Below are positions 1 through 64,000 of a stretch of DNA of 64,000 nucleotides, piece by piece. This stretch comes from a virus: positions 56,846 through 120,845 of IMG/VR virus record IMGVR_UViG_3300030001_000223. One strand, given 5' to 3'. Within the stretch, counting starts at the first letter, position 1; the number at the start of each line of letters is the position of its first letter. The notes below the pieces were generated by a model. It had not been told where the DNA came from and searched no databases. It saw nothing but the letters and a program-made list of their open reading frames with translations. A program made the position numbers and the translations under genes.

Positions 1-2
1 CT

Positions 3-53
3 ATCACCAATACTTTGACTCAAGTTGTTAATCCTACTACAAATATACAATAA
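3..53 (+). CDS. 3' end of a fibre-like protein gene (partial)
   Basis: Only the last 16 codons and the TAA are inside the window. The peptide ends ITNTLTQVVNPTTNIQ. It resembles the orphan C-terminus at 3273-3428 (INATLNQVVN), so the two genes were probably paralogues. A terminator hairpin follows directly but is interrupted by an IS element. The upstream tail-fibre context is inferred from the downstream genes. Function cannot be read from this fragment. Confidence 0.45.
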   Translation: MTNTLTQVVNPTTNIQ

Positions 54-129
54 ATAATTAATATAAATAACTATAATAAAAAGACCTAAATTTAAAATGT
101 ACCCTTTGTCAAGGACGATTTAAAAAAGC

Positions 130-981
130 CTAGGCTACATTGAGAAGATGATTTCTGTATTGGACAGGAGTCATCTTTTCTAAATCCCATTGATATCTAT
201 ATTCGTTGTAATAAATCATGTATTGATTAACTTCTTCTTTTAGCGCATCTAAAGTTTCACATTGCTTTATATATGCCTCATCTTTAAAATGCCCGAAGAA
301 TGACTCTTGTGGAGCATTATCCCAACAATTACCTCGTCTAGACATAGATTGTCCTAATTTAGCATCTTTAACTACTTGTTGAAATTTAGGGCTAGTATAA
401 TGTACACCTTGATCAGAGTGGATAAATGCATCTTTATGTAATTCTATTGATTTATTGTCTTTTAGATTCTGTATTGTATCAGTTACTATATCTAGTTTTA
501 GACTCGATGATACATTATATGCTACTATTTCATTTGTGCTGGCATCTTTAATTGTGGATAAGTATGCTTTTTGACCTTTACCATAAAATAAATATGTTAT
601 ATCTGTTAGTAATATTTTACCTGGTATACCTTGTTTGAAATTTCTCTTTAGTAGATTTGGTAAAACAGTATGTTCTCTTGTTGCTTTCATCATTCTTCTA
701 TATGGATTTGCTTTTCTAATAGGACAAATGATACTATATTTTTTCATAACTCTTCTAATACGCTTCAAGTTATATATAATTCCAAACTGACCTTCTAAAG
801 TCATTTTAATTTGTCTAGCGCCCTTTTTACGATTTTTAAACTTATATGCCTTAATTATATTATCTCTAATCAACTCATCTTCTATATCTCTAGACTCTCT
901 ATATCCTTTAGATTTAGTTGAAAAATAATTATAGTACCCCGAACGTGAAACGCCTGCTAAATCACATAAATTGCTAATCAT
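130..981 (-). CDS. IS3-family transposase OrfB (DDE integrase domain)
   Basis: OrfB is 283 residues from its first ATG, but its frame is open upstream to the A8 run, so the working protein is probably the OrfAB fusion. The rve-type catalytic core is visible: D in LTDITYLFYG, D in HSDQGVHYTS and E in NCWDNAPQESFF, giving the DDE triad. The SRSGYY motif at the N-terminus is usual in the IS150 group. No frameshift or stop interrupts it. Confidence 0.92.
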   Translation of the reverse strand: MISNLCDLAGVSRSGYYNYFSTKSKGYRESRDIEDELIRDNIIKAYKFKNRKKGARQIKMTLEGQFGIIYNLKRIRRVMKKYSIICPIRKANPYRRMMKATREHTVLPNLLKRNFKQGIPGKILLTDITYLFYGKGQKAYLSTIKDASTNEIVAYNVSSSLKLDIVTDTIQNLKDNKSIELHKDAFIHSDQGVHYTSPKFQQVVKDAKLGQSMSRRGNCWDNAPQESFFGHFKDEAYIKQCETLDALKEEVNQYMIYYNEYRYQWDLEKMTPVQYRNHLLNVA

Positions 982-1046
982 ATTGCTATGTTTATACTTT
1001 TCAATTACTGATTTTATGATGATAAATTTTTGATTAGCGCATAAAT

Positions 1047-1466
1047 TTATTTGTTCTTTATCAGCCCCCTTTCTAGGAATTGTATTTTTTTTAGCAGTTC
1101 ATTCTCTGCTTTCAATAAATTAATTTGAGCCTGAAGGCGTTCGTATTTAGTCTCTATGGACAACTCTTTCTTAGTTGGTCTTCCACTATTTAATTTTCTA
1201 GTATCATTTAGCCCTATAACACCATTTTCTTTATACGCTTTTTTCCACCTCTTAGCAGCAGAACTTATTCTATACATGCCTATAATATTTATATCAAATC
1301 CACACTCAGTAAATATTATTCTTGGAATTTTTCCTTTGTCATGCTCTATAATAAAGATATTTCTAAATTCTTCAGTATATGTAACACCTTTTGCGCTCAC
1401 ATTTTTTACATGTTTATTATTTGAAAGTATTTCAATCTCTTTATTTGTAAAAATCTTTTTACTCAT
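1047..1466 (-). CDS. IS3-family transposase OrfA (DNA-binding subunit)
   Basis: This is a 139-residue protein with an N-terminal helix-turn-helix region and a C-terminal leucine-zipper-like helix (LQAQINLLKAENELL) typical of IS150-group OrfA. The start is the ATG after GAGGTGGAGACT; the frame opens a few codons earlier but without a better ribosome-binding site. It overlaps the -1 frame of orfB. An A8 run lies near its end, where slippage would produce the OrfAB fusion transposase. Confidence 0.85.
   Translation of the reverse strand: MSKKIFTNKEIEILSNNKHVKNVSAKGVTYTEEFRNIFIIEHDKGKIPRIIFTECGFDINIIGMYRISSAAKRWKKAYKENGVIGLNDTRKLNSGRPTKKELSIETKYERLQAQINLLKAENELLKKIQFLERGLIKNK
1085..1092 (-). promoter_or_regulatory. 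Probable -1 ribosomal frameshift site of the IS
   Basis: On the coding strand the run is CTAAAAAAAATA (eight A). The orfA frame is CTA-AAA-AAA-ATA. Slipping back one base gives AAT-ACA-ATT-CCT, which stays open straight into OrfB. A-rich slippery runs at this place are the known mechanism for OrfAB production in the IS3 family. No pseudoknot was worked out. Confidence 0.7.
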
Positions 1467-1619
1467 AGTCTCCACCTCTAATATTATTTATTTTATTATA
1501 CACAAAAATACCCTATAGGTAGACTTTTTTAAACTGTCTACTCTATAGGGTACATTTTAATTTTTAATATTTAAATTTAGGTCTTTTTATTATGTCTAAT
1601 TTAGAAAGGATGGTTAATT

Positions 1620-1796
1620 ATGAATAAATATTTTGCAATAAATCAAAAGAGTTTAGCGGATGCATTAGTATTTTTAGGATTTAATTATATGAAGTTTGAT
1701 GATAAAAAATATGGAAAGATTTATTCTTTTGTAAATTCTGATAAGTTACAAGAATCAATTCATGAATTTAATATATTAAAAAATAAATTAAAATAA
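1620..1796 (+). CDS. Small phage protein, DUF5659-like
   Basis: A 58-residue protein with a good ribosome-binding site (GAAAGGATGG) follows the right arm of the split terminator. The pattern (start MNKYFAINQKSLADAL, then a Gly-Phe-aromatic turn, Phe-Val and a C-terminal amphipathic helix) resembles the small clostridial phage family DUF5659, whose function is unknown. It lies just upstream of the EDxHD endonuclease gene. Family assignment is from memory of the pattern. Confidence 0.6.
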   Translation: MNKYFAINQKSLADALVFLGFNYMKFDDKKYGKIYSFVNSDKLQESIHEFNILKNKLK

Positions 1797-1819
1797 AATA
1801 ATAAGGAGTGTGGATAATT

Positions 1820-3277
1820 ATGAAAGATACAAAAAGAATTATATATTCAGATAAATTACCTAGATATACAGAAGGTAGATATAGAAATAAAATAAATTGG
1901 AAAGAAAGTATAGGTTGTAAAGTACAATTTATATATGATGATATAACAGGATATGTTGAAATTATTGAATATAATAAGATTACTAAGGAATTAATAATAA
2001 AACATAACAATCTTGAGTCTATAATATTATGTGGAAATTTTTTAAAATGTAAGTTAGGTACAATTTTAAAGAAATATACTTCGGAATTTAAACTCGAAAT
2101 AGGAGATAGATTTCAAGACAATAAGAGAGATATAATTATTGTAGACAAAGAATATAGACTAAAATATGATAATAAAAACAAAAAGTATAACATGAAATAT
2201 TATAAATACAAATGCAATAGATGTAGATATAATGAAGGTTGGATTGTAGAATATGATTTATTAAAAGGACATGGTTGCTCATGTTGTCATGGATTAACTA
2301 CAGTATTAGGTATTAACACAATATGGGATACTGCTAGATGGATGTGTGACTTGGGTGTGTCAGAAGAAGATGCTAAAACTCATACACATGGAAGCAATAA
2401 TAAAGTAAGCGTCATATGTCCAGATTGTAAATTAGAAAAGATGGTAAAAATATGTGATTTATATACAAATCACTCAATATCATGTAAATGTGGGGATGGC
2501 TTTAGTTATGGTCATAAGTACATATTTAGTTTACTAACTCAATTAAAACAAGATTTCATAGATAATTATACATTTGATTGGTGTAAATTCTATAATCTAT
2601 ATAAAGAAAAAGAAGTTTCAGGAGAATATGATTTTATTTTAGAAGATAAAAATATAATTATCGAAGTAGATGGAGGATTTCATAGAACAGATAATAATAG
2701 AAGTGGGCAGACGAAAGAAGAATCTATATTTTTAGACAATGAAAAGGATAAACTGGCTCTAGATAATGGGTATAAAGTTATTAGAATAATTTATAACGAT
2801 GATAATTTAAATATCAAACAAAATATAATATTAAATAAATATTTAAACATCTTATTTGACTTATCTAATATTGATTGGACTAAATGTGAAGAATTTGCGT
2901 TAAGTAACAGAGTTAAGGAAGCTTGTAAATTAAAAAATAATAACCTTGAAATGACAACTACTGAAATTGGATTAATCTTAAATATTAGTTCAGATTCAGT
3001 TAGAAATTATTTAAAAAAGGGAAATAAACTTGGTTGGTGTTACTACAATGCTAAAGAAGAACAAATTAGAAATTCCATAAAAACAGGATACAAGGTAACA
3101 AAAAAAATAGAAGTATTTAAGAATGGAGAATCATTAGGAGTTTTTGAATCTATAAAATGTTTAATTGATAAAAGCAAAAAAATATTAGAAGTACAATTAT
3201 GTAGAAATGGAATAAGAGAACAAATAAAAAATAATACAGAGTCATATAAGGGATTTACCTTTAATATTTCAAGCTAA
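1820..3277 (+). CDS. Zinc-finger EDxHD/VSR-like homing-type endonuclease
   Basis: A 485-residue protein. The start is the ATG after AAGGAGTGTGGATAATT. Two cysteine pairs (CNRC with CSCC; CPDC with CKCG) suggest zinc knuckles in the first half. The nuclease core follows: YDFILEDKNIIIEVDGGFH, then a downstream D-K-D and a Gly-Tyr-Lys-Val-Ile-Arg-Ile strand. This matches EDxHD/VSR-fold homing endonucleases (I-Bth0305I type) and the wider PD-(D/E)xK fold. The C-terminus has a small HTH (TTEIGLILNISSDSVRNYL) as in NUMOD-type DNA-binding tails. It is followed immediately by an orphaned C-terminal coding fragment, suggesting insertion at the cost of another gene. Confidence 0.75.
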   Translation: MKDTKRIIYSDKLPRYTEGRYRNKINWKESIGCKVQFIYDDITGYVEIIEYNKITKELIIKHNNLESIILCGNFLKCKLGTILKKYTSEFKLEIGDRFQDNKRDIIIVDKEYRLKYDNKNKKYNMKYYKYKCNRCRYNEGWIVEYDLLKGHGCSCCHGLTTVLGINTIWDTARWMCDLGVSEEDAKTHTHGSNNKVSVICPDCKLEKMVKICDLYTNHSISCKCGDGFSYGHKYIFSLLTQLKQDFIDNYTFDWCKFYNLYKEKEVSGEYDFILEDKNIIIEVDGGFHRTDNNRSGQTKEESIFLDNEKDKLALDNGYKVIRIIYNDDNLNIKQNIILNKYLNILFDLSNIDWTKCEEFALSNRVKEACKLKNNNLEMTTTEIGLILNISSDSVRNYLKKGNKLGWCYYNAKEEQIRNSIKTGYKVTKKIEVFKNGESLGVFESIKCLIDKSKKILEVQLCRNGIREQIKNNTESYKGFTFNISS

Positions 3278-3428
3278 ATTGGATAGTATCAATGCTACAT
3301 TGAATCAAGTTGTTAATTCAAATGTAAGTAATAATGTAACAGTTAGTGGAATTACAGTTAATAGCAATGATGCAACTAATATTATGAACAATGTAGTTGA
3401 TACTGCTAATCAAACAGTATCACAATAA
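3273..3428 (+). pseudogene. Orphan C-terminal fragment of a fibre-like gene
   Basis: This 51-codon frame begins inside the end of the endonuclease gene, ends with TAA and has no start codon or ribosome-binding site. Its sequence (LDSINATLNQVVN...) is similar to the end of the gene at 3-53 (SITNTLTQVVN), so it is the tail of a paralogue whose front is missing. The stop codon lies inside the repeated dyad (CAATAAATTAATA), and a terminator follows at 3481. The endonuclease gene probably displaced the rest. Confidence 0.65.
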
Positions 3429-3480
3429 ATTAATATAATATAAAAAGACAATAAATCAATTAATTTATTGGGATTTGAAA

Positions 3481-3510
3481 GGGCTTAGATGAAATACTCT
3501 AGGTCTTTTT
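3481..3510 (+). terminator. Rho-independent terminator
   Basis: GGGCTTAGA pairs with TCTAGGTCT (with G-U pairs) around an 8-nt loop and runs into TTTTT. Its 3' arm is nearly the same as in the other tail-module terminators (CTAGGTCTTTTT). Confidence 0.75.
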
Positions 3511-3537
3511 ATTATGAAAAACTTGTATGTTGTGATA

Positions 3538-3690
3538 GGGAGTATTCGCTCACTTCCTTTAGTTTGGAAATATATAAGATTGATGGGTTAGAGAGTAATT
3601 AACTCTAACCTTATTAGTTGTGAACCAAATTAATTAGAGTGGAAATTCGATTGGAATATATAAGAGAGTGAAATTATATAGTCCAAACTA
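3538..3690 (+). ncRNA. Structured leader RNA before a GIY-YIG gene
   Basis: The stretch 3429-3715 has no gene. A perfect 9-bp long-range stem, TAGTTTGGA (3560-3568) with TCCAAACTA (3682-3690), encloses a perfect 8-bp hairpin GGTTAGAG/CTCTAACC (3586-3610). A further hairpin GGGAGT/ACTTCC lies at 3538-3557. The 3' side ends 16 nt before the ribosome-binding site. A group I intron was considered, but only a TAGTCC-like string and no matching GACTA partner was found. Confidence 0.45.
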
Positions 3691-3715
3691 TAAAAAATGA
3701 AAGAGAGTGATTTTA

Positions 3716-4609
3716 ATGAACAAAGAACAATTAATTAAATTCAAAACAGGAGAATCTAAATTAGAATTATTAAATAAAGGAGGTGTTTATTTTATAAAAA
3801 ATAATTCTAATAATCTTATTAAGATTGGAAAATCTAAAAACATTTATCAAAGAATGACACAATTATATTCAACTTTTAGACATATTGGAGAAGAGAAAGT
3901 AGACGTAGATTTAATAGGTTATATATTATGTGAAAATTATGATAAATTAGAAATAGATTTACATAAAAAATTTAAGAAAAATAAAATTGTAAATGAATGG
4001 TTTGATATTAATGAAGATAAAGTATCAAATGTAATTAAATTAATAAATGCAAATGAATATAATAATTCTAAAGAAAAAGAATTAACAATAGAATCTCTAT
4101 ATAACGAGATAGATAAAATAAAGCATAACAAGGAAACATGGAATTTACATTTGTGTAGTTCAATTGTAAAAAGATGCAATGAGGAAGAATGTATATGTGA
4201 TTTAGAAAAATGGGATGAAAATGAGGAAGATACAAAATATATTTATAATATGCTATTAGAAAATATTAAGTATTTAGAAGAAATCGGAGAAATTGATAAT
4301 TATAATGATTATAAAGAATATAAAATTGAAGCAGATAATAAAAATTACAAAGCATTACAAGAATATATGATGGATTTAAATGGATGTGATTATCAATATT
4401 TTGCAATTAAAGATTTAATTTCAGAAAAGGAATTAGAATTAACAAAAAGAGTTTGTGGCATAACAGAAGTAATATATAATCCTTGGTTCGATTTATGGTG
4501 TAGAAATGCTGTTCAAGAATTAAAAGAAAAATTTTCAGAGTTTAAAAACATTATAGAACAATATAAAGATGAATTGTTATATTGTTATCTTCCATATGGT
4601 GATAAATAA
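3716..4609 (+). CDS. GIY-YIG (T5orf172/MUG113-type) nuclease protein
   Basis: A 297-residue protein. The ATG follows AAAGAGAGTGATTTTA. Residues about 25-110 match the T5orf172/MUG113 branch of the GIY-YIG superfamily: GGVYFIKN, then IKIGKSKNIYQRMTQLYS, and an ELDLHKKF-like segment followed by EWFDI. The remaining two thirds are acidic and helical with no recognised domain. The gene overlaps the next start by one base (TAATG). Homing or selfish DNA is the likely role, by family and neighbourhood. Confidence 0.75.
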   Translation: MNKEQLIKFKTGESKLELLNKGGVYFIKNNSNNLIKIGKSKNIYQRMTQLYSTFRHIGEEKVDVDLIGYILCENYDKLEIDLHKKFKKNKIVNEWFDINEDKVSNVIKLINANEYNNSKEKELTIESLYNEIDKIKHNKETWNLHLCSSIVKRCNEEECICDLEKWDENEEDTKYIYNMLLENIKYLEEIGEIDNYNDYKEYKIEADNKNYKALQEYMMDLNGCDYQYFAIKDLISEKELELTKRVCGITEVIYNPWFDLWCRNAVQELKEKFSEFKNIIEQYKDELLYCYLPYGDK

Positions 4610-5730
4610 TGAATATAGAAAATTTAGAATTAAAAGAATATAAAAATTACAAAGAGTTATGCATAATAATAAATGAACCAATTAAAACAGGAAAGTCAAA
4701 ACAATTACAATTGAAAGATTGGGAAAGATATTTTGAATATCATAAGGAAGGACAAAAAATAATCATTGATAAAGTTTTTAATGAGGTAAAGGAGAAAATT
4801 GATATGAGGGGAAAACAAGATAATAACACACCTAAATATGTTGAAAATATTGAATTGAATATCATTGGTGAATTGCTTACTAGAGGACAAAATAATAAAT
4901 ATGTTGTTGGTCGTGGAGTATTACTTAGAAATGTTGGCTTGACTAATACTAATTATTCATATTGCAAAAGAAGGCAAGATAAATTAGCTTCATATCTAGA
5001 AGTAAAAAAAGAAGTAGTTAATGATTATTATACTTGTGTTGATTCTATGATATTAGGCAATTTAGAAAAAGCTCTTAAAAATTTATCTAATAAAAAGATA
5101 ATACAATTAAATAGTACATTATTGATTTGCAAAAATGTACTAACGGATGTTACATATCAACATATTACTCAAGTAGATGAATTTGATGAAGAAATAGAAA
5201 TAATCAAGCCAGTTGTACAATCAGATGTAATTTATGTACAAGCTACAGATGAAGAAAGACTTCTTATTAATGTTTCAGAAAAGAAAGTGCTAACTGATAT
5301 GGGATTTGAAAAATTAACAGATGTCTTTTTAAAGAATAAATTAAAACAATATTACGACCAATGCTATAAAGAAATAAGAAGAGAAATGAAAGACTTAAAC
5401 TTCTATTTTCAAGCTTATGATATAATTTATGATTTTGATATTCTAGCAAATGAATTAGAAAAGCGTGGATATGATGATTGGAGTAAAGAACTAAAAAAAG
5501 AACAGTCAGATATAATTAATAGTGGTGCTATGAATAGAATAATGGACAATGCTGAAAAAAGAAAAGATAAAGCAACTCCTGATCTTGGAACACTATTAGA
5601 ATCTGATAGGAAATATATTAGGACACAAGATGATTATATAGCAAATTATAGTCAACTAAACAATAGTGTAATTAATGTGAATTCTAAAAACATTAAGGCT
5701 AATGTCAAGAAAACTAAAAATAAAAAATAG
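4609..5730 (+). CDS. Accessory protein with lysine-rich tail
   Basis: A 373-residue protein translationally coupled to the GIY-YIG gene upstream. The N-terminal region (LCIIINEPIKTGKSKQLQLKDW) is a pattern I recall from clostridial and bacillar accessory-element proteins; no firm function is known to me. The C-terminus is basic (NVKKTKNKK) and could bind nucleic acid. Its stop codon abuts a stem-loop region (5730-5803). Possible partner of the nuclease; not established. Confidence 0.6.
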   Translation: MNIENLELKEYKNYKELCIIINEPIKTGKSKQLQLKDWERYFEYHKEGQKIIIDKVFNEVKEKIDMRGKQDNNTPKYVENIELNIIGELLTRGQNNKYVVGRGVLLRNVGLTNTNYSYCKRRQDKLASYLEVKKEVVNDYYTCVDSMILGNLEKALKNLSNKKIIQLNSTLLICKNVLTDVTYQHITQVDEFDEEIEIIKPVVQSDVIYVQATDEERLLINVSEKKVLTDMGFEKLTDVFLKNKLKQYYDQCYKEIRREMKDLNFYFQAYDIIYDFDILANELEKRGYDDWSKELKKEQSDIINSGAMNRIMDNAEKRKDKATPDLGTLLESDRKYIRTQDDYIANYSQLNNSVINVNSKNIKANVKKTKNKK

Positions 5731-5803
5731 TCACTTTTAGAGTCTGTTATATTGTATATAGGGGATTCATACAATCACTATTATAATGTTTTCTGAAAGT
5801 GAC
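5730..5803 (+). ncRNA. Nested stem-loop at the 3' end of the accessory pair
   Basis: GTCACTTT (5730-5737) pairs perfectly with AAAGTGAC (5796-5803). Inside lies TTGTAT (5752-5757) paired with ATACAA (5769-5774). There is no T-run, so it is not a standard terminator. It could protect the 3' end or be part of a longer structured RNA running to 5938. Confidence 0.45.
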
Positions 5804-5860
5804 AAAATAAATTAAAAGTCAATTCTATTTGTGAGTCTGAAAGACGAAACAAAAGAACAA

Positions 5861-5938
5861 CCGACAGGGCGTTAGGTGTTGGCACTAAAGTTTGGGTGGA
5901 TAAGAGTCTTGTAGCTAACGCTACGCTTTTCTTCCACC
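5861..5938 (+). ncRNA. Structured RNA with kissing-loop potential before second GIY-YIG gene
   Basis: CCGACA (5861-5866) pairs with TGTTGG (5877-5882). GGTGGA (5895-5900) pairs with TCCACC (5933-5938). Inside it GTAGC/GCTAC (5911-5924) forms a hairpin. The first loop holds GCGTTAG (5869-5875), the exact complement of CTAACGC (5915-5921) in the last hairpin, so a 7-bp tertiary or alternative pairing is possible. The block is clearly less AT-rich than its surroundings. It lies in the 254-base gap before the gene at 5985. Confidence 0.55.
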
Positions 5939-5984
5939 TACGGTGTCAGAGAATTATACTAATTGAATTATGGAGTGATTTAAA

Positions 5985-6287
5985 ATGAGTGGAGTATACA
6001 TAATTAAAAATTTAAATAAATCTACTGAGGACAAGCTTTTCGTAAAAATAGGTTGTTCAAAAGATATAGATAAAAGATTTTCACAGATTAAAAGTAGCCA
6101 CAGATTTAATGGAAGTTTAGATGAATTAGAAATTTATAAAACTATTGAATGTAAATCATATATGAAGTTAGAAAAAATAATCCATCAAATAATGAAAAGC
6201 AGACAACAAGTTAATGAATGGTATTTTACAGAACCAAACTTTTTGGAAGGTAGATTGGCGATGGTTGATTTAAACAGATATAATTAA
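5985..6287 (+). CDS. Small GIY-YIG (T5orf172-type) protein
   Basis: A 100-residue protein with start SGVYIIKN, then VKIGCSKDIDKRFSQIKSS, an ECKSYMKLEKIIHQIM helix and EWYF, the same order as the N-terminal domain of the protein at 3716. It is essentially one domain, so it may be a minimal homing nuclease or a DNA-binding relative. The start follows TGGAGTGATTTAAA. The TAA stop is part of TTAATAAATTAATAG, the repeated dyad, and a terminator follows. Confidence 0.7.
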   Translation: MSGVYIIKNLNKSTEDKLFVKIGCSKDIDKRFSQIKSSHRFNGSLDELEIYKTIECKSYMKLEKIIHQIMKSRQQVNEWYFTEPNFLEGRLAMVDLNRYN

Positions 6288-6308
6288 TAAATTAATAGAA
6301 CAATAAAA

Positions 6309-6341
6309 GGAGATTAGGAAATAAAATCCTAGTCTCTTTTT
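6309..6341 (+). terminator. Rho-independent terminator
   Basis: GGAGATTAGGA pairs with TCCTAGTCTC across a 7-nt loop and continues as TTTTT. In the rest of the gap to 6480 a perfect 8-bp inverted repeat AAGATTTA/TAAATCTT (6390-6416) also stands out, upstream of the tail genes. Confidence 0.8.
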
Positions 6342-6480
6342 AAAATAAATTCCAATTCAAATTCATCATTTATCCACAGTTGTTTTTATAAGATTTATTT
6401 TAGATTAGTAAATCTTAAAAGATAATTTTTGCAAAGATTATTAACTGAACAAATTATACAATAGAAAGGAATGATTGATA

Positions 6481-6783
6481 ATGTCTTTTATAAGCTACAA
6501 CATAAAAAAAGGTAATGAATATAATCGTTTTACAAAAGAACTTGATTTTTTTACTGAAGATTCTGGAGTAACTACTAGTAATTTTAGTAATTATATGTCT
6601 AATAATTTTAGTAATTATGATGATGAGATTGGATTTATTCCACAAGGAACTATAGGAATATTAACCACAATGACAGATATGTACGTTGCCAGATTTCTAG
6701 AAGATACGGGGAATATAAACCCAGAAAATAATTGGCATGAGGGAGTATGGTTTTTACTTGCAAGTGTGCCTAGAGTTTTATAA
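6481..6783 (+). CDS. Small conserved tail-module protein
   Basis: A 100-residue protein beginning MSFISYN. The ATG follows GAAAGGAATGATTGATA; an in-frame TTG six bases earlier is too close to the ribosome-binding site. It is rich in Asn and Ser near the start, with a WHEGVWFLL motif at the end. No domain recognised. Its place directly before the largest fibre gene suggests a baseplate or fibre-attachment part, by context only. Confidence 0.6.
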   Translation: MSFISYNIKKGNEYNRFTKELDFFTEDSGVTTSNFSNYMSNNFSNYDDEIGFIPQGTIGILTTMTDMYVARFLEDTGNINPENNWHEGVWFLLASVPRVL

Positions 6784-6801
6784 GAAAGGAGGAAATAAAT
6801 T

Positions 6802-9800
6802 ATGAATTTAGGTTTAGTAATAGCTTTAATTGAAGCATTAGGAAAACAAATATCATCAAAATATGAAAGTATTGGTATTATAGGAATAAACACTACAGAT
6901 ACAGGAATTAATTTTATACTGGCTGATGGAACTAATATACCTATATCTATTTCAGGGTGGCACTCACTAACTGTAGACGAACAATATACACTTTCTCAGT
7001 TGGTGGCTTCTGCAAACGATAAAGGAAAAACTTACATTGGTGGGGATCTCAAAAAATATCCTATAAATTTTAATGAAACAAATGATAATAAATCATATAG
7101 TTTTACTATTGCTGATTGGACAAAAATATCAGATACAGAATATACATTGACAAAAATCCACAACTTAAATGATGATGTAATTCCATATATTAAAAATAGT
7201 GTGGGAAAAGCTGAAACATTAGGAATTGATACGAGTGATCCAAATAAAATAGTATTGACGTCGACTAATGCTTTTGCTGGAATAATGCTTTTAAATTTTT
7301 CAAGTTCAAACGGAAATAGAATAAATAATATTGCAACAGTAAGTAGTTCATATATATTTAAAAGTATAACTGAAAGAGACACTTATTTTAGTGCAAATAT
7401 GGGTTCTTTACAAAATGGGCTTGTGACTATAGTAAATAATGGAACTATGGCAACATTATATACTTGGGGAGGAGCAGATAGTCCACAAGGATTATATGAT
7501 TCAAGTTTATGGAATGACTCCACAGCATTAATCAAAGGTGAAAAAGGCATCAATGGAGATAAACCTAAACATAAATTTGATAATAATAAACTATATTTTG
7601 AAAATCCTGATGGAAGTTATGATGAAGGGTTAACTTTATATGGAAATATAGATAAGAGTAAATTTGTAGAATTTTTAAAGGATTTCGAGGGAAATAATTT
7701 GGACGACCTTACTTTGTACTTAGATAAACACAAAACTTTTCTTAATGGCTTGTTTATTGGTGATGAAAAAGTAGAAGGTTCTTTTAAAATAGTAACTAAT
7801 AATAGTAAATTAGAATATCAAAGATTAGAAAATGGGGTATATAAAACTATTGGTACAATTGGATCTTATACTACAGATGTAATTAATTTAGATTCAGCTT
7901 ATAGTACAGTTAATTTCAAGACTCCTACGAGAGATTTAAATCTAGCAAGAATTACAACTGATGGTAATTCAGTACAAGTAGGAGATGTACGATTAGATAG
8001 ATTAATATTATCTGGAAAAGAAGTATACTCACAAAAATTAGAAGATACAAATACATCTTATAATTATATAGTTAATAATGATACTAGTATAACACAACCT
8101 ATTACTGATTGGGATTTTACTATAAATATACCATCTCAAAACAATTATAGTTATTATGCACTATATGCAGTTGATACAGACAATACTACTACTGGATATT
8201 ACAAGTATACAATTACAGACGTGTTAACTGGAAATTTAGTATACTATAGTGGTTCACCTTTTGAGTTAAAACAAGGATTAACATATAAATTTATAACTAC
8301 AGGATTACATACAGAAACTCTTCCTAAACTAGTACATTTAACTTGTGGAAGACAATATAAAATAACTTTTACAGCACAAAATTCAATTGGATTTAAAGGT
8401 GGCTTAATTGGAGGACAATTCAAGCCATATTGCGTTTTAAAATATTATTTTGCTGAAGAAGATAAATTAATATCTAAAGGTGATGTAACAGATAGTGTGA
8501 GTTCAAATAGTTCTACGACTATAGCAAGTTCAAAAGCAGTTTATACTTTATCACAAGCTATAAATTCAATTTCAGGTGGCATGAGTCCAATTATTCCAAT
8601 TTCGGTATCTGATTTTTCTGCTTTAAAAAGTGGTGTAAATGGAACTCATTACATTTTGAGTAATGACGGTGCTATTTTAGGTGAAACTGTTCATAAATAC
8701 GATAACATATTTATAGTTAATACATTTGGAGATACAGTTGCAACAGAAAGACCTATTTTATCTAGTGATTATGTTTTGATTTCTGCAAATAGTAATACAA
8801 AAGGTAATATATTTATAACCAATGTTGAACCTATTAATAGTAGTAAAAGTGTAATAAAGACAATGAATACTTATCCTGACAATGGCTCGATTTTATCTGT
8901 AGTGTCTGATGATAACAGTTATAAAATTACAGTTGAGTGGGACAGGGGTGAGGACTATGTAGGGTTGGTAAGCGTGAATGGAAAAGATGTGAAAGGAATA
9001 ACCAATATAGGTGGAGGGTCATATACGGGTTATGTTGTTCTGAATTCTACAGATATAAATTCTAATAAAATAACAGCAACCTTAAATTTAAATACTTATA
9101 CTATAGCTTTTTCTGTAGTTTCGCCACCTTCAATATCGTCAATTACTTTTGGCAGTCTACCTAATAGCCAAACAGAATTAAAAAAAGGAGATTTTATAAA
9201 TGTAACAATTGTTACAGATAAACCAATAGATACTGTAGAATTTCAAGATATAGGTGCATTTCAACACCAAACAATATCTGCAACAAATAACACCACAGTA
9301 ACAGTTTCAGGAACTATAGCAAATCGTGGTATTACTCTACAAAATTTAAAAGCGTCAATAAGAGTTAAAAGCACAGAAGGTTCTTGGAGTGATATAACTG
9401 AAAGTACAGATACCTTACCTTTAAATAATATAAAACCTAGTATCACATTAATAAGTAAAACATTCTCTAATGGATTTAGTGCATTGAAAAATTCAGAAAC
9501 ATGTATAGTGCAAGTATCTTCAACAGATTGTGATACTTTGATTTCAAGTGCAATAGGAACAGAATTAAATGTTGATGCAATGGTCGGAAATGATTGCACA
9601 GTAACTAGATTAAATGGAGATTATAATGATTTAATTGCAAATTTAAAAATAGAAGGAACTAGAGCAAATAATGGGGCTACTAATTATTTAGATATTTGTG
9701 TTGAAATTGCCAATGTACCACCTACAGTAACTAATACGTCTTCAGTTCCTAAAATTAGAACAGGTGAAAATAAGCCAGTATTATGTTCTTTTGACCAAAA

Positions 9801-10281
9801 AGTTAAAATAACGAATTGTGCAATAGCCTCACCAAATAAAGGTGCATTAGTTACTGGAACATTGCCTACATCTTCATATGATACAAGTTATTCACCTAAT
9901 ATTAGTGTGTTAGATGCTGATAATCATAGTAATAATAATTTAACTATGACTTTAACAATTACAAATATGAGTGGATTATCTGCTGTAGTTGAAAAATATT
10001 ATGTAATTTGTGGATTTATACAAAAACAAATAACAGTAAATTATCCAGCCACAGCAACAACTATTCCAACAATTATAAATTCAAATAGTTTAATTATATC
10101 AGGTGTTATTAATAGTAGTCAGCCTTATAATATTGTAACAAATTATATTAATCCACCAATTTCAATAAGTGATTATTTTATAAATGGTAATATTTTAAAT
10201 TTACCACCATTGGGAGTATTAGGTAGTTTTTACTATAGTGTATCTAATCCAATAATTATAACAATTGAAGAAACAGTTTAG
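6802..10281 (+). CDS. Large tail fibre / baseplate protein
   Basis: A 1159-residue, Thr/Ser/Asn-rich, beta-predicted protein with no membrane segment. The first 250 residues hold a repeat-like phage fibre section (GLYDSSLWND... GEKGINGDKPKHKFDN), similar to clostridial fibre shafts. The second half looks like several immunoglobulin-like beta domains (about 760-1000, with a Lys-Pro-Ser-Ile linker). It starts 18 bases after the preceding gene behind AGAAAGGAGG and ends at a strong terminator. Role in host binding or fibre anchoring is inferred from composition and neighbours. Confidence 0.75.
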   Translation: MNLGLVIALIEALGKQISSKYESIGIIGINTTDTGINFILADGTNIPISISGWHSLTVDEQYTLSQLVASANDKGKTYIGGDLKKYPINFNETNDNKSYSFTIADWTKISDTEYTLTKIHNLNDDVIPYIKNSVGKAETLGIDTSDPNKIVLTSTNAFAGIMLLNFSSSNGNRINNIATVSSSYIFKSITERDTYFSANMGSLQNGLVTIVNNGTMATLYTWGGADSPQGLYDSSLWNDSTALIKGEKGINGDKPKHKFDNNKLYFENPDGSYDEGLTLYGNIDKSKFVEFLKDFEGNNLDDLTLYLDKHKTFLNGLFIGDEKVEGSFKIVTNNSKLEYQRLENGVYKTIGTIGSYTTDVINLDSAYSTVNFKTPTRDLNLARITTDGNSVQVGDVRLDRLILSGKEVYSQKLEDTNTSYNYIVNNDTSITQPITDWDFTINIPSQNNYSYYALYAVDTDNTTTGYYKYTITDVLTGNLVYYSGSPFELKQGLTYKFITTGLHTETLPKLVHLTCGRQYKITFTAQNSIGFKGGLIGGQFKPYCVLKYYFAEEDKLISKGDVTDSVSSNSSTTIASSKAVYTLSQAINSISGGMSPIIPISVSDFSALKSGVNGTHYILSNDGAILGETVHKYDNIFIVNTFGDTVATERPILSSDYVLISANSNTKGNIFITNVEPINSSKSVIKTMNTYPDNGSILSVVSDDNSYKITVEWDRGEDYVGLVSVNGKDVKGITNIGGGSYTGYVVLNSTDINSNKITATLNLNTYTIAFSVVSPPSISSITFGSLPNSQTELKKGDFINVTIVTDKPIDTVEFQDIGAFQHQTISATNNTTVTVSGTIANRGITLQNLKASIRVKSTEGSWSDITESTDTLPLNNIKPSITLISKTFSNGFSALKNSETCIVQVSSTDCDTLISSAIGTELNVDAMVGNDCTVTRLNGDYNDLIANLKIEGTRANNGATNYLDICVEIANVPPTVTNTSSVPKIRTGENKPVLCSFDQKVKITNCAIASPNKGALVTGTLPTSSYDTSYSPNISVLDADNHSNNNLTMTLTITNMSGLSAVVEKYYVICGFIQKQITVNYPATATTIPTIINSNSLIISGVINSSQPYNIVTNYINPPISISDYFINGNILNLPPLGVLGSFYYSVSNPIIITIEETV

Positions 10282-10304
10282 GGACTATGAAAATAGTCCT
10301 TTTT
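10282..10304 (+). terminator. Rho-independent terminator
   Basis: GGACTAT-GAAA-ATAGTCC followed by TTTTT: a perfect 7-bp stem with a GAAA tetraloop. It directly follows the TAG stop of the 1159-residue fibre gene. Confidence 0.92.
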
Positions 10305-10339
10305 ATATTTAAAAAATTTAGAAAGGACGTGATATATAG

Positions 10340-11572
10340 ATGTCATATTTAGAAAAAGCATGGATAGATGAAAATTGGATGTCAAAAAGTAATTATGAAG
10401 AAGTTGTAACTGCTGGATTACCAAATGATAAACCAGCAGTTAATTTTTTAGTTAGATTTAGTTCTACTGATAAATGTGTTTATGTATTCCAAGGGGATGG
10501 AACGGGATTAAATGGTGTATGGTCGAAGGGTCTTGGGGGAAGTGGAAGTGGACTTACTCCTTTTTTTAAAAATAATTCGTTTTCAGCTAAGATAGGAGAA
10601 CTTTATTTAACCGATGTGTCTACTCAATCTATTGCAGTGGATATGTCTAATACGTTAAAAAAAGATGATACTACGGGATTATATAGTATTAATTTAAAAT
10701 CTGGAGATTATTTTGAAATATTTATAGTGAATGGAGATACTTCAAAAAATACAGTAACCGTATCTTTGTCAACACTTCAAAATACACCATATAATATTAC
10801 AGAAAAACTAGAAGGTCAAAGTGGTTCGGATTTTATATTTAATTCAAATAGCTACTTTAGATTTACATATGTTAATGATTCTATAGGGTGGAAAGTAAGT
10901 TCAATGTCTGGGGCAACTCCCAATGAAGGAATAACGGGCAGTGTCATTCAATTTTCAGGGTTTGTTTCGCCAAGTGGATATTTCTTTGCGAATGGTGCAA
11001 GTACATCAAGAACGGATTATGCAAACTTATTTAATGTGTTAACTTTTAGAACAAATGGTGCTTTATCAAATGGAACTAAAAATGTTACAGTTGCAAGTAC
11101 AAGTAATTTATATCTAAATGAAAGAATAGAGGGTACTGGAATACCAGATGGAACAACTATTACAAGTATTACTGATGCCACTCATTTTGTAATAAGTAAT
11201 AATGCAACAATAACAGGAACGACTAGTATATTAGTATTACCATATGGGTCAGTTTCTAATACTACTTTTAATTTGCCAAATTTTTGTGGAAGAGTGCCAG
11301 TTATGCCAGATGGAACAACTGAATTTAAAGCGTTGGGTATAACTGGAGGAGAAAAATCGCATCAATTAACACAAGCTGAAATGCCCTCACATCAACATTA
11401 TATTTATGGATCTAAAGGCGTAGATGATAAAAACTTTGATGGAACTGGTGGAAGGGTTTCCGCTAGTGATACTCAAAATTCATGGAATCCAGTGACAGGT
11501 AGTGCAGGAAATGATTATGCACATAATAATATACAACCTTATATTGGTATAAATATGATTATTAAGTATTAA
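10340..11572 (+). CDS. Tail-collar-domain fibre protein
   Basis: A 410-residue protein. The C-terminal half is a phage tail collar (Tail_Collar) domain: GSVIQFSGFVSPSGYFFANG, then FNLPNFCGRVPVMPDG, GGEKSHQLTQAEMPSHQH, and an ending with AHNNIQPYIGINMIIKY. The His residues of the SHQH and AHNN stretches are where such domains often bind metal. An extra segment (about 250-300, TNGALSNGTKNVTVASTSN) is inserted in the collar. The N-terminus (KAWIDENWMSKSNYE) probably attaches the fibre. Starts behind GAAAGGACGTG. Confidence 0.9.
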   Translation: MSYLEKAWIDENWMSKSNYEEVVTAGLPNDKPAVNFLVRFSSTDKCVYVFQGDGTGLNGVWSKGLGGSGSGLTPFFKNNSFSAKIGELYLTDVSTQSIAVDMSNTLKKDDTTGLYSINLKSGDYFEIFIVNGDTSKNTVTVSLSTLQNTPYNITEKLEGQSGSDFIFNSNSYFRFTYVNDSIGWKVSSMSGATPNEGITGSVIQFSGFVSPSGYFFANGASTSRTDYANLFNVLTFRTNGALSNGTKNVTVASTSNLYLNERIEGTGIPDGTTITSITDATHFVISNNATITGTTSILVLPYGSVSNTTFNLPNFCGRVPVMPDGTTEFKALGITGGEKSHQLTQAEMPSHQHYIYGSKGVDDKNFDGTGGRVSASDTQNSWNPVTGSAGNDYAHNNIQPYIGINMIIKY

Positions 11573-11604
11573 AAAATAAATTAAAATAAGAAAGGAGATA
11601 AAAG

Positions 11605-13137
11605 ATGAATATTTATTCTAAAGATTATTCTTTAAATTCAGATACAAAAATGGCAAAACTTCTAAATTCAACAGATAATGATATAGCTATTATTTCAAAT
11701 AACTCAGTTGCAGATAGTGGAATCCAATACACGAATTTAGCAACTCTTACTGGAACACAAATATTATCTAACAAATCATTATCTGATTCTACAACTTATA
11801 TCGTAGACGATACTGATATAACAAAGAAAGCACAATTTGAAGCAAGTGGAATAACTACAGGTACAACTAAAACTTTAACGATTCCTAATAAATCTGGAAC
11901 TTTAGCTTTATTAGATGATGCTAGAATGACAGATTGGGTATTGACAAATAGTTATAAACAAAATGATAGATGTTATTGGAAGGGTATTCTTTGTCAAGCA
12001 AATAGTGATATTCTTGCTAATATTGCTTTCGCATGGGGAATAAATGGAGCAACATGGAGTCCAGTGATAGGATATGGATACACATGGAAAGGTATATTTT
12101 CTAACACTTCTACATATGCAGTAAATGATATTATTGTATCATCTACAACTGGCACTATAATATATAGATGTGGAATTGCAATAATTGTAGCAAGTATAAA
12201 TTATGAACCAGTGTCAGGAATTAATAGAAACTTTTTTATTCCAACATCATTGGGAAGTATACAAGAATTCGTGGGGGCAACAAGTACCTCAAATGGACAA
12301 GCTGGGTTAATACCAGCTACAACTATTTCACAAGGATTAAATATTGTTACTGGACAAGGGTTTAAGTCACAAAAAGACATAGTACCGACTTTTGCATCAG
12401 TTAATACTCCAGTAGATTTTTATATAGGTGATAGAGCTTTCTACTATGGAGTTCTAGTTGAAGCAACTGCAAATGTGATGAGTGGAACAGCATTGAATTG
12501 GAATTCATGGAAACCTGCTATATGCTCGGATGGGACGTTTAAATGGAGGGGAACATTTTTAGCAACATCAACTTATAACGTAAATGATATTGTCACTAAG
12601 AATGCAGTAGATACAACTTTTTATAGATGTATGACGGCAATAACCACTGCAAGTACTAATTTTGACCCTTCTACTGGTTTAAATAGACATTATTGGCAAC
12701 CGATGACACAAGCAAATACAAATGTATTTTCTCCAGCAACAGCATCTTTAAATGGTCAATCAGGATTAGTTCCAGCACCATTAGTTGGTCAACAAAACGC
12801 TATTTTAAAAGGAAATGGATGGGGAATGTCTATATATAAAGGAACTGTAACTATTGGTGATGTAGGTGGGACAAGTGGTGTGTTACCTACATCTGGTGAT
12901 ATAACATCTGCGTCTGCAACTGCATCACCTACAATAGATATAACTATAAATCATCCTTCTGTATCTGCTAATGCGATATATAATATTACAATTGAAAATA
13001 TGGGGAATGAATTATATGCTAATGATATAACCCAAGTAGAGTTTACAAGAATATCTACTAGTCAAATAAGAGTATATTTTGAAGAGACATCTTCATCGGT
13101 ACAAAACATAAAATTAAATATTATGATATTCGATTAA
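11605..13137 (+). CDS. Tail fibre with paired Trp/Tyr carbohydrate-binding-like repeats
   Basis: A 510-residue protein. Two copies of a repeat are easy to see: YTWKGIFSNTSTYAVNDII...YRC and FKWRGTFLATSTYNVNDIV...YRC, each followed by an N-R-aromatic step (about 145-205 and 305-365). The W-Y-V-Y-C pattern resembles CBM5/12-type (ChtBD3) modules that bind polysaccharide. Both are followed by an SxNGQxGL(I/V)PA motif, so the duplicated unit is longer than the binding module. Likely receptor binding; inference from repeats and place. Confidence 0.75.
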   Translation: MNIYSKDYSLNSDTKMAKLLNSTDNDIAIISNNSVADSGIQYTNLATLTGTQILSNKSLSDSTTYIVDDTDITKKAQFEASGITTGTTKTLTIPNKSGTLALLDDARMTDWVLTNSYKQNDRCYWKGILCQANSDILANIAFAWGINGATWSPVIGYGYTWKGIFSNTSTYAVNDIIVSSTTGTIIYRCGIAIIVASINYEPVSGINRNFFIPTSLGSIQEFVGATSTSNGQAGLIPATTISQGLNIVTGQGFKSQKDIVPTFASVNTPVDFYIGDRAFYYGVLVEATANVMSGTALNWNSWKPAICSDGTFKWRGTFLATSTYNVNDIVTKNAVDTTFYRCMTAITTASTNFDPSTGLNRHYWQPMTQANTNVFSPATASLNGQSGLVPAPLVGQQNAILKGNGWGMSIYKGTVTIGDVGGTSGVLPTSGDITSASATASPTIDITINHPSVSANAIYNITIENMGNELYANDITQVEFTRISTSQIRVYFEETSSSVQNIKLNIMIFD

Positions 13138-13175
13138 CAGAATAAAACACGTTAAAATAGCAAGTTTAATTTTGA

Positions 13176-13207
13176 AGACCTAGATAAAACAATTCTAGGT
13201 CTCTTTC
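13176..13207 (+). terminator. Rho-independent terminator
   Basis: AGACCTAGA (13176-13184) pairs perfectly with TCTAGGTCT (13194-13202), followed by CTTTC. Same arm sequence as the IS-split terminator at the window start. Confidence 0.85.
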
Positions 13208-13253
13208 TCATGTAACAAAAGATAAATATATAAAAAATGAAAGGAGTGGTCTT

Positions 13254-15260
13254 ATGGAAACAGGACAAGTTCTTACCACACTAGCTGAACTAGTTACCTC
13301 TAATACTACTATAGCTAATAAGCAAGATAAAACAGATAATACTTTGAATACCACCGACAAAACTATTGTGGGTTCGATTAATGAAATAAATAATAAAGAA
13401 TTATCAAATGAAACAAGTATTAATTCTCATGTGTCAGATATAACTAATCCTCATAATACAAATTTATCTCAATTAAAGGATATTATAATTGCTAATCCTA
13501 CAGATAAACAGGTGTTGGGTTATAATTTAGCTAGTTCAAAATTTATTAATCAAGATAATGTTGATGAAAAAGTAAAAATAACTTCTACAAGTTCAAGTAA
13601 ATATCTAGGTGAATGGTTAGATGGAGTTAGTATACAAAATATAGGTAGTAAATTAGTTTGTAAATCTTTAGATGGAATGGATATAACTCTTGTAGAATTG
13701 AACAGACTATCAGGAATTGACAAAAATATAATGGATTACTTGAATGCAATTTCAAATCCTATGACCGTAAAAGCAGTAGTAAATACTTATACTGATTTAG
13801 CGTCTATTACATCTCTATCTAATGGAAATGTTGCAATAGTAAAATCGGATGGAACTCATGACAATAAGCAGTGGACGTATATTTATATAAATAGTGCATG
13901 GAATTCAATTGCAGAAAATACTGTGAATGTTCGTGATTTTTCAGTAGATAAGTTAGATTTAATATCTGAAGTGAAAAATAAATTGCCACAAGTAAATATT
14001 GATATGACTGACATTATTAAAACAACAGATTTGGCTAATTATTTAAAAGTAAATGACGCTTCGTCTACTTATGCAACTATAACACAAGTTGGATTAAAAG
14101 CAAATAACTCAGATATTTATACTCAAACACAAACAGATAATTTATTAAATAATAAAGCTAACTCAACTCATACTCATGTAATCAGTGATGTTACTAATTT
14201 ACAATCTACCTTAGATAACAAATTAAATGTAAGCAATATAAAATCTGGAACAAATGTTACTGTTGAAACAGACTCAAATAATAATATTACAATAAATTCT
14301 ACTGCTACAGGTGGAAGCGGAACGTCAATTGATGATTCAAACATATCTACATCAACTACATATTCATCTGATAAAATAAATTATAATTATGTTTCTAAGG
14401 TTATTGGAAAACAACTTAGTACAGAAGATTATACAACAGTAGAAAAAACTAAATTAGCTAATATTACTGGAACTAACACAGGAGACGAAACTCAAACAAC
14501 TATAAAAACAAAAATAGGAAGTGCATCAACTACTCAAGATGGTTGTTTGACAAGTATAGATTGGAATACTTTTAATAATAAACAAAATAAGATATTTATT
14601 CAATCTACACAACCAACAATTGCAACAGATAATATATGGATAGATAATACTAATCCTATAAGTTATGCTTTGAAAGTATGCAATAGTACAAGCTATATCC
14701 AAGTAGGTAATAGTTCTAGTGGTTCAGTTCAAGAAATAGTAATTCAAAATACTCAACCTAGTGATACAACCATAAAATTATGGCTAGATACTTCATCAAA
14801 TCCAGTATTAAAATGGTATAACGGTACTTCATGGATTAGTATTGGTTCAAGTTCTGGGCATGTAATTAAAGATAGTACGACGACTACTTTTACACAAAGA
14901 AAAAATTTAAAGTTTACAGGCTCGGTTACTATAACAGATAATCCAACAGATGATGCAACAATTATTGATGTAAATAATAATTTTAGTACACCAGTTGAAC
15001 CAAAAGAATCAATAGCATTAGTAGATGGACAAGATACTTATGAAGTAATAAGTCATACAGTGGGTAGTAAATATATGTTTATTCTTGTTGATGGAGTTAG
15101 GATACCTTATTCAGATTATACTGATGTAGATTCAACGCATATTCAATTAAAAACTAATATCACAACTGATATTAAAAAAGATATGGTCATAACTTCTTTT
15201 TCTATAATAATAGAAACGGTATTAAATAATTCATCTATTTTAAATGGTGGTGAATTTTAA
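13254..15260 (+). CDS. Tail fibre protein, coiled-coil and beta repeats
   Basis: A 668-residue protein behind GAAAGGAGTGG. It contains THTHVISDVTNLQSTLDNKLN, a common fibre-shaft repeat, the motif ITGTNTGDETQTTIKTKIG, and two copies of an IQ(N/S)TQP...W(I/L)D segment (about 455 and 495). The end (YEVISHTVGSKYMFILVDGVR) looks like a fibre tip beta domain. No catalytic motif. Ends 50 bases before the next fibre gene with no terminator between, so the two are probably co-transcribed. Confidence 0.75.
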   Translation: METGQVLTTLAELVTSNTTIANKQDKTDNTLNTTDKTIVGSINEINNKELSNETSINSHVSDITNPHNTNLSQLKDIIIANPTDKQVLGYNLASSKFINQDNVDEKVKITSTSSSKYLGEWLDGVSIQNIGSKLVCKSLDGMDITLVELNRLSGIDKNIMDYLNAISNPMTVKAVVNTYTDLASITSLSNGNVAIVKSDGTHDNKQWTYIYINSAWNSIAENTVNVRDFSVDKLDLISEVKNKLPQVNIDMTDIIKTTDLANYLKVNDASSTYATITQVGLKANNSDIYTQTQTDNLLNNKANSTHTHVISDVTNLQSTLDNKLNVSNIKSGTNVTVETDSNNNITINSTATGGSGTSIDDSNISTSTTYSSDKINYNYVSKVIGKQLSTEDYTTVEKTKLANITGTNTGDETQTTIKTKIGSASTTQDGCLTSIDWNTFNNKQNKIFIQSTQPTIATDNIWIDNTNPISYALKVCNSTSYIQVGNSSSGSVQEIVIQNTQPSDTTIKLWLDTSSNPVLKWYNGTSWISIGSSSGHVIKDSTTTTFTQRKNLKFTGSVTITDNPTDDATIIDVNNNFSTPVEPKESIALVDGQDTYEVISHTVGSKYMFILVDGVRIPYSDYTDVDSTHIQLKTNITTDIKKDMVITSFSIIIETVLNNSSILNGGEF

Positions 15261-15310
15261 TAAAACATATTGATAAAATATAAATTAACAAAAGAAAGGT
15301 GGAATTTTAA

Positions 15311-16252
15311 ATGGCACAAACTATACAACTAAAAAGAGGATTAAATGCAAATTTATCAAGCTTAACATTGCAAGCTGGAGAACCAGCCTTTACTACGGAT
15401 ACAGGAAAATTATATATAGGTGATGGAACAAATAATATATTGATTAATTCTGATATTGCAAATGTAGCAACAGCAGACAAATTAACAAATGCTAGAACCA
15501 TTTCATCATCTGGTGATGCAACAGGGTCAACGACTTTTGATGGTTCTTCTAATGTATCTATGGCTTTAACATTAGCTAATACTGGAGTAACTACAGGAAC
15601 TTATACGAAATTTACAGTTGATGCGAAAGGTAGAATAACTAATGGAACTACATTATTAGCAACCGATATTCCAATATTAACATTATCTAAAATAAGTGAT
15701 GTTGGAACAGTAGCTTCAAAAAATACAGGAACAGCAAGTGGAAATATTCCTGTATTGGATTCAAATGGGAAATTAGATACAAATGTATTACCATCATTAA
15801 CTATAAATAACACTTACGTAGTATCTACACAAATTGCAATGTTAGCATTATCTGCAAACGTAGGTGACGTTGCAGTAAGAACAGATTTAAGTAAGTCATT
15901 TATATTAAAAATATCTGGTGCTAGCACATTAGCAAATTGGCAAGAATTATTAACTCCTACAGATGTTGTTCAGAGTGTAGCAGGCAAAACAGGATCAGTT
16001 ACACTTACTTCTAGTGATGTAGGATTAGGAAATGTAACAAATGAAAGTAAAGCCACTATGTTTACTAATCCTACTTTTACGGGTACAGCAACAGCTTCAA
16101 TAAGCGGTAATGCTGGAACATCAACTAAACTTGCTACAGCAAGAACAATAGCTATAAGTGGAGATGTAAATGGTTCAGCTACAAGTTTTGATGGTTCAGC
16201 CAATATAATAATCTCTGCAACTATATCTACAATAGACGGTGGAGTTTTTTAA
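15311..16252 (+). CDS. Adhesin/fibre protein with Mtd-like N-terminal domain
   Basis: A 313-residue protein. The first 45 residues (AQTIQLKRGLNANL...GEPAFTTDTGKLYIGDG) form the fibre N-terminal domain found in tail adhesins. The rest is shaft-type repeat (TGTYTKFTVDAKGRITNG; SVAGKTGSVTLTSSDVGLGNVTNES). The same N-terminal domain heads the next gene, so the two are paralogues in their first domain. Starts behind AGAAAGGTGG and ends shortly before the next ribosome-binding site. Confidence 0.85.
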   Translation: MAQTIQLKRGLNANLSSLTLQAGEPAFTTDTGKLYIGDGTNNILINSDIANVATADKLTNARTISSSGDATGSTTFDGSSNVSMALTLANTGVTTGTYTKFTVDAKGRITNGTTLLATDIPILTLSKISDVGTVASKNTGTASGNIPVLDSNGKLDTNVLPSLTINNTYVVSTQIAMLALSANVGDVAVRTDLSKSFILKISGASTLANWQELLTPTDVVQSVAGKTGSVTLTSSDVGLGNVTNESKATMFTNPTFTGTATASISGNAGTSTKLATARTIAISGDVNGSATSFDGSANIIISATISTIDGGVF

Positions 16253-16292
16253 TCAAATAATAAATTAATATAGCAAAAAGGAGAGTGAAAAA

Positions 16293-18029
16293 ATGTCTCA
16301 AAAGATACAGGTTAAAAGAGGTGTAAAAGCTAATTTACCCGTTCTAAGTGTAGGAGAACCTGCTTTTACTACTGATACAAATGAAATTTTTGTAGGTAAT
16401 GGTACGACAAATATAGGATTGGCAAAAACAGATACAGCTACAACAACATCAAATGGATTAATGAGTAATTTAGATAAAACTACAATAACTAATCTTCCAA
16501 ATATTACAAAAGGTGCAACTATAAACTCTGTACAAGAGGGTAATACTTCAACAGCTAATGGAGACTATTCTCATGCAGAAGGTTTTGGTAATATAGCTAG
16601 TAGTAATTACTCACATGTTGAAGGTCTTTATAATCTAGCATGTAATGGTACTTCTCATAAAATAACAGCATTTAATGATTTAAATAAAACTATAACATTG
16701 GATAATACAACAGGATTAGTGGTAGGCTCTATGTTGTATATTAAAATTACTGATGTCCTTACCTTATCAGGCATACGTGTAACAGCAATTAGTGGTCTAG
16801 TAGTAACCTTAAACACTACTGCAACAATAAATTCTAATTGGTTATTTGTTGTTGAAAACAATAACCAATATCCAACTCATGCAGAAGGTAATAATACAAT
16901 AGCAAATGGAATATCATCTCATGCAGAAGGTAATAAAGCTAGAGCTGTAAACAATTACTCACATGCAGAAGGTGATACTACATTAGCTGGTGGAGTATCA
17001 TCTCACTCAGAAGGTTATGTAACACGAGCCATTGGAACTAATTCTCATGCAGAAGGGAATACTACACAAGCTAATAGTAACCAAGCGCATGCAGAAGGTT
17101 CTAACACAGTGGCTAGTGGAATTAATTCTCATGCAGAAGGTGATACTACTACAGCTAGTGGTACTAGTTCACATGCAGAAGGTTTATCTACAACAGCCAA
17201 ATATTTACAGCATGTTATGGGACAGTTTAATTCAAGTTCTGCTACAACAGATACAGCCTATTTATCAACAGGAGAAGCCTTCATAATAGGAAATGGAACA
17301 AGTTCGTCAACTCTAGGTAATGCTTTTAAAGTAATGTTTGATGGTAAAACCTATGCAGATGGTGCATATGCTTCTACTGGTGCGGATTATGCAGAATACT
17401 TTGAGTGGAGTGATGAAAATTCTAATAATGAGGATAGGGTAGGGTTTTTTGTTACATTGGATGGAGAGCATATTAGAAAAGCTAATTCTACTGATGATTA
17501 TATTTTAGGAATTGTATCATCTACTCCATCGGTTATTGGTGATAACTATGAAGCGTGGAAAGATAAATACGTAACTGATGTGTTTGGAAGAATACAATAC
17601 CATGACGTAACTGTTCCTGCAATTTACATAACTAAACATCATGACGATGCATATGAAAATAAAATTATTGAAGAAGTATCAGATGGTGAAGGTAATATTA
17701 TAACTCCATATTCAACAGAGTCAATTTTAGTAAAAGAAGCATATGATGAACAAGTGATTGAACAAGACGAAAGAATAGAAGTACAACCTATTTACAACGC
17801 AAAGTGGGATTCTTCACAAGAATATATTACAAGAGAACGAAGACAAGAATGGTCACCAATTGGTATGATGGGTAAATTATTGGTTAGAGATGATGGTACT
17901 TGTGAAGTAAATGGATATTGTAAATCAAATGATGAAGGTATTGCTACTAAATCTGATTCATCTGATTTAACAAAATATAAGGTTATGAAAAGAGTTAATG
18001 ATAATATTATTTTAATATTAGTTAAATAA
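16293..18029 (+). CDS. Fibre with SHAEG repeats and C-terminal IMC autoprotease/chaperone domain
   Basis: A 578-residue protein. N-terminus QKIQVKRGVKANLPVL...GEPAFTTDT matches the previous gene. Residues about 90-305 carry ten copies of a five-residue core (SHAEG and variants SHVEG, THAEG, SHSEG, AHAEG) spaced about 14 residues apart except for one large insert, as in trimeric beta-roll heads. From about 365 (GADYAEYFEWSDEN...EDRVGFFVTLDGEHIRKA) it matches Peptidase_G2, the intramolecular chaperone that self-cleaves after fibre trimerisation. The WSPIGMMGKLLVRDDGTCEVNGYC tail region fits the family (quoted in parts: WSPIGMMG, VRDDGTC). Length is normal. Confidence 0.88.
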   Translation: MSQKIQVKRGVKANLPVLSVGEPAFTTDTNEIFVGNGTTNIGLAKTDTATTTSNGLMSNLDKTTITNLPNITKGATINSVQEGNTSTANGDYSHAEGFGNIASSNYSHVEGLYNLACNGTSHKITAFNDLNKTITLDNTTGLVVGSMLYIKITDVLTLSGIRVTAISGLVVTLNTTATINSNWLFVVENNNQYPTHAEGNNTIANGISSHAEGNKARAVNNYSHAEGDTTLAGGVSSHSEGYVTRAIGTNSHAEGNTTQANSNQAHAEGSNTVASGINSHAEGDTTTASGTSSHAEGLSTTAKYLQHVMGQFNSSSATTDTAYLSTGEAFIIGNGTSSSTLGNAFKVMFDGKTYADGAYASTGADYAEYFEWSDENSNNEDRVGFFVTLDGEHIRKANSTDDYILGIVSSTPSVIGDNYEAWKDKYVTDVFGRIQYHDVTVPAIYITKHHDDAYENKIIEEVSDGEGNIITPYSTESILVKEAYDEQVIEQDERIEVQPIYNAKWDSSQEYITRERRQEWSPIGMMGKLLVRDDGTCEVNGYCKSNDEGIATKSDSSDLTKYKVMKRVNDNIILILVK

Positions 18030-18031
18030 AG

Positions 18032-18136
18032 GGAAATAGAAATTATAATACAAATATCGAAAGTAGAACAGATGAAAAGTATACATACGGGAATTTAGAT
18101 TCCAATAACATTCCACAGTATACAGTAATGTCATAA
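18032..18136 (+). pseudogene. Start-less coding remnant
   Basis: A 34-codon open frame with coding-like composition (ends NNIPQYTVMS) follows the IMC fibre gene in another frame. It has no ATG, GTG or TTG, though AAAGGGA precedes it. A copy of the dyad and a terminator follow as after a true gene. Most likely the tail of a lost fibre gene. Confidence 0.35.
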
Positions 18137-18169
18137 ATTAGTTAATAAAATAAATTAAAACAATACAAA

Positions 18170-18201
18170 AGGTTTGATTATTAATTTAATCGAGCCTTTT
18201 T
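18170..18201 (+). terminator. Rho-independent terminator
   Basis: AGGTTTGATTA pairs with TAATCGAGCCT through 11 positions, with two G-U pairs, around a 6-nt loop, then TTTT. Separates the IMC fibre from the LamG fibre. Confidence 0.85.
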
Positions 18202-18237
18202 AGTTAAATTAATAATTAGAAAGGAGAGATTAAATTA

Positions 18238-20400
18238 ATGAATCAAATACTAAAAACAGTTAATCAAGTTAATGACACAATTGATTCAAGTGGTTTTTTA
18301 GATTTAAAAACATATTTGAATTCAATTCAAGGTTCATCAATAAAAAAATGGGATAATACAAAATCATATACAAAAGATGAAATAGTAATATATAATGATT
18401 TATTTTATCAAAGCGTAGTAGCCAATTCTACATTAGGAACATTTATAATTTCAGAATGGAAATCAATTGGAGGAAGTGGTTCAAGTTTTGAGGTAGTATC
18501 GTCTCTTCCTAGCAGTAATATAGATTCAAGTAAAATATACATTTTAGGAGATTTTTCATTAAATTATTATGATAGTTCATGGCATAAATTAGGTAATAAC
18601 CAAATCTCAATTGGAATAATAGCACCGATAGATACAACAAAATTATTTTTAGACATAACCGATAAAACAAAACCTGTTTTAAAATGGTTTGACTCTACAA
18701 CTACAAGTTGGATGAATGTTAGCAGTACGCAAATTCAAAGTGACTGGACACAAACTGACAATACTAAAACAGATTATGTTAAAAATAAGCCTACTAATCT
18801 TTTAACTGCTAATAATATTAAACAAGGAACAAATGTCTCATTAACTACTAGTGGAAATGATGTAACCATTAATGTAAATGGTGGTAATGCAACAAGTATA
18901 AATGGTATAAATGTAAATGATTCTAATAGAACTAATGGAACGGGGATATTTTATAATAGTTCTACAGGAAAGTACGAGAATGCGACGGTTAATATTACAG
19001 GGATAGTGGGCAGTTCACAAATAACTACTATATCAGATACAATAATTCCAAGTGGTACTGAAGTGGTTTTTAATCATCCAATAAGTACAAATATAATTCC
19101 AAGTATAGAAGAACAAATTGCTGGTTCAAGTGTAACAGATACTCATGTAGATTTTAGTGATGCTAGCAAATATAGTTTACAAGACAGTGGAAAAATATTA
19201 GTTGGAAATAACAAAGCACAATTAGATATTTATACTAAATTGTTAATGCATATGGATGATTCTAGTTTTACTGATGTTTGTGGACATATTGTAACTAACA
19301 ATGGAGTGGTTTTAAGTAACAGTATGGGATACTTTAATGGAAATGGATATTTTAATATTCCAACTAATACAAATTTTGATTTAAATAATAATAATTTTGA
19401 AATTAGATTTAAAATGAATATTCCAACAATTATATCATCTGCTGTAATTTTATCTAGAGGTGGATGGGGCTTTGCAACCCCTAATAAAATAGGTTGGAGT
19501 ATAAGAATTGCTTCTAGTACTTTAGAATTTTTAGCAATACAAACTGATGGTTCTTCTACTGGTGTTTTATTTTCAGTTAATTATACTCAAAAGATAAATA
19601 CTACGGTATATATTTCTATAATTAGAGTTGGTAACATCATGAGATTTTTTGAAAATGGTGTGCAAATAGGAAGCGATATTGCATTTTCAATTAATATACC
19701 TTCAACAACAAGTTATGGTATAAATATAGGTGCAGATTTATTAGGAGTAGGAAAATTTACTGGTTATATAGGTGAATTACAAATAATAAAAGGGTTATCT
19801 TTACATACATCAAATTATAGTAATTATAATCAAGTATTATCATCTCCATATATAACAATAAACACTCCAACATATTTAAAAACAACAGGAACATCTAATT
19901 ACAGTTTAACAACAATAGATACAATAACATCATTAACAATACCAGTAACTTTACCAAGTGCTAATACAACTTGTAAGATTTTAACTTCATTTGATAATGG
20001 CGTAAATTGGTTATATAGGTCTAGTGGGGCATGGTATAAATATACAGGTGATTTAACGGTTGCATGGACAAGTAGTAATTTGAATACTGATTTGCAGACA
20101 TATTTTGCTAATATAAGTTTGACAACTTTAACTAGTGAGTTGAGTAGTTTAGGTATAGTGCCTATTAGCTTAGATTTTGCCTTCCAACTTTTGACTGCTT
20201 CACTTTCAGAAACACCTTCAGTAAGTGCAATTACTATGATTTATGTAAATAAAGCACATAATGAATTTGCAAGTTATGGAAATTATTCAAGTTCAAATGT
20301 TGAATTTGGAGTAAAAAGAGTATCAAATAGTCAATTAGCTATAAAGAATTTACAAAGTACATCAAAAACTATTAAGGTTAATGTTGTTACATCAGTATAA
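18238..20400 (+). CDS. Fibre protein with LamG/concanavalin-like domain
   Basis: A 720-residue protein. Residues about 35-75 (KKWDNTKSYTKDEIVIYND...FYQS) look like a CBM5/12-type module. A shaft repeat follows (SDWTQTDNTKTDYVKNKP). Residues about 335-530 have the LamG/ConA-like pattern: LLMHMDDSSFTDVCGH, GYFNGNGYFNIP, FEIRFKMN, then FTGYIGELQIIKG. The end is a beta-rich section with WLYRSSGAWYKYTG. Likely carbohydrate receptor binding. Behind AGAAAGGAGAG, after a terminator. Confidence 0.82.
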   Translation: MNQILKTVNQVNDTIDSSGFLDLKTYLNSIQGSSIKKWDNTKSYTKDEIVIYNDLFYQSVVANSTLGTFIISEWKSIGGSGSSFEVVSSLPSSNIDSSKIYILGDFSLNYYDSSWHKLGNNQISIGIIAPIDTTKLFLDITDKTKPVLKWFDSTTTSWMNVSSTQIQSDWTQTDNTKTDYVKNKPTNLLTANNIKQGTNVSLTTSGNDVTINVNGGNATSINGINVNDSNRTNGTGIFYNSSTGKYENATVNITGIVGSSQITTISDTIIPSGTEVVFNHPISTNIIPSIEEQIAGSSVTDTHVDFSDASKYSLQDSGKILVGNNKAQLDIYTKLLMHMDDSSFTDVCGHIVTNNGVVLSNSMGYFNGNGYFNIPTNTNFDLNNNNFEIRFKMNIPTIISSAVILSRGGWGFATPNKIGWSIRIASSTLEFLAIQTDGSSTGVLFSVNYTQKINTTVYISIIRVGNIMRFFENGVQIGSDIAFSINIPSTTSYGINIGADLLGVGKFTGYIGELQIIKGLSLHTSNYSNYNQVLSSPYITINTPTYLKTTGTSNYSLTTIDTITSLTIPVTLPSANTTCKILTSFDNGVNWLYRSSGAWYKYTGDLTVAWTSSNLNTDLQTYFANISLTTLTSELSSLGIVPISLDFAFQLLTASLSETPSVSAITMIYVNKAHNEFASYGNYSSSNVEFGVKRVSNSQLAIKNLQSTSKTIKVNVVTSV

Positions 20401-20431
20401 AATAAATTAATAAAGATAGGAAGTGATAAAT

Positions 20432-20833
20432 TTGGTTGGATATGTATATTTTTCAGGAAGTTTAATTATTAATGGAAAAATAGATATTGTTGATTATATA
20501 GAAATTGATGATAATATCAAAAAAATAGTTGGTAGAGCAAGTGATAATAGTCCAGAACAGATTTGTTTTGATGGAGGAAGCGATTATATCATTCTTCAAA
20601 CTGATTCAATTTCAAAAAATATTGGTGATAATATTGTTCTTAATAATTTAATAGATTGTAGAGATTACTTTTTGAAAGGTGCTAATTATTGGTATCAAGA
20701 ACAAATTAAAACATCAAATGAAACTATTAATAATTTAAAAAGTATGAATGATATTTATGGTTCTACTTTAGATTATTTAATGTTCAATGTGCTACCTAGT
20801 TTAGTTGCTACTGAATCAAGTAGTAGCTCTTAA
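20432..20833 (+). CDS. Small tail-module protein
   Basis: A 133-residue protein. The best start is TTG at 20432, 10 bases after AGGA; an earlier in-frame GTG (20423) is almost on top of the ribosome-binding site. The C-terminus is Ser-rich (ATESSSSS). There are acidic and aromatic stretches but no known domain. It follows a fibre gene and precedes a 62-residue gene, an order seen where fibre-associated small proteins end a tail operon; role is a guess. Confidence 0.6.
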   Translation: MVGYVYFSGSLIINGKIDIVDYIEIDDNIKKIVGRASDNSPEQICFDGGSDYIILQTDSISKNIGDNIVLNNLIDCRDYFLKGANYWYQEQIKTSNETINNLKSMNDIYGSTLDYLMFNVLPSLVATESSSSS

Positions 20834-20881
20834 ATATAAAAACTATTCAATAGTAATTAAATAATAGAAGGAGGAAAGGAG

Positions 20882-21070
20882 ATGGATAATCATATGGCAA
20901 CATTTATAGCATTACAAATTATGAAAGCTTATGACACAAATGGATTAGTAGCTGGACAAGCCAAATACAGAGGATATTTTATAACTACTAAATTATATTT
21001 AGGTTGTAAGTCAGATTGCGATACTATCCTAACTACAGATGGATATAGTCAAGTTATCGTAACTGTATAA
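20882..21070 (+). CDS. Small tail-module protein, last gene of the operon
   Basis: A 62-residue protein behind AAGGAGGAAAGGAG. Two in-frame ATGs (20882 and 20894) are both well placed after overlapping Shine-Dalgarno sequences. Sequence MATFIALQIMKAYD... with a Tyr-rich middle and no membrane span. I do not recognise the family. A terminator lies 107 bases later. Confidence 0.6.
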   Translation: MDNHMATFIALQIMKAYDTNGLVAGQAKYRGYFITTKLYLGCKSDCDTILTTDGYSQVIVTV

Positions 21071-21176
21071 CAAATTAATAAAACTAACATTTTATGGTAA
21101 TATTGTATTTGAATAATGGAGTATTATCGAGTAAATGGAAGTAAAACAGAGTTTAAAAAATTGAATAAATTGATAA

Positions 21177-21210
21177 AAAGACTTAGAGATTAATTTCTTT
21201 AGGTCTTTTT
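21177..21210 (+). terminator. Terminator at the end of the tail module
   Basis: AAGACTTAGAG pairs imperfectly with TTCTTTAGGTCTT and runs into TTTT. Shares the TAGGTCTTTTT arm of other terminators here. The gap 21071-21176 shows no gene. Confidence 0.75.
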
Positions 21211-21230
21211 GTTATAACTATACTCTACGA

Positions 21231-21409
21231 GGTTTTCAGCTAAAGCTGATTTATTATTTCAAATCAAATTTGTTAGGTTCATATTGAACTTTGCAAAAGG
21301 TAACTGAAAAGTTATCTTAATTTATCCTTTCGAGGAGAATTAGGATTACGCCAATCCAGTTCTCTTTTGGAGAGTTTATTTACCTTATCGGCGTTTGGTA
21401 ATTACTCTT
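21231..21409 (+). ncRNA. Multi-hairpin structured RNA with kissing loops
   Basis: The gap 21211-21444 holds no gene but a series of hairpins: TCAGCT/AGCTGA (21236-21249); AGGTTCA/TGAACTT (21275-21291); GGTAACT-GAAA-AGTTATC (21299-21316); TCCT-TTCG-AGGA (21325-21336); a two-part stem GAGAA + GGATT with AATCC + TTCTC around loop ACGCC (21335-21364); and AGAG + TTACC with GGTAA + CTCT around a loop holding GGCGT (21371-21408). ACGCC and GGCGT are exact complements. GAAA and TTCG are favoured RNA tetraloops. The block lies between a terminator and the ribosome-binding site of the gene at 21445. It may be a cis leader or an independent small RNA. Confidence 0.65.
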
Positions 21410-21444
21410 AATAAATTAAAAATAACAGAAAGGAAGGATGATTT

Positions 21445-22347
21445 ATGGCAGGAGAATATACTGCAAAGATTAGAGATTATGTCAACATAATGAAAAGCAA
21501 TGGATTAATCACAGAAGATGGAGAACTTATAACTCCAAATATTAAAAACTTAGAAAATATAGCAATGGACTTTATTAAAATGGAGGAACAAGGTAAGGAA
21601 AAGAAGTTAGATATATTACAAATGAAAGAAGATCAAACTGAATTTCAACAATATTTATTAGGTTGTTATGGAAGTTTTTATTTCAATTTTTATAAAAGAT
21701 TCGGAACTATTGAAGGTCAGTTTTTATTTAGATTTATATATTTAGCAACCTTTATGAATTATGATAATCTATTGTCTAATGGAGTAAGATTAATAAAAGA
21801 AGAAGATTTGATGGAAATATTATTGCTAGGTAAAACAGAGTTTTATAAAACTAAGAAATATTTAATAGAAAATGATTTTATATCTATACAAGAAAATAAA
21901 ACCATATTAGTTAATGATAGATATTGTAAAAAAGGAAAAATAAATAAAACTAAATCAATTGAGGTGGTAAGAATGTTCAATAATGCAATTCAAGAATTAT
22001 ACATGAAATCAACACCAAAAGAACATAAGAAATTAGCTTTATTAATTGATATATTGCCATGTATAAACCTAAAATTTAATGTCATTTGCAAGAATCCAAC
22101 TTGTGAATATGAAGAAAATATTCAGCCTTATACAATGCCAGAATTATGTAGTAAATTAGGCTATGATAAAACTCACGCAAGTAGGCTGAAGAAGGACTTG
22201 TTTAAATTAAAAGTAAATAATGAAATGGTTATTGGAATATTTGAAAAAGAAAATGGGAAAGCAATATATGTAAATCCATCTGTATATTATAAAGGTGGTA
22301 AATTTGAAGATATTAAAAACTTACAATCAATGTTTAAGATTAAGTAA
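21445..22347 (+). CDS. Winged-helix protein, RepL-like or phage regulator
   Basis: A 300-residue cytoplasmic protein behind GAAAGGAAGGATG. Residues about 95-150 (RFIYLATFMNYDN... LLLGKTEFYKTKKYLIENDFI) look like a winged-helix DNA-binding domain. Residues about 230-260 (YTMPELCSKLGYDKTHASRLKKDL) look like a second HTH. The end (KAIYVNPSVYYKGG) resembles the C-terminal NPxxxxKG of RepL-type plasmid replication proteins and related phage regulators. The structured leader upstream and hairpin-rich DNA downstream are consistent with control of replication or late transcription. Which of the two is not decided by sequence. Confidence 0.6.
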   Translation: MAGEYTAKIRDYVNIMKSNGLITEDGELITPNIKNLENIAMDFIKMEEQGKEKKLDILQMKEDQTEFQQYLLGCYGSFYFNFYKRFGTIEGQFLFRFIYLATFMNYDNLLSNGVRLIKEEDLMEILLLGKTEFYKTKKYLIENDFISIQENKTILVNDRYCKKGKINKTKSIEVVRMFNNAIQELYMKSTPKEHKKLALLIDILPCINLKFNVICKNPTCEYEENIQPYTMPELCSKLGYDKTHASRLKKDLFKLKVNNEMVIGIFEKENGKAIYVNPSVYYKGGKFEDIKNLQSMFKIK

Positions 22348-22351
22348 AATA

Positions 22352-22479
22352 CCAAGAATATACATAAGTCTGAAAAGGGTTGATATCACTAGCTTATGTG
22401 AATATTGTAATTCATATAATGGCTAAAAATTAATATAAATAGTTCACAAAATGGCTAATTAATAAATATATGTTCTTGG
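22352..22479 (+). other. Hairpin-rich region with AATGGCTAA direct repeats
   Basis: The 324-base gap 22348-22671 contains no gene. CCAAGAA (22352-22358) pairs with TTCTTGG (22473-22479), enclosing ACATAAG/CTTATGT (22362-22399) and two copies of AATGGCTAA (22418, 22450). TGTAATAAATTACA is a further palindrome (from 22482). Adjacency to a RepL-like gene makes an origin or a replication-control RNA possible, but there are too few repeats to call iterons. Confidence 0.4.
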
Positions 22480-22671
22480 AATGTAATAAATTACAAAAAT
22501 AGAGCAATAAAATATCTATACGATACTTATTACCCTATTTCACAAGTTTAACAAATTAATATAATAAAAGAAGTTGATTAATTAAATGAAAAATTAAACA
22601 ATCTTTATTACTATTTTAGTTTAACATAAATTAATGTGATTGTAAATAGGTTCTTAGAAATAAATTAATGT

Positions 22672-22923
22672 TTATTTGTTGTCAATTTTCTTTTCTATAC
22701 TGTCAAGCTTATTTTGAATATCTAGCAATAAGAAAAATAATATCATAGCAACTGCAACTATTTGGAATAGCATCATAGTATCGAAAGACATTTTGTGTAA
22801 TGCCCAATATAATACGTTTGAACCTAAGAATGTAAAAGCTGATAATATGATTCCCAATATAGTAAAATTATTAATAAAAAATTTAGTGAACCAATTTACT
22901 TTAGTGTTTTCTTTTATTTCCAT
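22672..22923 (-). CDS. Small two-span membrane protein, possible holin
   Basis: An 83-residue protein with two hydrophobic stretches (about 17-37 and 48-67) and a charged C-terminal tail (DIQNKLDSIEKKIDNK). It is the only - strand gene inside the + strand arm. The ATG follows AAAGGAGATTTTATATT, with a TATAAT box some 60 bases upstream. Size and topology fit a holin, though no lysin is next to it. Confidence 0.55.
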   Translation of the reverse strand: MEIKENTKVNWFTKFFINNFTILGIILSAFTFLGSNVLYWALHKMSFDTMMLFQIVAVAMILFFLLLDIQNKLDSIEKKIDNK

Positions 22924-23054
22924 AATATAAAATCTCCTTTATTAGTTTTGGTTTTGTTGTTTTATATTATAACCAATTATATGGAAATTATACTTTTTAC
23001 TTTTAAACTGAAATTGTTCACTAATACCGTTTGATTGTAAATTTGGATATAAAC

Positions 23055-23094
23055 AAAGAGTAAAAGAATTTCGTGGGTAATTCTCCTACTCTTT
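23055..23094. other. Hairpin in the divergent intergenic region
   Basis: The 543-base region 22924-23466 between divergent genes holds no convincing gene. AAAGAGTA (23055-23062) pairs with TACTCTTT (23087-23094), continued by AGAATT/AATTCT around the loop TCGTGGGT. It lacks a T-run in both directions. A regulatory RNA or protein-binding site is possible. Confidence 0.4.
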
Positions 23095-23279
23095 ACTTTG
23101 TTAAATTAAAATGCCATTATGTGCAATTTAGCATTAAATATTTATTATATCATAAGTTAGGTAAAAAGTAAACACAACAGAAAATTTTTATAAACAGATA
23201 GAATTATATAAGTGAGTAATTACTTTATAAATTTAAAAGTTGAATTTAAATTTTGCTTAGATTTGATGTATATATTTCT

Positions 23280-23347
23280 CTCGTCGGTTCTCGTTGTAGT
23301 TCGTCGGTTTAAATACGAACGATGGAGAACGATATGGTGCGAACGAG
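23280..23347. repeat. GC-richer interrupted palindrome upstream of a recombinase
   Basis: Nested inverted repeats share one axis: CTCG (23280) with CGAG (23344-23347), GTTCTC (23287-23292) with GAGAAC (23325-23330), and GTTCGT (23299-23304) with ACGAAC (23315-23320). CGTCGGTT occurs twice on the left. This is much richer in G and C than any neighbouring DNA. It lies about 120 bases before a tyrosine recombinase, so it is a candidate crossover or resolution site. An open frame crossing it (23212-23394) is probably chance. Confidence 0.5.
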
Positions 23348-23402
23348 TGCAATGGAATTACTACTACACTTTGGGTTATGGAAAAGTTGGTTAAATAATC
23401 TG

Positions 23403-23420
23403 ACATAAGTAATATTATGT
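23403..23420 (+). promoter_or_regulatory. Operator-like palindrome and promoter of recombinase 1
   Basis: ACATAA-GTAATA-TTATGT is a perfect inverted repeat. A TATAAT box in GATATAATATTC follows about 20 bases later, 15-20 bases before the ribosome-binding site. The palindrome overlaps the -35 region, as a repressor site would. Confidence 0.45.
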
Positions 23421-23466
23421 GATATTTCTAAATTATATGATATAATATTCATATGAGGTGATTTTA

Positions 23467-24294
23467 TTGAACACTATAAAACAATTTCAGGAGTTTTTAT
23501 TAGAAAAAGACAAAAGTTCTAAAACAATTGAAGCCTATGTCAGAGATATTCAGCAATTTTATAAATATTTAAGAACTAATAATATTAAAGAAATTCATAA
23601 TGATACTTTAAAAAGCTACAAGAACTATTTATTACATGAAAGATTTCTTACTGCTACTACTGTCAATAGAAAATTAGTTGCATTACATCAATATTTATCT
23701 TTTAATGAAATTTCAGCTACAACTAATATCGTAAAAATACAATCTCAAAATTTTTTAGAGAATGTACTCGATAAATCTGAAGTTGATAAAATGGTTGATA
23801 TAGCTAAACGTAAAAATGATTTAAGAGCTATTGCATTATTTAAAACATTATCCAATACTGGAATGAGAATATCTGAAGCACTTTCCTTGACAATTAATGA
23901 TATACATAAAGATTCAGTAGAAATAGTTGGTAAGGGAAATAAAAGGAGAATGGTGTTTATTCCAAAATCATTAAATAAGATTTGGTTACAATATTGTAGA
24001 AATGGCAGATATCATACTAAGTTAGATTATTTATTTGTCACTCAAAAAGGTAAAATGACAAGAGAAACGGCAGATAAAATAGTTAAAAAGTATGGTAATT
24101 TATGCAATATACCGATAGAAAAATGCCATTGCCACAGTTTTCGTCATATGTACTGTAAGCGTCTAGGTGATAACCCCAATATAACAATTGATATTATAGC
24201 TGATTTAGCTGGACATCAAGATATTTCTGTTACAAGAAGATATTTGAGAAAGAGTAAAAGTGAATTACTTAGTATTATAGAAGATTTAGATTAG
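23467..24294 (+). CDS. Tyrosine recombinase 1 (XerC/D-like)
   Basis: A 275-residue site-specific recombinase. The SAM-like N-terminal domain (about 1-85) is followed by the catalytic domain with R134 (TGMRISEAL), K156 (GKGNKRR), H213 and R216 (HSFRH), H240 (GHQDIS) and Y249 (TRRYL), the full active site. The best start is TTG at 23467, seven bases after GAGGTGA; the longer frame from GTG at 23458 overlaps that sequence. It lies beside a palindromic element at 23280-23347 that could be its target. Integration or multimer resolution cannot be separated here. Confidence 0.92.
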   Translation: MNTIKQFQEFLLEKDKSSKTIEAYVRDIQQFYKYLRTNNIKEIHNDTLKSYKNYLLHERFLTATTVNRKLVALHQYLSFNEISATTNIVKIQSQNFLENVLDKSEVDKMVDIAKRKNDLRAIALFKTLSNTGMRISEALSLTINDIHKDSVEIVGKGNKRRMVFIPKSLNKIWLQYCRNGRYHTKLDYLFVTQKGKMTRETADKIVKKYGNLCNIPIEKCHCHSFRHMYCKRLGDNPNITIDIIADLAGHQDISVTRRYLRKSKSELLSIIEDLD

Positions 24295-24322
24295 ATTTAA
24301 AATTAAATATAGAATTACATTT

Positions 24323-24352
24323 GAGTTTGTATAAATTGTACAAGCTCTTTTT
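24323..24352 (+). terminator. Rho-independent terminator after recombinase 1
   Basis: GAGTTTGTA pairs with TACAAGCTC (one G-U) around a 7-nt loop and runs into TTTTT. Confidence 0.8.
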
Positions 24353-24409
24353 GTTGCGTGAAAATATAGAAATTAAATATGAAAGATATGAAAGGAATTG
24401 ATAAATATT

Positions 24410-25012
24410 ATGGAAGAAAAAGATTTAAGACAAAAAGATACTATATCAATAGAGTTTAATCAAGAATTACTTGAAGAATGGACAAAGATTTATTTTAAAA
24501 AACATCCTAGAGCTAAAAATAAACCAATAAATTCTCCCGTTCATGAGAGTTTAAATATATGGACAATAATGAGAAGACCAATGGCAAATTCTTTGAAACA
24601 AAAATGGAAAGATTTTGGAAAGTTTGTTATAGAAAAAAATGGATTATTAGACTTAGGAATAAAAAAATGTAAATGTAAATACATAGCACATAAATCATAT
24701 GTTAATTCAAAAAGAAGGATGGATTGTGATAATATAGTGCCTAAATTTATTTTAGACTCACTTACATCAGAGTGTACAGGCGTATTGGTTGATGATTCTT
24801 GTGATTGTATAGAAGAATTAACTATTAAAATTATACAAGAAAAAAATATAAAAGATTATAGCGAGATTATTTTATATGATTGTGAGTATGATAAAGAATT
24901 AATGTTCAAAACAAGAGAAATTGAACTTAATAAGATACGCAAAAAAGAACAGACTATGGCTGAAAAGAAAACTAAGAAAAAGACAGTTAGTAAAAGTAAG
25001 AAGGTGAAATAA
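24410..25012 (+). CDS. rusA: RusA-family Holliday-junction resolvase
   Basis: A 200-residue protein whose ATG follows AAAGGAATTGATAAATATT. The RusA signature is clear around residues 100-135: KRRMDCDN, then FILDSL and GVLVDDSCDCIEEL, giving the conserved Asp residues that bind metal (MDCDN, VDD). The C-terminus is a long Lys-rich tail (KKTKKKTVSKSKKVK), probably for DNA binding and not usual in short RusA proteins. It resolves recombination and replication junctions. Another open frame continues in phase after the TAA. Confidence 0.85.
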   Translation: MEEKDLRQKDTISIEFNQELLEEWTKIYFKKHPRAKNKPINSPVHESLNIWTIMRRPMANSLKQKWKDFGKFVIEKNGLLDLGIKKCKCKYIAHKSYVNSKRRMDCDNIVPKFILDSLTSECTGVLVDDSCDCIEELTIKIIQEKNIKDYSEIILYDCEYDKELMFKTREIELNKIRKKEQTMAEKKTKKKTVSKSKKVK

Positions 25013-25015
25013 ACA

Positions 25016-25195
25016 ATTAATTCAAATAAACAGATTACTAGAGAATACTTAGCTAATCCATTTAGTAATGTGTCTTACCATGAAAGATTAGTTATGGCTG
25101 GAGCAATTGATTTAACTGATAATTGCTTTGTTCAAGATTTAGGTAATGGTTATTGTAGGATGGTTGCTATAGATGAGAGTAAGTTAGTTAAATAA
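25016..25195 (+). CDS. 59-residue gene with non-standard start, in phase after rusA
   Basis: The frame continues directly from rusA through TAA and is open for 59 codons with convincing protein-like sequence (REYLANPFSNVSYHERLVMAGAIDL). There is no ATG, GTG or TTG before the coding-like part. AAGGTG (25001-25006) lies about nine bases before an ATT at 25016, so ATT initiation is one explanation; readthrough of the rusA TAA or a lost start are others. The stop overlaps the repeated dyad (TAATAAATTAA). No domain recognised. Confidence 0.5.
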   Translation: MNSNKQITREYLANPFSNVSYHERLVMAGAIDLTDNCFVQDLGNGYCRMVAIDESKLVK

Positions 25196-25217
25196 TAAAT
25201 TAAATGGAGTGAGAATT

Positions 25218-25394
25218 ATGAATAAGAAAATAGTACATAGCTATATTGATGCAGACCGTCTTATGAAGGATGGTTTTATTTGCCATGGTGTAGATAGAGA
25301 TATTAAAGATAATACAAAATTAGTGTTCTTCTTTGATTATGCAAATGAAGTAATTAATAAATTAAAAGAATACGAAACGAATAAAAAGTTTTAA
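25218..25394 (+). CDS. Small hypothetical protein
   Basis: A 58-residue soluble protein behind TGGAGTGAGAATT, starting MNKKIVHSYIDAD. It contains RLMKDGFICHGVDR and ends EYETNKKF. Charged, no membrane span, no recognised domain. It sits between rusA and the endonuclease gene, 22 bases before the latter, so probably in the same operon. Confidence 0.6.
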   Translation: MNKKIVHSYIDADRLMKDGFICHGVDRDIKDNTKLVFFFDYANEVINKLKEYETNKKF

Positions 25395-25416
25395 AATTGA
25401 AAGGATGTAGATAGAA

Positions 25417-26493
25417 ATGGGAAAAAGATATCAAAAGGAAGAATTAATACAATTATTTAAACAATATGTTGATAAAAATGGAATACCTAAAAGAACAAAG
25501 GATGCTTTTAAAAGCAAAAATGGATTAGCATCATGGGATACATATCAAAAAATAGTAGGTATAAAAACAATATTAGAATTAGTAGACATATGTAATATTA
25601 TAATCTCTGAAAAAGAAAGATTAGATTTATTGTTTCGAGGTGGTCAAGGTAGGAACTATACAAAAAATGAAGTTATTGAAAGAATTCATATACTACACAA
25701 TAGATTAAATAGAGACTTATATTATGATGATTTTAGAAATCCACAACCTGATGAAATAGGAATAGCTACTATTAGAAGGCATTGGAAAACAATGAATGAT
25801 ATGAAAAAAGAGCTAAATCTAAATATTGTTCAAGAAAATATGATAGAAAAACATGTAGATTTTGAAGCAATAATAGAAGATATACAAAAAGTTGCAAATG
25901 AAATATATGAATCTGAAAATAGAAAATTGCTAATGATGAAAGATTTTAATAAATTATCAATAGTTAATAGTAATACTATATGGAAACAATGCAAAGATAA
26001 TAATACAACATTAGATAACGAGTTAAATAAAATAGGATTCAAATTACAAGATTGTGGTCGAGGAATGAATTTTAAATATAAAGATGGAGAAATGACAGCA
26101 TCTAATTATGAATATTTATTTACTAATAAACTTAGGGCATTGGGATATAACTATAATACCAACTATAAAAGAGATATAAAATATAGAGAATTTATAATAG
26201 ATTATAATAATTTAATGAATTGTGATTATGTTATTACTATTAATAATAATCTATTATATATAGAATTAGCTGGCATGTTAGAAGAATATGAAAAGGAGTA
26301 TAAATCAGATAATATACTTAATATTAAAAGTAAATCTAAAAAATTATATGCAGAGAAACTTAAACTAAAAGAAAATATGTTTATCGAAAATGGTCTAAAT
26401 TATTTCATTTTATTTCCTAGTGATTTAAAAGAAGATAATTTAGATTTTTTATTTGAAAATAAATTAAATATACAACGAAAGGATGCGATTTAG
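25417..26493 (+). CDS. Homing-type endonuclease with DNA-binding repeats and nuclease-fold C-terminus
   Basis: A 358-residue protein. The first 240 residues contain three or four repeats of a helical unit ending in an aromatic/Lys pattern (YQKEELIQLFKQYVDKNG, YTKNEVIERIHILHNRLNRD, and a weaker third), as in DNA-binding arms of phage-encoded endonucleases. The end has a PD-(D/E)xK/VSR-like core: YEYLFTNKLRALGYNY, DYVI, LLYIELAGM, then a Lys-rich helix and YFILFPSDL. Metal-binding Asp and Glu are present. It lies two bases before recombinase 2. Homing is the best guess; a recombinase-linked nuclease is possible. Confidence 0.6.
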   Translation: MGKRYQKEELIQLFKQYVDKNGIPKRTKDAFKSKNGLASWDTYQKIVGIKTILELVDICNIIISEKERLDLLFRGGQGRNYTKNEVIERIHILHNRLNRDLYYDDFRNPQPDEIGIATIRRHWKTMNDMKKELNLNIVQENMIEKHVDFEAIIEDIQKVANEIYESENRKLLMMKDFNKLSIVNSNTIWKQCKDNNTTLDNELNKIGFKLQDCGRGMNFKYKDGEMTASNYEYLFTNKLRALGYNYNTNYKRDIKYREFIIDYNNLMNCDYVITINNNLLYIELAGMLEEYEKEYKSDNILNIKSKSKKLYAEKLKLKENMFIENGLNYFILFPSDLKEDNLDFLFENKLNIQRKDAI

Positions 26494-26495
26494 TT

Positions 26496-27578
26496 ATGGC
26501 AAGAGAAACAATAAAAGTATTCACAACAAATGAAGAAGAAATAAAAGCTATTCTTCCTTCAAATTTAGAATTGATGGAGGATTTTTTAAATTACTTAGAG
26601 ACAACTGACCATGCAGAAACAACTATAACGGTATATAAAAATAATTTAGACATTTTCTTTGTTTATTTAATGAAAAATGAGAAAAATATAGACTTTGTAA
26701 ACTTGAAAAAGAGACATGTAATGAACTTTCAAAATTATATGGTTAAAAACAATCTATCTCCATCACGTATTAAAAATATCAAAAGTACTTTATCTTCTCT
26801 AAGTTTATTTATTGAGAGCGTATTAGACGAAGAAACTAAGTGGGAAAATTTTAGAAATATAATAAATAAGATTCCAGCACCAAATAAAAGAGAAGTCCGA
26901 GAAAAAACTATTCTTAGTGATGAAGAATGTCAAATTTTATTGGATTATTTAATAGAAAATAAAAAATATCAACAAGCATGTGCTTTTGCTCTCGGATTTG
27001 CATCAGGAAGAAGAAAATCAGAACTCTTGCGTTTCAAAAGAAGCTATATAACTGAAGATAATTTACAATTTGGTTCATTATATAAGTCTCCTGAAAAAAT
27101 TAAAACTAAAGGAGCAGGTGTTGCAGGAAAACCACTTTTTGTTTATATACTTAAAACTAAATTCAAACCCTATTTTGATTTATGGATGGAAGAAAGAAAG
27201 AGACTAGGAGTTCCAGATGAAATTGATGAAATATTTGTAAATAAAAGAAAAGGTATTTGGTATCCAGCAAAAATATCTTTATTGGATTCATATGCTACTA
27301 ATTTTACTAAATTATTAAATAAAGATTTCTATTTTCACTGCTTAAGACATCAATTTACAAGTTCACTTGAATCTAGTAAAATACCTGCTTCGGTCATAAA
27401 AGACATAATTGGCTGGGAAAATATTAGTATGGTATCACTTTATTCGGACAATGATCTCAGTAGTAAATTAGGAGATTATTTTTCAAAAGATGGAATTAAA
27501 GAAGTCAAACAGGGTTCTTTAAGTGATTTAGGTAATGAAGAATCTGAATCTAGTTCATTTGGTGGCAATAGATTCTAA
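26496..27578 (+). CDS. Tyrosine recombinase 2 with Trp in the second His position
   Basis: A 360-residue protein with an N-terminal core-binding domain (about 25-110) and a catalytic domain: R172/R173 (SGRRKSEL), K205 (IKTKGAG), H281 and R284 (HCLRHQ), W307 (GWENISMV) and Y316 (SLYSDN). The His usually found before Tyr is Trp, a tolerated change in some recombinases. A Ser-rich C-terminal tail follows Tyr. It starts behind GAAAGGATG, coupled to the endonuclease gene. It is not closely similar to recombinase 1, so two recombination systems coexist. Confidence 0.88.
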   Translation: MARETIKVFTTNEEEIKAILPSNLELMEDFLNYLETTDHAETTITVYKNNLDIFFVYLMKNEKNIDFVNLKKRHVMNFQNYMVKNNLSPSRIKNIKSTLSSLSLFIESVLDEETKWENFRNIINKIPAPNKREVREKTILSDEECQILLDYLIENKKYQQACAFALGFASGRRKSELLRFKRSYITEDNLQFGSLYKSPEKIKTKGAGVAGKPLFVYILKTKFKPYFDLWMEERKRLGVPDEIDEIFVNKRKGIWYPAKISLLDSYATNFTKLLNKDFYFHCLRHQFTSSLESSKIPASVIKDIIGWENISMVSLYSDNDLSSKLGDYFSKDGIKEVKQGSLSDLGNEESESSSFGGNRF

Positions 27579-27646
27579 TTCCATTTGAAAAAAGTAGCAT
27601 TAACGAGTATTCAAGAGTATAAGCGAGTTTAAAAATATAAAATCCA

Positions 27647-27849
27647 AATTTATGCATATATAACTACATAAATTCAAATAATGCACTCTGAAATGCATAA
27701 ATGAACATAAAACCAATCTCATAGTCAATCAAATGAGTCCAATAACAACCTAGTAAAAAGACTATGAGATTAATTCCTACTAATTAAACAAAATAAAATA
27801 TAAAAGGTAAAATATTGTAGAAATAAAATCAATGAAAAATATCTACAAT
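27647..27849. repeat. Cluster of three perfect inverted repeats after recombinase 2
   Basis: The 346-base gap 27579-27924 holds no gene. It carries AATTTATG/CATAAATT (27647-27674), a 12-bp pair AATCTCATAGTC/GACTATGAGATT (27715-27771) and ATTGTAGA/TCTACAAT (27814-27849), all perfect. None has a T-run. Attachment or arm-binding sites for the recombinase, or an RNA, are possible. Confidence 0.45.
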
Positions 27850-27924
27850 AATAATATAACCAAAACTAAAATAATCATACATAGTTATAATATTTAAAAT
27901 CAAAAGAAAGGATGTGCTTTTTAA

Positions 27925-28134
27925 ATGATTGAAACAACTAATAAAGATTTAATCCAATTATTAAAAACTCAAATAAGAATTAGAGATGATAAGAATATGC
28001 TACTTGAAAAAGATAAAGAAGAACTTTCAATTTCTCTGAATTCATGTAAACAAAAATATAAGAAAATAATAATAACTATTCTATCATTTACAATTCTTTC
28101 ACTTATTTTAAACGCATATCTCTTACTATATTAA
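27925..28134 (+). CDS. Small coiled-coil protein with C-terminal membrane anchor
   Basis: A 69-residue protein behind AGAAAGGATG. Residues 1-45 are a charged heptad-like helix; residues 47-69 (KIIITILSFTILSLILNAY) are a hydrophobic span ending in Tyr. Signal-anchor at the wrong end for secretion, so a tail-anchored protein. Next to another one-span protein, so the pair could act at the membrane, perhaps in lysis; not proven. Confidence 0.65.
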   Translation: MIETTNKDLIQLLKTQIRIRDDKNMLLEKDKEELSISLNSCKQKYKKIIITILSFTILSLILNAYLLLY

Positions 28135-28216
28135 AAATCATAAAATACTAAAGAAAAATAATCTTAAGAAAGGATAGTGATTAATCAAAATAAACAAGCG
28201 AAAGGAATGATTTACG

Positions 28217-28618
28217 ATGGATTTTGCAGGACTAAGTACTTTAATAAATGAACATGGACTAGCAGTTGTATTACTATTATTATGTGTTTGGGGGATTTTT
28301 ACAACAATATCTCCGTATATTAAAAATAAGTTAAATAAGAGAGTAGAAAATGATGATAAATTAGAAGATAATATACATAAAGAATATTTTAAAATGACAA
28401 AAGAAACAAAAGAAATGAATAAACAATTCATGTCAGAATTAAAGACAATAAATATTACTAATCAACAGATTAGTGCAACCAATGAACTTTTGGCAAAAAG
28501 TAATAGTAAGCTATTAGAGTCATTAGATAGTAGAATATCTACTCTTGAAGATACTACTGATGAGATTGGAAAAACAGTTGAAAAGATTAATACTAAAGTT
28601 GATATAATGTTAAAATAA
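28217..28618 (+). CDS. One-span coiled-coil membrane protein (BhlA/XhlA-like)
   Basis: A 133-residue protein with an N-terminal hydrophobic span (about 13-33, GLAVVLLLLCVWGIFTTI) followed by about 95 residues of charged coiled coil (TKETKEMNKQFMSELK...STLEDTTDEIGKTVEKI). This shape matches BhlA/UviB or XhlA-type holin-associated proteins. The start follows GAAAGGAATGATTTACG. No endolysin lies in the window, so the lysis assignment is tentative. Confidence 0.6.
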   Translation: MDFAGLSTLINEHGLAVVLLLLCVWGIFTTISPYIKNKLNKRVENDDKLEDNIHKEYFKMTKETKEMNKQFMSELKTINITNQQISATNELLAKSNSKLLESLDSRISTLEDTTDEIGKTVEKINTKVDIMLK

Positions 28619-28734
28619 AAAGAAGTTAACTTTTATAAGCAAACTTCCCTCATAGGATATAAACAACAACCAAATACTAATTTATATCTCTAATTTAAAT
28701 AATACCACTAAAGTAAATTAAAGTCAATATAAAT

Positions 28735-28770
28735 AAAAAAGAGTAACTTAAAACCAATAAAAGTTACTCT
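28735..28770 (-). terminator. Terminator for the leftward arm
   Basis: Read on the - strand, AGAGTAACTT and AAGTTACTCT form a perfect 10-bp stem followed by TTTTTT. It would stop leftward transcription of the replication arm before it enters the + strand genes. The 28619-28960 gap holds this and the opposing terminator, but no gene. Confidence 0.85.
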
Positions 28771-28878
28771 AAATTCAATAATATATTAACCTGTGAGAAA
28801 AATATACTATTGATTAGTTCCAACTAAATTATATAACAAAGGTAATAATAATTATACAGGTAAATAAATACAATTTAT

Positions 28879-28944
28879 AAGGGGATATATCATATTTATT
28901 ACACATTCATTTGTGTTTTGTTTTGATATATCCCCTTATTTTTT
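28879..28944 (+). terminator. Terminator for the rightward arm
   Basis: AAGGGGATATATCA and TGATATATCCCCTT form a perfect 14-bp stem with a 32-nt loop, followed by ATTTTTT on the + strand. It stops rightward transcription coming from the recombinase and membrane-protein genes. The two terminators are crossed (each lies beyond the other), a usual shape at convergent ends. Confidence 0.85.
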
Positions 28945-28960
28945 CGCTTTTACAAAATAT

Positions 28961-29047
28961 TTAATGCTTAACAATATATAGGATAGTTCTTGAAGATTCT
29001 ATAATAGCCATTATGGTTACTATTGTTAATATATAATATGCGTTCAT
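28961..29047 (-). CDS. 28-residue membrane micropeptide
   Basis: An ATG preceded by GGAGGAGAATGAAT opens a 28-codon frame whose first 18 residues are hydrophobic (NAYYILTIVTIMAII), then ESSRTILYIVKH. A dyad-like sequence (TTTAATAAATTATA) lies upstream of the ribosome-binding site. The very strong ribosome-binding site argues that it is translated. Could be a membrane toxin-like or regulatory peptide; no homologue recognised. Confidence 0.5.
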   Translation of the reverse strand: MNAYYILTIVTIMAIIESSRTILYIVKH

Positions 29048-29118
29048 ATTCATTCTCCTCCTTATTTATACAATATAATTTATTAAATAGTTGGTAAAAT
29101 TATCCTTTTAATTGGACT

Positions 29119-29340
29119 TTAATTTTCGTCTCCTAATCTACCTAAAGTTAATCCAGTATCGTTAGTTTCACCACAATGTGAACATATAACATATGGATAA
29201 CCCATTTCTACTGAAGATGTTGATATTCTAGTTTCATTATATCCATTACACTTACCACAAATATATTTTATCTTAGGTGATTTTCCAAATAACATTGATA
29301 AACTTACATTCAACATAGACAAATCTTTAACTTTAACCAT
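29119..29340 (-). CDS. Small zinc-ribbon protein
   Basis: A 73-residue protein with CGKC and CSHC spaced 21 residues apart (about 28-55), a zinc ribbon. It overlaps the thyX stop (TAATG), so it is translationally coupled. The zinc ribbon suggests nucleic-acid or protein contact. No catalytic motif. Confidence 0.7.
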   Translation of the reverse strand: MVKVKDLSMLNVSLSMLFGKSPKIKYICGKCNGYNETRISTSSVEMGYPYVICSHCGETNDTGLTLGRLGDEN

Positions 29341-29939
29341 TATTTATCCTCCTTATCAATAACTATTTGTAATCTATCACCTATATAATCCTTACGCCAT
29401 TGTTTATACTTAGGAGTATTGCATCTTCCAACTCCATTATTACAAGGTGTTATTTCTCTACAAAACCCAGAATAAACACATTCAGGAACACAATTATCAT
29501 ATAAAGGTCTATCTATCGTTTTTAATACTTTTAAAACATCATTCCATACATCTTGTGCTTTTATATCTGCCTGTCCACAAATACGCTTTTTGCTTACATT
29601 TATAAATGCTTGAGCATTGAGTGTTATATCCATATTAACTAATTCACCCTGTCTTCTATCATCTCTATTGCCTTCATATTCTATTCTATCTTCTCGTTGT
29701 GTGCTTACATATGGAGTGTATCCTATACTATGACGTACAAAGTGAGTAGCCACCCAACTTCTTATTCCTCTGATTTGAATATTAAACCATTTATCTCTTA
29801 TTGGACTATGTTCTGATTTATAAATATTTTCCATAAAAGTAACACTAGGTTCTTTTTCTAGACCTTCTTTCCAAACTGTGACTCTACATCTATTTAATAC
29901 TTCTTGATTATTTGTTAGTTCTCTCACTGTTATATTCAT
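29340..29939 (-). CDS. thyX: Divergent ThyX-like flavin-dependent thymidylate synthase
   Basis: A 199-residue protein. The ThyX motif region is seen at about 65-90: HFVRHSIGYTPYVSTQREDR, a variant of RHRxxSxNxxSxR, with the flanking N-terminal SEHSPIRDKWF (SxxHx(S/T)P element). ThyX makes dTMP from dUMP with FAD and methylene-THF. The C-terminus is Cys-rich (CVPECVYSGFC, CNNGVGRC), which is unusual. It fits with dUTPase, NrdJ and polymerase in the same arm. Motif drift means activity is likely but not certain. Confidence 0.75.
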   Translation of the reverse strand: MNITVRELTNNQEVLNRCRVTVWKEGLEKEPSVTFMENIYKSEHSPIRDKWFNIQIRGIRSWVATHFVRHSIGYTPYVSTQREDRIEYEGNRDDRRQGELVNMDITLNAQAFINVSKKRICGQADIKAQDVWNDVLKVLKTIDRPLYDNCVPECVYSGFCREITPCNNGVGRCNTPKYKQWRKDYIGDRLQIVIDKEDK

Positions 29940-29970
29940 ATTTTTAATTCTCCATTCTTATATTAATTTA

Positions 29971-30273
29971 TTATACGAATTTCTTATTGTTTTCTACCAT
30001 TGCATAACCTTTTACAACAATATCAAATTCTTCTTCAGTCCATCCACCCTCATTGTTGTTATTTGTAGTTTCTTTACTATTTTCATTTGATTTATTATGT
30101 AATTCATTTTTGTCATTTCTTAATTGTATAACTTCTTTTTGTAATTCTAATTTGTCTGCTTTAAGTAATTTATTTTCAAGCTTTAACCTATTAAGTTCTT
30201 TATATATCTCCATTAATGTTGGTTGTTCCTCTATTAATTTAAATTCCATCTTTTCTTCGCATACATTACTCAT
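29971..30273 (-). CDS. Coiled-coil protein
   Basis: A 100-residue protein. The ATG at 30273 follows GAGGGAGAGAATAAA. Residues about 15-60 form a Leu-rich coiled coil (LMEIYKELNRLKLENKLLKADK). An Asn-rich linker precedes a C-terminal WTEEEFDIVVKGYAMV segment resembling a SANT/Myb-like first helix. Possibly DNA-binding; no family assigned. A longer open frame upstream is not supported by the ribosome-binding site. Confidence 0.6.
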   Translation of the reverse strand: MSNVCEEKMEFKLIEEQPTLMEIYKELNRLKLENKLLKADKLELQKEVIQLRNDKNELHNKSNENSKETTNNNNEGGWTEEEFDIVVKGYAMVENNKKFV

Positions 30274-30326
30274 TTTATTCTCTCCCTCATAATTAATTAT
30301 TTTTATTATTATTATATTAATTTGTC

Positions 30327-30635
30327 TTAGTCCCATAAATCACAATAATATTCTGAAAATAAATTCATACCTTCTTCAAATCTTTTGTTTTCTTTATCTA
30401 AACTATTAGTGTTCCGATTATCTTTTAAATGGGCATCAAATGACCATATCATTTTATCTATTATTTGATGCCATTCTTCCATTCCACTTAATCTACATGG
30501 ATAACTCATTGTATTAATTTCTTTAAATTTTATTAATCTAGGCAATATGAATTTTGACAACGTATAATCCAAACTCCATACTTCACTATTTTGTATTTTT
30601 GATACGCCTTTTTTCTTTCTTAATCTTTTATTCAC
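30327..30635 (-). CDS. Conserved phage hypothetical protein
   Basis: A 102-residue protein with GTG start 10-12 bases after AAAGGATGTG. It contains WSLDYTLSKFILPRLIKFKE and EEWHQIIDKMIWSFD, a pattern I recall from phage proteins of unknown function in clostridial and enterococcal phages. The last part is acidic and aromatic. No enzymatic motif seen. Confidence 0.65.
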   Translation of the reverse strand: MNKRLRKKKGVSKIQNSEVWSLDYTLSKFILPRLIKFKEINTMSYPCRLSGMEEWHQIIDKMIWSFDAHLKDNRNTNSLDKENKRFEEGMNLFSEYYCDLWD

Positions 30636-30683
30636 TTATTTCACATCCTTTTAATATTTAACTTTTATGTTAATTTAATTTAT

Positions 30684-30851
30684 TTATTTTAGTCTAAACC
30701 AAGCTTTATAATAATTAATCTTACCCATATCTACTGGAACGTCATTCCATGTAACTCCATCATCTAAACTATATTCCAAAGAGTTACAATCGTCATTATG
30801 TTGTTTATATACTGTTTGATATCCACCTTTATATATTTTATCTTTTTGCAT
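30684..30851 (-). CDS. Small hypothetical protein
   Basis: A 55-residue protein behind AGAGGTGATATTA. Sequence MQKDKIYKGGYQTVYKQ...LEYSLDDGVTWNDVPV ends in FRLK. Two aromatic strands and an SLDDGVTW turn suggest a beta fold like sugar-binding or BNR-type motifs, but it is too short to classify. The TAA stop runs into AAATAAATTAAATT, a dyad copy. Confidence 0.6.
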   Translation of the reverse strand: MQKDKIYKGGYQTVYKQHNDDCNSLEYSLDDGVTWNDVPVDMGKINYYKAWFRLK

Positions 30852-30862
30852 TAATATCACCT

Positions 30863-32911
30863 CTAATTACCTTTTATTATTTGTAAGAATTCATCTTCAT
30901 TTATAATTGTTATATTACTTTTCCCACTTGCATTGTCATCCATAGCTTTCTTATCTTTGCCACTTTTAGACATATCATGTCCACAAATAAGGTACTGTAA
31001 AGATTTTTTGTAGCCCGTTTCCACTATAGCACCTAAACTTTCAAGTAGCTCTTTTAATTCTGCTTTCTTCATATTAAAACCACCAGTTGCATATAGTGTT
31101 TTACCTTGAAATGGTGTTTGTTGAGTTACAATAGTTTCTTTAGGTTTATCTTCAATGAATGTCAAATAACTTATTATTTCATTTACTTTGTTAATAATAT
31201 CTTTATCACCGAAGTATTCAACCATAGATTCTGATATTTTATCTCCAACATCTTCAATTTTTAATAATTCATTTTCATTAGTTGATATGATATTATTTAA
31301 ATTATTATTGAAGTGCAAACAGATATTCTTAGATGCTTTTTTACCTACATTTTCTATTCCAAGTGCGTATAAAAAACTACTTAATTTACATTCTTTACTT
31401 TTCTCAACAGCTTTAATTAAATTATCATACTTTTTAAGTCCAAACTTTGGTAATTTTATTAACTGTTCTTTATATTGTTCTAAGTTATAAATATCTTTAA
31501 TTGATTTTATAAAGCCTTTATCTATAAATTGTCTTAAAGTTTCCTTAGAAAACCCTATGATGTTAATAGCTTCTTTTCCAACATAATGAGATAATGCTTG
31601 TATTAACCTATCAGGACAACTATCATTAGTGCAGAATAAGAATCTAGTTGTTTTAGGTTGTCTTATTTCAACTGGACTACCACAACATGTACAAATAGTA
31701 GGATATATTATATCTTTAATATCTTCATTATTTAAACTTTCATCAACGATTCCTGTTACCTCTGGAATTACGTCATTGCTTCTTCTTATGAAAATTTCTG
31801 AGTTTATTTTAATTCTTTTTCTTTCAATATCATCAATATTATTTAAGGTTGCTTGTTTAACTGTAACTCCCATTAATTCTACTGGCTCTATTTTCGCTTT
31901 TGGGTTCAGTCTTCCATATCTAGAAACATTCCATTCTACATCTAAAAGTTTTGTAGTTGTCTCTTCTGCTTCGTACTTGTAAGCTAGAGAAAAACGTGGA
32001 AACTTTTCAGTATATCCCATTAAATTTCTTGTAGCTAAATCATTAATTGCAATTACGCAACCATCAATATCGTACGGAAGATTTAGTCTTTGTTCTTCTA
32101 TATTATCTATAGCTTTAATAATATCTTCATATGTATTACAAACAGTATAATCTGTTACTGGTAATCCTCTATAAGACATATAATCTAATTGTTGTTGATA
32201 AGTTTGAAAATCTTTTTCTATATTATTTAAATTATAAAAATATATCATCAATTTTCTTTTAGCAGTTTCTTTAGTATCTAAATTTCTAATTGCACCAGCG
32301 ACACTATTTCTGCAATTTTTTAATTGGTCTGTATATTTTTTATTGTATTCTATAAGAGCTTTCTTTGGCATAATGCATTCTCCATGTGGAGATAAGGAAT
32401 TTGTTAGTTTGTCATTATCTTTTAATTGTATAGGTAAGTTTATAATGGATTTTGATTGTTCTGTAACATTTTCTCCAATTATTCCATCTTTGCCTCTTGT
32501 AGAACCTTGTACAAAATTAATATTATCATAATCAGTTTCAACAGTGAGTCCATCATATTTCTTAGTTAAAATGTATTTTAATTGCGGTAATTTATTAGTA
32601 TGAGAACTATTATATTCTTTTATGAAATTTTCATTTTTAGTTAACCAATATTTTATTTCTTCAAATGAATTTGATTTATCTAATGACCATAGTTTAGTTT
32701 TTCTTTCTACTTTTTCAAATCCTTCTAATATTTCACCACCTACTTTTTGAGTAGGACTGTTTGGTAATATATTTTTCATTTCTTTTTCTAGTTTAATTAA
32801 TTTATCATATTCATCGTCCCATTCCTTATCACCTACTGATGGATTGTCTAAGCTGTAATACTCATAATTCCACCTGTTTAGTTTTTCAATAAGTTCTAAC
32901 ATCTCTTCCAT
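30863..32911 (-). CDS. ligA: NAD-dependent DNA ligase
   Basis: A 682-residue, full-length LigA. Order: Ia domain (NYEYYSLDNPSVGDKEWD), adenylation domain with KYDG (K118 in TKKYDG), GSTRGKDG, OB fold, a four-Cys zinc finger (CTCCG then CTNDSC), HhH repeats and a C-terminal BRCT domain (LYATGGFNMKKAELKELL... about 600-682). It seals nicks using NAD+. Transcription probably comes from a strong promoter at 33015-33065 through a hairpin leader. The start follows AAGGAGATAGAGAAAA. Confidence 0.97.
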   Translation of the reverse strand: MEEMLELIEKLNRWNYEYYSLDNPSVGDKEWDDEYDKLIKLEKEMKNILPNSPTQKVGGEILEGFEKVERKTKLWSLDKSNSFEEIKYWLTKNENFIKEYNSSHTNKLPQLKYILTKKYDGLTVETDYDNINFVQGSTRGKDGIIGENVTEQSKSIINLPIQLKDNDKLTNSLSPHGECIMPKKALIEYNKKYTDQLKNCRNSVAGAIRNLDTKETAKRKLMIYFYNLNNIEKDFQTYQQQLDYMSYRGLPVTDYTVCNTYEDIIKAIDNIEEQRLNLPYDIDGCVIAINDLATRNLMGYTEKFPRFSLAYKYEAEETTTKLLDVEWNVSRYGRLNPKAKIEPVELMGVTVKQATLNNIDDIERKRIKINSEIFIRRSNDVIPEVTGIVDESLNNEDIKDIIYPTICTCCGSPVEIRQPKTTRFLFCTNDSCPDRLIQALSHYVGKEAINIIGFSKETLRQFIDKGFIKSIKDIYNLEQYKEQLIKLPKFGLKKYDNLIKAVEKSKECKLSSFLYALGIENVGKKASKNICLHFNNNLNNIISTNENELLKIEDVGDKISESMVEYFGDKDIINKVNEIISYLTFIEDKPKETIVTQQTPFQGKTLYATGGFNMKKAELKELLESLGAIVETGYKKSLQYLICGHDMSKSGKDKKAMDDNASGKSNITIINEDEFLQIIKGN

Positions 32912-32969
32912 TTTTCTCTATCTCCTTCATTATATTAATTTGTTAATAATTGTATTATGTAATATAATC

Positions 32970-33009
32970 TGTAAGGGCTTGTACTATTTAGAATTTAATT
33001 TCCCTTACA
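32970..33009 (-). other. Leader hairpin in the ligA transcript
   Basis: TGTAAGGG (32970-32977) pairs perfectly with CCCTTACA (33002-33009) across a 24-nt loop. With the -10 box at 33015-33020 the RNA is expected to start near 33008, so the hairpin would be at the 5' end. A role in RNA stability is likely; attenuation is less so, as there is no T-run. Confidence 0.5.
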
Positions 33010-33014
33010 AGACT

Positions 33015-33065
33015 ATCTTACTACTTTATGAATATAATGTCAAACTATTTATGTTAATTTGTTTA
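33015..33065 (-). promoter_or_regulatory. Promoter with upstream dyad, driving ligA
   Basis: On the - strand: AAACAAATTAA, 10 bp, TTGACA (33038-33043), 17 bp, TAAGAT (33015-33020). Both boxes match the sigma-A consensus well. The upstream AAATTAA half has the same 10-bp spacing as at five other promoters. Confidence 0.85.
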
Positions 33066-33074
33066 AATATTAAT

Positions 33075-34646
33075 TTAACCTAATCTTAAATAGTTATTTG
33101 TACCACTAGTGATTCTTAATCCATCATATTCTTGTACTGTTAATCCAAAATCCTTGACTAATTTCTTTTCTGTCTCGTCCATATCTTCATATTTTTTAGT
33201 AGCAAAATCTGGGGGCAACCAATTCTTACCTTTTCCACTCAAAATATTGAAAATCTCGAGATGTTGTTTATTTTTGTATTTGATATGAATAGTTTGTTTT
33301 TGATAACAATCTAAAATGAAATGCTCAGTTTCTATATTCTTATCACATCGTTTAATTGCTTCAACTATCTCATTTGTATCAATATTATATTTTGTTCCTT
33401 TTATATTGTTGAATATTATGTTCAAATCATTTAATGTATCAGGAACTCTATAAAGATAATTACCATAGTATCCTATGATTGATTTATTATTTATCTTGTA
33501 ACAACTGTTAGTTTTCCACCCAGAGAAAAGATAAATATTTTTATTCCACATTGTATCAGAATAATAGCTTTTATAAGTTAAATCATCAAATACTCTAGCT
33601 ACAGTTTCTTCATAGCTTTTTGGTATAGCCTGTATTAATTCTTCATAGAAATATCTAACATTCTCTATTGTAAAAGCTATATTCTGTTGTTTTTCCATAT
33701 TACACGAAAAATTATCTCTCAACTTAGTAGGTAGTTTCTTTTTAAATTCTGTTTCTTCAATAAATTTATTCCAATATTTTAGTGTTAAATGTGCTATAAA
33801 TCCATTAACAGTTAATTTATCAGCATGAACTTTATCATCACATAATCTTATTACATTTTCAACACCAAAGCCTGAAAGCAATTTACTAACTCTCATTTGT
33901 TCTTTAAATAATTCAATAGAAGCATTTTTAGCAACGTTAAATTCAAAAACTAACTTTTCTAATTTATTCATATTCGGTATTAGAGATTGCAGATTATTAA
34001 TATGAATATTGGGATTTTCCCTTTTAAATTCTCTTTCAAACATAGTTTCAGTATTGGACATTGGAACATTTATATATACCATTGCAGTTTCTACATCTGT
34101 TTCTCTTTCTGATTCACTAAAAGCATTTTGTATGTATTCTATATCGCCATCATATTGTTCTATAAGACTTATAAGCTTCTTTCTAGTATTATTATATGGA
34201 TTTTTAAGAGTCTCTGCATTAAGTAAGCATAATACTCTTCCACCGACTCTTTCTTGTGTCTCTATAGCTTTTAAACAATGTTTATCTCCTTCAGAATAAG
34301 GAGGATTCATTATTATTAAGTCATAGAATTTAGGTGGATCGAATGTAAGAAAGTTATCCCATACAACATTATATTTCTGTCCTCTTAATAAATTATTTAA
34401 ATTTTCATCAAATTCAATAACATCAAATTTTAAATAATCCTTTGCTTTCTTTCCATAGGAAATCATTCTTCTACAATTAGTTTCGTAGTATTCTTCATAT
34501 GCCTGTACTATATCTCCTTTTCCGCATGAAGGCTCTAGAATATGTTGGATTGAAGCAAGACTTAGTTGTTCTTCTTTAAGTTTATCTAACATTTTATATA
34601 TTAATTTTTTTGGTGTTGGGTAAAAATCTTTATTTTCTGTAAACAT
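33075..34646 (-). CDS. N6-adenine DNA methyltransferase fused to DUF4942-like domain
   Basis: A 523-residue protein. SAM-binding motif I (LEPSCGKGD, about 38) and the catalytic NPPY (MNPPYSEGD, about 115) identify a class I adenine methyltransferase. The second half (about 285-450: GFIAHLTLKYWNKFIEETEF, then ARVFDDLT and IYLFSGWKTN) matches DUF4942, often found behind such methylases in phages. It probably modifies phage DNA against restriction. Promoter at 34699-34749; the dyad recurs again 31 bases before the start. Confidence 0.85.
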   Translation of the reverse strand: MFTENKDFYPTPKKLIYKMLDKLKEEQLSLASIQHILEPSCGKGDIVQAYEEYYETNCRRMISYGKKAKDYLKFDVIEFDENLNNLLRGQKYNVVWDNFLTFDPPKFYDLIIMNPPYSEGDKHCLKAIETQERVGGRVLCLLNAETLKNPYNNTRKKLISLIEQYDGDIEYIQNAFSESERETDVETAMVYINVPMSNTETMFEREFKRENPNIHINNLQSLIPNMNKLEKLVFEFNVAKNASIELFKEQMRVSKLLSGFGVENVIRLCDDKVHADKLTVNGFIAHLTLKYWNKFIEETEFKKKLPTKLRDNFSCNMEKQQNIAFTIENVRYFYEELIQAIPKSYEETVARVFDDLTYKSYYSDTMWNKNIYLFSGWKTNSCYKINNKSIIGYYGNYLYRVPDTLNDLNIIFNNIKGTKYNIDTNEIVEAIKRCDKNIETEHFILDCYQKQTIHIKYKNKQHLEIFNILSGKGKNWLPPDFATKKYEDMDETEKKLVKDFGLTVQEYDGLRITSGTNNYLRLG

Positions 34647-34698
34647 CTTTTAAAATCTCCTTTTTATTATATTATATTAATTTATTAACCTCTTATTT

Positions 34699-34749
34699 AT
34701 AATAGCATCTTTGGAATAATAATGCAATATGTTTATATTAATTTATTAA
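34699..34749 (-). promoter_or_regulatory. Promoter with upstream dyad, driving the methyltransferase
   Basis: Perfect dyad TTAATAAATTAA (34738-34749), then 10 bp, TTGCAT (34722-34727), 17 bp, TATTAT (34699-34704). A second perfect dyad copy (34677-34688) lies in the leader just ahead of AAAAAGGAG. Confidence 0.8.
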
Positions 34750-34757
34750 CTTGTTAT

Positions 34758-34789
34758 AAAAGAAAAGACAGAACTTTTACATTCTGCCT
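34758..34789 (-). terminator. Rho-independent terminator
   Basis: Read on the - strand, AGGCAGAA pairs with TTCTGTCT (one G-U) around an 8-nt loop, followed by TTTCTTTT. It lies 9 bases after the stop of the gene at 34798 and just before the methyltransferase promoter. Confidence 0.85.
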
Positions 34790-34797
34790 AACTCAAT

Positions 34798-35022
34798 CTA
34801 TTTTATCTCTTTATTATCGTGCTTATATATCTCAGCCATAAATCGGTTATTTAATAATGCTAAAATAGTTCCTAATACGACTATTACACATGATATTGAA
34901 ATGGTATCACATCCAATAAATAGTTTAAATAGTGTTGCAATAGTTAATACTGACCCGACTATATTAATAAATGCACTTAGCATACAACCTAGTGTTTTTA
35001 AAATACGTTTTAATACTTTCAT
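34798..35022 (-). CDS. Small two-span membrane protein
   Basis: A 74-residue protein with two hydrophobic stretches (about 13-35 and 41-58), basic start (KVLKRILK) and charged end (KHDNKEIK). Behind AAAAGGAGAGTAAATA. Might be a holin or superinfection-exclusion protein; no decisive motif. The 5' leader carries the hairpin at 35103-35124. Confidence 0.6.
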   Translation of the reverse strand: MKVLKRILKTLGCMLSAFINIVGSVLTIATLFKLFIGCDTISISCVIVVLGTILALLNNRFMAEIYKHDNKEIK

Positions 35023-35102
35023 TATTTACTCTCCTTTTCTATTTCTTTTTTTAATTTATTTACAACCTTTTAAAAGTATGATTTTAACTGAATTTACCAA
35101 CT

Positions 35103-35124
35103 TGGGAGGCTAGTAATAGCCCCA
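35103..35124 (-). ncRNA. Leader hairpin with TTAC loop (copy 1)
   Basis: On the - strand TGGGGCTA-TTAC-TAGCCTCCCA folds into a stem with one bulge. The 13-base core is repeated at 42983-42995 with changes that keep the pairing. Both copies lie in the leader 80-95 bases upstream of a start codon. Confidence 0.5.
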
Positions 35125-35138
35125 TTTATAAATCCAAA

Positions 35139-35630
35139 TTATTCTAAATCTACTTTATTTTCTGTAGTTATTGAACCTTTTGCGATATGTATGTTATATT
35201 TTTTATTAGCATCAGTCTTTTCTCCTAATAACCATTTAATAGTTCCATTTGTATAGTATTCTGTGTATTCTTCTATTAAAGAATTACCATCCTCAGTTAT
35301 TATAGTATCTGATTGTCGTGTTTCTATATATTTAGATTTATTATCTTCTGTATAAACTTTAAATTTATTATTGTCATTTTCGATTATCAAACTGTAATTA
35401 TCTTTGTTATATATTTCATTCTCATATGTTTTAATATAGGTTTTATTTGAGAAAGCACCCATTATGGTTGTTAATATTACTAAGATAATAAATGTTACAA
35501 TTGATAGAAAAATTCCAGCAACAAATAATTCTTTTATTGTTCCAAATTCAAAATTGTCTTCTTTAATAAAAAGGAATAAACCACCTCCAAATGTTAATAA
35601 TCCAATTATCCAAACTAAATGCCAAATCAT
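35139..35630 (-). CDS. Two-span membrane protein
   Basis: A 163-residue protein with hydrophobic segments at about 3-22 and 35-58, then an extended hydrophilic, beta-prone domain of about 100 residues (YNIHIAKGSITTEN near the end). No catalytic motif. The ATG follows GGGGGATATAATT two bases after the dUTPase stop, so it is in the same operon. Confidence 0.6.
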   Translation of the reverse strand: MIWHLVWIIGLLTFGGGLFLFIKEDNFEFGTIKELFVAGIFLSIVTFIILVILTTIMGAFSNKTYIKTYENEIYNKDNYSLIIENDNNKFKVYTEDNKSKYIETRQSDTIITEDGNSLIEEYTEYYTNGTIKWLLGEKTDANKKYNIHIAKGSITTENKVDLE

Positions 35631-35632
35631 AA

Positions 35633-36391
35633 TTATATCCCCCTATTACTAGAACCATATGCACCAGTTCCTCTATCTGTTGTGTCAGTAAATTCATCTA
35701 CTTCCTTCCAACTAATTTTAGGAACAAATCTTAATACTCCTTGACATATTGCCTTACCTTTTTTGATTTCAATAGGTGTGTCTCCTATATTGTCACATAT
35801 AACTCCTATATCACCTCTAAATCCTTCATCAATTGTAGATGGAGCATTAGCTATTCTTAGTTTAGTCTTTAATGAGTTCCCACTCTTAGGTCTAAGTTGT
35901 AATTCATAACATCTAGGTAATGCTATAGCTATTCCTGTTGGGATTGCAACTGTTTCATGTGGTTGAATAATAACATCTTCCATTGCAAATATATCCATTC
36001 CACTATCTGTATCATGTGCGTATGTGGGAATAATAGCATCTTTATGTAATTTCATAATCCTAACATCTACTATTTCTTCACCTCTATAAGTCCCATTCTT
36101 TACTATTCTTGATTCTACCATTGTTATATCTATTGTTGATTCTACCATTGTTATATCTATTGTTGATTTACCATTAGTATTTCTAATCACATCATCTTTC
36201 TTCATGCTATTATTTATTAATTGTTGTAGGACTTCTTCTATTTCTTGTAAAGTTAATGTATCTAAGACCTCATAACTACTTCCTCCTTGCCCATATACTT
36301 CTATTATTTCAATTTCATTAGCTAATTCACTTATTGCATCCTCTTTTGTATATCCTTCAAATAGGTCTAAAACTTTTTCATAATTTGTCAT
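35633..36391 (-). CDS. dut: dUTPase with N-terminal extension
   Basis: A 252-residue protein; the ATG at 36391 follows GAAGGAGAGATTTATA. The trimeric dUTPase motifs are at about 125-250: DSGMDIF, RPKSGNSLKT, NAPSTIDEGFRGDIGV, and the C-terminal P-loop-like RGTGAYGSS. It hydrolyses dUTP to dUMP, feeding ThyX. About 100 extra residues precede the core. That extension holds a perfect tandem duplication of nine residues (STIDITMVE twice, 36111-36164). The extension has no recognised domain. Confidence 0.92.
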   Translation of the reverse strand: MTNYEKVLDLFEGYTKEDAISELANEIEIIEVYGQGGSSYEVLDTLTLQEIEEVLQQLINNSMKKDDVIRNTNGKSTIDITMVESTIDITMVESRIVKNGTYRGEEIVDVRIMKLHKDAIIPTYAHDTDSGMDIFAMEDVIIQPHETVAIPTGIAIALPRCYELQLRPKSGNSLKTKLRIANAPSTIDEGFRGDIGVICDNIGDTPIEIKKGKAICQGVLRFVPKISWKEVDEFTDTTDRGTGAYGSSNRGI

Positions 36392-36474
36392 TATAAATCT
36401 CTCCTTCAATCTTTTATATTTTGTTAATTTATATATCCGTCTACATAACTGCATTTGTGAATAACTGTAGATAC

Positions 36475-36726
36475 TTAGTTGTCTTTTGCTAAATCATTCC
36501 AATCATCATATGTATAAATCTTATCAAGTTCTTTTTGAATATCAACTATTGTTTCTTCTATATTTCCTACAAGTTTATTTTCTTCTTCGGTATATTCATT
36601 TGACATTGATTCAGCATTAGCTAATATATCATTAGTGATTTTAGATACATTTTTTTCTAGTATCTCTTTTATCTTATCCATACTTTCTTTTAATCTTGTT
36701 AATTCTTCTAGCATAAATGAATTCAT
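36475..36726 (-). CDS. Small acidic coiled-coil protein
   Basis: An 83-residue helical protein (LEELTRLKESMDKIKEIL...VDIQKELDKIYTYDDW). The ATG follows AAGGATGTGAAAACTAATA. No membrane span, no motif. The gap to the dUTPase start contains an inverted repeat TCTACA/TGTAGA and a dyad copy. Confidence 0.6.
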   Translation of the reverse strand: MNSFMLEELTRLKESMDKIKEILEKNVSKITNDILANAESMSNEYTEEENKLVGNIEETIVDIQKELDKIYTYDDWNDLAKDN

Positions 36727-36753
36727 TATTAGTTTTCACATCCTTAATAATTA

Positions 36754-37323
36754 TTACGAATTTGTATATTTTCTCATATCGTAATGAGAACCTCTTTTTA
36801 TTATGATTGGTTCTAATCCTAAGTGTCTCCATCTTATAGCAGTAGCAATGCTTGAAACTACAGTTGGAGATATATCGTACATCTTAGCGACATCTTTATA
36901 AAGTATAGTACCTGATTTACATAAAGTATGTATTTCTTTAACTTTTTCGTCTGTTAATTTATTCATATAATTATTTGTACCACTTCTTTGTTGTAATTTT
37001 AATACTTCATGCTCTTGATTCTCTTTTTTAGTAACCCATTCTAAATTACTATCATAATTGTGATACTTAATTCCATCAATATGATTAACTTCTTGTCCAT
37101 CTTTTGGTTTACCTATGAACAAATAAGCGACTGCCCTATGTACACTTCCAGCATGAAATCCATCATTAAATGTTATACTGCATTGTAAATAGCCATCTTT
37201 ATTAGGTTTACAATTTAATAATTTACCTTTCTTCCCTATAATCCTTCCCATATTTGATACTTCATAGCCATTGTTTATTATCCATACTTCGTTTTCTAAA
37301 TCTTCTATATATTCTTTTCTCAT
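36754..37323 (-). CDS. HNH homing endonuclease (NUMOD4-HNH)
   Basis: A 189-residue protein. NUMOD4 start (VWIINNGYEVSNMGRI), HNH core (VHRAVAYLFIGKPKDG, then VNHIDGIKYHNYDSNLEWVT, then N-Q-E-H), and a C-terminal HTH (YKDVAKMYDISPTVVSSI) as in IENR-type tails. Free-standing homing nuclease of the I-HmuI/I-TslI kind. The start is unusual: AGAAAGGAG is followed by the dyad (TTAAATAAATTAA) and then the ATG directly. Confidence 0.92.
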   Translation of the reverse strand: MRKEYIEDLENEVWIINNGYEVSNMGRIIGKKGKLLNCKPNKDGYLQCSITFNDGFHAGSVHRAVAYLFIGKPKDGQEVNHIDGIKYHNYDSNLEWVTKKENQEHEVLKLQQRSGTNNYMNKLTDEKVKEIHTLCKSGTILYKDVAKMYDISPTVVSSIATAIRWRHLGLEPIIIKRGSHYDMRKYTNS

Positions 37324-37379
37324 TTAATTTATTTAACTCTCCTTTCTAAAAAGTCCATAACATGTAGTTTTTAACAGGT

Positions 37380-37577
37380 TTATTTTGCTTCATATATTGA
37401 TATATGTGTGGGTTTATAATCATTTTCATCAACTTTATAAACCATATCGTTCCATTCAAAATATGGATATCCTGTTTGCTTTACTAATTCAAAGAAAATA
37501 TTTATGTTCCCTATAAATATGTATTTGGATAATAATATTTCTTCCTTTTTAATATTTGTTTGTTGTTTTATATTCAT
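37380..37577 (-). CDS. Small hypothetical protein
   Basis: A 65-residue protein whose ATG (37577) follows GAGGATGATTAAA; the ATG three codons earlier overlaps the ribosome-binding site. It starts MNIKQQTNIKKEEILLSKY. Contains an aromatic cluster (YPYFEWNDMVYKVDE). A perfect dyad (37603-37614) lies upstream. Function unknown. Confidence 0.55.
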   Translation of the reverse strand: MNIKQQTNIKKEEILLSKYIFIGNINIFFELVKQTGYPYFEWNDMVYKVDENDYKPTHISIYEAK

Positions 37578-37645
37578 TTTAATCATCCTCGCTTTGTTTA
37601 TATTAATTTATTAACTACCCTTAAAATATCTGCTTTATTGTGACT

Positions 37646-38065
37646 TTAACCTATAGTAGCTTCTAATTTACTTCTAACGCCATCTTTTACTTGTGTATAT
37701 TTGTAATGCGGAGCATTGTCTTCATTAATTAATGAGTTCATATATTCTCCAGTCATCTTTCGAGAAATACTTAATAGTAAATCATCGCAAGCTACATCAT
37801 AAAAGATAATATAATCACTTGTAGTACCTTCAACTTGTGTCCAATATACTAATAGGTTATCATTTGTATTCAGTTCATTAATCAAATAATCATAAGCCTT
37901 ATCTCGTATTGCACCACATACACTATCTATATCACAAGTCTTATCATATGAAAATATAATGGTATTATTGTTGTCTGTATTTCTATATACTGCAAATCTT
38001 CCTTTTGAGTTAATTAAATCTAATTCGTAATTTAAATTTCTTAATCCTAAAATCTTTTCTTTCAT
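37646..38065 (-). CDS. Hypothetical protein
   Basis: A 139-residue soluble protein behind AAGGGAGATATGTAAAA. Mixed alpha/beta, containing SYDKTCDIDSVCGAIRDKAYD and LLVYWTQVEGTTSDYI. Cys residues are not in a zinc pattern. No family recognised. Confidence 0.6.
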   Translation of the reverse strand: MKEKILGLRNLNYELDLINSKGRFAVYRNTDNNNTIIFSYDKTCDIDSVCGAIRDKAYDYLINELNTNDNLLVYWTQVEGTTSDYIIFYDVACDDLLLSISRKMTGEYMNSLINEDNAPHYKYTQVKDGVRSKLEATIG

Positions 38066-38081
38066 TTTTACATATCTCCCT

Positions 38082-38408
38082 TTATTTTATAGTTTTCATT
38101 AAATCATCTAATATTATATTATTTGGTAATCCTTTTGATTTTAACTTTAAATAATAGTCTACATTTTCTTTCATATGGAATACTGTACATTTCTCACAAG
38201 CAAAAACTTCTTTATTATTTCCTTCGGCATCTATATATTGTAATAAGTATCCACCCCATAAAGTATTTTGTATCTTACAACATTCTTCATATAAAGGACA
38301 GTAACACATTCTACAATCATACTTATTATCAGATATATTTGAATGACATGGATACCAATAACAATTAGTTCTAAGATTTAAATTATTAGTATTGGTTTTA
38401 ATCTTCAT
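38082..38408 (-). CDS. Cysteine-rich small-domain protein
   Basis: A 108-residue protein. The first 35 residues hold CYWYPCH, then YDCRMCYCPLYEECC, with a later CEKCTVFH, the pattern of the 'cysteine-rich small domain' (PF04071), often found near cobalamin or radical enzymes. The NrdJ next door is B12-dependent, so a link is possible. The best start is ATG 38408, which overlaps the end of the upstream gene by 11 bases; an earlier open frame has no ribosome-binding site. Confidence 0.65.
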   Translation of the reverse strand: MKIKTNTNNLNLRTNCYWYPCHSNISDNKYDCRMCYCPLYEECCKIQNTLWGGYLLQYIDAEGNNKEVFACEKCTVFHMKENVDYYLKLKSKGLPNNIILDDLMKTIK

Positions 38409-38604
38409 ATAGGAATTCCATTGCTTCTTCAAAAGTTTCAAATACATAATCTTCGTTTATTAATACATGTTCTTTTAAATGGTTATCATATAGATTAATT
38501 ATTGGGAGACAAGAGCTAGTAATTCTAACATAGCCCTTGAACACTCCTTCCTTAATCTTGAAATCACCATCTATATAATATATATCTTGGTTGCTTTCAA
38601 ACAT
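38398..38604 (-). CDS. Small hypothetical protein
   Basis: A 68-residue protein behind AATAGGAGATTAAATT, starting MFESNQDIYYIDGDFKIKEG and ending FETFEEAMEFLYED. Beta-strands followed by an acidic helix. Overlaps the next gene. No domain recognised. Confidence 0.6.
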   Translation of the reverse strand: MFESNQDIYYIDGDFKIKEGVFKGYVRITSSCLPIINLYDNHLKEHVLINEDYVFETFEEAMEFLYED

Positions 38605-38615
38605 AATTTAATCTC

Positions 38616-40574
38616 CTATTCACATTTAGTAAAGCCACAATCTACACAACTTATACATCCACCAGAATGTTCTAGTTCATGTCCACATTCGGGGCATTTA
38701 TTAAATCTTAATGCAAATGCAATATCCCCATTATCTTTTTTAAACTTTAATTCTTCATCTGTAAAGTTTGCTTTAGTTTCTACCATTTGTTCATTTAATT
38801 TATTTATTACTTCTATGGTTTGATTTGATATTTCTTTTAAAAATGTTTTTATTTCTCTTAATATAGCAGTTCCACAACTATTACCTTGACTTAATTGTAT
38901 TCCTTTTGCTCTTTGAGTTGAAAAACTATTGCATCCACCAACACCTTCAAAAGATTTCTCTATATTGAATAAGTTTCCTCCTAGTCTTAACATACCACTC
39001 ATTGCTATAACCATTCCTTGAAGATTTCTTTCACATCCTCCAGATCCTGACCTAATTACATACATGTCTTGTATTGCTTGTTCTGTATTTGACCAACCTA
39101 TCATTAATTTAAGTTTGCCACAACCTATTTTAACTTTTCTTTCGTAGTAAACTGTATCCTTAGCTTTTGGCTTCCATTGACCTCTTTCTAAAGTTGATAT
39201 TAATTCATTAGCTTTTTCTTCTTCTGTTTTTTCAGTAATCATTATACCTTGTCTTATAGGATTCGGTCTAAATATAGTGCAACCTTTAATTCCATTTTCC
39301 CAACAGAATTCATAAACCTTTTTAACATCTTCAAATGGATACTCAGTGGGGATATTAATAGTTTTACTACATGACATATCTACGTGAAATGCTATAGTTT
39401 TAAGAACATCTAAGTGTGCTTGTACAGGTAAATTCATTGCAGTAACAAAAATATCTTCTTTTACAATACAATCTTTATTACCTTTAATTTCATTCCATAC
39501 TTTGTAAGCATAATCCTCCATCTTAACTATCTTAATATCATCATCTGACTGACCACCTAATTTTACCTTCCTATCATACGATAGACTAAATATAGGTTCT
39601 AAGCCAGAACTTGTATTGCTCCCAAAAGTTAATGACATTGTGCCCGTGGGAGCAACGCTCATAATCTTTGAATTTCTGATGCCATATTTTAATATATCAT
39701 CAGCTAAATCTATCCATTCATTGTCTTTTTCCATATGTTTTTGAATATATCCACTTTTAATGTACTTTTCTCTATCTAAGAATGGGAAGCCACCTTTTTC
39801 TTTAGCTAACTGAACACTTGCCTTAAAGGCTTCTTTTGATATGAAGTTCATTATTTCATCAATGACTTCTAATGATTCTTTACTTCCGTAAACCATATTT
39901 AACATACATAAAGCATCTCCAAGCCCAGTAATTCCAAGCCCTATAGTTCTAAATGCTTCTTGATAGTTTCTATATATTTCATCTGGGAAGTTATTTATAT
40001 CAATTATATTATCTAAAAATTTAACTGCACTATGAGTTGTTTCGCTTAATTTTTTATAATCAATCTTTGCTTTAGATGTAAAAGGATTATCTATCATATT
40101 ATGTAAGAATATACTTCCTAGATTACATGCACCACCATAATCGTTACGGTTTAATGGTTCTTTTGTAATAGGGTTGTTCCCATAAACTGTTCCTGCTAAA
40201 TACTCAGCACAAGGATTACTACAAACAATATTTTCTATATACCATACTGTATTATCTTTATTCATGTTATCATAGAAGAAAATCCCTGGCTCTCCATTAT
40301 CATAAGCTTTCTTCATAATTGAATCCCATAAATATCTTGCACTTATTTCTTTCTTATATTTCCATTGTGATTCATCTTTTAAGACATATCCTTTATCATC
40401 ATATACTGGATAGTGTAAGAATATAGTTTCATCTTTTTTAACAGAATTCATAAAATCATTATCAACCATAACTGTTACATTAAAATGAACTAGTTTTCCT
40501 TCATCATAAGATTTTGCATTTATAAAATCTTCAATGTCCATATTATATATTGAGCATACGCCCATATTTGCTCC
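38616..40574 (-). CDS. nrdJ: Ribonucleotide reductase NrdJ, exon 2
   Basis: This exon gives 652 residues beginning GANMGVCSIYNMDIEDF, joined in frame to exon 1 for a 799-residue adenosylcobalamin-dependent (class II) ribonucleotide reductase. Visible: NPCAE (active-site Cys), the GACNLGSI region, the PTGTMSL loop, a C-terminal TSCPD-like region (GSGGCERNLQGMV) and a terminal zinc pair (CPECGHELEH...CVDCGFTKC). It makes deoxynucleotides without an NrdF partner. The apparent ATG at 40577 is intron sequence. Confidence 0.93.
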   Translation of the reverse strand, partial: GANMGVCSIYNMDIEDFINAKSYDEGKLVHFNVTVMVDNDFMNSVKKDETIFLHYPVYDDKGYVLKDESQWKYKKEISARYLWDSIMKKAYDNGEPGIFFYDNMNKDNTVWYIENIVCSNPCAEYLAGTVYGNNPITKEPLNRNDYGGACNLGSIFLHNMIDNPFTSKAKIDYKKLSETTHSAVKFLDNIIDINNFPDEIYRNYQEAFRTIGLGITGLGDALCMLNMVYGSKESLEVIDEIMNFISKEAFKASVQLAKEKGGFPFLDREKYIKSGYIQKHMEKDNEWIDLADDILKYGIRNSKIMSVAPTGTMSLTFGSNTSSGLEPIFSLSYDRKVKLGGQSDDDIKIVKMEDYAYKVWNEIKGNKDCIVKEDIFVTAMNLPVQAHLDVLKTIAFHVDMSCSKTINIPTEYPFEDVKKVYEFCWENGIKGCTIFRPNPIRQGIMITEKTEEEKANELISTLERGQWKPKAKDTVYYERKVKIGCGKLKLMIGWSNTEQAIQDMYVIRSGSGGCERNLQGMVIAMSGMLRLGGNLFNIEKSFEGVGGCNSFSTQRAKGIQLSQGNSCGTAILREIKTFLKEISNQTIEVINKLNEQMVETKANFTDEELKFKKDNGDIAFALRFNKCPECGHELEHSGGCISCVDCGFTKCE

Positions 40575-41614
40575 CATACTGTAATCTTCTATTACTAGAA
40601 GTGTCGGACTATATCTTAATTTAATTTATTCAATTAAACCTTGGGTACTATTGAGGTTATTAAAATATATTGCTATATCTCCTCTAGTCTCTACACCCTC
40701 CTACTCTGTAGGCACGGCTCGGTATTAACTTTTATTCAAAGCTTTCACCGAATTCTCCCAATTCTAGACGCAGAGCTTCTGCCTTATTATACTTTCTGTT
40801 TAATATTATGAAATTATTATCTGGATATATGTAATGTAAAAATTCTAATACTTGTTTTTTTGATGCCATTTCAATTACATAACATTTTTCATTGGCTTTA
40901 GGTCTTATTTTACTACTAATATCATTTTTATCTAATATGTTTTGAATTCCTTCCAACATATGGTATTGTGAAGTAAAACTTATTTTTTGCCAAATTCTAT
41001 CTCTGTCTTTACGTTTGCCCCATGTTATACAACCTTCTGCATCAAAAAACCCTTGAACAAGATATCTTTCTAATCTAGGCTTAATCATTGGAATATGTCT
41101 TTCTTCTTTTAATCGTCCACCAAATAGCATTTTTATATCTCTAACAATATGGTTTTCACCTATTTTAAAACCAATATGAGGGAATTGCTTTTTAGTTTTA
41201 TCTAATTTGTTAGATATATTACTATGCCCTCCTATTTCACTTATCATAAAGTCTATAATTTCTCTATCATCTAATTGAACATCTATCTCAAATTTATCAT
41301 CTTTAGATAGACAACCATCTCCTAATAAAAAACCTAATATATAAGCCTTTTCTTTGGTATCAATTTTATGAAAATAATCTATTTTATAATCAGCAACTTT
41401 TGCATATTTATTTAGGTCTTGCAATCCATATTGTTTAATATAATTTATTACATTCCAATATTTAATTCCTGTGATTCCTTCTATTTTTCTACTTGAAAAA
41501 CCTTGTTCTAAGTATTTTGTTAATATTTCCTTTGATAATTGATATTCCATAATAAATCTCTCCTTACTCTTTTACGTATTTGTAATTTTCAAGATACTCG
41601 TATAATAACTATTT
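40575..41614 (-). ncRNA. Group I intron in nrdJ
   Basis: The 1040-bp intron separates ...GGA-AGA-CGT from GGA-GCA-AAT-ATG. The 5' exon ends in T and the intron ends in G, as group I rules require. Core strands of P7 are visible: GTGTAGAGACTA (reverse complement at 40685-40696) and AAGATATAGTCC (near 40605-40616), with GACTA pairing TAGTC. GTATCTT shortly after the 5' splice site can pair with the exon end, ACGT side, as a guide. It contains a LAGLIDADG gene. Unspliced RNA stops two codons into the intron. Confidence 0.92.
40732..41550 (-). CDS. LAGLIDADG homing endonuclease inside the nrdJ intron
   Basis: A 272-residue protein behind AAGGAGAGATTTATT. Two LAGLIDADG helices: AYILGFLLGDGCL (about 75) and LVQGFFDAEGCI (about 165), with the acidic Asp and Glu at the active site, so a monomeric enzyme. 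The N-terminus has an HTH-like stretch (FSSRKIEGITGIKYWNVINYI). It would cut intron-less nrdJ alleles at the RR/GANMG coding site and so spread the intron. Confidence 0.95.
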   Translation of the reverse strand: MEYQLSKEILTKYLEQGFSSRKIEGITGIKYWNVINYIKQYGLQDLNKYAKVADYKIDYFHKIDTKEKAYILGFLLGDGCLSKDDKFEIDVQLDDREIIDFMISEIGGHSNISNKLDKTKKQFPHIGFKIGENHIVRDIKMLFGGRLKEERHIPMIKPRLERYLVQGFFDAEGCITWGKRKDRDRIWQKISFTSQYHMLEGIQNILDKNDISSKIRPKANEKCYVIEMASKKQVLEFLHYIYPDNNFIILNRKYNKAEALRLELGEFGESFE

Positions 41615-42055
41615 ACGTCTTCCACCTTGAAGTATTGTAGCAGTTTGTGCATTAAATACATCCATAAAGCTTACATTACCACTTGCTATAGCATCATTAG
41701 AAGTAGGAGTTCCTTTTGGTCTTAATTGCGAAAAATCGTAGCCTATTCCTCCTCCTTTTTGATGTGTTAAAGCTCCTAATTTTACTTTATTAAATATATC
41801 TTGTAAATCATCTTGTATTTGTGGGGCAACGAAACAATTATTTAATGTTAGGGATGTTCCTATTCCACTATTACTCATAGTTCTTCCTGCTGGATAAAAT
41901 AATCCTTTATCTAATACATTATAAAATTCTTCTGCTTCTTTTTCATTAGTTGAACAGTAATCACTAACCCTATGTAAATTTTCATCAATTGATTCTCCGT
42001 TTTTAGAGTATCTATCTTCCCAAATTTTATAAAGTATTTCATTTTCGATTTTCAT
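41615..42055 (-). CDS. nrdJ: Ribonucleotide reductase NrdJ, exon 1
   Basis: This exon gives 147 residues ending NAQTATILQGGRR. It carries the start of the class II catalytic fold (LFYPAGRTMSNSG, then GGGIGYDFSQLRPKG). The usual sequence of this enzyme is QGGRR-GANMG, which the proposed splicing restores exactly. The ATG follows AAGAGGTAATGAT. A dyad copy (42077-42087) and an AACTAT-GAAA-ATAGTT hairpin lie upstream. Confidence 0.93.
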
Positions 42056-42105
42056 ATCATTACCTCTTTCTTTCTATTAATTTATTATATAAACTATTTT
42101 CATAG

Positions 42106-42408
42106 TTATAATCTTATTGTCTTACATACATTTTTATATTTATCTAAATTCGTATTTTTAATAGTCATTTGTTTAATGTCATCAAGCATTACATTACTTG
42201 CATCAGCAAATTGACTAAAGAAATCATTCTTTTCTAGTTCCTTATTCACTTCTTCTGTAATTGTTTTAAATATTTTAGATTTATTACTTGAAAATCGTTT
42301 GTATACTTGCTTGCTATGTATTTTCTTACCTAAGTATGGAATCTTGTGATACCATCTATCATTGATAGTAACCATGTCTCTTAATTCTTGTTCTTTATTT
42401 TTATCCAT
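42106..42408 (-). CDS. Hypothetical basic protein
   Basis: A 100-residue basic protein. The ATG (42408) follows AAAGGTGATTGAA; an in-frame GTG overlaps the ribosome-binding site. Helical, Lys-rich (YLGKKIHSKQVYKRFSSNKSK), no membrane span. Unknown function; may bind nucleic acid. Confidence 0.55.
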   Translation of the reverse strand: MDKNKEQELRDMVTINDRWYHKIPYLGKKIHSKQVYKRFSSNKSKIFKTITEEVNKELEKNDFFSQFADASNVMLDDIKQMTIKNTNLDKYKNVCKTIRL

Positions 42409-42422
42409 TTCAATCACCTTTC

Positions 42423-42563
42423 TTATTTAATTAAATATATTATTATCTTAGTGAAATAACTATATAAAGTCTCTTTTATGATAATAAGTTTCAATATAAC
42501 TTTTTGATGCCATTTAAGTTTGCATCCTAGCCATGATTCTATGAAATTTATATCTGTAGTCAT
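42423..42563 (-). CDS. 46-residue small protein
   Basis: A frame of 46 codons with strong ribosome-binding site (AAGGAGGATTAATAAA-ATG), coding MTTDINFIESWLGCKLKWH... and a hydrophobic second half (LIIIKETLYSYFTKIIIYLIK) that could be membrane-associated. It sits between two genes in the same direction. No family recognised. Confidence 0.6.
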   Translation of the reverse strand: MTTDINFIESWLGCKLKWHQKVILKLIIIKETLYSYFTKIIIYLIK

Positions 42564-42567
42564 TTTA

Positions 42568-42885
42568 TTAATCCTCCTTAACGAAACTAATATTTTCAAT
42601 GTTTCCAGTTAATACAAATACATTACCTTCACACATTCCTACATCTAAACACATTTTACCTTCAACTTCTTGACCTTCTATATCTGTTAATTGCATTGTC
42701 ACAGGTGTATTTAAGAACTCTTCTAATTGTCCATGTTCTGCATGCCATTTCTTATCTTCCTCCAATGTTTCCATTAAATCTTTAATTGTTGGATAGTCTC
42801 TAAATCCATTATCTTGTAAATATAATTTAACCTCAGTCACTTTATCTTTCTCTGCACCAATTACCTTTGCTTGTCTTACTTCCAT
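42568..42885 (-). CDS. Hypothetical protein
   Basis: A 105-residue acidic protein behind GGAGAGTGTATTAAAA. Starts MEVRQAKVIGAEKD. N-terminal beta, middle helix with KKWHAEHGQLEEF, end beta (VFVLTGNIENISFV). A perfect dyad copy (42926-42937) and the second leader hairpin (42978) lie upstream. Confidence 0.6.
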   Translation of the reverse strand: MEVRQAKVIGAEKDKVTEVKLYLQDNGFRDYPTIKDLMETLEEDKKWHAEHGQLEEFLNTPVTMQLTDIEGQEVEGKMCLDVGMCEGNVFVLTGNIENISFVKED

Positions 42886-42977
42886 TTTTAATACACTCTC
42901 CTTTATTTATTGTTTTTATGTTCTATTAATTTATTAACTCTTGGTAAAATCAGCAATTTATTTGAATATTCGACCTC

Positions 42978-42998
42978 TGTAAGCTAGTAATAGCCACA
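42978..42998 (-). ncRNA. Leader hairpin with TTAC loop (copy 2)
   Basis: On the - strand TGTGGCTA-TTAC-TAGCTTACA folds with one G-U pair and one bulge. Compared with the copy at 35103-35124, the lower stem has changed on both sides and still pairs. Both lie between a stop codon and the next gene's dyad. Confidence 0.5.
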
Positions 42999-43005
42999 TT
43001 GTTAA

Positions 43006-43539
43006 TTAATCAATTATCTTAATTTCAATATTTTTACCCTTTAATTCATGAAATATGTCTTTAACATATAAATCTCCAACTATATAATCGTCTGCTCCAT
43101 GTCCACCACAATAATCTTCAAATGAAACAGTACCTTTATATTCTTTTTGAATAGTTGGTATAAAATAATGTTGTTCTAATCGAATTATAAGTTCTTCTTT
43201 TGTTGGTATTTTCTCTTTACTTTCATATGGTACTTCTATCTTTTCAGACATTGTATTATTAATTTTAGTATTTTCTATTTTAAATTCATATGTAATATCT
43301 CTTCCATAATAAGATTCCCAACATGCAGATATATCTATCTTTCTTATATTTGATACACTATCATATTTTTTATCTAATTCATTTAATGCACAAGATAAGT
43401 TGAATTCAAAATCTTTTGCTAATGGTAGATGAGTTATTTCATGTTCCACACAATCTTGCTTATAACTATAGTAATTTTCCTCATCAATTCTTTCTTCAAA
43501 TACCTTTCCACAATATTCACATACGGCTTGTTTTTTCAT
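43006..43539 (-). CDS. Protein with N-terminal C2H2-like zinc finger
   Basis: A 177-residue protein. Start MKKQAVCEYCGKVFEE and later CVEHEITH give a CxxC-HxxxH finger (about 7-37). The rest is mixed alpha/beta, with a GGHGADDYIVGDLYV stretch near the end. The start follows GAGGAGATATGAATT. It may bind DNA or RNA; not classified. Confidence 0.6.
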   Translation of the reverse strand: MKKQAVCEYCGKVFEERIDEENYYSYKQDCVEHEITHLPLAKDFEFNLSCALNELDKKYDSVSNIRKIDISACWESYYGRDITYEFKIENTKINNTMSEKIEVPYESKEKIPTKEELIIRLEQHYFIPTIQKEYKGTVSFEDYCGGHGADDYIVGDLYVKDIFHELKGKNIEIKIID

Positions 43540-43572
43540 AATTCATATCTCCTCTATAATTTATTTAACTCT

Positions 43573-43806
43573 TTACATTATTTCCAATCCTTTAAGTGTT
43601 CGATATGTTTCATCATGTAACTTTTTTGCAATATATTTAATTCTTTCTTCATTTATGTATTTTGAATAATATTCTAGTTCTTTATCAATTTCTTCATTAG
43701 TCATCCTTTTTAATTTTTGTAAGGCTAAGGACATTACAAATAATTCTTCTGATGTCAGTTTAGTTTCTAACTCTACTGAAAATAAGTCTTTAATATTTAC
43801 ATTCAC
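43573..43806 (-). CDS. Small helical protein
   Basis: A 77-residue protein with GTG start 9-10 bases after AAGGAGTGG. Acidic and helical (ALQKLKRMTNEEIDKELEYYSKY...). No membrane span or recognised motif. Confidence 0.55.
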   Translation of the reverse strand: MNVNIKDLFSVELETKLTSEELFVMSLALQKLKRMTNEEIDKELEYYSKYINEERIKYIAKKLHDETYRTLKGLEIM

Positions 43807-43825
43807 TATTTAATCCACTCCTTAA

Positions 43826-44044
43826 TCATTTATATCTTTTCCCGTCAGGGAATAAACCACTTAAACTCTTTCGTTTACTTCCGAATAATCCACTAAGGCT
43901 CTCAGATTCAGTTTTAAATAATCCAGTAGATTCATAAACTTTTTCATATTCTTCTTTTATCTTTTTGCTTTCAACTCCACAACTTGGACATCTTTTAAAT
44001 ATTTCATTAGTTATTAATCCACAATTGCATTTGTAAAATATCAT
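43826..44044 (-). CDS. Rubredoxin-like zinc-ribbon protein with SLSGLF repeats
   Basis: A 72-residue protein. CNCG and CPSCG near the start form a zinc ribbon. The C-terminal half carries SLSGLFGSKRK and SLSGLFPDGKR, a duplicated six-residue core. Overlaps the upstream stop at ATGA. The repeat may be a binding peptide. Confidence 0.6.
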   Translation of the reverse strand: MIFYKCNCGLITNEIFKRCPSCGVESKKIKEEYEKVYESTGLFKTESESLSGLFGSKRKSLSGLFPDGKRYK

Positions 44045-44358
44045 TTAATCACTCCTTTTATTCTCCTTTTAAATTCATCATTGCCACATATTTCATCAAT
44101 AAAATATAAGCCTTTCTCCCAACCATTACCTAATCTACTCATAAACTTATAAATCAAATAATGCCCTTTATCTATAATCTTAGATATTTTAATTTCATCT
44201 TCACACTCGAATCCACTAATTGTATGTTTGTAAATGAGAATATCTCCTATATTTGCAAGTGGCATTTCTTTTCCAATAGATTCACACTCTCTAGCTTTCT
44301 TTTCATGTCTGTGTAGATTATGGCATATTCCACATTGATAACATTTTACCTCTCTCAT
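44041..44358 (-). CDS. Zinc-binding small protein
   Basis: A 105-residue protein behind AGAAGGTGAAAGA. Starts MREVKCYQCGICHNLHRHEKKARECE, a CxxC-x2-H/C cluster (quoted in parts: CYQCGICH, REC). Then a beta-rich region resembling an SH3-like fold (GDILIYKHTISG). Overlaps the next gene. No known partner. Confidence 0.6.
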   Translation of the reverse strand: MREVKCYQCGICHNLHRHEKKARECESIGKEMPLANIGDILIYKHTISGFECEDEIKISKIIDKGHYLIYKFMSRLGNGWEKGLYFIDEICGNDEFKRRIKGVIK

Positions 44359-44394
44359 TCTTTCACCTTCTTTTTATATTTAGCACATTTAATA

Positions 44395-44757
44395 CTATCT
44401 TCTTACATTTCCATATTCGTCATAACCTAATTCTTTAATTGTATTTTGTTTAGCATATTCTAATATTGTTAATGATTGTTCTTTATTTATTTCACCAATT
44501 TGTTTAATCCCTTGTTCTTCAAATTCATCATATATGTAAGTATCCATGTACTCATTGATGATTGATTTATTATATACGGGTATTACACTTCCAAAACTAA
44601 ATTGCATTCCATCTGGAGTACAACTAGATTTTCTACAACTCCTATCTATAACTAAGAAACCTATTCCTTCTATTTCAGCCTGAAATTCTCCACAATTACA
44701 TCCATCACAATGCCATCCGTACTCAGTCGTTTCAAGTTCATTTGTCACTCTCATCAT
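44395..44757 (-). CDS. Cys-rich protein, probably the 3' part of a frameshifted gene
   Basis: 120 residues from the first ATG, including WHCDGCNCGEFQ. No ribosome-binding site precedes that ATG. The same frame is open to 44853 and still looks coding (SEEEYVENYNENIVTLNYY). Loss of one TA from the run at 44824-44836 would join it in frame to the gene at 44823-45326. I read the two as one gene broken, or switched, by dinucleotide slippage. Confidence 0.55.
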   Translation of the reverse strand: MMRVTNELETTEYGWHCDGCNCGEFQAEIEGIGFLVIDRSCRKSSCTPDGMQFSFGSVIPVYNKSIINEYMDTYIYDEFEEQGIKQIGEINKEQSLTILEYAKQNTIKELGYDEYGNVRR

Positions 44758-44822
44758 TTGATAATAATTGAGCGTTACTATATTTTCATTATAATTTTCA
44801 ACATACTCTTCTTCACTTGTTT

Positions 44823-45326
44823 CTATATATATATATTCTTTAATAATATTTTTCTAGCAATTTTCAAACCTCGTAATTCATTTATTTCGATAGGAAGTCT
44901 TTTATTTAAATAATATTGTCTATCTTTTAATTTTAAATAATCTTTATATAATAATTTACTAGTCTCTAAATCTTTAAATTCATTTTTAATATTATTAGAT
45001 TCCTCTGTTAACTTATTAATATTTCTTTTCTTACCATTGTATATAACATCTATTTCTTCTAAAGCTTTGTTTGTTTTGTCGCATCTTTTAATTTCCATTA
45101 ATTTATTGCTTTCTTCAGATGCATTTTTATATAATTCTTGGAAATTGTCATTTGAGTTTATAAACTCTTCAAAATTTTTATAACTATCGCTTTTTTCACT
45201 ATTGTCCCACATCGTACAACCATTTTTAAATTCATATATTTTATCTTTTGTAAAACGTCCATTACCAGTAGTATAATATTTTCTATCGGTTTTTATAGCC
45301 TTAGTCTTAAAATTTATTTTATTCAT
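44823..45326 (-). CDS. Basic helical protein, probable 5' part of a frameshifted gene
   Basis: 167 residues from the ATG after AAAGGAGTGATTATA. Start MNKINFKTKAIKTDRKYYTTGNG; then charged coiled coil (INKLTEESNNIKNEFKDLETSK). It ends KNIYI at the TA run. The missing C-terminal part is likely the frame at 44395-44853. Function unknown. Confidence 0.55.
   Translation of the reverse strand: MNKINFKTKAIKTDRKYYTTGNGRFTKDKIYEFKNGCTMWDNSEKSDSYKNFEEFINSNDNFQELYKNASEESNKLMEIKRCDKTNKALEEIDVIYNGKKRNINKLTEESNNIKNEFKDLETSKLLYKDYLKLKDRQYYLNKRLPIEINELRGLKIARKILLKNIYI
44824..44836 (-). repeat. TA dinucleotide run at the frame break
   Basis: Coding strand ATATATATATATA (one A and six TA) then G, ending the upstream frame with TAG. 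With five TA units the frame reads ...AAT-ATA-TAT-ATA-GAA-ACA and continues into the downstream gene. Short tandem runs of this sort are prone to replication slippage. Confidence 0.6.
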
Positions 45327-45407
45327 TATAATCACTCCTTTATTATTTTCTTAATTTATTAAAAACCCATTAAAACTATTCATTTATTTTGATGTCCGTA
45401 TTATAAA

Positions 45408-45683
45408 TCAAGAATAATTTTCTATTAAATATTTTTCGATTGATGGTATTATAATATCTTTTGCTTTAAATTCTCCCATAAATTCTAATTCCATTGATTC
45501 TAAGTCAAAATTGAATTTTTTATTAACAAATACAATTTCTTCATCAAATTCATCATATACAATTAGACATATCTGTTTATTTTCAATATCATAATTTACC
45601 TCGCATTCAACCTCATCTTCAAAGATATTATATGCTATTCCATTTACTGCTCTATTAATTGAATCTTTTATTCTTTCCCACAT
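45408..45683 (-). CDS. Small acidic protein
   Basis: A 91-residue protein; the ATG (45683) follows CAAGGAGGAAATAAT and starts MWERIKDSINRAVNG. A longer open frame would include the ribosome-binding site and is rejected. Contains beta strands rich in Glu, Asp and Phe. Driven by the promoter at 45705-45756 with a leader of only about 17 nt. Confidence 0.6.
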   Translation of the reverse strand: MWERIKDSINRAVNGIAYNIFEDEVECEVNYDIENKQICLIVYDEFDEEIVFVNKKFNFDLESMELEFMGEFKAKDIIIPSIEKYLIENYS

Positions 45684-45704
45684 ATTATTTCCTCCTTGAT
45701 TACT

Positions 45705-45756
45705 ATAATATACCAACTAATTTATAAAGTCAATATGTATCTATTAATTTATTTAA
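45705..45756 (-). promoter_or_regulatory. Promoter with upstream dyad
   Basis: AAATAAATTAA (45744-45754), 10 bp, TTGACT (45728-45733), 17 bp, TATTAT (45705-45710). The dyad overlaps the TAA stop of the 3D-domain gene upstream. Leader of about 17 nt to the ATG at 45683. Confidence 0.85.
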
Positions 45757-46327
45757 CTATATATCCACGTAGTTTTTTTACGCCATATGAATTAGCTCTT
45801 TTCTTCCATTGTTCTCTAGTTTCCCCATCCCATCTTTCAACATACATATCTATATGATTAGATGAATTAAAATTACTTCCACCTTTATCTGAGACAATAC
45901 GAGTTCCATAATCTTTTTCTAGAAATATTTTAGTTCCTAATGGCAATATATTATTTGCAATAACACCTCGTTCTAAAGGTCTACCCTTGCAATCAACATT
46001 TCCATGGATACTATTTTCTTCTTCAAGACCTGTATAAAAAGTAACTATAAACTCTTGCCACTCAATATTATCATCTTCTTTTACATTTTTCAATTCATTT
46101 GTCTTTTGTTCTTTAGATTCCTTTTTCTCAAGTTCTAACTTATCTTTTTCAAATTGTATTTCAAAACTTTTTAATTTAAAATCTTGTACCATTTCAACAT
46201 CAATTTGCTTTTCAATTGATTGCTCCGCTAGGCTATGAAACGGTGCTTGTACATTTGTTGGATAAGTAAATAATAAACTTGTACTTAACAAACATACAAT
46301 CCTCTTTCCTCTTAGCAATGTCATCAT
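45749..46327 (-). CDS. Secreted 3D-domain protein, probable lytic transglycosylase-like
   Basis: About 190 residues. A signal-peptide-like start (RGKRIVCLLSTSLLFTYP) is followed by a coiled, charged linker and then a 3D domain (about 95-190): VTFYTGLEEENS, GRPLERGVIANNILPLGT, IVSDKGG and SNHIDMYVE, with the conserved Asp residues (VSDKGG, HIDMY). 3D domains resemble the MltA catalytic core and act on peptidoglycan or in its binding. Two ATGs touch the ribosome-binding site GGAAGG; TTG at 46318 has the spacing usual here. Confidence 0.8.
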   Translation of the reverse strand: MMTLLRGKRIVCLLSTSLLFTYPTNVQAPFHSLAEQSIEKQIDVEMVQDFKLKSFEIQFEKDKLELEKKESKEQKTNELKNVKEDDNIEWQEFIVTFYTGLEEENSIHGNVDCKGRPLERGVIANNILPLGTKIFLEKDYGTRIVSDKGGSNFNSSNHIDMYVERWDGETREQWKKRANSYGVKKLRGYIVK

Positions 46328-46354
46328 TCCTTCCTATGTATATTGAATTATATT

Positions 46355-47218
46355 TTACATATTTATTAAATTAGTAACTTTTTCTACGTTGTTTGCAATT
46401 TCTACAATATTAGTAGTTTGTTCTTGTATTCCAGCAGAAACTTCTTCCATACCTGCTGATGTTTCAATCATACTAGTATTTATTTCTTCTATGTTAGAAA
46501 TTCTAAATACACTACTTGCTTTTAACTTTGCACTATTTTCTTTTCCAGTTTCAGTTTTAATTAGTATAACACTAGTCATATTTTGGAGTTCTTTTATATT
46601 CTTACTTATCATTATGCTAAATCCTTTAGATTCTTCTGATAATTTTTTGATTTCATTTGCAACTACTGTGAACCCACGACCATATTCTCCTGCCCTTGCT
46701 GATTCAATACTAGCGTTTAATGATAATAAATTAGTTTGGTCTGCAATCCCTTTAATTGCTTCTGCTATTTTTGAAATATCTTTCATTTTAATATCTAACT
46801 CATTTGTGGAATTGTAAATATCTTCAATATCATTATTAAACGTATCCATAATTCCACCATTGTTTTTAGCACCTTCATATGCCATGTCAACCCTTTCAGC
46901 TATACTAAATATAGTTGCATTGATTTCTTCTACTGTTGCGGTTAATTCCTCTGATATAGAAGCTTGTGATGAAACTGAAGTGTTAATATTATTAATGTCT
47001 TTTGACAATGTTAGTTTTGTATCATTTACTTCTTCTTTGATTTTATTTAATAGGTTGTCTTTTTCAATTAATTCTGTATGTAGTTCATCATTTTGTGCCT
47101 CTAGTTCTTTGATTTTATTATCACTTTCAATTCTTAAAGATTCTAGTTTATCATTCATTTCCTTTTCTAAAGATTTTCTTAGTTTATTTAACTCTTTTTC
47201 ATTTTTAAATATTTTCAT
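46355..47218 (-). CDS. Soluble chemotaxis-receptor signalling-domain protein (MCP-like)
   Basis: A 287-residue protein. Residues 1-75 are a charged coiled coil. From about 85 to the end is a methyl-accepting chemotaxis signalling domain, with the conserved hairpin tip at about 147-185: [38 protein letters not shown]. The [17 protein letters not shown] segment resembles an adaptation helix. There is no membrane span, sensor or HAMP domain. It could bind host CheW/CheA and divert chemotaxis or act as a cytoplasmic receptor. It overlaps the stop of a 25-residue leader peptide at ATGA. Confidence 0.92.
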
Positions 47219-47292
47219 GTTGATACACTCCTTCTTATTTTAAATTTTATTCTTTCTGTTTTTAATAGCTTATATATTGTATCATCTTTCAT
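47215..47292 (-). CDS. 25-residue leader peptide coupled to the MCP-like gene
   Basis: The ATG at 47292 has a strong ribosome-binding site (AAAAGGAGAAACTAATA). It encodes [25 protein letters not shown] (in parts: [20 protein letters not shown]) and ends ACATGA, overlapping the ATG of the MCP-like gene. This arrangement is typical of translational coupling. The peptide is basic and has no known family. Confidence 0.55.
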
Positions 47293-47307
47293 TATTAGTT
47301 TCTCCTT

Positions 47308-47568
47308 TTATATTTTAATTTCTGTTACTTCATCTTTAATTTCTATTTCTTTATCCTTATTAAAATCGTAATGTGTTGTGCTATTCATTGTAATTTTACT
47401 TTGAAAATAGAATTTTTCATTACAATTATCTGTTAAACATCTAGCTACAAATTCTACATATTTTTGACTTTCTATTTCTACTAACTTGTAATCATTAGTT
47501 AATTGATAGTTGCATTGTTCACATCTTGGACAGTAGATTTTGTTTTCTTTTAGAATTGCTTTAAACAT
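47308..47568 (-). CDS. Zinc-ribbon small protein
   Basis: An 86-residue protein with CPRCEQCNYQ near residue 13 and a later CLTDNC, forming a four-Cys zinc ribbon. A beta-rich end (FYFQSKITMNSTTHYDF). Ribosome-binding site AGAAGGAAG. Ogr/Delta-like transactivators have this Cys pattern, so a transcription role is possible but weak. Confidence 0.6.
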   Translation of the reverse strand: MFKAILKENKIYCPRCEQCNYQLTNDYKLVEIESQKYVEFVARCLTDNCNEKFYFQSKITMNSTTHYDFNKDKEIEIKDEVTEIKI

Positions 47569-47589
47569 TTTGTTTTGCTTCCTTCTTTC

Positions 47590-47796
47590 TTAACTACATA
47601 ATAATGTAACTGTAAGTTGCTTACCTTGATTATTTCTATAATAGTAATAGGTATTTAAATAATCTATTTCTACATTGTATTCTTCAAATCCTAAGTCTTG
47701 TAATTCTTTAAATTTTAAGTTCATTTCTTTTATACTTTCTTCTTCCCAATCACGGTATATGTAATCACCTTTATTTTGATCTATGAAAATATTCAT
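47590..47796 (-). CDS. Small hypothetical protein
   Basis: A 68-residue protein. The ATG follows AAAGGAGATAAATTAATAA, in which the dyad-like sequence forms the spacer between ribosome-binding site and start. Acidic, ending in NNQGKQLTVTLLCS. No family recognised. Confidence 0.6.
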   Translation of the reverse strand: MNIFIDQNKGDYIYRDWEEESIKEMNLKFKELQDLGFEEYNVEIDYLNTYYYYRNNQGKQLTVTLLCS

Positions 47797-47827
47797 TTAT
47801 TAATTTATCTCCTTTATTCTTTATTTT

Positions 47828-47983
47828 TTAAACTATAGTGGGTTGTTCATTTATTGTAAACATAACATCAGATAACATATCATGTTTTGCTAACTTTTCA
47901 TCATCTGATATTGCTTGATACAACACCATGTCATAATATTTTCTTAATTCATCTTTAAGTTTATCTGCATCTATTAATCTCAT
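47828..47983 (-). CDS. 51-residue phage protein (RLIDADKL type)
   Basis: Start MRLIDADKLKDELRKYYDMV, ending NEQPTIV. Small phage proteins beginning with (M)xxIDADxL are widespread in Firmicute phages and of unknown function. Strong ribosome-binding site (AAAAGGAGAAAAATATAGA). Next to similar-sized genes in the same direction. Confidence 0.65.
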   Translation of the reverse strand: MRLIDADKLKDELRKYYDMVLYQAISDDEKLAKHDMLSDVMFTINEQPTIV

Positions 47984-48047
47984 TCTATATTTTTCTCCTT
48001 TTTATATATTATTTAATTTATTTAACTAGTTAAAATTCGACATTTAA

Positions 48048-48251
48048 CTAGATTTGTTCAGATTCAATTAATGTCTTACATATCTTTCTTATTTCCAATT
48101 CTAAACCTTTTTCATTATTTATCTTTTCATAAAATTGTTCTTTATTAATTTTTAATTCTTCCAACAGAATATTTTCAAATATTATATGTATATCATTTGT
48201 TTTAGTATCCAAGTACACTTCAAATAGTTTAACTTTATTTTCTTGTAACAT
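48048..48251 (-). CDS. Small hypothetical protein
   Basis: A 67-residue acidic protein behind AAAGGAGAAATAAAAG, starting MLQENKVKLFEVYLD. Beta-beta then helix (CKTLIESEQI at the end). The dyad AAATAAATTAATA lies just upstream. No motif. Confidence 0.6.
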   Translation of the reverse strand: MLQENKVKLFEVYLDTKTNDIHIIFENILLEELKINKEQFYEKINNEKGLELEIRKICKTLIESEQI

Positions 48252-48283
48252 CTTTTATTTCTCCTTTAATTATATTAATTTAT

Positions 48284-48586
48284 TTACTTTTTTATGTATC
48301 CACAGTCACAACCATATTTATACATGGTTTCATATACTTCTCTTCCTTGCATCTCTCCTCTTGGCTCGTCCCATTTATCAAGAAGAATTAAGCTTTCGCC
48401 ACAGCTAGGACATCTATCAGTTCTGTCAGCTAGTGAGTTCTTATCTTCTTCTAATTTATCGGCTAGTTCTTTAGGATTTTTACGAATATCTGAAACTAAT
48501 ATATTCAAATCTTGTATTGTTTCACTTACTTCATGATTATTCCTATTTATCATTTGTATTAATTCATATGTATCTGTATTTATCAA
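48284..48586 (-). CDS. Zinc-ribbon protein with TTG start
   Basis: A 100-residue protein with TTG start 7-8 bases after GAGGTGATAAG. The N-terminal half is helical. CPSCGESL and CDCGYIKK at the end make a zinc ribbon. First gene after a strong promoter at 48622-48673, so it heads the transcript of this group. Confidence 0.65.
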   Translation of the reverse strand: MINTDTYELIQMINRNNHEVSETIQDLNILVSDIRKNPKELADKLEEDKNSLADRTDRCPSCGESLILLDKWDEPRGEMQGREVYETMYKYGCDCGYIKK

Positions 48587-48621
48587 TTTCTTATCACCTC
48601 TTTCCTTTATTGGTTAATCTT

Positions 48622-48673
48622 AGTTTACTACTTACAAAGTTATTTGTCAACTTAATTCTATTAATTTATTTAA
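48622..48673 (-). promoter_or_regulatory. Strong promoter with upstream dyad
   Basis: TTAAATAAATTAA (48661-48673), 10 bp, TTGACA (48645-48650), 17 bp, TAAACT (48622-48627). Closest to consensus of the dyad promoters. It lies downstream of a second promoter (48720-48748) in tandem. Confidence 0.88.
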
Positions 48674-48687
48674 GTTTATATAATTTA

Positions 48688-48716
48688 AGCTAACAAGATT
48701 TTGTTTCCTGTTAGCT
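48688..48716 (-). other. 5'-end hairpin between tandem promoters
   Basis: AGCTAACA (48688-48695) pairs perfectly with TGTTAGCT (48709-48716). RNA from the promoter at 48720 should start around 48713, so the hairpin would lie at the RNA 5' end. No T-run. Confidence 0.5.
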
Positions 48717-48719
48717 TTA

Positions 48720-48748
48720 ATATTAGCATTATTGGATTGTTATGTCAA
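48720..48748 (-). promoter_or_regulatory. Second strong promoter (tandem)
   Basis: TTGACA (48743-48748), 17 bp, TAATAT (48720-48725). A dyad copy (CAATAAATTAA, from 48768) overlaps the gyrA-like stop codon, but 19 bp separate it from the -35 box, not 10. Confidence 0.8.
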
Positions 48749-48772
48749 TAGTTTGTTTATAGTTTTGTTAAT

Positions 48773-50842
48773 TTATTGTTTAATTGATAGAACTTTTGCT
48801 GAGGTTACTTTCCAGTTCTCCTTTTTTGATTTAAAAACTGTAACCCCTTGGGTTGAACGTGATGATTTTGCATTTACATTAGATGTATTAATGACTTTCA
48901 CTTTGTTAAATGAATCAGTTAATTCTATTTCTACATCATCTGTTATTTGAACAATCAATAAAGGTAATCCATTCTCACTACTAGTCAAACAATTGGACAA
49001 CTTAGTTCTATTGGTTTTCGTCTCATAACTTGAAAGATTAACCTTAGCTATTTTACCTGAATCATAGACTATAACTACATAGCCTTTATAATTATTTGTA
49101 CATAACATTCCTATAATTGATTCATCATTAGATAGTCCTAACATAGTAGGAAGATATATGCCTAATTGTGATGGCTTAGATTCAGATATATCTGATAAGT
49201 TTAACATATAAGCATCACCTTTATTTGATATAAATATTACCTTACCTTTATTTGAGCATTGAATGGTACTAATGACTTCATCGTTTTCTTTTAATTTTTG
49301 ATTATCTGCATCTGCAAATCTTCTTGTTTTCTTATAATACATACTATTTGTTAAAATATTTGTAGTTGTAAAATCTTCAATTAAATCCCTATTATCTATT
49401 TTAATGACTTTATCTTCATATAGGATATCTGTTTTTCTAGTTTGATTATACTTCTTTTTAACTTCGTCAAGTTGTTCAATGATAATGTTATTTATATTTT
49501 CTTCTAAAGATAAGGTACTAGATATATTTTCTATTTCTTTAGATATATTATCAACATCTTTTATTCTATTATTTATATAACCTTTATTAATATTTAATAA
49601 TTTAATAGATACAACATATTCTGCTTGTTCTTTATCTAAATTAAATTCATGCATAACATTATTAGTTGCGTCATCATCATTTTTTGAATTTCTTATCACC
49701 TCTAAAACTCTATCTAAATCTACCAATATTGATTTCAAGCCAGTCAATTTATGTAATCTATCATTTAATTTATCATAATCAAATTGTAATTCGTTTTTAA
49801 TACATACTTGTCTATGATAAATCCATTTATTAAAAATATCTTGTAATGATACTAATACTGGAGTTTTTCCATCTAAGTCAAGTATTGTAAAATTACAAGC
49901 AAACTTACTTTCATAGGATGTAAATTTTCTTAATTTTTGAATTACTGTCTCAATATCTGCATTCTTTTTTAAATATAATTCTAGTTTTAGACCATCTTTA
50001 TCTGAACCATTGTGATAATCAGTTAATTCTTTAGAGAATTTGTCTATGTTATTTTCTAGTTCATCTTCTATATTTTCAATATAAGTAGTATAAGGAATTT
50101 CATAAATTGTAATTGTATTAGTATCTTTGTCATATTTATATTTTCCAAGTATAGTAAATGACCCATTTCCAGTTGTATAAATTTTATCAAATATGTTTTT
50201 GTCATAAATAATTTGACCACCACTAGGTAAATCAGGGACTTTTATTAACTCAATTGATTTATTTATATCTTTTGTTTTTATATATGATGTTATACTACTA
50301 CAAACATCTTCCATATTATGAGAAGGCATTCTATTTGCTTCTGCAACTGCAATACTTATTCTCAAATTGGTTAGTATATTAGGTATTTTAGATGGTAGGA
50401 ATACGGGTTCTTTTTCAGTGGCATCATAATTCCATTTCATTGGAACTGCATTTTTATTTATCCCTTCCAACATGTTTTCAGCATATGTATCTAGCTTGCA
50501 TTCTATATATCTAGGAGCTGAACCTTTACCATCTCTAGAATTCTTATTTCCATAACTTCCTTTAGGGACTAAATATTTGTTTAATGAATAATTATTTCCT
50601 AGATTCTTCATAACTCCATAAAGCGGAGCATCTCCTAATGTATAATAATTAAATATAGCACCACCAGCTTTTAACATTTTATAAAATTGTTTATCGCTTG
50701 TCATTCCTGCTTTTTTCATCCCCCAAATAACTTGTCTCTGAGAAACTAATAATCCATCTATTGATGGCAAATTATTAATTATTACAGGTGCAGTAAAATC
50801 TAACATTTCGGTTTGTAAAACTTCTACTATTCCTTTTTTCAT
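48773..50842 (-). CDS. Type II topoisomerase subunit A (GyrA/ParC-like)
   Basis: A 689-residue protein. The winged-helix breakage domain starts at IDGLLVSQRQVIWGM; the catalytic Tyr is Y112 in SAPRYIECK (family AAxRYTE). The tower and coiled-coil gate follow (LTGLKSILVDLDRVLEVI about 370-390). The C-terminal third is a shortened beta-pinwheel with repeats such as GKVIFISNKGDAYML. Together with the B subunit 13 bases upstream it forms a complete phage topoisomerase. Behind TTAGGAGGAATTATAAA. Confidence 0.92.
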   Translation of the reverse strand: MKKGIVEVLQTEMLDFTAPVIINNLPSIDGLLVSQRQVIWGMKKAGMTSDKQFYKMLKAGGAIFNYYTLGDAPLYGVMKNLGNNYSLNKYLVPKGSYGNKNSRDGKGSAPRYIECKLDTYAENMLEGINKNAVPMKWNYDATEKEPVFLPSKIPNILTNLRISIAVAEANRMPSHNMEDVCSSITSYIKTKDINKSIELIKVPDLPSGGQIIYDKNIFDKIYTTGNGSFTILGKYKYDKDTNTITIYEIPYTTYIENIEDELENNIDKFSKELTDYHNGSDKDGLKLELYLKKNADIETVIQKLRKFTSYESKFACNFTILDLDGKTPVLVSLQDIFNKWIYHRQVCIKNELQFDYDKLNDRLHKLTGLKSILVDLDRVLEVIRNSKNDDDATNNVMHEFNLDKEQAEYVVSIKLLNINKGYINNRIKDVDNISKEIENISSTLSLEENINNIIIEQLDEVKKKYNQTRKTDILYEDKVIKIDNRDLIEDFTTTNILTNSMYYKKTRRFADADNQKLKENDEVISTIQCSNKGKVIFISNKGDAYMLNLSDISESKPSQLGIYLPTMLGLSNDESIIGMLCTNNYKGYVVIVYDSGKIAKVNLSSYETKTNRTKLSNCLTSSENGLPLLIVQITDDVEIELTDSFNKVKVINTSNVNAKSSRSTQGVTVFKSKKENWKVTSAKVLSIKQ

Positions 50843-50855
50843 TTTATAATTCCTC

Positions 50856-52856
50856 CTAATTAATTTCTTCTAAGTTTACATTTGTTATAAATTCTTTAAC
50901 GAATTCCTTTCTTGGCTGAGTATTCTCTCCCATATAATCTTCAAAATACTTAGCTACAATTTCATCAAAATTATCATATGTAACTTGAATAAATGTCTTC
51001 TCTCTAACTTCTGGACACAATACCTTTTCCCAAAAATCATCGGCATTTATTTCTCCGATTCCTTTCACTATTCCTATATTGTATATATCATTAGTGTCTA
51101 TTGTCTTCATTAATTCTTCTTTTTCTCTGTCATTATATGCATATATCATTTCTCCACTTTTCATTTTAATTTCATATCTTGGAGAAATTATTATATAAAC
51201 TCTATCTTCTTTTAATAAAGTTGGTAAATATTTATATATAAAAGTTAATAAGGCAAGACGAATTCCTGACCCCCAGCAATCAGCATCTGTAAGTATTCCT
51301 ATATTTCCATATCTTAAATTGTTCTTATCAAATGTTTTTATATCTTTGAATGCTTTCCTTTCTTCATATGGAATTTCTATACCACAACCTAATGCAGATA
51401 TTAAAGTAAACGCAGGAACATTATTTAAAACTCTATCTACAGTGGTTTTTAAACAGGAAATAAATCTTCCTTTCAAACCAACAGCTCCCATCGTATTATT
51501 ATCATAACTATCAACTACTGTAGATTTAGCAGAAAGCCCTTCCACAACTAATAAAAATCTTTCATCTAATGCACTTTTCTTCATATTGCAATCTGTCAAA
51601 CCCTCTATTTTAACTCTTCCGCTTTTATTTGCTTCTTCAAGTTTCTTTTTTATGTTCTTTTTAGCAACTTCTCCATGTTCTCGTACTCTTTTATTAATTA
51701 ATATTTGATTGCTTATAAGTGAACCAATTAATGGATTCTCAGTAAAAAAGATATATAATTTCTCTCTTAAAAAATCAGTTACATGAGATTGCATAAATTT
51801 AGATTTAATCTTTTTCTTAGCTTGATCTGTATATAATGAAATAGTTGAATATGTATCACTAATTATTACTAAACTGTCTTGAATATCGTCAAATGTCACT
51901 TTCTTTTCTTTGTTTTTATATAAATTTTTTTCAGTTATGTATTTGTCAATAGCATAAGTAAATCCATTTTTAATAAAGTCTTGGGGCGTTCCCCCATTTT
52001 CAAGAAAGGAAGAATTGTGATAGTACTGAATTAAATTAATATCATTATTAAAGGCAAAAGTGATATTAGACTTAATGACGAATATCTCATCATCTTTATT
52101 TTCTCGACCTTCTCCTTCAGTTGTCCATTTAATTATATCTGTTAAAGATGATTGTTTAGTATCTAATTCTTTAATATAATCAATAGTTCCATTTTCATAA
52201 TAAAAAACTAATTCTTCATCTGTATTTTCATCTTTATAAGTAAATTTCAAGTCATCATTTATAATTGCTTGTTGTTGCAATATATCAATTATAAATTCTT
52301 TTGTTATATCATTATCGCCTTTAAATACTTCTTTAGATGGTATCCAATGTATGATAGTTCCAGTAGAATCAAAATTATGAGTAGTTTCTTCAAACTCACC
52401 AACTTGAATTCCTTTTTCATACCTTACATGATATTTTATATTGTTAGGTGCAAATGCAGTAGCCTCTAAAAAATCAGCAGTCGCCGAGCTACCAAAATTT
52501 CCCATTCCATTTGTGCCACATGACCATTTATAATTACCATTTTTAGTTTTTGAATTGTTTTCATATTTTCCACCAGACCACATTTCTTCAAATATCTTTT
52601 TATAAGCATATTCCCCTTGTGAATTTTTAGCCATTGGTAACGAACGTCCAAAATCTTGAATAGAAATAGAATTATCTTTATATTTTGTTACTATGATTTG
52701 TTTTCCATATCCTTCTCTATATTCATCAATAGCATTCATTAGTATTTCTATGAATGTATGTGAATGAGATTCAAGTCCTATTGACGCAGGTTTTGCACGT
52801 ACTCCACCTAAAATACCTAATGATTGTATTGAGTCTGTATTATATGTGTTGCTCAT
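50856..52856 (-). CDS. Type II topoisomerase subunit B (GyrB/ParE-like) with altered TOPRIM motif
   Basis: A 666-residue protein. GHKL ATPase: EILMNAIDE (catalytic Glu and Mg-binding Asn), DFGRSLP and GTNGMG. The transducer has QSHVTDF and the TOPRIM domain VVEGLSAKST and then TDADCWGSGIRL. The family motif is DADVDGAHIR, so the third acidic residue is Trp here while the Glu and the first two Asp are kept. The gene is upstream of the A subunit with a 13-base gap. Probably relieves supercoiling in phage replication. Confidence 0.9.
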   Translation of the reverse strand: MSNTYNTDSIQSLGILGGVRAKPASIGLESHSHTFIEILMNAIDEYREGYGKQIIVTKYKDNSISIQDFGRSLPMAKNSQGEYAYKKIFEEMWSGGKYENNSKTKNGNYKWSCGTNGMGNFGSSATADFLEATAFAPNNIKYHVRYEKGIQVGEFEETTHNFDSTGTIIHWIPSKEVFKGDNDITKEFIIDILQQQAIINDDLKFTYKDENTDEELVFYYENGTIDYIKELDTKQSSLTDIIKWTTEGEGRENKDDEIFVIKSNITFAFNNDINLIQYYHNSSFLENGGTPQDFIKNGFTYAIDKYITEKNLYKNKEKKVTFDDIQDSLVIISDTYSTISLYTDQAKKKIKSKFMQSHVTDFLREKLYIFFTENPLIGSLISNQILINKRVREHGEVAKKNIKKKLEEANKSGRVKIEGLTDCNMKKSALDERFLLVVEGLSAKSTVVDSYDNNTMGAVGLKGRFISCLKTTVDRVLNNVPAFTLISALGCGIEIPYEERKAFKDIKTFDKNNLRYGNIGILTDADCWGSGIRLALLTFIYKYLPTLLKEDRVYIIISPRYEIKMKSGEMIYAYNDREKEELMKTIDTNDIYNIGIVKGIGEINADDFWEKVLCPEVREKTFIQVTYDNFDEIVAKYFEDYMGENTQPRKEFVKEFITNVNLEEIN

Positions 52857-52934
52857 TATGATATTACCTCCTGTAAGTTTAAATTTTTAAATTGTTCTTT
52901 TACCTCTCTTTTAATTATATTAATTTATTTAAAT

Positions 52935-53168
52935 CTAATATGTAAGTTTGTAAATATCATAGTCAATATCAGTAAGACTCTCATATTCCAATAGTTTTAC
53001 ATCTTCATCATATTCTTCTTTTAATTTAGTCAGTAAGATATCTCTGATAGTCTCATCTCTTTCAAAATCATCAACTATATCAATATCTTCCTCAATAGTC
53101 ATAACTGTATCTGTATGTATTTCATGACCATCTCTATAAAGTTCTATTAAACATTTGTAATCTATCAT
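52935..53168 (-). CDS. Small acidic hypothetical protein
   Basis: A 77-residue, very acidic protein (DIVDDFERDETIRDILLTKLKEEYDED). Start overlaps the end of the upstream gene behind GTGAGGAAG. May imitate DNA as an inhibitor, a feature of many acidic phage proteins, but nothing specific supports this. Confidence 0.55.
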   Translation of the reverse strand: MIDYKCLIELYRDGHEIHTDTVMTIEEDIDIVDDFERDETIRDILLTKLKEEYDEDVKLLEYESLTDIDYDIYKLTY

Positions 53169-53471
53169 CTATACTTCCTCACTTTCTAAATCAATTTTAA
53201 ATTCAAATTTATATGGTAAGTCTGAATTATTAAATGTTAAAAAATCATTAAAGTTAGCAACAAACTTCTCTATTCTATCATCTATTCCAACTTCTTCAAC
53301 CATTAAATCTTGAAAGCAAGTAGTATTACCTTTTTCATTAGTGATATAATACCAAACGTCATATGCACAGTAATCACCACTAATTTCAACTTTATTTACT
53401 TCATATTCTTTTTGAGTCTCAAACCCATTTTCTATATCTTGTTCAAACAAGCCATTTAATTTAATCTTCAT
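53169..53471 (-). CDS. Small acidic hypothetical protein
   Basis: A 100-residue protein behind AAGGAGATATTGAA, starting MKIKLNGLFEQDIENG. Beta-rich N-terminal half with YCAYDVWYYI. No family recognised. Translationally coupled to the following gene. A perfect dyad copy at 53493-53504 is 22 bases upstream of its start. Confidence 0.55.
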   Translation of the reverse strand: MKIKLNGLFEQDIENGFETQKEYEVNKVEISGDYCAYDVWYYITNEKGNTTCFQDLMVEEVGIDDRIEKFVANFNDFLTFNNSDLPYKFEFKIDLESEEV

Positions 53472-53534
53472 TTCAATATCTCCTTACATCTATTAATTTA
53501 TTAATACCCTTTAAAATTTCTCTTTTAAGACCAT

Positions 53535-54218
53535 CTAATTAAAATAACTTTGCTTATACCAGTAACAGTCAAAAGCATTATCAACACAAAAATGTTCATC
53601 ATGATAGTCTTTATCTTTAAACTCATGAAAATATCCAAATTTCAATATTCGTTTTTCTGTCTCATCTAATTGTTGATCTTCATCAATTTTCTTGTGAACA
53701 CCTTCAATAGTATCTGATAAATACATTCCCTCTCTGCCATCACAACAACCAAAGAATATCTTATATGTATATAGTAATTCAGCAGTATTTAATAAGATTT
53801 GTTTTACATCATTATCATATCCAAATCTTTCTTGATTAAAATTAATACTTCTAATTAAATCACCATCATTATGCCTCAAAGTTGCAGACTTCAAATCAGC
53901 TAATAATTCCATAATATCAATTAAAGTCATGCCTTGTATTCCATTTCTAAAGTGTTCTGGATGATGTCTATTTGAATTATAATGATGACTTAATGCTACT
54001 TGCATTTCTTTAAGGAATTCCTTATATTCATCACTTCCATATGTACTTCCAACTAATTTAGGAGTATATTCACAAAATATTTCTACTTCAGGACTTTCTA
54101 ATTTACTTTTATCATGAAGTTTACCTCTTTGTTCTAAGTCTAAACTCCATTTGTTCAATATATTCTTTACATTGTCAATATGTTTCTGAGTTTCTTTTCT
54201 ACATTCTTTAATATTCAT
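53535..54218 (-). CDS. DUF5662-like protein with HHPE motif
   Basis: A 227-residue protein; the ATG at 54218 follows AAAAGGAGGACAAATAAGA. Helical throughout: RGKLHDKSKLESPE, then SHHYNSNRHHPEHFRNG, MTLIDIMELLADL. The HDKSK and HHPE motifs match DUF5662, a phage and bacterial family with HD-like His/Asp residues, activity unknown. An in-frame start at 54305 also has a ribosome-binding site and would add 29 residues, including a second KECKR-like copy. Confidence 0.75.
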   Translation of the reverse strand: MNIKECRKETQKHIDNVKNILNKWSLDLEQRGKLHDKSKLESPEVEIFCEYTPKLVGSTYGSDEYKEFLKEMQVALSHHYNSNRHHPEHFRNGIQGMTLIDIMELLADLKSATLRHNDGDLIRSINFNQERFGYDNDVKQILLNTAELLYTYKIFFGCCDGREGMYLSDTIEGVHKKIDEDQQLDETEKRILKFGYFHEFKDKDYHDEHFCVDNAFDCYWYKQSYFN

Positions 54219-54330
54219 TCTTATTTGTCCTCCTTTTAATACAATTGTTCTTTTACATTCTTTAATATATCTTGGGACTCTTTCATCCACAATCCCACTT
54301 ATCATTTATTAATCCTTCTTTTAACATTTC

Positions 54331-54414
54331 TTAAATCCAACCTTGTACTGTATTTAATCTGTAGTATAAAGCTTTTCTTTCCTCATATTCAAAGCATCTT
54401 AAATCCTTTGGCAT
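54331..54414 (-). CDS. 27-residue micropeptide
   Basis: ATG with a strong ribosome-binding site (AAAGGTGGTAGAATTTAA). Encodes MPKDLRCFEYEERKALYYRL and ends QGWI. Soluble, amphipathic. A dyad copy (54438-54448) sits just before the ribosome-binding site, as for longer genes. No homologue recognised. Confidence 0.5.
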   Translation of the reverse strand: MPKDLRCFEYEERKALYYRLNTVQGWI

Positions 54415-54577
54415 TTAAATTCTACCACCTTTCTATATTAATTTATTATATTCTTATAAAATGCGAATTTGATTTAAATTTAGTTCTATAATATTCGTAT
54501 TACTATTATATTTTATCGTAATTTTTATCACTTCTGAACTTTTCTAAGTTACATCATTCGTATTTTATATTTGTAAT

Positions 54578-54916
54578 TTATATGAATTTGATTTTTAGAA
54601 AATTCTCTAAATAGTAACAATATTTATTATAAAGTTCTTCTGATACATTTTCTAATTGTATATTTGTCTTTTTCAATTCTTTTTCTTTGAACCCACAAAT
54701 CCAGTGTTTGTTTGATTTTTCATCATAACTTAATACATATACATAATTATCTATTCCAGACCAATTTTTAATTATCCCTATTTGCTCTTTATCCATTTCA
54801 TCTTTTGGAACTATTACTACTTCGCCAATATGAAAATCATGTTTGTTGTTACTATAATATTCTTCATGTTTTTTAACATAATAAATAAATTCTTCTTCTG
54901 ATAATGTTTTTCTCAT
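54578..54916 (-). CDS. Hypothetical protein
   Basis: A 112-residue protein behind AGAGGTGAGATT. Starts MRKTLSEEEFIYYVKKH. Includes HIGEVVIVPKDEMDKEQIG and WICGFKEKELKK, a beta-barrel-like segment. Overlaps the upstream gene at ATGA. The 160-base gap downstream to 54414 holds only a small AACTT-AGAA-AAGTT hairpin. Confidence 0.6.
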   Translation of the reverse strand: MRKTLSEEEFIYYVKKHEEYYSNNKHDFHIGEVVIVPKDEMDKEQIGIIKNWSGIDNYVYVLSYDEKSNKHWICGFKEKELKKTNIQLENVSEELYNKYCYYLENFLKIKFI

Positions 54917-55245
54917 AATCTCACCTCTTTACTTTTCATCCACATATTAAACCTGTTAAATTGTGCCTCAACCATATAACATAAATCTTTTAATTCTGAT
55001 TCTATATCCTTTTTGACTAAAACATTTTCTTCATCAATTAGTTCTTCAACTGATTTAACTAAAGATTTTGTTATAATAGAAAATCTATCAACTTGTTTTT
55101 TAATATCTTGAATGCCATCTTCTCTTCCTTTAAAGTATTCTCCTCTAAACAATAATATGAACACTTGTCTTTGTTCTTTGGATATCTTATTTCCTTCAAT
55201 TAATTCGTCCACTAACTTTTCAATTTCTTTATCTTCCTTACTCAT
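54913..55245 (-). CDS. Helical hypothetical protein
   Basis: A 110-residue alpha-helical, charged protein (KEIEKLVDELIEGNKISKEQR...). The start follows AAGAGGTGAAATT. No membrane span or enzyme motif. Dyad copy upstream at 55268. Confidence 0.6.
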   Translation of the reverse strand: MSKEDKEIEKLVDELIEGNKISKEQRQVFILLFRGEYFKGREDGIQDIKKQVDRFSIITKSLVKSVEELIDEENVLVKKDIESELKDLCYMVEAQFNRFNMWMKSKEVRL

Positions 55246-55296
55246 AATTTCACCTCTTTTACTTCTATTAATTTATTTCCAAATAAAACAAGCTTT

Positions 55297-55728
55297 TTAA
55301 AACGATGTAGTATAATCCGTGTTGCAATTATTTATAGCTTTTTCAGGATTTTCAAAAATATTTCCTATGATTTCAATGTCTTCATTACATTCTAATTCAG
55401 ACCAAGATTCAAAATTATCTCTTTGTAAATACCATCCTGCATTCATACCTAATCCATCATGTAAATTTGCTAAATATGTAACTACGTAGCCAGAACTATC
55501 AATATATCCTTCATAGATTTCTTTGTTGTTTTTATCTTTAAATCCTACATATTCTAAAAGTATATATCTTTCAGATACATCTATTTTTTCTAAATGTTCC
55601 ATTCCCCAGTAACCTTTTAGACTTACTTCATATATTTTTCCATCAGCTAAATACAAATCATATCCATCAAGTTCATCCATACAATTATTAACTTTATCCC
55701 AAACTTTATATTTATGTTTTCTACTCAT
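55297..55728 (-). CDS. YopX-family phage protein
   Basis: A 143-residue protein. Pattern: HKYKVWDKVNNCMDEL at the start, FKDKNNKEIYEGYI in the middle and IEIIGNIFENPEK near the end, the YopX family of Firmicute phages (function unknown). The chosen ATG is 10 bases after GGAG and overlaps the previous stop by eight bases; a TTG one codon earlier is also possible. Confidence 0.88.
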   Translation of the reverse strand: MSRKHKYKVWDKVNNCMDELDGYDLYLADGKIYEVSLKGYWGMEHLEKIDVSERYILLEYVGFKDKNNKEIYEGYIDSSGYVVTYLANLHDGLGMNAGWYLQRDNFESWSELECNEDIEIIGNIFENPEKAINNCNTDYTTSF

Positions 55729-55960
55729 CAATTTCGCTCTCCAATCTATCTATTTTTCTTTCTAGTTCGTCATTATAACTATTAGCATCGTCTAGTTCAG
55801 CTTCAAGTTCCTCTATTCTAATAACACTTCCATCTACATTATTAAAACTATCTTCAAGCAACTCAAATATTTCTTTATCTATGTACTCTTTAATTTGTGG
55901 CAATATATTTTGCTTTTCATAAATTGTAACTGTTTGTCCATTCTCCAATGTTATAACCAT
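55721..55960 (-). CDS. Small coiled-coil protein
   Basis: A 79-residue protein behind TAAGGAGGGCGAGTAAAT. Beta hairpin at the start (MVITLENGQTVTIYEKQ) and a coiled coil from about 45 (IEELEAELDDANSYNDELE). Overlaps the YopX start. No family. Confidence 0.6.
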   Translation of the reverse strand: MVITLENGQTVTIYEKQNILPQIKEYIDKEIFELLEDSFNNVDGSVIRIEELEAELDDANSYNDELERKIDRLESEIDE

Positions 55961-55962
55961 AT

Positions 55963-56121
55963 TTACTCGCCCTCCTTATTTTTAACTATTGGTCGTTCTT
56001 TAAATATATCATTTAACATTTGTGTGGCTTCTTCATATGAATAATTATATTCTCTACACCACTTATAGATAACTTCGTTTAATTCATTTATTAATTCTTC
56101 TTTGCTAGTTCTATATTTCAT
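55963..56121 (-). CDS. 52-residue small protein
   Basis: Start ATG 56121 behind GAGGAGGGTAATA; encodes MKYRTSKEELINELNEVIYK and ends KNKEGE. Its start overlaps the end of the previous gene and its end provides the ribosome-binding site (AAGGAGGGCGAG) of the next. Helical. Function unknown. Confidence 0.6.
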   Translation of the reverse strand: MKYRTSKEELINELNEVIYKWCREYNYSYEEATQMLNDIFKERPIVKNKEGE

Positions 56122-56338
56122 TATTACCCTCCTCACTTATTTTTCTGATACCTAAATCATTGTTTTCTTTTATAAATTCAGATTTACCACCTAATAATAT
56201 CGCTCCTGTATATATTTGACCTTTTAATAAGTCATCTATCATATTTTCTATTCTATTAATAACTTCTTTATGATCTTCATCATTAGTAAATCCAAAATTT
56301 AAACTTAAATTAAATCCTATTATTTTGTTGTTATTCAT
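56111..56338 (-). CDS. Small hypothetical protein
   Basis: A 75-residue protein behind AAGGAGATGATACACAA, starting MNNNKIIGFNLSLNFGFTN. It has a beta strand and helix, then IYTGAILLGGKSEF. Overlaps the next gene by 11 bases. Unknown. Confidence 0.6.
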   Translation of the reverse strand: MNNNKIIGFNLSLNFGFTNDEDHKEVINRIENMIDDLLKGQIYTGAILLGGKSEFIKENNDLGIRKISEEGNNEI

Positions 56339-56345
56339 TTGTGTA

Positions 56346-56552
56346 TCATCTCCTTAATATTACAATTTCTTTAACATCATCAAAATCGATTTCCATTTCT
56401 GAATTTTCTCTATTCAAATAAATTGTACTTTCATCTGAAAAGTTATAGTCACCAATTAATATTTCATCATTATGTAAGTATATTTTTATGGTATCTCCTT
56501 CGTTAATAATTAAATCATTAAATTTTAAAGTCCATATTGTTTTTAAATTCAT
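56346..56552 (-). CDS. Small beta-barrel-like protein
   Basis: A 68-residue protein; the ATG follows AAGGAAGGATTGGTAATA. Alternating beta pattern (GDTIKIYLHNDEILIGDYNF, then DDVKEIVIL) resembles an Sm-like or SH3-like small barrel. Length fits LSm proteins, but the diagnostic motifs are not clear. Confidence 0.55.
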   Translation of the reverse strand: MNLKTIWTLKFNDLIINEGDTIKIYLHNDEILIGDYNFSDESTIYLNRENSEMEIDFDDVKEIVILRR

Positions 56553-56568
56553 TATTACCAATCCTTCC

Positions 56569-57015
56569 TTATATTCTATTTTTGATATCTTTTAATTCTT
56601 CTTCTATAAATTTTACTCTTGCTTGTAAGTTTTCTTTTCTCTTTTGTTCAGAATATACAATAGATAAGTTATGAGCCTCCAATTCTGATTGCTTAAATTC
56701 ATCTACTAAAATTTTATCAATTCCTTCTGATATGTAAAACTCACTATCACAACAATTGCAGATTGCACAATGTTTTTGAAAGTCGTCATATAATACCGTT
56801 TCATCTTCTATACCTTTGTATTTGTTTATTTTATAATTATTAAATTTTATACCTTCTTCTATACTTTGAACCAACTTGTTTTTATACTTTTCTTTAAATA
56901 TTGTATGATTTAATTTATCTTTAATTTTAAAGCTAATATCTACTAATAATATTGGAATAAATATTATTAAAATCATGAATATAATCATAAATAATATTAT
57001 CAGTAATTCATTCAT
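56569..57015 (-). CDS. Membrane-anchored Cys protein
   Basis: A 148-residue protein, ATG after AAAGGGTGATAATTGAAT. One long hydrophobic segment at about 3-27 (LLIILFMIIFMILIIFIPIL), then a charged helix, a CAICNCCD cluster at about 85, and a C-terminal coiled coil. An N-terminal anchor with cytoplasmic metal-binding part is likely. No known family. Confidence 0.6.
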   Translation of the reverse strand: MNELLIILFMIIFMILIIFIPILLVDISFKIKDKLNHTIFKEKYKNKLVQSIEEGIKFNNYKINKYKGIEDETVLYDDFQKHCAICNCCDSEFYISEGIDKILVDEFKQSELEAHNLSIVYSEQKRKENLQARVKFIEEELKDIKNRI

Positions 57016-57084
57016 ATTCAATTATCACCCTTTCTTAATTACATTAATTCGTTATATTCATTTAAAATCCAAGTTTTATTTGGA

Positions 57085-57372
57085 CTATGGTTTATCTTTA
57101 AAATCATCACAAGTAAAACCCCACCCACATGAACATTTATGTAATTTACACCAACCACCCTCTATATAATATGGATAATTTTTAATAAAATTTTTACATC
57201 CTTCACATTCTCCTTCAAAACCTTGTAATGGTTCTGAAACATATATCCCATCATGTGTCTTTATTAGATTAATATTTTCCTTTTTAGGTAATGGATTATC
57301 TTCTAACCATTTAGCTTGAGTTTCTTTTTCTTCTTTAGTTGAAAAAAATGCTTTTCTAAAATTTGCAAACAT
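57085..57372 (-). CDS. Cys-rich small protein
   Basis: A 95-residue protein; the ATG (57372) follows GGAAGGAAGTGAAATT. The C-terminal part contains CEGCKNF, then WCKLHKCSCGWGFTCDDF: six Cys and His residues as in a small zinc domain. N-terminus FANFRKAFFSTKEEK. Transcribed from the promoter at 57397-57448. Confidence 0.6.
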   Translation of the reverse strand: MFANFRKAFFSTKEEKETQAKWLEDNPLPKKENINLIKTHDGIYVSEPLQGFEGECEGCKNFIKNYPYYIEGGWCKLHKCSCGWGFTCDDFKDKP

Positions 57373-57396
57373 AATTTCACTTCCTTCCATAAAATT

Positions 57397-57448
57397 ATCT
57401 TACCATAGATTTTTAATTAATTCAATATGTTTCTATTAATTTATTTAG
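57397..57448 (-). promoter_or_regulatory. Promoter with upstream dyad
   Basis: AAATAAATTAA (57436-57446), 10 bp, TTGAAT (57420-57425), 17 bp, TAAGAT (57397-57402). The stop TAA of the upstream gene lies inside the dyad. Confidence 0.8.
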
Positions 57449-57695
57449 ATTTATATAAGATCTTTATAACAATTTTATAATATAATCTAATGAAAAATCC
57501 CACTATATCATCAAAGAACCATTGTATTTTAGTAATAATCTTTTTATACCAAGGTAAACTATTATAATATTCATAAATTAAATCCCATGCAGATTTCATA
57601 TTATTTAATTGTTCTTGCCCTCTTTTACTTCTAGTAACTTCACTAGTATCTATAGTTTCAATTGTTGAGCCATTTTTGAGTTCTATTTTATTCAT
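57441..57695 (-). CDS. Small amphipathic protein with possible membrane contact
   Basis: An 84-residue protein; the ATG follows GGAGAGTGAAAATA. C-terminal half is aromatic and basic (WYKKIITKIQWFFDDIVGFF) and may lie on or in the membrane. Overlaps the previous gene by eight bases. A longer open frame upstream is not supported. Confidence 0.6.
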   Translation of the reverse strand: MNKIELKNGSTIETIDTSEVTRSKRGQEQLNNMKSAWDLIYEYYNSLPWYKKIITKIQWFFDDIVGFFIRLYYKIVIKILYKSK

Positions 57696-58245
57696 TATTT
57701 TCACTCTCCATTCTAAATATTTCATTGTAAATATTAACATTATCATTACACGTAAATACATCTATAATTTTGCTCTCGCCATTACTAAATTTAACTCTCA
57801 TTTGATTAAATTTAAAATCATAACCTTCATAAATTTCAATAGGTAATCCATACATTGTATTAGGATAACTTTTAAATTTAGTATTATCAATAGTAGGTAT
57901 TTTCTCCAATAATACTTTTAATGCAAATGTCCCTATTTCTATTTTATTGGCTACTGGCGGTAATTGATTTAACTTTTCTGCCAATTTATCTAAATCATCT
58001 AATGTTATTGGTTTTGACATTGAAGTACAACTAGCAAACTTATTTTTTCCTGTAAGAATTGCTTTTGCTAATATATCTTTTATTTGTGATTCATTTAATT
58101 CTTCAGATTCAGTATTAAAATAATAATTAGGTTTATAACCTTTAAAGAAAGAATTAGTATATTCTTCATCATCGCCTAAAATATATTTATAAGCTTCTAT
58201 TCTATCTTCTTTAGTTAATGCAATCTTATTTAAATCTTTATTCAT
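57688..58245 (-). CDS. Hypothetical protein
   Basis: A 185-residue soluble protein. Start follows GGGAGTTGATAAATA, overlapping the previous stop by one base. N-terminal half helical (LTKEDRIEAYKYILGDDEEY), C-terminal half beta (LPIEIYEGYDFKFNQMRV). No motif recognised. Confidence 0.6.
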   Translation of the reverse strand: MNKDLNKIALTKEDRIEAYKYILGDDEEYTNSFFKGYKPNYYFNTESEELNESQIKDILAKAILTGKNKFASCTSMSKPITLDDLDKLAEKLNQLPPVANKIEIGTFALKVLLEKIPTIDNTKFKSYPNTMYGLPIEIYEGYDFKFNQMRVKFSNGESKIIDVFTCNDNVNIYNEIFRMESENNE

Positions 58246-58439
58246 TATTTATCAACTCCCTTAAAGTAACTGTATTCTTCAAATATTTTATCAGATTCTA
58301 TTCTTTTACCATCTACAAATAATCCACCTTTTCCCTTTTCTACTTTTTCATATTTGAAATTACATTCTTTTAAAATATCTTCGAAATCTTCATCAGTTAA
58401 ATTGTTAAATATACTTTTATATTTTTCATTATCATCCAT
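58245..58439 (-). CDS. Small acidic protein
   Basis: A 64-residue protein behind AAAGGGGATGTAAAAA, starting MDDNEKYKSIFNNLTDEDFEDI. A helix-turn-beta outline. The leader contains a perfect dyad (58473-58484). Unknown function. Confidence 0.6.
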   Translation of the reverse strand: MDDNEKYKSIFNNLTDEDFEDILKECNFKYEKVEKGKGGLFVDGKRIESDKIFEEYSYFKGVDK

Positions 58440-58546
58440 TTTTTACATCCCCTTTAATTATATTATATTCTATTAATTTATTAACTCCTGTTAAAATCAT
58501 GTTTTTATGTGGTTTTTAACCTAGTATTCATGCCATTTACAAGGTG

Positions 58547-58903
58547 CTATTTTTGTATGTAATAATTATTAATTGTCACATTAGACTTACTTTCTTCTTT
58601 AACCACTTTTACATTGTCTAAATTTAATATCAAATCAATTGAATCTCTTATCTGTATTAAATCTTCTTCTTTTAAAAATGAAAGTTGTCCCATTTTATAT
58701 TCGCCATCTACACCATCGTTTCTAATAACTAATGTAAAACTTCTATCTTGTACTGGAGACTTTGGATTAATTCTTTGTTCTGATATTATAATATTGCTCC
58801 TCGTTGTTCTCATTCTACCTAATGTTCCACTACACTTTCTGCTTAATTTAATCATTGGCTTTCCATTTTCTTTAATTTTAATTTCTCTTTCAAATTTATT
58901 CAT
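58547..58903 (-). CDS. Hypothetical basic beta protein
   Basis: A 118-residue protein behind AAAAAGGAGATTATTAAA. Contains LSRKCSGTLGRMRTTRSNI, a basic stretch that could contact DNA, and an LKEEDLIQIRDSIDLILN helix. Possibly a small single-strand-binding type protein, but not assigned. Confidence 0.55.
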   Translation of the reverse strand: MNKFEREIKIKENGKPMIKLSRKCSGTLGRMRTTRSNIIISEQRINPKSPVQDRSFTLVIRNDGVDGEYKMGQLSFLKEEDLIQIRDSIDLILNLDNVKVVKEESKSNVTINNYYIQK

Positions 58904-58927
58904 TTTAATAATCTCCTTTTTATTAAT

Positions 58928-59188
58928 TTATTTATCTTTTAACATATTTTTATAAATTGCTATACTTCTTTTACAACAATTAATATCACAATTCAAATCT
59001 TTAGAATTTCCATATTCATTATGACATTTTGCAACGTCCATTATTGTATGAGGTTTTGAAAACATTTCTTTACTTCTTAGTAATGCAGTATTATATTGAT
59101 TTTGTAATTCTTTAATTTCTCGTTCTAGTCTTTTTATATTTAATCTCAATTCATCACTTGTATATTCAGGTTTTTTAAATAAAGCCAT
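58928..59188 (-). CDS. Coiled-coil protein with Cys cluster
   Basis: An 86-residue protein: coiled coil at about 12-45 (LRLNIKRLEREIKELQNQY), then CHNEYGNSKDLNCDINCC near the end, a potential metal site. Ribosome-binding site AAGGAGG. Driven by the promoter at 59246-59291 through a hairpin leader. Function unknown. Confidence 0.6.
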   Translation of the reverse strand: MALFKKPEYTSDELRLNIKRLEREIKELQNQYNTALLRSKEMFSKPHTIMDVAKCHNEYGNSKDLNCDINCCKRSIAIYKNMLKDK

Positions 59189-59245
59189 ATATAATTTCCT
59201 CCTTAAATAAAAATAAGATACAAGATTTTCTTATCCTATATCTTT

Positions 59246-59291
59246 ATTCTATATCTATTCAGTTTCAAAGTCAAGTTATTTCTATTAATTT
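59246..59291 (-). promoter_or_regulatory. Promoter with upstream dyad half
   Basis: AAATTAA (59285-59291), 10 bp, TTGACT (59269-59274), 17 bp, TAGAAT (59246-59251). Just after the -10 box the RNA can fold AAGATA with TATCTT, enclosing AAG/CTT, so a 5'-end hairpin is expected here too. Confidence 0.82.
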
Positions 59292-59818
59292 GTTTTTAAC
59301 TTATTTCTTAAATAATAGTAAAAGGTATTATAAATATATTTTCCACTATGTTCTTTATCTGTAAAAAAGAATGGGCAATTATATTGTTCTTGAAAAGAAT
59401 GTAATGAGCCAACAAAAGATTCTTTAGGAAAATCAGTTTTATATTTACCATCACAGACATTAGAGTAATTAGTATCTTCTATTAATAACCTTAATGCTCC
59501 ATTACTTCTTTCAAACTCCCTTTTAAACCTTTCTCTTCCTTGTGTAAAATTGCCACTAATTTCTTCAGCATGAGCCTTTCGTTCAATAGCTATTTCGTCA
59601 GTAAAATATAAATCTTCAAGAATATCTAATGATTCATTCTGTGGTATCATAAATGAATAATCCCCAAATGATAAAGTATAATCTATATAATTTATTTTAT
59701 TAGATTTTAACCACATTTTAATGTGCGAGTTAACCTTTTCCCTGCTGTCTACTAATACAGTTATTGAGTTAAGAATTTGTTTTACTTCTTTATCTTTATA
59801 TACTCTATTAAATTTCAT
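59285..59818 (-). CDS. ERCC4-family nuclease
   Basis: A 177-residue protein. ERCC4 core: VLVDSREK (about 22), YTLSFGDYSFMI (about 55) and EIAIERKAHAEEI (about 85), giving the GDY...ERK metal-binding site. It ends just after a helical segment without HhH repeats, like other free-standing phage ERCC4 enzymes. It would process branched or flapped replication DNA. Overlaps the polymerase stop by 11 bases and starts behind GGAGGAAG. Confidence 0.9.
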   Translation of the reverse strand: MKFNRVYKDKEVKQILNSITVLVDSREKVNSHIKMWLKSNKINYIDYTLSFGDYSFMIPQNESLDILEDLYFTDEIAIERKAHAEEISGNFTQGRERFKREFERSNGALRLLIEDTNYSNVCDGKYKTDFPKESFVGSLHSFQEQYNCPFFFTDKEHSGKYIYNTFYYYLRNKLKTN

Positions 59819-62800
59819 CTAGCACTTCCTCCATACTTGGTATTACTGAATAATTTGTAATATGCCACTCGATTTTATTCTCATCGATTTCAAACACTGG
59901 TTTTACATTACCCTTTTTATCAGTCTTTTCTCCAACCTTTTTCCATCCAAATTTCTTTTCCATAGAATGAATATAGATTACATCATTAACATTTAATTCA
60001 CCATCATTATTCCATAACTTCTTATTAATTTTACATTTACATGTAACACCATTATTTAAGCAGTATGTATTTACTATGGGAGTGTATTTAGTATTAATAT
60101 CAGTAATCAAAGCATATCTTTTTTCGATTTTTTCATTTTTATAATCTATATAACCTAAAATTTCGTTTTGGAAAGCAAGTTTTTCTTTAAAACTGATATC
60201 TGTATTAGGGATATTGACTACTTGATCTACTAATAATTTATAAGTATCAACTTCTTTAAATACCTTTTCTGTCTCTTTGTTTGCATACTTTCTAATTAAA
60301 TCTATATTTTCATTGCTTAATTTGCTTTTGTTAAACTGTTTTTTGCCATATAACTTATTATATAAATTAACTATAGTTAATAACTTTTGTGATTTGCCAA
60401 AGCAATCAAAATAATCTAATTTAATAAGTATTTCTAATTGACGTGAGTTGCAAGATGTATTTTCTTTAATATCTAATAATAAATCTAAAAAACTATTATA
60501 CTTATTATTTTGAGATAATTCATATACCTCATCTGCCACCTTATTATTAAGATTTTTAATTGAGCCTACTCCTTTATATATACTATTTGTTTCCTTTGAC
60601 ATGAAATAACTAGCTTTCGCATAACCAAACTTAGGTGATGATATACTTATTCCTTTACTATTAGCATATTTGATTATACTGATAGTCTTCTCTTCTTTAT
60701 CTTTATTAATATTTAATGCTGTAGTTATAAATTCTAATGGATGATAATATCTTAGGTATCCAGCAATATATCCAATATATGTATATGGAACAGCATGATT
60801 TTCACTAAAAAGATAATCCGATGCGTCAGTTATTACTTGTATAAAATTTATAATTAATTTTTTAGATTCTTCTTCGTCTACATTGTATTTTTCTTTCATA
60901 GTTTTAATGAAACCACTTGTAATTTTAGGAATAAATTTTTCTGTACCTGTTTTCTTAGCAAATCCACGCCTTACAATATCAGCCTCACCCATTGTATATC
61001 CACAAAATTCATGTAAGAAATTCATAATTTGTTCCTGATATACTAAGTAACCCATTGTTGGTGCTAAAAATTTATTTAATGCTTCATGTCCATTATCCCT
61101 AAATTCACCATTAGATAATGCATTACGATAACTTGCACCAGCAGGTCTAATAGCACCATTTCCCATTGAAACTAAATCTACATATCTAAAATTTGGATTA
61201 AATTGTTTTATTTTATTTAATGTTTTTTCACTCAATAATGTTTTTATAAAAGCACCTGCACTATCTGATTCCCATTGAAATATCAAAGTATTATCTTTAG
61301 CCATTGATTGCCACACATCTTCTTCGTCTGGTGTATTTTCGGGTGTTAATCTTTCTATATCAGCCAATTCACAAGTTTCATTTATTATTTGTATATTGTC
61401 TAACCCTAATAAATCTAACTTGACAAAGTTTTGTGCATCAATAGCCTTCATACTTATCATTGATACTGGATGTGAACAAGTTGATATGCTACATAATCCG
61501 ACTGAACTATCTAATGGGATAGGGCTACAAATTTGACCACAAGGATGTGTCCCTATAGAAACTATAGTACCATTAATTATATCAACATATTCGAATACTT
61601 TTGGATATTCTTTCCTCATTTTATCTTCATTATCTTCTATATTTTCACATATATAATTAGAAATTTTTAAATAATCATCCATATAGTCATGAACTTTTTT
61701 ACTAGTACTATCTGTTAAAGTCCCATACCCTTCAACATCTCTATTACTAGCTTCTTCCAATTCTTTAGGTAAATCTTTTTTATATATAGCTCTGCATACA
61801 TCTCTGATACTACCTTTTAAAGCAACCGTATTAAATGTTATTATGTCTGCACAATATAAGTCTTTTTTACTATATATATAATTTTTTACTAGTTCTCTGT
61901 GATTTGGAGACCAATCTGTATCTATATCTGCTAAACTTACTCTTTCAGTATTCATAAATCTTTCAAAATTCATTTTATGTTTAATTGAATCTATATCAGT
62001 AATACCTATTAAATAAGCTATTTCACTTCCAGAACATGAACCTCTTGAATACCCAGCAAATATATTATTACTTCTAGCCCATGTTTTAATGTTTTCATCT
62101 AATAATAAAAAGTCTACTGCACCATTATGTATGTATGTTTCTAACTCGTGTTGTATTCTAGGAATGTATTCAGTTTTATAATTAGGTAATTTATTTATTC
62201 CTTTTGATAATGTACCCTCATTGATTTTTTGTTTTAATACATCTAAAGAATTATCATATAATTTAGGATATTTATATGATTTATCAATTTTAAATTCTTC
62301 AACTCTATCATATAATCTATTAGTATTTTCTAAAGCTTCATATATTTCTTCGCCTGACATTATATTTTGCTTTTTAAATAATTCAACTAATTCGTCATAT
62401 GATTTTAATGTTAAATCCCAACCGTCTTCATTATCGAAGAAAATGCCTTTTGATTTTTGTAATATTTCTCTACCTTTTGCATGTTTGCTGTTTAATGCGT
62501 GAGTATCAGTAGCTACAAGTAATGGAATATTATATTTTTTATGTAAATCACAAAGATATTTATTATAAGAAATTTGATCTTTTACTAAGTGGTGCTGAAT
62601 CTCTAAATAGCATCTATTTGAATTATCAACTAAAAATTCAATAAATCTATCTTTTAATTTATCATTTCCTTTACTTAATATTCCACCTAAACACGCTGTA
62701 CTAACTAATATTTTACTACTTGTACTTATTAACTCTTCAAATGTTATCCTTGGTGTATAGTAAAAATGTCCATCTTCTCTATTAAAAGCTTTTGAAACTA

Positions 62801-63122
62801 AACTATTTAATTCTTCAAATGATTCATAATCAGTAGCATATAAGCAAACATGGTAATTATCTCTGATTTTTTCATCTAAAGACTCTGTAACATATGCTTC
62901 TATAGAGTGAACATATTTGAAGCCATTGTCTTCACATTCACATTTCTTTTTATACCATTCAAATGTTGAACCATGCTCTGTAAAACAAATTCCTTGTATC
63001 CCTAATGCTTTATCATTTTTAATTTGTTTTATGTAATCTGAATATTTTGTTACTGAATCTATATTAGTTATCCCATTACTATACATTGTGTGACAATGAG
63101 TTAATGTATATGTGTTACTCAT
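59808..63122 (-). CDS. dnaE: DNA polymerase III alpha subunit (DnaE type)
   Basis: A 1104-residue C-family polymerase. PHP domain: LTHCHTMYSNG, FTEHGSTFEW. Palm: GYSRGSCSGSEIAYLIGITD, FERFMNTERVSLADIDTDW (catalytic Asp pair), TFNTVALKGSIRD. Helix-hairpin-helix near SRQLEILIKLDYFDCFG. There is no exonuclease insertion, so it is DnaE-like rather than PolC. The final region is OB-like. First replication gene read in the arm; its start overlaps the LAGLIDADG gene at ATGA. Confidence 0.95.
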   Translation of the reverse strand: MSNTYTLTHCHTMYSNGITNIDSVTKYSDYIKQIKNDKALGIQGICFTEHGSTFEWYKKKCECEDNGFKYVHSIEAYVTESLDEKIRDNYHVCLYATDYESFEELNSLVSKAFNREDGHFYYTPRITFEELISTSSKILVSTACLGGILSKGNDKLKDRFIEFLVDNSNRCYLEIQHHLVKDQISYNKYLCDLHKKYNIPLLVATDTHALNSKHAKGREILQKSKGIFFDNEDGWDLTLKSYDELVELFKKQNIMSGEEIYEALENTNRLYDRVEEFKIDKSYKYPKLYDNSLDVLKQKINEGTLSKGINKLPNYKTEYIPRIQHELETYIHNGAVDFLLLDENIKTWARSNNIFAGYSRGSCSGSEIAYLIGITDIDSIKHKMNFERFMNTERVSLADIDTDWSPNHRELVKNYIYSKKDLYCADIITFNTVALKGSIRDVCRAIYKKDLPKELEEASNRDVEGYGTLTDSTSKKVHDYMDDYLKISNYICENIEDNEDKMRKEYPKVFEYVDIINGTIVSIGTHPCGQICSPIPLDSSVGLCSISTCSHPVSMISMKAIDAQNFVKLDLLGLDNIQIINETCELADIERLTPENTPDEEDVWQSMAKDNTLIFQWESDSAGAFIKTLLSEKTLNKIKQFNPNFRYVDLVSMGNGAIRPAGASYRNALSNGEFRDNGHEALNKFLAPTMGYLVYQEQIMNFLHEFCGYTMGEADIVRRGFAKKTGTEKFIPKITSGFIKTMKEKYNVDEEESKKLIINFIQVITDASDYLFSENHAVPYTYIGYIAGYLRYYHPLEFITTALNINKDKEEKTISIIKYANSKGISISSPKFGYAKASYFMSKETNSIYKGVGSIKNLNNKVADEVYELSQNNKYNSFLDLLLDIKENTSCNSRQLEILIKLDYFDCFGKSQKLLTIVNLYNKLYGKKQFNKSKLSNENIDLIRKYANKETEKVFKEVDTYKLLVDQVVNIPNTDISFKEKLAFQNEILGYIDYKNEKIEKRYALITDINTKYTPIVNTYCLNNGVTCKCKINKKLWNNDGELNVNDVIYIHSMEKKFGWKKVGEKTDKKGNVKPVFEIDENKIEWHITNYSVIPSMEEVLDEI

Positions 63123-64000
63123 TTATTTTCCTCCCTATCATTCATAAAGTTTATTATTTCTTCCCCATCTTTCAGCCTATATCTTTTAATTGCATAATGT
63201 ATGTATTGATAATTAAAAGATAGAATATCACAAAAATCTTTTAACAATATATCATTGTTATTATAATTTATATAAAATCTAAATTGTTCTTGTTTTATTT
63301 TATCATTTTCTATTATTTTACATTTTATTATATCTAAATTATTTGGAATAATAGATGTTATAATTTCATCTAATTTCCTTGATGATTTTGCCGTAAATCT
63401 CATATATCTTTTATCGCTATTTTCTACAATTCCATCTAAATCAAACCTATTCTTCATAATATCTATAAAGTGATATCTATCCTTTAATGGTATATCAGCT
63501 AAACATATTTCCCAATTTGAATCACCTCTATAACCATCATCTAATGCAAATATACTTAATGAAAATTCATTGAGATTATCAATTAAATTACGTTTAGACA
63601 TTTCTCTATATTGTATAAAACAATTATGTATTCTAGAAGATATTCTATAGTGTGGTTGACAAAGATATTTCGAATCTGTTCCAAAATTATGATATGCTTC
63701 TTTATAATAAGTTGGTGATATATTCATAAAATCCTTCATTAATTCATATTTCCAAAACAAATAATCTTTTTGATTTTCCGCATGACTGACTATAAATATA
63801 GGTTGTGTTTCTCTTTTATCAACATGACCGTCTCCCAACAAAGAGCCAATAACTAAATCTTTTTGTATATCATTTAATTGTTTATGTATTTTTCTATATT
63901 CTTGGGTTAATTTATGTTTTTCACAACACCATTTCTCTATAACTCTTTTACTGCACTTCGCTTCTTTAGCCATCTCTTCATGATTTAATCCTTCTGTCAT
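63119..64000 (-). CDS. LAGLIDADG-type homing endonuclease (may extend past the edge)
   Basis: At least 293 residues; the ATG touches the window edge, so the real start may be outside. One LAGLIDADG helix is clear (DLVIGSLLGDGHVDKR, about 48-63), with a second at about 150 (LSIFALDDGYRG). The intervening FIVSHAENQKDYLFWKYEL is characteristic of the LAGLIDADG_2 branch. A basic HTH-like start (MAKEAKCSKRVIEKW) and an end resembling a DNA-binding repeat. It stands alone upstream of dnaE and is not inside a recognised intron here. Confidence 0.85.
   Translation of the reverse strand: MTEGLNHEEMAKEAKCSKRVIEKWCCEKHKLTQEYRKIHKQLNDIQKDLVIGSLLGDGHVDKRETQPIFIVSHAENQKDYLFWKYELMKDFMNISPTYYKEAYHNFGTDSKYLCQPHYRISSRIHNCFIQYREMSKRNLIDNLNEFSLSIFALDDGYRGDSNWEICLADIPLKDRYHFIDIMKNRFDLDGIVENSDKRYMRFTAKSSRKLDEIITSIIPNNLDIIKCKIIENDKIKQEQFRFYINYNNNDILLKDFCDILSFNYQYIHYAIKRYRLKDGEEIINFMNDREENK

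Follow-up and report, generated by a model that had tools for sequence, protein, structure and literature searches.

The six identically spaced minus-strand promoters of this phage DNA are one setting of a far commoner 10-letter word, and the motif is not limited to promoters. The word is the core, AAYAAATTAA, of a dispersed asymmetric element that continues in a looser tail, TAGAAATA; a promoter-free scan gave the consensus TAAAYAAATTAATAGAAATA. We propose, tentatively, that in large AT-rich Firmicutes-type phages this asymmetric word could be a genome-wide address for a single putative regulator, with set positions near −50, within promoter spacers, and just ahead of Shine-Dalgarno sequences. 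Such a stoperator-like or dual-level network would be independent of the mycobacteriophage systems, and its near-exact code would have changed in each lineage at dozens of sites together.

The window, that is, the whole stretch analyzed, comprises 64,000 nucleotides (positions 56,846–120,845 of an IMG/VR virus record with a total length of 120,845 bp) and has a G+C content of 26.7%. Its plus strand carries a contractile-tail gene block and its minus strand replication genes (DnaE-type polymerase, topoisomerase II subunits, NAD ligase). Promoters are predicted throughout, as matches to the consensus. The original prediction had listed six minus-strand sites in which AAATTAA ends exactly 10 bp short of TTG and the −35 and −10 hexamers are 17 bp apart, and all six were found where it placed them. 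In a scan with this gapped model, AAATTAA-N10-TTG-N20-TANNNT occurred six times on the minus strand and never on the plus strand (expected, 0.07), so exact spacing is far above chance. In 300 order-3 Markov shuffles of the minus strand, the model matched 0.07 times on average and never more than twice, and among 341 spacing combinations compared, this one scored 6 and the runner-up 3. A −10 box was present behind every minus-strand AAATTAA-N10-TTG of the window; AAATTAA-N10-TTG was absent from its plus strand, and the full record had one further match to the geometry, on the plus strand.

Two of these promoters precede genes with recognizable products. The first (33015..33065, minus strand; element 33046–33065, −35 box TTGACA at 33038–33043, −10 box TAAGAT at 33015–33020) is upstream of the NAD-dependent DNA ligase gene (30863–32911), and the second (34699..34749, minus; element 34730–34749, TTGCAT, TATTAT) is upstream of a methyltransferase-like gene (33075–34646). 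At 45705..45755 (minus; TTGACT, TATTAT), the element (45736–45755) overlaps the stop codon of the gene at 45749–46291. The remaining three, also on the minus strand, are upstream of ORFs: 48622..48672 (element 48653–48672, TTGACA, TAAACT) before 48284–48586, 57397..57447 (element 57428–57447, TTGAAT, TAAGAT) before 57085–57372, and 59246..59296 (element 59277–59296, TTGACT, TAGAAT) before 58928–59188.

It had also been suggested that these promoters share a dyad, TTAATAAATTAA, acting as a dimer operator. Only the promoter at 34699 has the full dyad, with both TTAAT/ATTAA arms; the other five have TAAATAAATTAA or AAACAAATTAA. Moreover, the two bases on which the left arm depends were not conserved in 1,116 unique gaps, and C is allowed at the fifth base. 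The symmetric operator was therefore discarded, the word being asymmetric and its left arm variable, while the conserved distance upstream of the −35 box, read at the DNA level, stands.

The element is abundant in the source record and its relatives. Position weight matrix (PWM) copies numbered 66 in the source record (121 kb), 159 in a 218-kb relative, 155 in another relative, and 24–127 in the remaining element-bearing records, compared with 0–19 in reversed-sequence controls. With at most two mismatches allowed, an 18-base pattern matched 10–82 times per record in the larger clade records and 0–7 times in controls. Density is about one element per 1.4–1.8 kb, with up to about 160 sites per record, and roughly a third of the genes in the phage family carry one. 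Unsupervised 9-mer enrichment independently recovered the word, as AATAAATTA in 48 of the 97 co-directional gaps of the source record (expected, 4.4). Chance or base composition was rejected as its source, since the counts are far above shuffles and controls. Logos selected by PWM lean to the consensus, and the counts for specificity, placement, and tail use the exact core. The records are metagenomic and possibly incomplete; near-identical copies were removed by context, which leaves some shared ancestry. Genes were called by a simple script, and some starts are approximate.

Core counts came from nine records with a median between-group protein identity of mostly 35–55%, so recent inheritance of one and the same DNA does not account for the shared word. 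Within 50 nt ahead of starts in the 1,116 unique gaps, AATAAATTAA occurred 260 times (expected, 15.2) and AACAAATTAA 88 times (expected, 2.9), against about 18 expected for the two together. Nearly all other single-base variants of the core were near background, the largest other substitutions (T9A, T10A, and A12T) reaching 1.5–3 times expectation. Because only the T/C alternative at one position is tolerated, the recognized word is AAYAAATTAA. This near all-or-none specificity points to a sequence-specific protein. The contact originally suggested, by a phage activator or the RNA polymerase alpha subunit, held in part: alpha contact alone fails on the 10-base specificity and on the Shine-Dalgarno copies that have no promoter, and a phage DNA-binding protein is the best guess.

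The word has three settings. In the first, at promoters, its AATT centre is 14.5–16.5 bp ahead of the first T of the −35 box, in sense orientation in 60 cases and antisense in 13. The same centre in both orientations strongly implies that recognition at promoters occurs at the DNA level. Exact 10-bp spacing, proposed for the window, did not extend to the relatives as a rule: there, the distance is 10, 11, or 12 bp, and the 20-bp element is separated from TTG by 2, 3, or 4 bp in 23, 19, and 21 non-redundant cases, respectively. Elsewhere at promoters, five antisense copies were centred 4.5 bp before the −35 box and seven lay in the −35/−10 spacer. The co-directional gaps of eight records held 99 strong promoters: 36 with a direct copy, 13 with an inverted copy, 22 with another copy within 40 bp, and 28 with none. 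In direct promoter copies, the third position of the tail is G in 58 of 74 cases, which is not a feature of inverted or Shine-Dalgarno copies.

Most copies are away from promoters. In the setting at gene starts, the end of the core is mostly 16–32 nt ahead of the start codon, adjoining the Shine-Dalgarno sequence, and sense copies outnumber antisense copies near starts by 260 to 3. On the minus strand of the window, such elements are found at 29955..29974, 32927..32946 (15 nt ahead of the ligase start codon), 34669..34688, 35043..35062, 37595..37614 (with the full dyad TTAATAAATTAA and no promoter), 42069..42088, 45343..45362, 48267..48286, 53485..53504, 55260..55279, 58465..58484, and 58915..58934. 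On the plus strand, two are in the tail-gene region (11573..11592, among late genes, and 16257..16276) and one is beyond the structural genes (20399..20418); an intergenic element with the full dyad (6284..6303, plus) has no promoter nearby. In some gaps, a Shine-Dalgarno copy comes after the one at the promoter, as with 34669, the second copy downstream of the 34699 promoter. Integrase genes, like late tail genes, carry sites too.

These two settings could also be understood with no phage protein at all, as a module that boosts expression: at promoters, a UP-like A/T element for the alpha C-terminal domains to contact, and at Shine-Dalgarno sequences, an A/U-rich leader that enhances translation, the word being reused by copying. 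With 2-bp spacing, the element spans about −58 to −39, which is the UP-element region, and direct promoter copies also keep GAAATA immediately upstream of the −35 box. The presence of copies at late structural genes agrees with this, as does the persistence of the peak at 16–32 nt in gaps of at least 100 bp. However, UP elements of sigma-70 promoters, which are A/T-rich, and A/U-rich leaders are both sequence-tolerant, whereas here nearly every change but T/C is at background, and copies in the promoter spacer at Xre loci would not serve as UP elements. We consider such a module unlikely, and a simple UP element was rejected as the whole explanation because of the 10-base specificity and the non-promoter copies.

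The spacer copies belong to the remaining setting, at promoters adjoining repressor-like genes. Four lineages (G001, G003/G024, G021, and G022) have one or two Xre-type HTH genes near a small gene whose promoter contains an inverted word between the −35 and −10 boxes (TTGCTATTTATATTAATTTGTTATAAAAT) and, about 38 bp further downstream, another inverted word. G002 has a related inverted-word pair near an Xre gene, with looser promoter spacing. This spacer position is where a repressor operator would sit. In the leaders of the Xre-type HTH genes examined, no Shine-Dalgarno-proximal copy was found. The Xre loci also hold other palindromes, of the ACCAAAC-ATACGTTTGGT type, which the Xre proteins may bind instead of the word; with such palindromes of its own at the locus, Xre as the cognate factor is unsupported. 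An HU-like protein and the tyrosine recombinases were considered as further candidates.

It is quite improbable that the word marks a class of promoters switched on by a phage activator bound near −50, with the Shine-Dalgarno copies read in RNA or by another factor. An activator would fit sites at a constant distance ahead of the −35 boxes, of which some are weak (TTGCAT, TTGAAT), but in many of the promoters the −35 and −10 boxes are near consensus, and both the spacer copies and the more numerous Shine-Dalgarno copies are left unexplained.

Gene content is mosaic among the element-bearing records, and the element is tied to orthologous genes only moderately: carriage is partly conserved, with a Mantel-Haenszel odds ratio of 3.75 that pools non-independent pairs (both orthologues with the element, 134; one only, 228). 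These observations favor a linker at gene boundaries: short direct repeats, placed where genes start and end, would let recombination add, remove, and shuffle genes, regulation being secondary. Recombinational gene shuffling has reportedly been proposed for the mobile regulatory cassettes of T4-type phages. Copies between co-directional genes are mostly in a single orientation, and in long gaps core starts accumulate both at the stop codon of the gene before and ahead of the following start, as a linker would predict, although stop codons within the element may account for part of the accumulation at stops. Against this, promoter copies keep one helical position whichever way they point, and decayed one-mismatch copies are nearly absent, both of which indicate site-by-site selection. 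A linker role therefore seems rather doubtful.

The word differs between lineages. G002, whose DnaE is 87–88% identical to that of the clade, has its own words, AAAYAAATTATTAAATTAAT ahead of TTGAC and AAAYAAATTA ahead of Shine-Dalgarno sequences, and G005 uses AATAAAAATATAAT in both the promoter and the Shine-Dalgarno settings. Were a trans-acting factor to read the word, changes in step across settings would be expected; concerted copying would give the same result. Public records with related DnaE include Firmicutes plasmids, and the phage family encodes integrases, TubZ-like proteins, and Xre proteins, which makes a temperate, plasmid-like prophage state plausible. A host bacterial feature was not supported, since an exact-pattern scan of 84,980 genomes gave 28 matches in unrelated phyla, scattered as if by chance. 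Viral matches come mainly from a restricted group of contigs, several of which hold more than one copy. No nucleotide-level relative was found among phage records, and no Rfam match in the window.

The explanation we lean to, which we give somewhat less than an even chance, is that the elements are operator/stoperator-like sites of a putative phage-encoded DNA-binding regulator. One regulator would bind asymmetric AAYAAATTAA sites and their tails genome-wide. At promoters, the bound protein would be about 1.5 helical turns upstream of the −35 box, and at the repressor locus in the −35/−10 spacer, controlling initiation in both places; at gene boundaries, sites aligned with transcription and abutting the Shine-Dalgarno sequence could have a polar effect on elongation. 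The outcome would be silencing of lytic genes in a prophage or plasmid state. By analogy with the stoperators of Cluster A mycobacteriophages, we infer that a single protein acts in all settings and that it represses rather than activates. Specificity, placement in two orientations, spacer copies at the Xre locus, sense-only copies at starts, and lineage-specific words count in favor of operator/stoperator sites. Several observations count against them: a centre near −50 is commoner among activator sites and UP elements than among repressor sites, the anchoring to Shine-Dalgarno sequences is tight even in long gaps, where a block to elongation would not need it, and late tail genes and integrases carry sites. 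If this reading is correct, control sites can be read on about a third of the genes in a family of 120–220 kb phages, metagenomic sequence is enough to predict which gene starts are regulated, and looking for the cognate protein turns into a well-defined problem in biochemistry. The lineages, differing in concert at dozens of sites, would then show in nature how a regulator and its genome-wide sites co-evolve outside mycobacteriophages, in which stoperators are already known.

Known systems share some of these properties. Like UP elements, the promoter copies form an A/T-rich tract at about −60 to −38 (UP elements, about −58 to −39) and have a run of A immediately before the −35 box; unlike them, the word is neither sequence-tolerant nor confined to promoters, and we know of no UP elements before Shine-Dalgarno sequences or inside the spacer. 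The PeSL cassettes of T4-type phages, in which a promoter is said to be paired with a stem-loop, are likewise repeated intergenic regulatory cassettes tied to gene shuffling, but a general upstream hairpin was not supported here (30% vs. 21% in the null).

According to the accessible text of the report on the temperate Firmicutes phage SPbeta of Bacillus, its SPBRE sites are also dispersed repeats in promoter regions, about ten in number, with a 15-bp motif bound by the repressor MrpR, and that text reports no Shine-Dalgarno class (PMC10516654). The SAS/ESAS repeats of Cluster K mycobacteriophages are closer in placement: the SAS, GGGATAGGAGCCC, is at translation starts (PMC3203893). Both are short asymmetric repeats just upstream of gene starts, nearly always in one orientation and partly conserved between orthologues. 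Here, however, the core is AAYAAATTAA, lies upstream of the Shine-Dalgarno sequence, and is also anchored to −35 boxes.

The stoperators of Cluster A mycobacteriophages (L5, Bxb1) occur at 20–30 sites per genome (PMC9283540, PMC6550527) and are non-functional when reversed (PMC9283540). In our phages, gap copies point one way and promoter copies both ways, which may count against a stoperator reading; promoter copies are mostly centred near −50, anchoring to Shine-Dalgarno sequences is tight, and the word and host group differ. Since the regulator here is putative and orientation at promoters differs, we do not class the element as a Cluster A-type member. The two systems nevertheless have in common a short asymmetric genome-wide word in many copies of comparable density, mostly in one orientation aligned with transcription, located in short intergenic spaces and at some promoters, and with a related consensus in each lineage (PMC9283540, PMC6550527).

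TTTTAA occurred 5-30 nt upstream of 35 of the 244 Shine-Dalgarno-class copies of the element, against 4 of 244 in the control interval. Gaps of G006, a distant relative, contain a second recurring word between stop and start codons (for example 60572-60596, 61869-61893, and 81055-81079): TAAAA-N5-6-TTTTAA, after which comes AGGT or a Shine-Dalgarno sequence. This word is also present in Shine-Dalgarno-class gaps of the virus records G000 and G014. G006 has its own recurring promoter word, CTACTTGACA; CTACTTGAC was present in 16 gaps, and many copies lie where intergenic spaces are long (G006 97,584-109,987). In the relatives G008 and G009, 5-6 gaps contain a palindrome, AGTCAGTTTAAACTGAC, which is likely an operator of a different kind.

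The leader surrounding the inverted element is conserved in three records (TTTTGTCGAATG ... ATACTTAATACATAGAYAAGGAACAAACAATTC ... CTAGTGCAA; element starts G003:5082, G021:126650, and G001:10454). No clear -35/-10 match was found at these three sites, and the conserved leader is possibly a structured RNA.

The window encodes two tyrosine recombinases on the + strand, separated by a few kb (23458-24294 and 26496-27578). Between them lies a possible HNH-type homing endonuclease (25417-26493), whose Pfam score was just under the curated cut-off.

Tubulin/FtsZ-family (TubZ-like) proteins are encoded in several members (G003:26903-27988, G021:99160-100323, G029:40123-41325, and G022:27473-28588), which suggests plasmid-type partition or an intracellular filament.

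In four lineages, TTCGAC and TGTCGAA flank the promoter of a reversed Xre-HTH gene (upstream regions G001:38707-39097, G003:206476-206853, G022:73934-74272, and G021:135128-135580). TGTCGAA is mildly over-represented between genes, with 4 vs. 1.2 in G001 and 8 vs. 2.3 in G021. Both motifs resemble Spo0A boxes; it is conceivable that a phage repressor is controlled by host sporulation.
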